Source: a virus | IMG/VR virus record: IMGVR_UViG_3300044970_003159 | Span: 1-21,778 of that record | Direction: 5' to 3' (one strand) | DNA: 21,778 bases | Shown here: piece after piece, positions 1-21,778 of the stretch | Position numbering within the stretch: the stretch's first letter is position 1 | Layout of the letters: each line of letters begins with the position of its first letter | Position numbers and translations under genes: made by a program | Notes under the pieces: generated by a model | Seen by the model: the letters and a program-made list of their open reading frames with translations, nothing else | What the model was told of the DNA's origin: nothing | Databases searched by the model: none

Positions 1-642
1 ACCACCCTTCTTAGCTTCCATAGCCTTCTTGAGTCCCTCTGGCATCTCGCCATAAGACATTCCCTCACCCTCCATCATGGAGGCAGCATCAGTTTTAAGA
101 GCCAGGGCCTTGATCAGCTCGTCTATCTCGTAATTAGACGCGAGTTGGGCGATCTTCTGATCATCTCCTTGCATATCTCCCGAGATATCCTCGGTTTCCA
201 TGCCGGAACCCGTGTCGCCATCAGTAGAAGGCCCGGCGGATCCGTCATCGGTCCCGCCATCGGTAGCATCATCACCGGAATCCATGCCGGCTTCCGCGTC
301 GGGTGCCTCACCATCCTGAGAAGGCATGTCACCGTCAGCGGTGGGGTCGGCATCAGCACCTTCGTCGGCGCCATCTTCCAGCCCTAGGCTGTCGGATGCT
401 CCGTCGCCCGGATCCATAGCCGAGGCGTCGTCCTCGGAGTCGGACTCCATACCGTAGTCCATGTCGTACTCCGCAGGAGCACCGGTCTCGGAAATCCTAT
501 TGCCGCTATCATCGTACACATTGGCTTTGGGCTTATCACCACCACCAATGTTGATATTCACGGTCATTCCCCCACCCTCGTTGTGCTCGACAACCGAAGC
601 AACCGAAGTGGGAGTTTCTGGTTTGGTTTTCTTCCTAGCCAT
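1..642 (-). CDS. Candidate internal-start scaffold (Mu gpZ-like), nested in the protease gene (partial)
   Basis: In the same frame as the protease, an ATG at 642-640 (residue 179 of the long protein) begins MARKKTKPETPTS and leads into the acidic region, which stays open to base 1. A GTTTAAA element on the same strand (673-667) sits 24 bases before this ATG, the spacing seen at independently transcribed genes in this window. An AGGA stretch lies about 12 bases upstream, a weak ribosome binding site. In Mu, gene Z is an in-frame internal product of gene I and acts as the scaffold for the major head protein. What is seen: the in-frame Met, the motif and the composition switch. What is inferred: that a separate protein is made. 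It could instead be only the C-terminal part of the full-length product. Confidence 0.5.
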   Translation of the reverse strand, partial: MARKKTKPETPTSVASVVEHNEGGGMTVNINIGGGDKPKANVYDDSGNRISETGAPAEYDMDYGMESDSEDDASAMDPGDGASDSLGLEDGADEGADADPTADGDMPSQDGEAPDAEAGMDSGDDATDGGTDDGSAGPSTDGDTGSGMETEDISGDMQGDDQKIAQLASNYEIDELIKALALKTDAASMMEGEGMSYGEMPEGLKKAMEAKKGG

Positions 643-1176
643 AGTTTGATTTTTTCCTAAGTGTTCTTTAAACGAAATAGAAGACTCCCCTTCGGAGGGG
701 GTAATTGTGATCGTTTCTTGTTCGGATAACTCCGAAAAAGCAGTTAGTCCTTTGACTGCCGGAATAGAAACTAAACCAAGATGGCGTAGGGAAAGTTTCC
801 CAGGTGTAGGATTCGTTTCAGCTTCAGGCAGGTAAAATGAGCTACTTACTTTCTTAAACACCCCATCTTTGATGAGTTGTTCGGCTTTAGGGGTAAGCTC
901 CACCTTACCCCAAAGTTCTTGACCTTTCTTCCAGATCTTACGTACCCAACCTAGAGCCGGAGTATCGTCCTGCTGGTCGTGACCGATTATCAGAGGAGCC
1001 TCGTGAGTATCGGGGTTGTAAGACCCCACCACCTGATCGAGGTCACTCTCCGTAAAGACTAACTTCTGACCGGTGGAGGAGATCTGGGGACCTGCTCTGA
1101 ACATCTCTATGAATACAACCTTTTTAGGCTGCTGGGAAGAGAGAGGTTCTTTGTGGTTGAGTACGTGCTCTTTCAT
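1..1176 (-). CDS. Mu gpI-like head maturation protease with C-terminal scaffold region (partial at left edge)
   Basis: Leftward open frame from ATG at 1176-1174 with no stop before base 1, so the 3' end lies outside the window (392 codons visible). Residues about 20-165 read like the Mu gpI protease family: an FxAGxxxSxxG-type start, FTESDLDQVVGSYNP, APLIIGHDQQDDTPALGWV, FKKVSSSFYLP, then NPTPGKLSLRHLGL and PAVKGL, all hallmark blocks of that family. From about residue 180 the protein becomes very acidic, rich in Asp, Gly, Ser and Met, and probably disordered, as expected of a scaffold. The family processes the head shell during capsid assembly. It starts 3 bases after the sheath stop, so it is probably co-translated with it. 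In Mu the same gene also makes scaffold Z from an internal start; see the nested entry. The catalytic residues cannot be assigned with certainty from sequence alone. Confidence 0.88.
   Translation of the reverse strand, partial: MKEHVLNHKEPLSSQQPKKVVFIEMFRAGPQISSTGQKLVFTESDLDQVVGSYNPDTHEAPLIIGHDQQDDTPALGWVRKIWKKGQELWGKVELTPKAEQLIKDGVFKKVSSSFYLPEAETNPTPGKLSLRHLGLVSIPAVKGLTAFSELSEQETITITPSEGESSISFKEHLGKNQTMARKKTKPETPTSVASVVEHNEGGGMTVNINIGGGDKPKANVYDDSGNRISETGAPAEYDMDYGMESDSEDDASAMDPGDGASDSLGLEDGADEGADADPTADGDMPSQDGEAPDAEAGMDSGDDATDGGTDDGSAGPSTDGDTGSGMETEDISGDMQGDDQKIAQLASNYEIDELIKALALKTDAASMMEGEGMSYGEMPEGLKKAMEAKKGG
667..673 (-). promoter_or_regulatory. GTTTAAA element inside the protease gene, before the internal scaffold start
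   Basis: Reads GTTTAAA on the minus strand and lies 24 bases upstream of the ATG at 642. It is within coding sequence (residues Ser-Phe-Lys of the long protein), so the match could be chance. The strand and spacing agree with the other copies of this element. Confidence 0.45.
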
Positions 1177-1179
1177 CTA

Positions 1180-4100
1180 TCAGAATACGTTTGTGGAGTT
1201 AAGCAGAGAACTGAATCTTGCCTCGTTTCTGGAGAAGCTATCGCTCAGTTGAGCAACTTGACCAGCCGGAGTTCTGACGATGGTCACAAGCAGACGCTCG
1301 AGTGTTGGACTTGTAGCCACGTAAACGTCCAATCTCACCGTGCCATTTTCCAGGTCGGTGGTATTGTTATTCGCTGACGAGCACACGACCAGGTAGGCTT
1401 GCTCGGGTCTCGATCCGAATAGCGCTCCCTGACGGAAGAACTGACCCAGAATCTGAGAGGCGATAGACTTCACTCTAGCGTACACGGTACCCGCTGAGTC
1501 GATCTGCTCGAAGAGGATGTCGTCGAAGCTACGACCCATAACATCGATGAGGACGTTAAGGATGGCACGTGTGTTGATGAATCTGAAGAGCGGGTTGGGG
1601 GAGAGGGTTCTGGCACCCCAGGCCACGATTCCACGGTTGGGAAGCGAGCGGATAGGGTTGAGTCCCAGGGCGTAGGTCACTTCCTGTTGCTGGGCGGAGA
1701 TGTCGAACTTGAGTCCGATGGCTCCTCTCAGTGGGTAGCGAGCGCCGGCGGGAGGCTGCTGGAAGCCCTCGTTGGTGTATCTCGAGCAGGCAATGCCCAC
1801 CATGTAGCTGGAAGGGGCAATGTAGCGATCGTTATCGTTCTTTACGTAGGGAGCGTAGAAGGCCGCGTGGCCGAAAGGCACTCCCACGGCGGCTTTGATG
1901 CCGTAGAGTTCGTCCTGGGCCTCGTTGAGAGACATCTCGTCCGCACCGCAGTCGATGTAGGCGATATGCTGGGTGCCCACGATACCCTCAGTGGTGCCAA
2001 GTTTACCCTCGGCGGCTTTGGTAAGCGTCTGGGTGATCTTGAGGCGCTCCTGGCGAGCTTCGTTCTTGCTGGCGAAATCACCCGCCCCTACCTCGTAGGA
2101 GAGCACGGTGTAAGCCTCGGGAGCGAATAGGAAGCCAGGTGAGAGGACTCTAGATCCCATGCCCTGCTCGATGGCGTACATGAAGTCGTTTGACTTAGCC
2201 GTCACCGTGAGCTTGTAGGACTCGTAGCCAGCGTTCTGGTCGATGGAGTTGAGTTTGACAACATTACCATCCAGCACACCGAATCTATTACGGCCGGGGT
2301 AGATCGGGGAGGATACTCCGTTCTTGGAGGTGATCTTCACTCTCAGAACGTAGTCGTGAGAATAGAAGCCGTTGGGTATGGACTTGTCCAGGGTGGCTGG
2401 GGTACCGGCCGGGATGCCTGTCCCTGTAGGAGTTACGGTAGCCGATGTGTTCGAAGCCACCGAACCAACCACGAATCTGATGCCATTAGCCATGATGGTG
2501 TCGCCGATCGCCAACTCTGTGAGGAACTTGGTTCCTACACCTGTGACCACTCCATCTACGCTGATACCCAAGAGGCCGGAGAGAGCGATATCCTCCAGCT
2601 CTGGACGGATGTAGGGGGTCCCAGCATCCGAGATCAGTTTGGTGCTTAGTTGGTGGCCGTTATTGGGGGCGTACTCGTCGGTCGATCCGATCTGCGAGCC
2701 GGAGTTTACAGCTTCGACGGAGTAGTAGCCATCTAGCTCCTTCTCCTGCAGGATGCTGTTGATCTCGGCAACCAGGTTGGTTGTCAGTTCGTCAGGGGTA
2801 GCTCCGTTCACGATGATGGCACGGTTCTCACCGGCAACCTCAACGTAGAAGACCTGGACGGAATCAGGAAGGTATCCGAGGCGATCTGTAACTCCTCCGG
2901 AGGTAGTCACTGTTCCCGAGGGGACTTCTGTGCCCGCAACCTCGGCGGAGTTCTGGAACAGCGAGAATTCCTGGGATACGGAGTTGTACTTCCAGTAGTT
3001 GGCGTCAGCGTCTGCCCACCGCACGTACGAGGCGGGAGCGGAGGTGAGGTCCTTCGACACGCCCACAATCTTGCTCGAGGGGATTGCGGATGCGGAGGCG
3101 TAGTACTCCTGATTGATCAGGAAGTTCTTGACAATGTTCGACTGATCGGTCGAAACATCATAGGCGAGCTTTCTCACCGTGACGTTGGCGCCGGGGGTAC
3201 CAGAGAAGTTGATAACCGCTCCACCCAAGGAGCCGGAGAGCTGGATATCGTCGCCTGACTTATTGACCACGAAGTACACCGTGCCAAAACCGATGGAACC
3301 CAGATCTCCGTCGTCGGTACCCTCCAGTACCACACGGTCGTCATCGGCAAGTCCTACCGAGGAGTTTAGCGTGATGGTATTGGCCGTGGGATTGAAATTG
3401 GCCGGGGTGGCGGTGTACTCCGTAGAACTCTTCAGCACGAAAGCACTCAGAGCGCTACCTGATAGGTGGAGGATGGGTTCACCGGTGGTGATGTCTCTCG
3501 CCACGCAGCGGAAATCCAGCTCTTTCACCGAGGTGTAGAACTTGACCACGAACTGGTTGTTGAGGTCGAGCGGAGTAGCGTAGTTCGTATCGCTGAACTG
3601 GTAAGCCACGAATCTCTCGACCTCAGGAAGATTTCTGGTGTCCTTCGAGAAGATTCTGAACTTACCGGCAATGGCTTCGGTTGCGTTCTGCTCGATGCGA
3701 TAGAAGTCGGAGAAATTATCACCGTTGCCAGCGAGGAACGAGTAGATGTCCCTTGAATTATCTACTTGGTCAAGGGCGGTGGTGGTGATAACGCGGATCT
3801 CGTCGCCATCAGCATCATTCACTCCGATAGGAGTTCCGAAGTAACGACCGTTGATCTTGAGGGCGAAGGCATTGTACCCAGCACCCGCCACGGAGGCTCC
3901 CAGATCAACCACTGTCTCCGGAGTCGGGGAAACGCGGGTGAAGTAGAGGATACCATTTACCCCGACGTTGTCGAAGAAGGCTTTAACGGCGTCGTAGGAA
4001 GCCAGGGCACCCTTATTAGAGGTCGGTGGTTTGCCCCCGATCTTCTCGACAAAGTCGTCCACCGAGCCTATCTGTGTGGGTTTGTAAGGCTCGAGTACGG

Positions 4101-4272
4101 AGTACTTGTTGAGAGCATTGCCCTCGTAGTAGTCCTCGGTGGGCGTGCTGCCGAAAAGGTAGCCTACCGCGTGAGTAGCGATGGGTTGGGGTAGGCCACC
4201 TGTCGAGGCTTGTGTTACGAACACGCCGGGCCGATTCAATGTCGCAGCATTGATTCTAATTGGATTGGCCAT
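1180..4272 (-). CDS. Tail sheath protein, unusually large
   Basis: 1030 residues. Forms the contractile outer cylinder of the tail. The N-terminus (RPGVFVTQ, GGLPQPIATHAVGYLFGSTP) and especially the C-terminal 250 residues are sheath-like: VGVPFGHAAFYAPYV, YMVGIACSRYTNEGFQQPPAG, GIVAWGARTL, FRFINTRAILNVLIDVM and a final LLVTIVRTPAGQ, followed by a serine-rich tail. T4 gp18 is about 660 residues, so this one is some 370 longer. Two beta-type modules appear to be inserted: residues about 290-368 (ANTITLNSSVGLADDDRVVL, then a GTVYFVVN block) and about 563-627 (GVVTGVGTKFLTELAIGDTI, then VVGSVASNTSATV). The ATG at 4272 has no Shine-Dalgarno sequence, but a GTTTAAG element ends 35 bases upstream. 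It is followed almost directly by the protease gene. Confidence 0.93.
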   Translation of the reverse strand: MANPIRINAATLNRPGVFVTQASTGGLPQPIATHAVGYLFGSTPTEDYYEGNALNKYSVLEPYKPTQIGSVDDFVEKIGGKPPTSNKGALASYDAVKAFFDNVGVNGILYFTRVSPTPETVVDLGASVAGAGYNAFALKINGRYFGTPIGVNDADGDEIRVITTTALDQVDNSRDIYSFLAGNGDNFSDFYRIEQNATEAIAGKFRIFSKDTRNLPEVERFVAYQFSDTNYATPLDLNNQFVVKFYTSVKELDFRCVARDITTGEPILHLSGSALSAFVLKSSTEYTATPANFNPTANTITLNSSVGLADDDRVVLEGTDDGDLGSIGFGTVYFVVNKSGDDIQLSGSLGGAVINFSGTPGANVTVRKLAYDVSTDQSNIVKNFLINQEYYASASAIPSSKIVGVSKDLTSAPASYVRWADADANYWKYNSVSQEFSLFQNSAEVAGTEVPSGTVTTSGGVTDRLGYLPDSVQVFYVEVAGENRAIIVNGATPDELTTNLVAEINSILQEKELDGYYSVEAVNSGSQIGSTDEYAPNNGHQLSTKLISDAGTPYIRPELEDIALSGLLGISVDGVVTGVGTKFLTELAIGDTIMANGIRFVVGSVASNTSATVTPTGTGIPAGTPATLDKSIPNGFYSHDYVLRVKITSKNGVSSPIYPGRNRFGVLDGNVVKLNSIDQNAGYESYKLTVTAKSNDFMYAIEQGMGSRVLSPGFLFAPEAYTVLSYEVGAGDFASKNEARQERLKITQTLTKAAEGKLGTTEGIVGTQHIAYIDCGADEMSLNEAQDELYGIKAAVGVPFGHAAFYAPYVKNDNDRYIAPSSYMVGIACSRYTNEGFQQPPAGARYPLRGAIGLKFDISAQQQEVTYALGLNPIRSLPNRGIVAWGARTLSPNPLFRFINTRAILNVLIDVMGRSFDDILFEQIDSAGTVYARVKSIASQILGQFFRQGALFGSRPEQAYLVVCSSANNNTTDLENGTVRLDVYVATSPTLERLLVTIVRTPAGQVAQLSDSFSRNEARFSSLLNSTNVF

Positions 4273-4307
4273 AGAGATTTGAAGACACTATATCTTTCAC
4301 TATTATC

Positions 4308-4314
4308 CTTAAAC
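4308..4314 (-). promoter_or_regulatory. GTTTAAG element upstream of the tail sheath
   Basis: One base off the GTTTAAA element found at the other gene starts. It is in the gap between the sheath and the next gene upstream, 35 bases before the sheath ATG, matching the 33-35 base spacing before the portal and tube genes. GTTTAAG also occurs inside coding sequence (minus strand at 4414-4420 and 12444-12450), so this copy is weaker evidence alone. Confidence 0.4.
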
Positions 4315-4335
4315 AAATGGCTGATTTTGACCTGT

Positions 4336-4578
4336 TTAGTTGGTCGAGTCTACCTTGTAGAGTTGGAAGAGCTCGTTCATCAGCCAGTCGGGGCAGGAGA
4401 TCGCTCCGCACCTCTTAAACTCCAGTATCTTCATCGACTTCCTCAGGATCTTGTTGAAGTCGTTGGTGGTGACGTACCTCGAGTTTACGCTGACAAACGA
4501 CTTCAGTTCGGGTACGTCGCTCCTGAGGCATATCGAGCACAGGATAAGGATCAGTTTCAGTCGTTCCGTATCTGTCAT
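4336..4578 (-). CDS. Small protein of unknown function, tail/baseplate assembly context
   Basis: 80 residues. Mostly helical in appearance, with four Cys (LCSICLRS near the start, FKRCGAISCPDW near residue 60) and no signal peptide or clear domain. Its ATG overlaps the stop of the preceding gene by ATGA (4575-4578), so the two are translationally coupled. Position between an assembly-factor-like gene and the sheath suggests a small tail or baseplate assembly protein, but I do not recognise the family. Confidence 0.72.
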   Translation of the reverse strand: MTDTERLKLILILCSICLRSDVPELKSFVSVNSRYVTTNDFNKILRKSMKILEFKRCGAISCPDWLMNELFQLYKVDSTN

Positions 4579-4994
4579 GTAGGAGTCTTTATGTTCTCTA
4601 TTGCCTCCAGGTGGATCTGGGACATCACGGTGAATTTGCTAAGCGGAATCTGCTCCATATCCGAGACTCCAGCAAACGAACCATTCTGCACTCCGTAACA
4701 CCGTCTCAGCCAGTCAATCTTAGTCATGTAGTTGCAGAGTATGTGCTCCTTGACAATATCAAAAATCTGCATGATGGTTCTCTGGGTCAGGGACCTAAAA
4801 TCCAGGTCTCTCGTGCAGAGAGTGGAGAGAAGTTCGACAACCTGATCGAAGGAGAGTTCGCTATTCTCCTCCGCGAACATGGAATCCAGGTACTCCAGAT
4901 CGGAACCTTTTATGTCCCTGAAGCGGATCTCTCGGGATCTGGAGTCAAACACCGACACGGTGTAGTTGCTGTTCTTTCGCGCCGAGAGCGACAC
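4575..4994 (-). CDS. Probable tail/baseplate hub assembly protein
   Basis: 139 residues from GTG at 4994-4992. A GAGGG stretch about 9 bases upstream supports this start, and an in-frame stop lies just upstream at 5003-5001, so no earlier start is possible. The N-terminal third is a short beta segment (YTVSVFDSRSREIRFRDIKG). The rest is helical, with IVKEHILCNYMTKIDWLRRC and a YGVQNGSFAGV segment. That last region resembles, from memory, small baseplate-hub or hub-assembly proteins (gp26/gp51-type) of T4-like cyanophages. This is a recollection rather than an alignment. It sits between a chaperone-like gene and the sheath and overlaps the next gene by four bases. Confidence 0.75.
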   Translation of the reverse strand: MSLSARKNSNYTVSVFDSRSREIRFRDIKGSDLEYLDSMFAEENSELSFDQVVELLSTLCTRDLDFRSLTQRTIMQIFDIVKEHILCNYMTKIDWLRRCYGVQNGSFAGVSDMEQIPLSKFTVMSQIHLEAIENIKTPT

Positions 4995-4996
4995 CG

Positions 4997-5371
4997 TTAC
5001 TCACCCTCTTCCTCACTCCCTTCCCCCTTTCCGCCAAGGCCCAGAAGACTGTTGATGGCTCCTCCAAGAGCCTTCAGCTGACGAGCGGTGAGTCTCTTAG
5101 CGTCCTTGAGAGACAGTCTTCTCCGGCCCTGCTCGGGAGCGTGGAGGATGCAGATCGTCTGGAGAGTGGCTTCCACATCCGAAATGTTCTTATTATCCGA
5201 GATCTTGGAGATCTCTATAAGATCGCTCGCGGAGGGTTCCCGGAGTGTCAGAAACTTTCCCTCGGAGATCTCTACAATCACGATCTCCGGATCGCCAAAA
5301 TCAAAGTAGTCGTCCTCCGCCTCAACGGCGGCTCCTGAGGCCGCATCTCGCGCCATCTTGCTTACAGCCAT
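4997..5371 (-). CDS. Candidate tail assembly chaperone
   Basis: 124 residues, first gene of the leftward unit. After an acidic N-terminus comes a beta pair and the segment FLTLREPSASDLIEISKI (residues about 40-58). The LREPxxxDL pattern followed by a helical domain of about 60 residues is typical of small tail assembly chaperones of the Mu gp41 / lambda gpG kind, which hold the tape measure or tail proteins during assembly. The C-terminus is acidic and low-complexity (GKGEGSEEEGE). No Shine-Dalgarno sequence precedes the ATG at 5371; a GTTTAAA element ends 23 bases upstream. The next gene follows after two bases, but I see no programmed frameshift joining them. No tape measure gene lies next to it, which is unusual for this role. 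Confidence 0.75.
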   Translation of the reverse strand: MAVSKMARDAASGAAVEAEDDYFDFGDPEIVIVEISEGKFLTLREPSASDLIEISKISDNKNISDVEATLQTICILHAPEQGRRRLSLKDAKRLTARQLKALGGAINSLLGLGGKGEGSEEEGE

Positions 5372-5394
5372 AGTGTTTGTCTGATGTCAAATCC

Positions 5395-5401
5395 TTTAAA
5401 C
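5395..5401 (-). promoter_or_regulatory. GTTTAAA element, leftward arm of the divergent promoter region
   Basis: Reads GTTTAAA on the minus strand, 23 bases before the ATG at 5371. It is one half of an inverted pair with 5408-5414, separated by six bases (CCCTTT), in the gap between two divergent operons. Confidence 0.6.
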
Positions 5402-5407
5402 CCCTTT

Positions 5408-5414
5408 GTTTAAA
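5408..5414 (+). promoter_or_regulatory. GTTTAAA element, rightward arm of the divergent promoter region
   Basis: Reads GTTTAAA on the plus strand, 24 bases before the GTG start at 5439. It forms an inverted pair with 5395-5401, so each copy points to its own operon. Confidence 0.6.
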
Positions 5415-5423
5415 ATTAGTATA

Positions 5424-5430
5424 GAGGAGG
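5424..5430 (+). promoter_or_regulatory. Ribosome binding site GAGGAGG fixing the start at GTG 5439
   Basis: A strong GAGGAGG lies eight bases before the GTG at 5439. It argues against the longer reading from TTG 5406, which would begin inside the GTTTAAA promoter-like element and translate the ribosome binding site. Confidence 0.7.
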
Positions 5431-5438
5431 GGGAGGTT

Positions 5439-6044
5439 GTGGCCGTAGCGAAGAACCCATTCGAGGAGTGGGAGAGGCTCAGGGCCTCCAGCGACTACAG
5501 GAGCACCGACACGCAGGCGACATCGCTAGTCCGCCAGCAACTCTCCCAGCCTGAGTACCTCTCAAACTCCAACCGCGTGAATCCCGGCCCCCTGCGTAAC
5601 TTTCGCGCCGGGCAGGCCGACTCGAAGGATCAGTTGGCGCATAATACGTATAATGAGGAGATGTGGGGTTGGCAGGCATGGGCCGAGGCAAGTAACCAAC
5701 TCTCCGAATCCACAGTGGCGGACATCCTTCTGGAGCAGAATACTGTTCTAGATCCCAACCAACCCACCAACTACGTTCCTCCGGTGATCGCACCACCCGA
5801 GCCCGTGGTTCCTGAGTCGCCGGCCAGCGTCCTGACCACACGAACCAACCTAAAATCCGTCCAGTACGACCAGATCGAGCCCCGCGCAACCTGGACCATC
5901 ACTCACAATCTGGGCTACTATCCTTCCGTAGAACTGTTTAATAATGAGTGGAATGAGATCGACGGGTACGTAAACCACCTGACTAAAAACACTGTCCGGG
6001 TGGAGTTTACTCTGCCACTTAGTGGCCATGCTAGGCTAATATAA
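5439..6044 (+). CDS. Short tail-fibre or attachment protein
   Basis: 201 residues from GTG. The N-terminal half is polar, with many Gln, Asn and Ser, and includes MWGWQAWAEASNQL. A proline-rich linker (YVPPVIAPPEPVVPESP, residues about 115-132) follows. The last 53 residues form a compact beta domain with WTITHNLGYYPSVELFN and NTVRVEFTLPLSGHARL. The HNLGxxPxVxLxN and PxSGxAxL pattern is seen at the ends of tail-fibre, tail-tip and neck-fibre proteins of T4-like phages and suggests a fibre or attachment role. The frame stays open upstream to TTG 5406, but the ribosome binding site favours GTG 5439. The stop overlaps the next ATG (TAATG at 6042-6046), so the two genes are coupled. Confidence 0.82.
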   Translation: MAVAKNPFEEWERLRASSDYRSTDTQATSLVRQQLSQPEYLSNSNRVNPGPLRNFRAGQADSKDQLAHNTYNEEMWGWQAWAEASNQLSESTVADILLEQNTVLDPNQPTNYVPPVIAPPEPVVPESPASVLTTRTNLKSVQYDQIEPRATWTITHNLGYYPSVELFNNEWNEIDGYVNHLTKNTVRVEFTLPLSGHARLI

Positions 6045-6292
6045 TGAGCAAAGAAGTCTACGTAAACATGGATTTTAAGGGTGCTAGTAGGGTTCTCAAC
6101 CTACCCACACCCCTGGATGACTCGGAGCCGGTAACTTTCGGTATGTTGAAAGCTCTAGAGGATAGAGTAGAAATTTTTGACACCTCTACTTCTGTGGACG
6201 GAAGCATTCCGGTCTATAACGCTGGACAGGGCAAGTTCCTATCCGACTCTACTAATACCAAACTCACCTTAACCGACGGGGGCAATTTCTAG
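6044..6292 (+). CDS. 82-residue fibre-associated protein
   Basis: Starts [20 protein letters not shown], followed by a short [20 protein letters not shown] helix and ends LTLTDGGNF. It is coupled to the gene before it (TAATG overlap) and ends two bases before the first large fibre. Small proteins with this kind of sequence occur next to fibre genes in T4-like cyanophages, by my recollection; a role as connector between baseplate and fibre, or as a fibre N-terminal adaptor, is an inference. The terminal DGGNF resembles the DGGTF end of the following fibre. Confidence 0.75.
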
Positions 6293-6294
6293 TT

Positions 6295-8370
6295 ATGGCT
6301 AACGTTCTGCGCATCAAGCGCCGGGCCAGTGGTAACGCTGGCGCACCGGCCAGCTTAGCCAACGCGGAGTTGGCCTTTAACGAAGTCGACGACATCCTGT
6401 ACTATGGTAAGGGTACGGGCGGTGCTGGTGGTACGGCCACCACAATTCCGGCGATTGGCGGCTCAGGCGCGTTCCTCAGCCTTAGCGGCGCGCAGACCGT
6501 TTCGGGCAACAAGACGTTCACCGGCGACGTAATCGTCACCACTCAGACACTGTCCGACAACAGCACGAAAGCGGCGAGCACGGCTTTTGTCAAGGGGCAG
6601 GGGTATCTAACGAGCGCGACTGGAGTGACCAGCGTTGCGTTATCGCTACCGAGTTTTATCACAGTCAGTGGCTCTCCAGTTACCACAACTGGCACACTCA
6701 CCGGCACTTTGGCCAGCCAGACAGCAAATACAGTATTCATCGCGCCTGACGGTTCTGCAGGCGCCCCGACTTTCCGCTCCCTTGTCGCTGCGGATATTCC
6801 CACTCTGACAGCGGCGAAGATCAGCGACTTCGATACGCAAGTACGGACTAACCGCCTAGATCAGATGACGGCGCCGACGGCGTCGGTGGCTTTGAACAAC
6901 CAGCGGATTACTGGCCTGGCCGATCCGTCGGGGGCCCAGGACGCGGCAACGAAGGCGTATGTCGATGCGCTTAAGACCGGTCTGGATGTCAAGGACAGCG
7001 TAAGGGCTGCGACGACCGCTAACATCACGCTGAGCGGCACTCAGACCGTTGACGGTGTGGTCCTGGTGGCCAATGACCGCGTGTTGGTGAAGGATCAGAC
7101 CACCGCGTCTGGCAACGGTATCTACGTTGTTGCCGCTGGGGCCTGGACCCGCGCACTTGACGCGGACAACACGCCTGGTTCCGAAGTGACAGGCGGTATG
7201 TTCACCTTCGTGACGGAGGGTACGGTTAACGCGGACAGCGGCTGGGTACTGACGACCAACGACCCCATTGTTCTCGGTACTACGGCGCTGACATTCGCCC
7301 AGTTCTCCGGGGCTGGCCAGATCACGGCAGGGGCCGGTCTGACCAAGACCGGTAACACTCTCGATGTGGCCTCGACGGGCGGAGGTTCGCTGACAATCGG
7401 GGTCGATTCGATCAACCTGACATCGGGTATCGCAACGGCGGGCACATACCGCTCTGTCACTGTTGACACTTACGGCCGGGTTACCGCAGGCACATCCCCG
7501 ACAACTTTCTCTGGGTACGGTATCTCCGATACATCGGCAAACTTGGCCTCGGCGATCACCGACGAGACGGGCTCTGGCGCTCTGGTGTTCGGTACGTCAC
7601 CGTCCCTGACCACGCCTTCTCTGAGCGGGGAGACATTCAGCACAACGGCCAACGTAACTGCGGGGACCAACGCCCAGGGCCAGGGCGCTCTGACCAGCGA
7701 CCTTAGCGTTATCACCACAGCGGCGGCGAACCCGAGCGGCGTGACTCTGCCCACCGCTACGACCGGCCGGCGCGTGATCGTCGTTAACAAAGGCGCCAAC
7801 CCGGTCAATATATTTCCGGCATCCGGCGCAACTATCGATGCTCTAGGCACCAACGCCAGCATCCAGCTCGCCGTCAACGGCGTGATGGAGTTCAACGCGT
7901 CAAGCACGACGCAGTGGTACAGCTCGTTCAACTCGTCCGTCTCCGGGACCGGGGTTAGTTCGTTCTCCGCCGGGACGACAGGCCTGACCCCCAGCACCGC
8001 CACGACCGGTGCGGTCACTCTGGCCGGCACGCTCGCTCTGGCTAATGGCGGTACGGGTGCGACTGACGCGGCGGGTGCTCGTACAAACCTCGGTCTGGTG
8101 ATCGGGACGAACGTGCAGGCCTACGACGCCGAACTGGCCACTCTGGCCGGTATGGCCAGTGGCACGGCCACTTCGCTCGCCGCTCTGACCTCGACTGAGG
8201 CCTCGGTGATCGACGGCTCGACCACCGCGACTGCGACGACCCTGGTCCTGGCCGACCGCATGGTTATCAACGACGCAGGAACGATGGTCCAGGTCGCCCT
8301 CAGCGACCTCGTCACCTTCCTTGAAGACGGCGCAGCTTCCGGCTTCGATCTGGACGGCGGAACATTCTAA
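6295..8370 (+). CDS. Large tail fibre / adhesin
   Basis: 691 residues. The N-terminus ([19 protein letters not shown], then [19 protein letters not shown]) is the small attachment module common to many phage tail fibres of the Mtd N-terminal type. Next comes the typical fibre segment [18 protein letters not shown] with [17 protein letters not shown] (about 61-102). A middle domain at about 209-345 ([46 protein letters not shown]) is widely found in phage fibres. Asn/Thr/Gly-rich beta stretches follow, then a helical coil-like stretch and a DLDGGTF end. No chaperone or peptidase domain is visible. Arginine is coded almost only by CGN (one AGG in about sixteen), unlike neighbouring genes that use many AGA/AGG, which suggests exchange of this cassette. 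Confidence 0.9.
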
Positions 8371-8379
8371 GACCAAATC

Positions 8380-8397
8380 GCCCCGTACATACGGGGC
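8380..8397 (+). terminator. Hairpin between the two fibre genes (weak terminator or mRNA-end structure)
   Basis: GCCCCGT and ACGGGGC form a perfect seven-base-pair stem with a four-base loop, nine bases after the stop of the first fibre. No run of T follows (TTAACCCTT), so it is not a textbook Rho-independent terminator. It may partly terminate transcription, protect an mRNA end or insulate translation of the second fibre. Confidence 0.45.
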
Positions 8398-8432
8398 TTA
8401 ACCCTTCTACATAGAAATCAACGGGGAGCCAA

Positions 8433-9542
8433 ATGGCAAATACAATACGAATACGGCGCAGTTCGGTTGCGTCGGCAGTTCCGACAACCACGCAGCTCGC
8501 TCTGGGCGAACTGGCCATTAACACGAACGATGGAAAACTCTTTCTGAAGAAAGACGTTTCGGGAGTGGAGAGCATTGTTGAGGTCGGAGCGGGTGGTGGT
8601 GGCGGTGGCAGTCCTGGGGGCAGTAGCGGTCAGATCCAATTTAACAATGCCGGTGCGTTTGGTGGTGCGAGTGATGTCACTATCCACGAGGGCGATCTGG
8701 TTCTTGCGGACAACGCTACAGCGACCGCACCGGGAGCAGGCAGCAAGCTCGCGGCGCTGTCAATCGGAGGCCGCTCCATGCCGAGCTTCAAGAACAGCTC
8801 TACATCGGCCGCTGCTGTACTGCAGCCGACATTTGCTCGGAACCGCATCTGCATCTGGCAGGGAGCCAGTGGATCGAACGCTCCTGTCGCCTTGGGCATT
8901 GCCACGCTGACCTCAACAGGCACCGCAACATCCGCCAACATCGCCACCACCAACAGGCAGACGCGAACGCAGCGCCTTGAGTATCTCGTCACTACCGCAG
9001 CCACTACAGCGGTTGCCGGCTGGCGCTACCCCAACCTGGGCTGGACGGTCGGCGGCGCTACTGCGGGTGAGGGCGGCTTTTTTTACGTCTGCCGCTGGGG
9101 GCCAGCCACCGGCGTCGCAACAACCACGAACCGTGCCTTTGTCGGCATGACCAACACCACTGCTGCGCCGACCGACGTTGAGCCGAGCACGATCACCAAC
9201 ATCGTCGGCATGGGCTGGGACGCAGCAGACGCCAACATCCAGATCATGCACCGCGGCACTGCTGCAATCACCAAGGTCAACCTCGGCGCCAGCTTCCCCG
9301 TGCCCACCGCGGACCGCACCAAGGCTTATGAGCTGGTGATGTTCTCACCTCCAGGCAGTACGCAATCGGTGAACTACACCGTGACCGACCTCGGCACAGG
9401 AGCCACGGCCTCTGGCACGATCAACACCAACATGCCAACCACCACCACGCTCCTGACCCAGCGTGGCTGGATGAGCGTCGGCGGCACCAGCAGCGTCATT
9501 GGCATCGCGCTGATGAGCTGCTACTTAGAGACTGACTACTGA
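8433..9542 (+). CDS. Second tail fibre / adhesin
   Basis: 369 residues. The first 45 residues (MANTIRIRRSSVASAVPTTT, LALGELAINTNDGKLFLKK) match the attachment module of the preceding fibre. A glycine linker (GGGGGGSPGGSSG, about 53-66) and the common SGQIQFNNAGAFGGASDVTI segment follow. The C-terminal 230 residues form a different beta-rich domain: TRTQRLEYLVTTAA, GGFFYVCRWG, RAFVGMTN, YELVMFSPPGSTQSVNY. It is likely the host-binding head, since domains of this shape cap fibres in various phages. The ribosome binding site is GGGGAG at 8423-8428, four bases before the ATG. Codon use again favours CGN for Arg. It lies behind a hairpin, so its level may be set separately from the first fibre. 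The two adhesins probably use the same attachment point and bind different receptors, or one is an alternative to the other. Confidence 0.88.
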   Translation: MANTIRIRRSSVASAVPTTTQLALGELAINTNDGKLFLKKDVSGVESIVEVGAGGGGGGSPGGSSGQIQFNNAGAFGGASDVTIHEGDLVLADNATATAPGAGSKLAALSIGGRSMPSFKNSSTSAAAVLQPTFARNRICIWQGASGSNAPVALGIATLTSTGTATSANIATTNRQTRTQRLEYLVTTAATTAVAGWRYPNLGWTVGGATAGEGGFFYVCRWGPATGVATTTNRAFVGMTNTTAAPTDVEPSTITNIVGMGWDAADANIQIMHRGTAAITKVNLGASFPVPTADRTKAYELVMFSPPGSTQSVNYTVTDLGTGATASGTINTNMPTTTTLLTQRGWMSVGGTSSVIGIALMSCYLETDY

Positions 9543-9603
9543 CACGCTTTGTGATTTAAGTAAAAATCAACTCAGCTAAAATAGTTAGTTGTCGTACTCA
9601 GTG

Positions 9604-9610
9604 GTTTAAA
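9604..9610 (+). promoter_or_regulatory. GTTTAAA element before the small-gene cluster
   Basis: Plus-strand GTTTAAA in the 76-base gap after the second fibre. It ends only eight bases before the ATG at 9619, closer than at the other genes, so either the transcript is nearly leaderless or the true start of that gene is further in. Confidence 0.45.
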
Positions 9611-9618
9611 TTGACTAT

Positions 9619-9831
9619 ATGGCGAACAATAACCGACCCAACTCCTCGCAGATCTCCTCATCGGAACTCGAAAGCCTTAGAAGATGGGCGAGTATGAGCG
9701 GTAGGGCCAAGGATCCGTCAAGACTAGCACCGGGCCTGACAGAGGGCCCAGCGTACCCGACGATCCCCACCCCACCAAATCCCAGCCCCTACAAGCGCTG
9801 GGGCTGTTCCTCCTGCAGGAGATCAAGATGA
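9619..9831 (+). CDS. Small proline- and serine-rich protein, unknown function
   Basis: 70 residues. Begins MANNNRPNSSQISSSELESL, continues through a proline-rich part (PAYPTIPTPPNPSPYKRW) and ends GCSSCRRSR, a CxxC with a basic tail. No ribosome binding site is visible and the GTTTAAA element is only eight bases away. An internal ATG at 9695 could be used instead. The stop overlaps the next ATG (ATGA, 9828-9831), which supports translation through this frame. I do not recognise it. Confidence 0.55.
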   Translation: MANNNRPNSSQISSSELESLRRWASMSGRAKDPSRLAPGLTEGPAYPTIPTPPNPSPYKRWGCSSCRRSR

Positions 9832-10091
9832 CAACCAGAAAGACAAAAGCGGAACTCGAGAAGGAGAAGGAGAGGGAGGAAGTGTACGAACCCGTACTTG
9901 TTGTGGAGGTGGAGCCTCCTGCGGAGCCCCCTACGGAGCCTGTTACTGAACTCCCTGCGGAACCCCCCGCTCCCCTCCCCGAAGTCACCGGCATCTTCCT
10001 GGGAGAAGAGGACCGCCGGCTCCTGAAGAAGTTCAACAAGCACATTGTGAATAAATTAGGGCTAACAAGCACCAGGTCCTTCAGGGTCTGA
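9828..10091 (+). CDS. Small Pro/Glu-rich protein, unknown function
   Basis: 87 residues. A charged helix (TKAELEKEKEREE) is followed by a PPAEP-type repeat tract (VEPPAEPPTEPVTELPAEPP, about 31-50) and a basic end with EEDRRLLKKFNKHIVNKLG. The middle would be an extended, rigid linker of the kind seen in TonB or structural spacers. AGGAG at 9817-9821 lies six bases before the ATG and supports the start. It is coupled to the gene upstream. Role unknown. Confidence 0.65.
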   Translation: MTTRKTKAELEKEKEREEVYEPVLVVEVEPPAEPPTEPVTELPAEPPAPLPEVTGIFLGEEDRRLLKKFNKHIVNKLGLTSTRSFRV

Positions 10092-10130
10092 TAGAATAGA
10101 ATCGGCCACCTTCGCCCCACCCACAGACTT

Positions 10131-10538
10131 ATGAAACCCGAGCTCGTTAACGCGTACATGGACATCGCGGAAAGATTCGCTCTGGTATCCAAGTGCAATA
10201 GGCTGAAAGTGGGCGCCATAATCGTCAAGAACGGAAGCATTCTAGCCCACGGGTGGAACGGCACCCCCACCGGCTACAGAACCAACTGCTGCGAGGACGA
10301 GGCCGGCACCACGTCGCCATTCGTCCTTCACGCCGAGCAGAACGTCCTCGTTAAGATGGCCAAATCCACCGAGTCGATTGACGGCGCGGAACTGTTCTGC
10401 ACGCACTCTCCGTGCCCGGAATGCTCCAAGCTCCTGGCCCAGAGCGGGGTGAGGAAGGTGTACTACCGGCATAGTTACCGCATCTCCGAAGGGCTGAGGG
10501 TACTCACGGACCTCGGCGTCGAAGTGGAGCAGGTCTGA
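10131..10538 (+). CDS. dCMP deaminase
   Basis: 135 residues. Converts dCMP to dUMP, the substrate of thymidylate synthase, so it raises dTTP supply during phage DNA synthesis. The zinc-dependent cytidine/deoxycytidylate deaminase signature is complete: H67-A-E69 gives the zinc ligand and catalytic Glu, and P94-C95-P-E-C98 gives the two Cys ligands. GWNGTPTGYRTNCCE (41-55) is the dCMP-specific block upstream. The enzyme is shorter than the roughly 190-residue T4 enzyme and close to the compact bacterial and cyanophage type. The ATG lacks a clear ribosome binding site. Its stop overlaps the next ATG (TGATG, 10536-10540). It is unusual to find it between fibre and structural genes rather than with nucleotide metabolism genes. 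Confidence 0.93.
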   Translation: MKPELVNAYMDIAERFALVSKCNRLKVGAIIVKNGSILAHGWNGTPTGYRTNCCEDEAGTTSPFVLHAEQNVLVKMAKSTESIDGAELFCTHSPCPECSKLLAQSGVRKVYYRHSYRISEGLRVLTDLGVEVEQV

Positions 10539-10900
10539 TGAGCCTGAACTCGGAGGAAGAGAAGGAGTCCCTAAGACAATCCCTCAAGAACACGGAGAAT
10601 CTGAACGATACGATACTCTGCCTGGAACGGGTGCTGGCGCAGAGGACCCCCTTCGCTCTCTACATCGCCACGGCGGACAGAACCGACTGCGCCTGGATAT
10701 TCGACCCGCAGACCGTGTACCAGATGGTGGGCGGGGAGGATAAGTACGACCGCATCCTCGACTCCCTCTTCCCATCAGAGGAGGATAAGTCGTGCGGGGT
10801 GGTGTTCTTCATATTCAGGAAGGTGGGACCGATCTACTCCATCCGCGTGGATCTGGAGCTCATAGACGGTATAATCAACGACCTATACGATGAACTTTAG
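10538..10900 (+). CDS. Small acidic protein of unknown function
   Basis: 120 residues, coupled to the deaminase by a TGATG overlap. A charged helix at the N-terminus (LNSEEEKESLRQSLKNTENL) is followed by an alternating alpha/beta domain with PFALYIATADRTDCAWIFD, a SCGVVFFIFRKVGPIYSIRV beta hairpin and an acidic end. No known motif. Its end overlaps the end of the opposing gene by 18 bases (10883-10900), with no terminator between them. A small regulatory or auxiliary protein is possible but unproven. Confidence 0.72.
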   Translation: MSLNSEEEKESLRQSLKNTENLNDTILCLERVLAQRTPFALYIATADRTDCAWIFDPQTVYQMVGGEDKYDRILDSLFPSEEDKSCGVVFFIFRKVGPIYSIRVDLELIDGIINDLYDEL

Positions 10901-11755
10901 GGCCTTGAGAGCCGCGATTATCTCGTTCACTTTGCTCTTCAGCTCGAGGTTCTGATCGGCCATAAACCTGGACCCCGCTGTCACCGTCTTGTTTGTGGGG
11001 ATTACGGTCATCGCGGTCTGGGGCGTAGTGGTGTTGAAGCTAGTAACAGTGAACTCCACCACCTCCCCCGTGGTCGTAGTGGCGATGAAGACGTCACCAA
11101 CATCCAGCTCGGAATCGAATATCGTGGCGGTTCCCGTAACGTTAGCGCCGGCGATCTGGATAGTGCCGGTGTAGTAGAATAGGTTGAGGGCGGTGCTCAG
11201 CTCCGCTATCTGCTTTGGTGACGTTGTTGGGGTCTCCAGCACCTGCACTCTGTTGGCGAGGTTTTGGGTCTCGATTACCGCTCCGTTCACCTTCTCCTCC
11301 AGCGATCGTTGCGTCAGGCTCAGGGTCTGCAGCTGATCCTGTCCCTCCGTCAGATTCTTCTGGAAGTTTTGCTCGATGGTCTTAACGTCATCCTCAAGGA
11401 GTTGCAGAGTCGTCTCTATATTGGAGATGGACGTTGCCGTGGCCTCCGACAGCGCGGCCTGGGACGAGGCTATGGCCGTCGAGAAGATCTTGAGGTCGCG
11501 GATCTTAGCGTAGGTTCTGTCCGCGAACCTCACATTCACAATACCCATCTCTGTGGTCGGGTCGATGGCCTCGGCCAGACTCACCCCCAGCTTCAGGCCA
11601 CTCTTGGTGCCACTTCCGTCCTCTACGAAGAGAGCTCCCTCGGATGTAAGTCCGTCCTGTGAGAGCACCTCGCCAGTGGTCGAGAGTTCCTGCCTCGCTA
11701 TGTTAAGCAGGCCACCCGCGTAGTCTTCTATAAATCGGCTTCGTAGATCGGCCAT
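10883..11755 (-). CDS. Coiled-coil virion protein, cyanophage-type
   Basis: 290 residues. The N-terminus (MADLRSRFIEDYAGGLLNIA, then TGEVLSQDG) and the block VNVRFADRTYAKIRDLKIFS resemble, from memory, a structural protein conserved in T4-like cyanophages. A long helical region at about 95-175 has heptad-like leucine spacing (TSISNIETTLQLLEDDVKTI, LQTLSLTQRSLEEKVNG) and probably forms a trimeric or dimeric coiled coil. A beta domain (YTGTIQIAGANVTGTATIF, VGDVFIATTTTGEVVEFTV) and a short C-terminal helix follow. It could be a baseplate, fibre-connector or whisker-like component. It is separated from the upstream LRR gene by 13 bases and likely belongs to the same transcript. Confidence 0.8.
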   Translation of the reverse strand: MADLRSRFIEDYAGGLLNIARQELSTTGEVLSQDGLTSEGALFVEDGSGTKSGLKLGVSLAEAIDPTTEMGIVNVRFADRTYAKIRDLKIFSTAIASSQAALSEATATSISNIETTLQLLEDDVKTIEQNFQKNLTEGQDQLQTLSLTQRSLEEKVNGAVIETQNLANRVQVLETPTTSPKQIAELSTALNLFYYTGTIQIAGANVTGTATIFDSELDVGDVFIATTTTGEVVEFTVTSFNTTTPQTAMTVIPTNKTVTAGSRFMADQNLELKSKVNEIIAALKALKFIV

Positions 11756-11768
11756 ACTCCTCTATCGG

Positions 11769-12596
11769 TCAGCAACTATAGTAGTCTTTAATCAGAGAAT
11801 CCTCAAGGCTACTCGTGAAGAAGGCGTACATATGAGGAGGTACGATCGACGCCGGCGGGGGATTGTCCCAGAGCACGAGCCAATTATTACACAGTAGCAT
11901 CCTGATCTTGGACGCCACGCGCCTATTCGACCAGTCGATCTCCGACCCTCTCATATCAAGCAGGGTCTCGTAGGTTTTTCTGAACATCGCCAGTCGGCTA
12001 TTCGCCGACGCCGTGTGCACCGGCCTGAAGTCCCTGAGCAGTCTCTCCTGGGCGATGGGGGTAAGAGCGCAGTTTCTCGCCAGGAGCGCCTTAATAGACC
12101 GATTGTTGCCCAGGTTTATCACCCCCAGCGCCGGGCAGTTGGAGATATTGAGCACCTCTAGGTTGGGACTGTCGGTGACGAAGACGGCTCTCATGTTGGA
12201 GTTGCCCTCCAGGTTGAGGTTTTTAAGCCTCGATCTTGGAACGTTGAAGTTGGCGTGGACGAGGCGATTCTTCTGCAGATTTATGCTAACGATCCGCGGA
12301 TCCACCACCTGCCCCGAACGTGGATCTATCCAGTGATCCTCCCACGTGAGTATGTCCTGGTTGGTTAGTTTGAGTTCGACTATGTCTCCGGAGGCGTTCC
12401 TCTCGCTCCTCTCCACCTCCACAAGGTAGGAGTCGTTCATCTGCTTAAACAGCGAGGCACGATTACCACCGAGAAGAAAATCCTCCCCCTCTTCCTCGAA
12501 GGCAACGTAGTTGAAGTGGTTGGGGGTTCGGAGCCCGAAGGGTAGGGTCTTGGAACCCCTCAGGGTCTTGAAGAACGTTTGCATCTTCTGGGTCAC
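11769..12596 (-). CDS. Leucine-rich-repeat protein in the structural operon
   Basis: 275 residues. The middle (about 101-185) shows a 22-residue repeat: RIVSINLQKNRLVHANFNV, RLKNLNLEGNSNMRAVFV, NLEVLNISNCPALGVINLGN, SIKALLARNCALTPIAQE. The LxLxxN/C pattern gives a short solenoid of three to four units. The N-terminal 100 residues look like a separate domain (LKLTNQDILTWEDHWIDP). The C-terminal 75 residues are helical and end DSLIKDYYSC. LRR solenoids are protein- or glycan-binding surfaces and are uncommon in phage virion proteins, so a host-contact or assembly-interaction role is possible. It overlaps the upstream gene by ATGA (12593-12596) and is therefore coupled to it. Confidence 0.8.
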   Translation of the reverse strand: MTQKMQTFFKTLRGSKTLPFGLRTPNHFNYVAFEEEGEDFLLGGNRASLFKQMNDSYLVEVERSERNASGDIVELKLTNQDILTWEDHWIDPRSGQVVDPRIVSINLQKNRLVHANFNVPRSRLKNLNLEGNSNMRAVFVTDSPNLEVLNISNCPALGVINLGNNRSIKALLARNCALTPIAQERLLRDFRPVHTASANSRLAMFRKTYETLLDMRGSEIDWSNRRVASKIRMLLCNNWLVLWDNPPPASIVPPHMYAFFTSSLEDSLIKDYYSC

Positions 12597-15500
12597 TTTA
12601 ACTTACCTCCGGACAGGGTCTTAGGGCAGAACGCCAGGTAATACTTCCCTTCGTAGGGAGGTGAGAACCTCTTGCATTTCATAACATTCATGCAGATCTG
12701 GTAGTGGAATGGGGAGTCGAAGCCCGCGCAGTTGAATTCCGAACCCTTCTCCATCTTGGCCTTTAAGAACTCCACGACTCCGAACTCGGTGTTTCCGTAC
12801 TCGCTCAACTCAGCCCCGCCCGACTCGTACACGAGGTGATCGGAGAGTATTGTTGTGAGTAGTGGCTCCCCCCTCTCCCCGACCAACGTATCCGGGGGTA
12901 GTAGGCTCATGAACGAGGCGGGTTGGTCGAACGCCGACGTGGGAACCATCGCGGTGGTGGGTACGTACTCCGCGAAAGTTCCCAAGGGCCTATCTACCGC
13001 CACCTTGGATGGAGGGACTCCAGGGATGTCGGAGTAGGTCTCGGGGAAGAGCGACTTATTAAACCTACCGACGCATCGCTGCTGGGATGAGGAGTACAGA
13101 TCCTCGCAGTTAGAACCACCGAACCTCCTACACGACGCCACCGGATCGAAGCTCTTGGAGCCGGGAGGGTCGGAACTTGACGTGGAGATGTAGTTGGAGC
13201 CGAGGGCCTGGGATCTGACGTCCGGCCCTCCGTCCAGGCTGGTGTACACAGGGGGGACGGAGCGGGGCTTTGAAGGCACCCGTTGCACGGGTGTATCCAA
13301 CTCGTACCTAGTGGCAGGGGAGAAGGGCTTAGCTGTCGCCCCGGCGACTTGTAACTCCACCGTCTCGTCGGGCAATAGCACCGTATTGGCCAGAAGGTTG
13401 GCCTCGGAGAACTTGATGAACTTGCAGACAAGGTTGATAGGAAGACCGTCTACCATCTCGGTGCTGAGGGCCTCCGACATCGCGCCGGCGATGGCCGTAG
13501 CCTGCTCCGAAGTAACCGAGTTTTTTGCGGGGACGCGATTGGGAAGTCTGGAATTCCCGACTCCAGGCGACTCGGAGATGGGCGCGGTGCTCGCTACGCT
13601 AGTCATTCCCGCCATGCTACTCCCCCCGGCCATAGACGACACGAGCTGCGGCAGGGTGCCGTAGGTTTTGTTCTGCGATAGGACGAGTGGCCCCAGTACC
13701 TTCGAGAAGTCCGAAGTATACGAGAAGTTGTAATCCAGTTCGGAGCTGAAGATATTTTTGACGATCGACAGGTACTTGGAAAACTCCTCAAGATTATCCA
13801 CGATCCTGAGGAGGGCGTTGGTCTTGTTCTCCGTATCCACCTGGAAGTTGTTTACCTGGTAGGAGTTTTTGTAGTTGCTAAGTTTGACTCCAAGACCGGC
13901 CAGGCTAGCGTACCTCAGAAAAGAGGTGAACACTCCGCCGGAGAACCCGTCCAGTACGTGACCTAGCTCTGTAGGCGAGGACGGGCCATTGAGCACGGAG
14001 AACAGTTCCTTCGGCGTAAGCCCCCTCGCCTTATCGTACAGGGAGTCGATAATGTCCAGGGACCCTACATTACCAAGGTTGTCTCCGATTATCTTAGTCC
14101 ACTGCTTCAGCGCGATGGGCACCACTGAGTTTGCCTGCTCGTAGGTCATGGTGGGAGTGGCAAACGCGTCGTCTTTGTACACTCCTGTTATCATTTGCTC
14201 GACAAGAGGCTGGAGGATCTGCACATCCTGCTTATTTTTTATGATGGTAGACTCGCCATTCTGGTAGATGAAGGATATGGATTCCAGCAGCGTGAGGTTA
14301 TTTTTTCCAAGTATCTTGTTGAACTTCACAAGCTGTCCCGGATCTACAGCGTAGGTCAAGCCGATAAGTAACCCTATGAGTTTAGGATAGCGATTTATAT
14401 TGATCGAAGTTAGTCTGGACTTGTCCTTCTCCGAAAGCTTCAGTATGTTGAGAAGCGAATCCACCGAACCACTGGTATAGAGGAAGGAGAGGTACGCGTC
14501 CACGGCCTCCTGCCCACCAAACTCGTAGACGAGCTGGGCCAGCTCGTAGGCTTTGAAGAATGACTTGAGGTCCGACGAGTCGGAGATGGGAGCAAAGTTA
14601 CTCACCAACTGCGAGAAAGACTCCACCTGTAGCAGTTTATCCACCTCCGAATCCCTGAACCCGAGGGATCTCAGAAACTCCACCAGTTTCCTATCACTGG
14701 CCTCGTAGGCTTTGAAGGAGATGTTGGGTATGAACTCGGAAGTGGAGATCCCGACCCCTCTCATCACATCCAGTATCTCTCCCACCTTACCCGAGATGCT
14801 CTCTATCCACGTTCCGAAAAACTCCAGGGACTTTCCTGGTAGTACGGGTTTGACAGTCGCGGCGGAGAACCTGGAGTAGTTATCCAGGAGGTACTTGATG
14901 GAGCCCGTAAGTCCTCCTCTTATGGAGTCGTAACCGTAGTCTAAAAAGTACATCCCAGGGGGAAACACCCTCTGAAACTCCTCCATCTGAACCCGCACCG
15001 AACCCAGTCCCTCGTATCCGGGTATGCGGCCCCTCTCGTCCAGCGAATTCACCACCGCTTTTACGGTATCCCCGACGATAAGGCTTCTCCGGTAGATGCT
15101 CTCCAGCGAGTAGAGCAGGATGTCCACGCTTGGAGGCTCCGAGTAGGATCCGGCCTCCTCTAAGGAGTCAAATCGGTCCTCTAGACCGTCGTAGAACTGG
15201 GAGTAGACGGGGTTGTAGATGAGTTTCCCGCTCGCCTCCACGGTGCCCTCGGGAACCTTCTGGGAGTGCACGAACGACCTCAGGGAGCCGAAAGGATCTA
15301 GGAACTTCAGCCCGGGCATCTTATTGGGGCTCGGAGACGCTTTGTAGAGAACGTCGAACCTGCCAAAGGCTGAATCTCCGCCGGAGAGGCTGAAGATCTC
15401 CGGAATGCTCCTTCCAAAACAGGATGCGAATAGGTACTCCGAGACTCTGGTGATGTAATCCACGCCTCCCACCGGGGAGCCCTCGTAGGACCCAAAGGAG

Positions 15501-16474
15501 TCGGATAGGTTCTTAAGGTCTTTTATGGAATCCAACAGTTGCTTCCCGACGCCACCGAACGTTGAGGGTAGTAGGTTCTCGTCCACGTTCTGAGTCTTAG
15601 AGTACTCAGCTACTTTCGAGTCGGAGATTATCTCGTTGGAGTCGAATCCGGCCTCGGTGAATTTGCCAAAAGCGTCCCGAACGTTGGACTTCAGAACATT
15701 TCTAAAGGACTTTGCGTTGTTAAATAGTCTGGAGGAGTACTTTACCCACTCGGTGTTGTCGAAGTAATCGCGACGGGGCGAAGTCACCTCAGGTCGTAGT
15801 TTGTACAACTCTCCCTCAAACACTACGAGTGGGGAGTAGGATACTGGAATGCGGTACTGAGACAGACCCAATTGCGTAGCGAACCTATTATACCCTAGAG
15901 GAGAGTAGGAGGTGGTGTCGGTCTGCGACGAGAAAACCTCCCAGTACCGCTCCTCGGTAAACAGAGTGTACACCTTGCCACTACTGTTGTTGTACTCGAG
16001 TGGGGTCACGGAGTACAGTGCTTCCGAGTACTGGTACTCAGGCTGCGCTCTAAGTATATCAGTGGCTTCCGACGACGAGTAGAACGCAAAATCCCCAGCA
16101 TTCTCACCTATGAGCGCAAAGTAGGTCTTGAGCGATCCGGCTATGTTGGCGTCGTAGGTGGGTTTGGACCTGAGAAAAGACAGTACCTCCTCAAGGACGA
16201 AGGGCAGGAGATTCTGCACCGTTTCGATGTCAAAGTCCAGGTCGGATAGCACGTTGATCAGCACCGACTTGAGCGGGAAGATGGACACCTGCTCATTTGC
16301 CCCCACTCTGTCCAATAGGACGTTGAGGAGCCTCAATCCGGAGCTGAGGAATCTCTGCCTTGAGAGATCCACCTTCAGTTTTCCAAACGCCACCTCGTAG
16401 GCCAGAAGACCCTTGGATACTAGGCTTTGAGCGTTTATACGGACACTCTCTAGAAGCTCTGAGGTCATCGACAC
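12593..16474 (-). CDS. Very large virion structural protein, unknown role
   Basis: 1293 residues from GTG at 16474, or 1291 from ATG at 16468 (the latter puts the start 22 bases from the GTTTAAA element). No Shine-Dalgarno sequence. Residues 1-300 and 400-900 are alpha-helical with many Leu, Ser and Tyr (for example ILDVMRGVGISTSEFIP, LLDNYSRFSAATVKPVLPG). About 1000-1110 is Ala/Ser/Pro-rich and probably flexible. The last 185 residues contain seven Cys (SCRRFGGSNCEDLYSSSQQR then C; FNCAGF; ICMNVMKC; FCP), suggesting a stabilised or metal-binding tail domain. I do not recognise it. Size and place in the structural cluster suggest a baseplate, tail-tip or internal virion protein. A tape measure is less likely because long coiled-coil or membrane-spanning stretches are not obvious. 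Confidence 0.85.
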   Translation of the reverse strand: MSMTSELLESVRINAQSLVSKGLLAYEVAFGKLKVDLSRQRFLSSGLRLLNVLLDRVGANEQVSIFPLKSVLINVLSDLDFDIETVQNLLPFVLEEVLSFLRSKPTYDANIAGSLKTYFALIGENAGDFAFYSSSEATDILRAQPEYQYSEALYSVTPLEYNNSSGKVYTLFTEERYWEVFSSQTDTTSYSPLGYNRFATQLGLSQYRIPVSYSPLVVFEGELYKLRPEVTSPRRDYFDNTEWVKYSSRLFNNAKSFRNVLKSNVRDAFGKFTEAGFDSNEIISDSKVAEYSKTQNVDENLLPSTFGGVGKQLLDSIKDLKNLSDSFGSYEGSPVGGVDYITRVSEYLFASCFGRSIPEIFSLSGGDSAFGRFDVLYKASPSPNKMPGLKFLDPFGSLRSFVHSQKVPEGTVEASGKLIYNPVYSQFYDGLEDRFDSLEEAGSYSEPPSVDILLYSLESIYRRSLIVGDTVKAVVNSLDERGRIPGYEGLGSVRVQMEEFQRVFPPGMYFLDYGYDSIRGGLTGSIKYLLDNYSRFSAATVKPVLPGKSLEFFGTWIESISGKVGEILDVMRGVGISTSEFIPNISFKAYEASDRKLVEFLRSLGFRDSEVDKLLQVESFSQLVSNFAPISDSSDLKSFFKAYELAQLVYEFGGQEAVDAYLSFLYTSGSVDSLLNILKLSEKDKSRLTSININRYPKLIGLLIGLTYAVDPGQLVKFNKILGKNNLTLLESISFIYQNGESTIIKNKQDVQILQPLVEQMITGVYKDDAFATPTMTYEQANSVVPIALKQWTKIIGDNLGNVGSLDIIDSLYDKARGLTPKELFSVLNGPSSPTELGHVLDGFSGGVFTSFLRYASLAGLGVKLSNYKNSYQVNNFQVDTENKTNALLRIVDNLEEFSKYLSIVKNIFSSELDYNFSYTSDFSKVLGPLVLSQNKTYGTLPQLVSSMAGGSSMAGMTSVASTAPISESPGVGNSRLPNRVPAKNSVTSEQATAIAGAMSEALSTEMVDGLPINLVCKFIKFSEANLLANTVLLPDETVELQVAGATAKPFSPATRYELDTPVQRVPSKPRSVPPVYTSLDGGPDVRSQALGSNYISTSSSDPPGSKSFDPVASCRRFGGSNCEDLYSSSQQRCVGRFNKSLFPETYSDIPGVPPSKVAVDRPLGTFAEYVPTTAMVPTSAFDQPASFMSLLPPDTLVGERGEPLLTTILSDHLVYESGGAELSEYGNTEFGVVEFLKAKMEKGSEFNCAGFDSPFHYQICMNVMKCKRFSPPYEGKYYLAFCPKTLSGGKLK

Positions 16475-16489
16475 GACAAATCTGTTAAA

Positions 16490-16510
16490 CTTTAAACTTG
16501 AGGTTTAAAG
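16490..16510. promoter_or_regulatory. Perfect inverted repeat of GTTTAAAG in the second divergent gap
   Basis: CTTTAAAC and GTTTAAAG are exact reverse complements separated by five bases (TTGAG). The minus-strand GTTTAAA (16497-16491) points at the 1293-residue gene, 22 bases from its ATG at 16468. The plus-strand copy (16503-16509) points at the gene starting at 16533, 23 bases away. The arrangement mirrors that at 5395-5414. It could be two back-to-back promoters, or an operator bound by a dimer. Confidence 0.6.
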
Positions 16511-16532
16511 CTATGAGAACGTACAAGAAGTT

Positions 16533-16994
16533 ATGCAGTCCAAAGTCTCGGTGACCCTAATCAAGAGTCAAGCGGTGAACAATTCCTCCGACCTGAATAA
16601 GATGGCTGTTCATCTCGAGCAGATACTAGCCGAGAAGGATGGAGTTGAACTGAAGGTCCGCCAGGGACTCACCGACGCTCTCATCAAGACCACCTCGTTT
16701 GTGGTGTTCTGTGGCTACGACTGCGCCACGCTATCCGAACTTTTCAAGGTGCTTTCCTTCTCCGAGAGCGCTGACGGTCCGGTTGTCTTCCTCTACGAGG
16801 AGCCGGGTCAGTCCGTCTGGGAGAGACTGAACTACATCCTGAGGGATGGCGTGGATCTGCGACGTATGGATCCTAAGATTTTTCACAAGATCGTTGACAC
16901 GTGGTCCTATCGTGATATAATTGCTACTATAGACGTCGAACTACGTAAGCTTGGAACTGGATCGACTACTGGCTCTGACTCCCCAGCTAAGTGA
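16533..16994 (+). CDS. Small LOG/SLOG-like protein
   Basis: 153 residues. The part from about 54 to 106 (SFVVFCGYDCATLSELFKVL, then GPVVFLYEEPGQSVWERLNY) resembles the core of LOG/SLOG Rossmann-type nucleotide-binding proteins, where a beta strand and a GGxGTLEELFEV-type loop are followed by a kPVvLLN strand. The exact PGGxGT loop is absent here, so an active phosphoribohydrolase is not supported. A nucleotide-sensing or structural remnant is possible. The N-terminal 50 residues are helical and the C-terminus is a polar tail (GTGSTTGSDSPAK). It is the first gene of the rightward head operon, after the GTTTAAA element. A short 13-residue frame from ATG 16513 precedes it and may only be leader. 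Confidence 0.75.
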   Translation: MQSKVSVTLIKSQAVNNSSDLNKMAVHLEQILAEKDGVELKVRQGLTDALIKTTSFVVFCGYDCATLSELFKVLSFSESADGPVVFLYEEPGQSVWERLNYILRDGVDLRRMDPKIFHKIVDTWSYRDIIATIDVELRKLGTGSTTGSDSPAK

Positions 16995-17928
16995 GGAGCA
17001 GTTTCGCCTGCTCCTAGAGCACGATCGCTGGAAGACGGAGGCCACCTTCTCCCACGAGGTGAGACTCGAGGAGTTACGGATCGCCTCCAGACGCGGAGGA
17101 GGCGGAGGAGGGGGCTCCAAAGCCCCTGAGTCCGGTGCGGGAGGTCCTTCTATGGAGGACCGCAGATTCAACGAGCTGACCTCGTACGGGGCCTGCGGCG
17201 ACAAGCACATCGGCCTGATCTCCAAGACCAAGGTGTGGGAGGGAGCTAGCGATCGCTCCTCTAAGCTCTTCGAGCAGTGGTACTCCCACCTCCAGGAGAA
17301 GGACGTGGTTCCTCTTAAGGACCTGAAGGAGGGGAGGATCAAGACTCTACTCCTGGCATTCCTCTGGGCTAGCGGATGCGCCCATCGCATCGCCAAGTGG
17401 CCCGAGGCACAGGACTCCCACCTCGTCGAGACACTGCGCAAGGATCTCAGGGATAGGTTCTCCAAGTTCTCTAAGCACTCCATCACCGCGGCCTACGAAT
17501 CGCTCAAGGTCTTCTGGAAGGAGATCAACGACTACGAATCGTGCCCCTTCAACTCCAGCCTCATCTCCGATGTTCTGGACGAGTCCTACCAGTACGTCTC
17601 GCAAAAGGCCGAGGAGGAGTCTAAAGTTGATGTGAAAAACTCGCCTCTTTTCTCCGAGTTTGAGAGGAACTTCCCGTACGTCTCCCTAGACGTTCTGGAG
17701 AAGTACTACCTGAAAAACAGATTCAACTTTGTGGCGGCTGGAGTCTGCTCCCTGCGCAAGACCTTCACAACCGTGCGCCCTCAGGAACTGGAGCACAAAT
17801 TCTCCGAGAGTGAGTGGCCTAAGAAGTGGCACATCTACCTTAGCTCATACGAACCAAAATGGCAAGCACAGCTCGAGAAGATACAGCAAGAGACCCGGGA
17901 AGCCCAGAGGGAGTGGAAAGAGGGGTAA
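16951..17928 (+). CDS. Unknown head/packaging-context protein with glycine linker
   Basis: 325 residues from TTG 16951 (about 44 bases inside the previous gene); the first ATG is at 17152, which would give 258 residues. The N-terminus is a helix (LSEEQFRLLLEHDRWKTEAT) and an alternating charged helix, followed by a seven-glycine linker (SRRGGGGGGGSK). A helical domain of about 230 residues comes next (SYGACGDKHIGLISKTKVW, LFEQWYSHLQEKDVVPLKD, KSLKVFWKEINDYESCPF type segments). The frame before the ATG looks coding (charged amphipathic helix), so the upstream start is favoured, although TTG lacks a good ribosome binding site. Its place before the portal suggests a small terminase, head-completion or neck protein, but I do not recognise the fold. 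Confidence 0.75.
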   Translation: MELDRLLALTPQLSEEQFRLLLEHDRWKTEATFSHEVRLEELRIASRRGGGGGGGSKAPESGAGGPSMEDRRFNELTSYGACGDKHIGLISKTKVWEGASDRSSKLFEQWYSHLQEKDVVPLKDLKEGRIKTLLLAFLWASGCAHRIAKWPEAQDSHLVETLRKDLRDRFSKFSKHSITAAYESLKVFWKEINDYESCPFNSSLISDVLDESYQYVSQKAEEESKVDVKNSPLFSEFERNFPYVSLDVLEKYYLKNRFNFVAAGVCSLRKTFTTVRPQELEHKFSESEWPKKWHIYLSSYEPKWQAQLEKIQQETREAQREWKEG

Positions 17929-18110
17929 ACATCCTCACGAACTCCCAGCCGGTCATCGTAGACGGGGCGGACGAGTACATCGAGAAGTACGAGAAAGGCG
18001 AGATATCCGTCGACGAACTATACGACTTCATCCTGAACGCGGAGGTTGTCTACGTAGATCGTTCTAAACATTCGGAGTTTAAAGAATCAGATAAGAACCA
18101 GACAGAGTAG
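17859..18110 (+). CDS. Short acidic protein of unknown function upstream of the portal
   Basis: 83 residues from ATG 17859, overlapping the end of the previous gene by 70 bases. A GTG at 17913 would give 65 residues with a 16-base overlap, and the first 18 residues look low-complexity, so the start is unsure. From about residue 30 the protein is compact and acidic: VIVDGADEYIEKYEKGEISV, then DELYDFILNAEVVYVDRSKH. The pattern looks like a small helical domain. The GTTTAAA element that probably drives the portal lies inside its 3' end. Role unknown. Confidence 0.6.
   Translation: MASTAREDTARDPGSPEGVERGVNILTNSQPVIVDGADEYIEKYEKGEISVDELYDFILNAEVVYVDRSKHSEFKESDKNQTE
18077..18083 (+). promoter_or_regulatory. 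GTTTAAA element upstream of the portal gene
   Basis: Lies inside the last codons of the preceding small gene (Glu-Phe-Lys), 35 bases before the portal ATG. This spacing is the same as before the sheath and close to that before the tube (33). Confidence 0.5.
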
Positions 18111-18118
18111 GGACGTGC

Positions 18119-20059
18119 ATGACTGAGAATCGTCAGGCGGCGAAGCAGATTAAAACTGGCTACTACGACCGATACTTCAGTCTAGGCATAGCTCAGGGCA
18201 GCTTAGCGGGTTATAAGGCCGATCCTTACGCTTTCACAGCGACTCCCTACCTCAACTCGGGTACGATCCTCCCGCGCCGCGACGACATCCTCATCGAGGA
18301 GGGTGGTGGTGGCCCGCGAGCGATCGAGAAGTACATGCGACTGTTCAATGACAGTCACATCATCGCCGCCTGGGAAAAGATCATCGGGGAGATCGTCCAG
18401 CGCAAGTGGGAGATCGATCCCGCCAGCCCCTCCGATCGCGACGAGGAGGTCGCTGAGTTCGTCCGCCAGGTGCTGAAGCGCATGGGCACGAATACTCGGC
18501 AGGCCTACGGCAAGGAGATGCTGGTAACGTCCAACTCCGCGTTCGATACGTTTATCCGTGGGATGTGCGAGTCGATGATCCTCGGCATCTCGATAGGAGA
18601 GATCTGCTGGATGAGGCAGGGCAATTACATCGTCCCGTCGGAGATCAAGATACGCGACCCACGCAGGTTCCAGTTTGTCCTGAACGAGGACGGGACTATG
18701 TCCCCGCGCCTGATGACGGTGGACTCGCCGGTGGAGGGCATACCATTGCCCCTGCGTTCGATGGTCATACACAGGCACTGGTCCTATAGCAACTTCATGG
18801 ACCCGTACGGCACGGGTCTGGGGCGTCAGCTCTACAGCCTTGTTGAGTTCAGACGTACGCTGATGTCGTTCTGGCTCCAGTACGCGGACAAGCACACCAC
18901 CCCCACAGCGGTGGGCAAATTCTCTCTGGGCACTCCCGACGAGGAGGTGGCATCCCTATTCACGGCGCTTCAGCGCCTGGGTCAGGAGACCGCGATCGTG
19001 ATCCCCGACGAGATGGAGGTGGATTGGTTGGAGAGTCAGGGCCGCTCGGAGGTGTACGAGAAGCTCATCGAGTACGTCGACCAGCAGATATCCTTTGTCC
19101 TCAATGGCGAGAATACGGTGGGGCAGGAGACCGGTAATGTGGGTTCGTACGCCCGGGACCAGGTATCCGACTCGTTGAGGATGCGTAAAGCAAAAACCTT
19201 CTCAGAGGAATTAGATGAGACAATTAACGCCACGCTTATACGTTGGATTGTTGAGCTTAACTATCCGGGTGTCTCCGTTCCTAGACTTCGTAGAAACTTT
19301 GATGATCTAGAGCAGCGTGAGGATCCCGTCAAGATCGTCCAGATGCTGACGCAGCTTCAGGCCGTGGGTTACGAGGTCAAGGACCTTGACTGGATGAGGG
19401 ACAAGCTGGAGATCCCGTCCCTGGGCAAAGTCGACCAGGCCGGGATGATGGGCATGGGTGGAGCCCCACCGGCCGCGGGCGCAGCGCCCATGTCCGAACC
19501 GAAGACCCCGGAGCAGATGAACGATTCGGCGAACGGAGCCATGGGGGCGTTCGGAGCCGACCAATCGGACATGCTCAGCCTCTTCGACTTCTCCGAGGGA
19601 GACTACGATGAGGACGGGGATACGTCCGACAAGACCAAGAAGGATAAGATCGCCAAACTCATAGCGTCCAAGTTCGACGGAGCTCTGGACGATGTCGGGT
19701 TCCAGCGCATCGTCTCGGATAGTGGGGATTCGGAGGCTTCCGCGTCCAGGATCCACATCGACGAGTACACCTCGCCAGGCGAGATCGCCCACGGTTCCAG
19801 AAGGCTCGTCGAGGAAGTCAAGAAGGTGCCGTACCTGCGACCCGACCAGTCCATAGCGCTCAGCGCCCTGAGCATGGAACTGTACAGCGTGGAGAACCAG
19901 ATCAGAGTGGATGATATAGACGTACTCGAGACCACAAAACTTCTCGACCTCTACCAGAGAATCTACAGACTTAACCGCTCTGCGGTGCATAAGGAGTGCG
20001 TGGTGATCGACTGCAGGAAGGCGGGTTACTGGAAGTACTTTGCGCCGTACCTGATGTGA
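18119..20059 (+). CDS. Portal protein, Mu gp29 / DUF935 family
   Basis: 646 residues. Forms the dodecameric ring at the capsid vertex through which DNA is packaged and to which the neck binds. Residues about 60-400 carry the DUF935 core: PRAIEKYMRLFNDSHIIAAW, KWEIDP, FDTFIRGMCESMILGISIGE, IKIRDPRRFQFVLNEDG, MVIHRHWSYSNFMDPYGTGL, TAIVIPDEMEVDWLESQG, LNGENTVGQETGNVGSYARD. Mu gp29 is about 510 residues; this protein continues past a flexible Met/Gly/Pro/Ala linker (441-500, MMGMGGAPPAAGAAP) into a separate C-terminal domain (505-646) with an acidic start. AGGGAC before the ATG is a modest ribosome binding site. Together with the gpI-like protease it shows a Mu-type head. Confidence 0.93.
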   Translation: MTENRQAAKQIKTGYYDRYFSLGIAQGSLAGYKADPYAFTATPYLNSGTILPRRDDILIEEGGGGPRAIEKYMRLFNDSHIIAAWEKIIGEIVQRKWEIDPASPSDRDEEVAEFVRQVLKRMGTNTRQAYGKEMLVTSNSAFDTFIRGMCESMILGISIGEICWMRQGNYIVPSEIKIRDPRRFQFVLNEDGTMSPRLMTVDSPVEGIPLPLRSMVIHRHWSYSNFMDPYGTGLGRQLYSLVEFRRTLMSFWLQYADKHTTPTAVGKFSLGTPDEEVASLFTALQRLGQETAIVIPDEMEVDWLESQGRSEVYEKLIEYVDQQISFVLNGENTVGQETGNVGSYARDQVSDSLRMRKAKTFSEELDETINATLIRWIVELNYPGVSVPRLRRNFDDLEQREDPVKIVQMLTQLQAVGYEVKDLDWMRDKLEIPSLGKVDQAGMMGMGGAPPAAGAAPMSEPKTPEQMNDSANGAMGAFGADQSDMLSLFDFSEGDYDEDGDTSDKTKKDKIAKLIASKFDGALDDVGFQRIVSDSGDSEASASRIHIDEYTSPGEIAHGSRRLVEEVKKVPYLRPDQSIALSALSMELYSVENQIRVDDIDVLETTKLLDLYQRIYRLNRSAVHKECVVIDCRKAGYWKYFAPYLM

Positions 20060-20077
20060 TTCAGGGGGGTGGGCTTA

Positions 20078-20084
20078 GTTTAAA
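20078..20084 (+). promoter_or_regulatory. GTTTAAA element upstream of the tail tube gene
   Basis: Plus-strand GTTTAAA in the 58-base gap after the portal, 33 bases before the tube ATG. The leader has no Shine-Dalgarno sequence (the ATG is preceded by TTTATCCCGCC). The gap shows no strong terminator. Confidence 0.6.
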
Positions 20085-20117
20085 TATCGATAGATACTTG
20101 TGTAAGTTTATCCCGCC

Positions 20118-20546
20118 ATGCTATCATACAAGCCGGTAACACAGTCGCAGTTCTGGATCCAGGCTTCCCCCTTCCAGCACTACTTCACTAACTTCAGCGG
20201 AATTCGCGACACCGCTGGCACCTCTCAGTACGCGGACGGGGTTCGTGGTCGCATCTTCAACCTCAAGGGACCCCGCACCCTGACAGAAGTGACCGTCTCG
20301 GTGCCTTTTGACCCCGAGCAGCACGCCGACGTTGTGGACTTCTGGAAGGCCTACGGTTGCGAGTTTGTGACCCTGACCATCACTCCCGTGTCCTGTGGTG
20401 AGGACCCGCAGCCCATCGGCCAGCGCACCATCACCATCCCCGACGCGCAGATGACAAGCCTGAACTTCGGCGCAGCCGACCGCGCTTCCTCCAACGTCTC
20501 TACTCTCGAACTAACGTTCGTGATGGATACATTTACCTACAATTGA
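20118..20546 (+). CDS. Tail tube protein (gp19-like)
   Basis: 142 residues. Builds the inner tail tube inside the sheath. Features of the family: a short N-terminal strand, FWIQASPFQHYFTNFSGI, a long loop and a beta-barrel core with TLTEVTVSVPFDPEQH, VDFWKAYGCEFVTLTITPV, QRTITIPDAQMTSLNFGAAD and VSTLELTFVMDTFTYN. The length is close to T4 gp19 (163). It sits about 16 kb from the sheath gene and on the other strand, which is unusual because the two are normally adjacent. It has its own GTTTAAA element and no ribosome binding site, so it probably makes its own abundant transcript. Confidence 0.88.
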   Translation: MLSYKPVTQSQFWIQASPFQHYFTNFSGIRDTAGTSQYADGVRGRIFNLKGPRTLTEVTVSVPFDPEQHADVVDFWKAYGCEFVTLTITPVSCGEDPQPIGQRTITIPDAQMTSLNFGAADRASSNVSTLELTFVMDTFTYN

Positions 20547-20567
20547 TCGCTAGTTGTAAGGATAAAT

Positions 20568-21632
20568 ATGTCCCTCTCCAACCTCTATTTCAGAGGATGC
20601 TTCGAGCGGCTCTCTGAGGATCAGAAAACCGCCGTCGAGGAGGCCGGTGGGGAGGGCACCGTGGTGGACGCGGGTTGTTCCAGGGAGGTCAATACCTGCG
20701 GGATGAGCATCGACGACCTCCTGAACGACTACTCCTTCTACAGCTCGCAGAAGGGGCTTTATAAGTCCTGGGGTGACATAGAATTCCCCTGGCAGATCAG
20801 CGAACTAACTCCGAACCTCCTGTTCTCGGAGACAAACGATAAGTGGGGCGTGGCCACCTACAGGGCCGTAGTGGCCTACGCTGAGGGGAGTAGGGTGCTC
20901 CTCGTCGAGGAGGACGGGCACAGGATCAGTCTCTACGAGGCCAACGAGGACATCGAGGCCGTGAGCAGAGCTTTCGACCGCTCGAAGTGGACCCGGATCT
21001 GCTACATAGACACAACGATCCCGGCGGGCATCCCTACCATCGAGGAGCTGAGGGAGAGGTACAAGCGCTACAGCCTCAAGCTCATGGACCAGGAGTGGGG
21101 GAGTTACGACGCTGAGTGGGACTCAGGACTCTTCCAGCAGAGCCTCAGTGTATGCTACTCTCCAGAGCTGACAACCACGGAGCTGGAGAAGTGCCTCAGG
21201 GACAACTCGTCCGATAAGTGGAAAGAGGCCCGGGTGAGAAGACAGTTCTTCTACCGCGAGGGGGACGAGGTCCTGGTGGACGGGGAGTGTGGCGATGCGG
21301 TCTGCTTGTACATAGCCAAGCAGGACATCCCCGCCACCCAGGAAACCCTGGAATCCAATTCCAACTTCGACCACAACGACCCGGCCTGGCAACGTGTATA
21401 CTGCGTACCCACCGGAGTGAATAGATGCCTGGAGTACCAGAGGGAGAAGGATCCGGCGCTAGGCTACGATGTTGTACAGATCGGCTCGAAGGGGCACTTT
21501 GTCGAGGTCCCGGCACCCTACAGACTGAAGCCTCCAACGCCCTCGCTGGACGAGAGAGCGGAACTCGGACTTCCCCCGCGTGTTCTCACTCAAGCCGAGA
21601 TCAACGCCCTCCCGCAACCCCCCACGGAGTAA
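20568..21632 (+). CDS. Virion-context protein with a duplicated beta module
   Basis: 354 residues. AAGGA at 20558-20562 lies five bases before the ATG. Two related segments are visible: residues 91-147 and 216-280. Each begins DKW, has YxxGxxVL(L/V)V, an LYxAxxDI strand-turn, and ends W-(T/Q)-R-(I/V)-x-C or CY-type (WTRICYI and WQRVYCV). This outline recalls the small Trp-rich carbohydrate-binding modules of the CBM5/12 kind found in phage structural and lytic proteins, but I cannot confirm membership. Other parts: an N-terminal Cys-bearing segment (FRGCFERL, DAGCSREVNTCG) and a proline-rich end with QAEINALPQPPTE. It follows the tube by 21 bases. Tail or capsid surface protein is the best guess. 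Confidence 0.8.
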   Translation: MSLSNLYFRGCFERLSEDQKTAVEEAGGEGTVVDAGCSREVNTCGMSIDDLLNDYSFYSSQKGLYKSWGDIEFPWQISELTPNLLFSETNDKWGVATYRAVVAYAEGSRVLLVEEDGHRISLYEANEDIEAVSRAFDRSKWTRICYIDTTIPAGIPTIEELRERYKRYSLKLMDQEWGSYDAEWDSGLFQQSLSVCYSPELTTTELEKCLRDNSSDKWKEARVRRQFFYREGDEVLVDGECGDAVCLYIAKQDIPATQETLESNSNFDHNDPAWQRVYCVPTGVNRCLEYQREKDPALGYDVVQIGSKGHFVEVPAPYRLKPPTPSLDERAELGLPPRVLTQAEINALPQPPTE

Positions 21633-21635
21633 CCT

Positions 21636-21778
21636 ATGCCAAACTCATGCAATGACAGTGGGGTGAGCAGGATCCTCCCCACGTCCTCCCAGGCGCTAAA
21701 CCAGAACCCCTTCCAGCAACCGTTCCAGTTGAACCCTAACGTGTACCAGGGGTCGGTGTCGGGGTCGCTGATCGCGGA
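21636..21778 (+). CDS. Start of a further gene, partial at right edge
   Basis: An ATG three bases after the previous stop opens a frame that stays open to the window end (47 complete codons). The product begins MPNSCNDSGVSRILPTSSQA and continues with a Gln/Asn/Pro/Phe-rich stretch (NQNPFQQPFQLNPNVYQGS). Such sequence is probably a disordered N-terminus of a structural protein. Too little is visible to name it. Confidence 0.6.
   Translation, partial: MPNSCNDSGVSRILPTSSQALNQNPFQQPFQLNPNVYQGSVSGSLIA

Follow-up and report, generated by a model that had tools for sequence, protein, structure and literature searches.

A conserved GTTTAAAG word ahead of virion genes is a probable late promoter element of S-TIM5-type cyanomyoviruses

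An oriented word ahead of gene starts

Does a short word that recurs at gene starts across a fragment of viral DNA mark a phage-specific promoter, and what would read it? The window, by which we mean the whole stretch analysed, is IMG/VR record IMGVR_UViG_3300044970_003159, a 21.8 kb fragment (21,778 nt) with 56% G+C. It contains exactly eight TTTAAA hexamers, all at the positions originally predicted, compared with a mean of 1.6 and a maximum of 4 in shuffled sequences. All eight are GTTTAAA (0.94 expected; 0 of 100 shuffles reach eight), and the reversed string, used as a control, has no occurrence in the window. Given the G+C content of the window, this signal is not a matter of AT-richness. 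Since TTTAAA is palindromic, orientation rests on the flanking G, which puts five sites on the plus strand (5408, 9604, 16503, 18077, and 20078) and three on the minus strand (667, 5395, and 16491). Each lies 0 to 45 nt (in fact no more than 35 nt) ahead of a start codon on its own strand, as had been claimed; this zone makes up 2.4% of window positions, giving a binomial p of 1e-13 that is slightly optimistic because two of the starts (632 and 5439) are choices.

A megablast search of the window against phages gave zero matches. Its best isolate relatives are Cyanophages S-TIM5 and S-TIM54 of the genus Aurunvirus (portal 62% to 63%, sheath 48% to 52%), and its virion genes are orthologous to those of S-TIM5 and keep their order and divergent blocks, which identifies it, on sequence grounds, as part of the genome of a cyanophage of S-TIM5 type (Aurunvirus). 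This identity rules out a TATA box of archaeal kind (TTTAWA ahead of leaderless genes), a reading suggested by the spacing. Much of the remaining genome is open to examination because a 118.5 kb contig (G001) is a near-twin, 96% to 98% identical across most of the window. The tail-fibre-like region at 6909 to 9580, probably a host-range module, is partly out of alignment with this otherwise near-identical contig. With three further relatives (G002, G003, and G004) and the two isolates, the set comprises six genomes of 40% to 56% G+C; those of S-TIM5 and S-TIM54 are complete, while the four from IMG/VR, which may be incomplete, have gene starts from a simple, purpose-written ORF caller.

The fuller consensus of the element is GTTTAAAG, with GTTTAAGG, GATTAAAG, and GTTTAAAT as tolerated variants. 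Copies of GTTTAAAG are found at 18077 to 18084 (+), within the end of the preceding gene and 35 nt before the ATG (18119) of the Mu-type portal gene (18119 to 20059, +; PF06074, E 1e-75), and at 16503 to 16510 (+), 23 nt before ATG 16533. The latter forms a divergent pair with GTTTAAAG at 16490 to 16497 (−), where the predicted start gaps of 8, 22 to 24, and 33 to 35 nt hold in part: they are matched by the in-frame ATG (16468), 22 nt away, and missed by the first GTG (16474), only 16 nt away. The other divergent pair consists of GTTTAAAG at 5394 to 5401 (−), 23 nt before ATG 5371, and GTTTAAA(A) at 5408 to 5414 (+), 24 nt before GTG 5439 and followed by TAGA. Four of the eight sites thus belong to such pairs, in which the words (5394 to 5414 and 16490 to 16510) are only 5 to 6 nt apart; two promoters within one pair should exclude each other. 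GTTTAAA(T) at 20078 to 20084 (+) is followed by TAGATA and precedes the tail-tube ATG (20118) by 33 nt. GTTTAAA(T) at 9604 to 9610 (+) is 8 nt from ATG 9619, a gap also seen in the near-twin contig; were transcription to begin 7 nt further on, the mRNA would have next to no leader, unless translation begins later. The proposed ninth near-copy, GTTTAAG at 4308 to 4314 (−), does lie 35 nt ahead of the ATG (4272) of the tail sheath gene (1180 to 4272, −; phrog_17610, E 8e-294), and it can be considered real since it is part of a tolerated variant, GTTTAAGG at 4307 to 4314 (−).

Recurrence in related genomes and the genes marked

To rank words without assuming a motif, all 8-mers at −60 to −1 of gene starts were compared. 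GTTTAAAG is the top-ranked upstream 8-mer in all six genomes. In S-TIM5, 25 of its 36 sites are upstream (1.1 expected, p 2e-30), and the corresponding counts are 28/38 in S-TIM54, 12/23 in G001 (p 4e-13), 15/24 in G002, 18/29 in G003, and 22/34 in G004. The variant GTTTAAGG is enriched as well (13/17 upstream, 0.5 expected). Used as a positive control, the T4-like cyanophage Syn9 yields its known late box, ATAAATAA, with the same script, and no Syn9 gene has GTTTAAAG ahead of it. The frequency of the word within genes and in the wrong orientation, assessed on whole relatives, failed to refute the promoter reading. The signal is clearest in the G+C-rich genomes. The word is short and AT-rich, as a chance or compositional pattern would be, and such an origin has a negligible probability: it is refuted by the shuffles, by conservation among orthologs, and by the near-twin contig, which has 28 sites of the word versus 2 of its reverse.

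Comparison of homologous regions shows that the word recurs before divergent orthologs. Orthologs of word-bearing S-TIM5 genes carry the word far more often than other orthologs do (p 8e-8 in G001, 9e-8 in G002, 1e-8 in G003, and 2e-11 in G004), and among IMG/VR loci it is present ahead of the tail tube in 23/23, the portal in 21/22, the gene starting at 16533 in 16/18, and both members of the 5371/5439 pair in 9/9, although the genomes share descent and these footprints and locus counts are not fully independent. The proteins in the footprint are mostly 30% to 66% identical, and the intergenic DNA flanking the word is largely scrambled among relatives. At the 16490 site, 13 of 16 IMG/VR loci have a GTTTAAA-type word and the remaining 3 have GTTTAAG. 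The sheath site is fixed as GTTTAAGG in all IMG/VR relatives read and is GTTTAAAG in S-TIM5 and S-TIM54.

The genes marked by the word are biased toward the virion. In S-TIM5, 19 of the 31 genes with GTTTAAAG carry a virion or packaging annotation, compared with 28 of 181 without it (p 3e-7), and at the level of operons the association with virion-gene content has an odds ratio of 26 (p 4e-9). Twelve of the 31 are not annotated as virion genes, and many virion genes, including the major capsid, have no copy; the latter are perhaps read through from upstream. A second class of promoter-like site, TGnTATAAT (an extended −10 of host type), stands before 16 genes in S-TIM5 (NC_019516.2), none of them with GTTTAAAG, and heads genes of replication and metabolism (gyrase, nrdA, thyX, dCMP deaminase, and others). 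GTTTAAAG and the TGATATAAT class are never ahead of the same S-TIM5 gene.

The copy of GTTTAAAG at 666 to 673 (−) was predicted to stand at a gene start. It does precede an ATG (632) by 34 nt, and both site and start lie within a longer head-protease ORF (1 to 1176, −) of the Mu-like protease I family. Codons around the site are 92% to 97% identical in five relatives, compared with a gene mean of 63%, and the in-frame SFKE codons at the site are kept at the nucleotide level in five divergent genomes. The TAGG at offset 7 (TAGA in S-TIM5) is kept in relatives as well. Around the internal ATG, about 28 codons of the protease gene (628 to 711, −) have near-complete synonymous identity among relatives of 40% to 56% G+C. 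Synonymous conservation at the site points to a signal carried within the coding sequence. Nested scaffold genes occur in Mu and lambda, and a probable nested scaffold ORF (MARKK...; 1 to 632, −) begins at the internal ATG, in frame within the protease gene, and runs off the window. By analogy with Mu and lambda, the element at 667 is probably the promoter of this nested scaffold gene, which is unannotated in S-TIM5 and S-TIM54; the word would thus predict a gene that annotation has missed.

Anatomy of the putative promoter and its candidate reader

The sequence preceding the word has no conserved −35-like position, in agreement with the claim that a shared −35 box is absent. TTGACA-like sites there are at chance level (40 vs 35 expected) and without preferred spacing, and the word differs from TATAAT, so these are not host SigA promoters of the TTGACA/TATAAT type. 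GTTTAAA was also considered as a −35 box itself, and was rejected because at most gaps this would put the start site within the gene. The gap from word to start codon has a mode of 23 nt, with few below 20, much as in Syn9, where the T4-type late box has gaps of 20 nt upward (mostly 20 to 28). On the downstream side, TAGA has its maximum at exactly 7 nt past GTTTAAA (16 occurrences vs 0.8 expected), and TAG occurs at offset 6 to 8 in 36 of 112 sites (6 expected), or about a third. This weak TAGA fits the position of a transcription start site if the word occupies the −10 position.

The same stretch allows another arrangement, in which GTTTAAAG is a box for an activator, some 22 nt ahead of the start and comparable to that of T4 MotA, and a TAGATA-like stretch 6 to 8 nt downstream is the −10 for a host sigma factor assisted by a phage activator. 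The enrichment of TAGA/GATA at a fixed offset is in line with this arrangement, as is the lower number of Shine-Dalgarno-like sequences in genes with the motif, which very short leaders would explain. However, GTTTAAAG is the word that dominates the conservation, with TAG accompanying only about a third of the sites; transcription would have to begin 0 to 4 nt from many start codons; the gaps are distributed just as they are for the late element of T4 type in Syn9; and no activator candidate was identified. We regard the activator box as unlikely. In five genomes, Shine-Dalgarno-like sequences were found in 23 of 112 GTTTAAA genes and in 228 of 716 others (p 0.015).

Action in the mRNA leader, as a translation or RNA-stability signal, could also account for a close and regular sense-direction distance to start codons. 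It is nevertheless improbable, since each strand is served separately in divergent intergenic regions and convergent ones have no copy, some sites are 69 to 85 nt from the start, and the spacing of TAGA from the word is fixed independently of the gap to the start codon. We give equally little credence to a regulator site, repressor or stoperator-like, that lies near promoters by chance: TTTAAA is palindromic and repeated short phage sites can be stoperators, but the complete 8-mer lacks symmetry and always points toward the gene, and no other promoter element accompanies it.

The claim of a phage-specific promoter is supported by genome-wide enrichment, ortholog footprints, structural-gene bias, and spacing. 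In our judgment the late promoters of S-TIM5-type cyanomyoviruses probably consist of one DNA element, GTTTAAAG, read by a phage sigma factor; we infer the late timing of these genes, the start site, and sigma binding.

Searches for a reader covered several polymerase components. None of the six genomes gave a match to gp55 (phrog_234), the gp33 co-activator (phrog_254), or the gp45 sliding clamp (phrog_223), all of which were found in the controls Syn9 and S-PM2 (PHROG families were used because PF02916, the gp45 family, matched nothing even in T4-like controls). A single-subunit RNA polymerase of the T7 type (positive control, P-SSP7) and an RNA polymerase beta' subunit were likewise not found in any of the six. 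Each of the six has one sigma factor of phrog_351 (gp108 in S-TIM5; annotated 'SigF' in S-TIM54), which thus co-occurs with GTTTAAAG in 6/6 genomes; Syn9 has neither this sigma family nor the word upstream of its genes. Region 2 and part of region 3 of this sigma factor are nearly invariant across the six genomes, and its nearest solved structure by sequence is cyanobacterial SigA. Region 4 has no sequence match, and a structural model of low confidence (pLDDT 58) shows a weak alignment with sigma structures over its full length. From co-occurrence and exclusion, the phrog_351 sigma factor is the most likely reader of GTTTAAAG.

The sigma gene start is overlapped by a small thioredoxin-like gene, which is preceded by a promoter-like site. 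TGGTATAAT is present ahead of the sigma operon in S-TIM5 (111420, −) and in all four IMG/VR genomes, and TGGTACAAT in S-TIM54, suggesting that the operon bears a conserved, promoter-like TGGTATAAT-type element of the host kind. Together, a host promoter before the sigma operon, the sigma factor, and the GTTTAAAG genes suggest a cascade. Soon after infection, the host's own RNA polymerase and sigma factor would read the TGnTATAAT extended −10 promoters, including that of the sigma operon. The phage sigma factor (S-TIM5 gp108 family) would then join the host core polymerase, and its region 2 would melt DNA at GTTTAAAG, which replaces the −10 box. Transcription would start about 7 nt downstream of the word, often at TAG(A), leaving virion-gene leaders of about 15 to 30 nt. 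The late promoter, its likely sigma factor, and the conserved early promoter before the sigma operon would make up a complete and testable cascade.

Comparison with known late-transcription systems

The original prediction likened the element to the late promoters of T4 and the cyanophages, and the likeness holds for architecture only. The T4-type late promoter, TATAAATA or, in T4-like cyanophages, NATAAATA (PMC2984593), operates with gp55, gp33, and gp45. Like GTTTAAAG, it is one element without a −35 box, precedes virion genes at the same start distance, and occurs in genomes that encode a phage sigma factor. In S-TIM5, however, TATAAATA is upstream of genes at only 1 of 16 sites, gp55, gp33, and gp45 were not found, and the sigma factor belongs to another family (phrog_351). 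The GTTTAAAG promoter is thus not a T4 late promoter, because word, sigma family, and accessory factors all differ.

Cyanophage S-CBWM1 (Aokuangvirus), the nearest other isolate, also has an upstream word, at the same spacing as GTTTAAAG (a gap of mostly 21 to 31 nt), and phrog_351 sigma factors. Its top upstream 8-mer is different, GGGTAAAA(C/T) (20/34 upstream vs 1.2 expected), and it has two phrog_351 sigma genes and no visible TAG initiator. The Microcystis phage Ma-LMM01 resembles the S-TIM5 type in being a cyanophage without gp55 and gp33; its late promoters resemble SigA sites, with no phage-specific motif found (PMC5780444). Repeated predicted promoter words have been described in the Nostoc phages A-1 and N-1, although these words are longer, and the GTTTAAA matches in that paper are host CRISPR repeats (PMC4916379). 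In the papers searched, a set without the 2012 S-TIM5 genome paper, none was found that pairs GTTTAAA with a cyanophage promoter. S-TIM5-type relatives occur in many metagenomes, and no promoter logic for them was found in the same set of papers. Such a logic would make late genes recognisable in environmental contigs by their sequence and would supply sigma/promoter pairs for the study of change in −10 recognition.

It is possible, with a chance that we put a little below even, that cyanomyoviruses have a second, independent solution to late transcription: a −10-only promoter with a non-gp55 sigma factor, in which sigma factor and word have drifted together (GTTTAAAG in Aurunvirus, GGGTAAAA in S-CBWM1) and a protease-embedded promoter drives a nested scaffold gene. 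With no gp33/gp45 clamp, late transcription under this proposal would not be coupled to replication as it is in T4. These phages would then separate sigma-directed late transcription from the clamp-coupled late transcription of T4 type in the same hosts.
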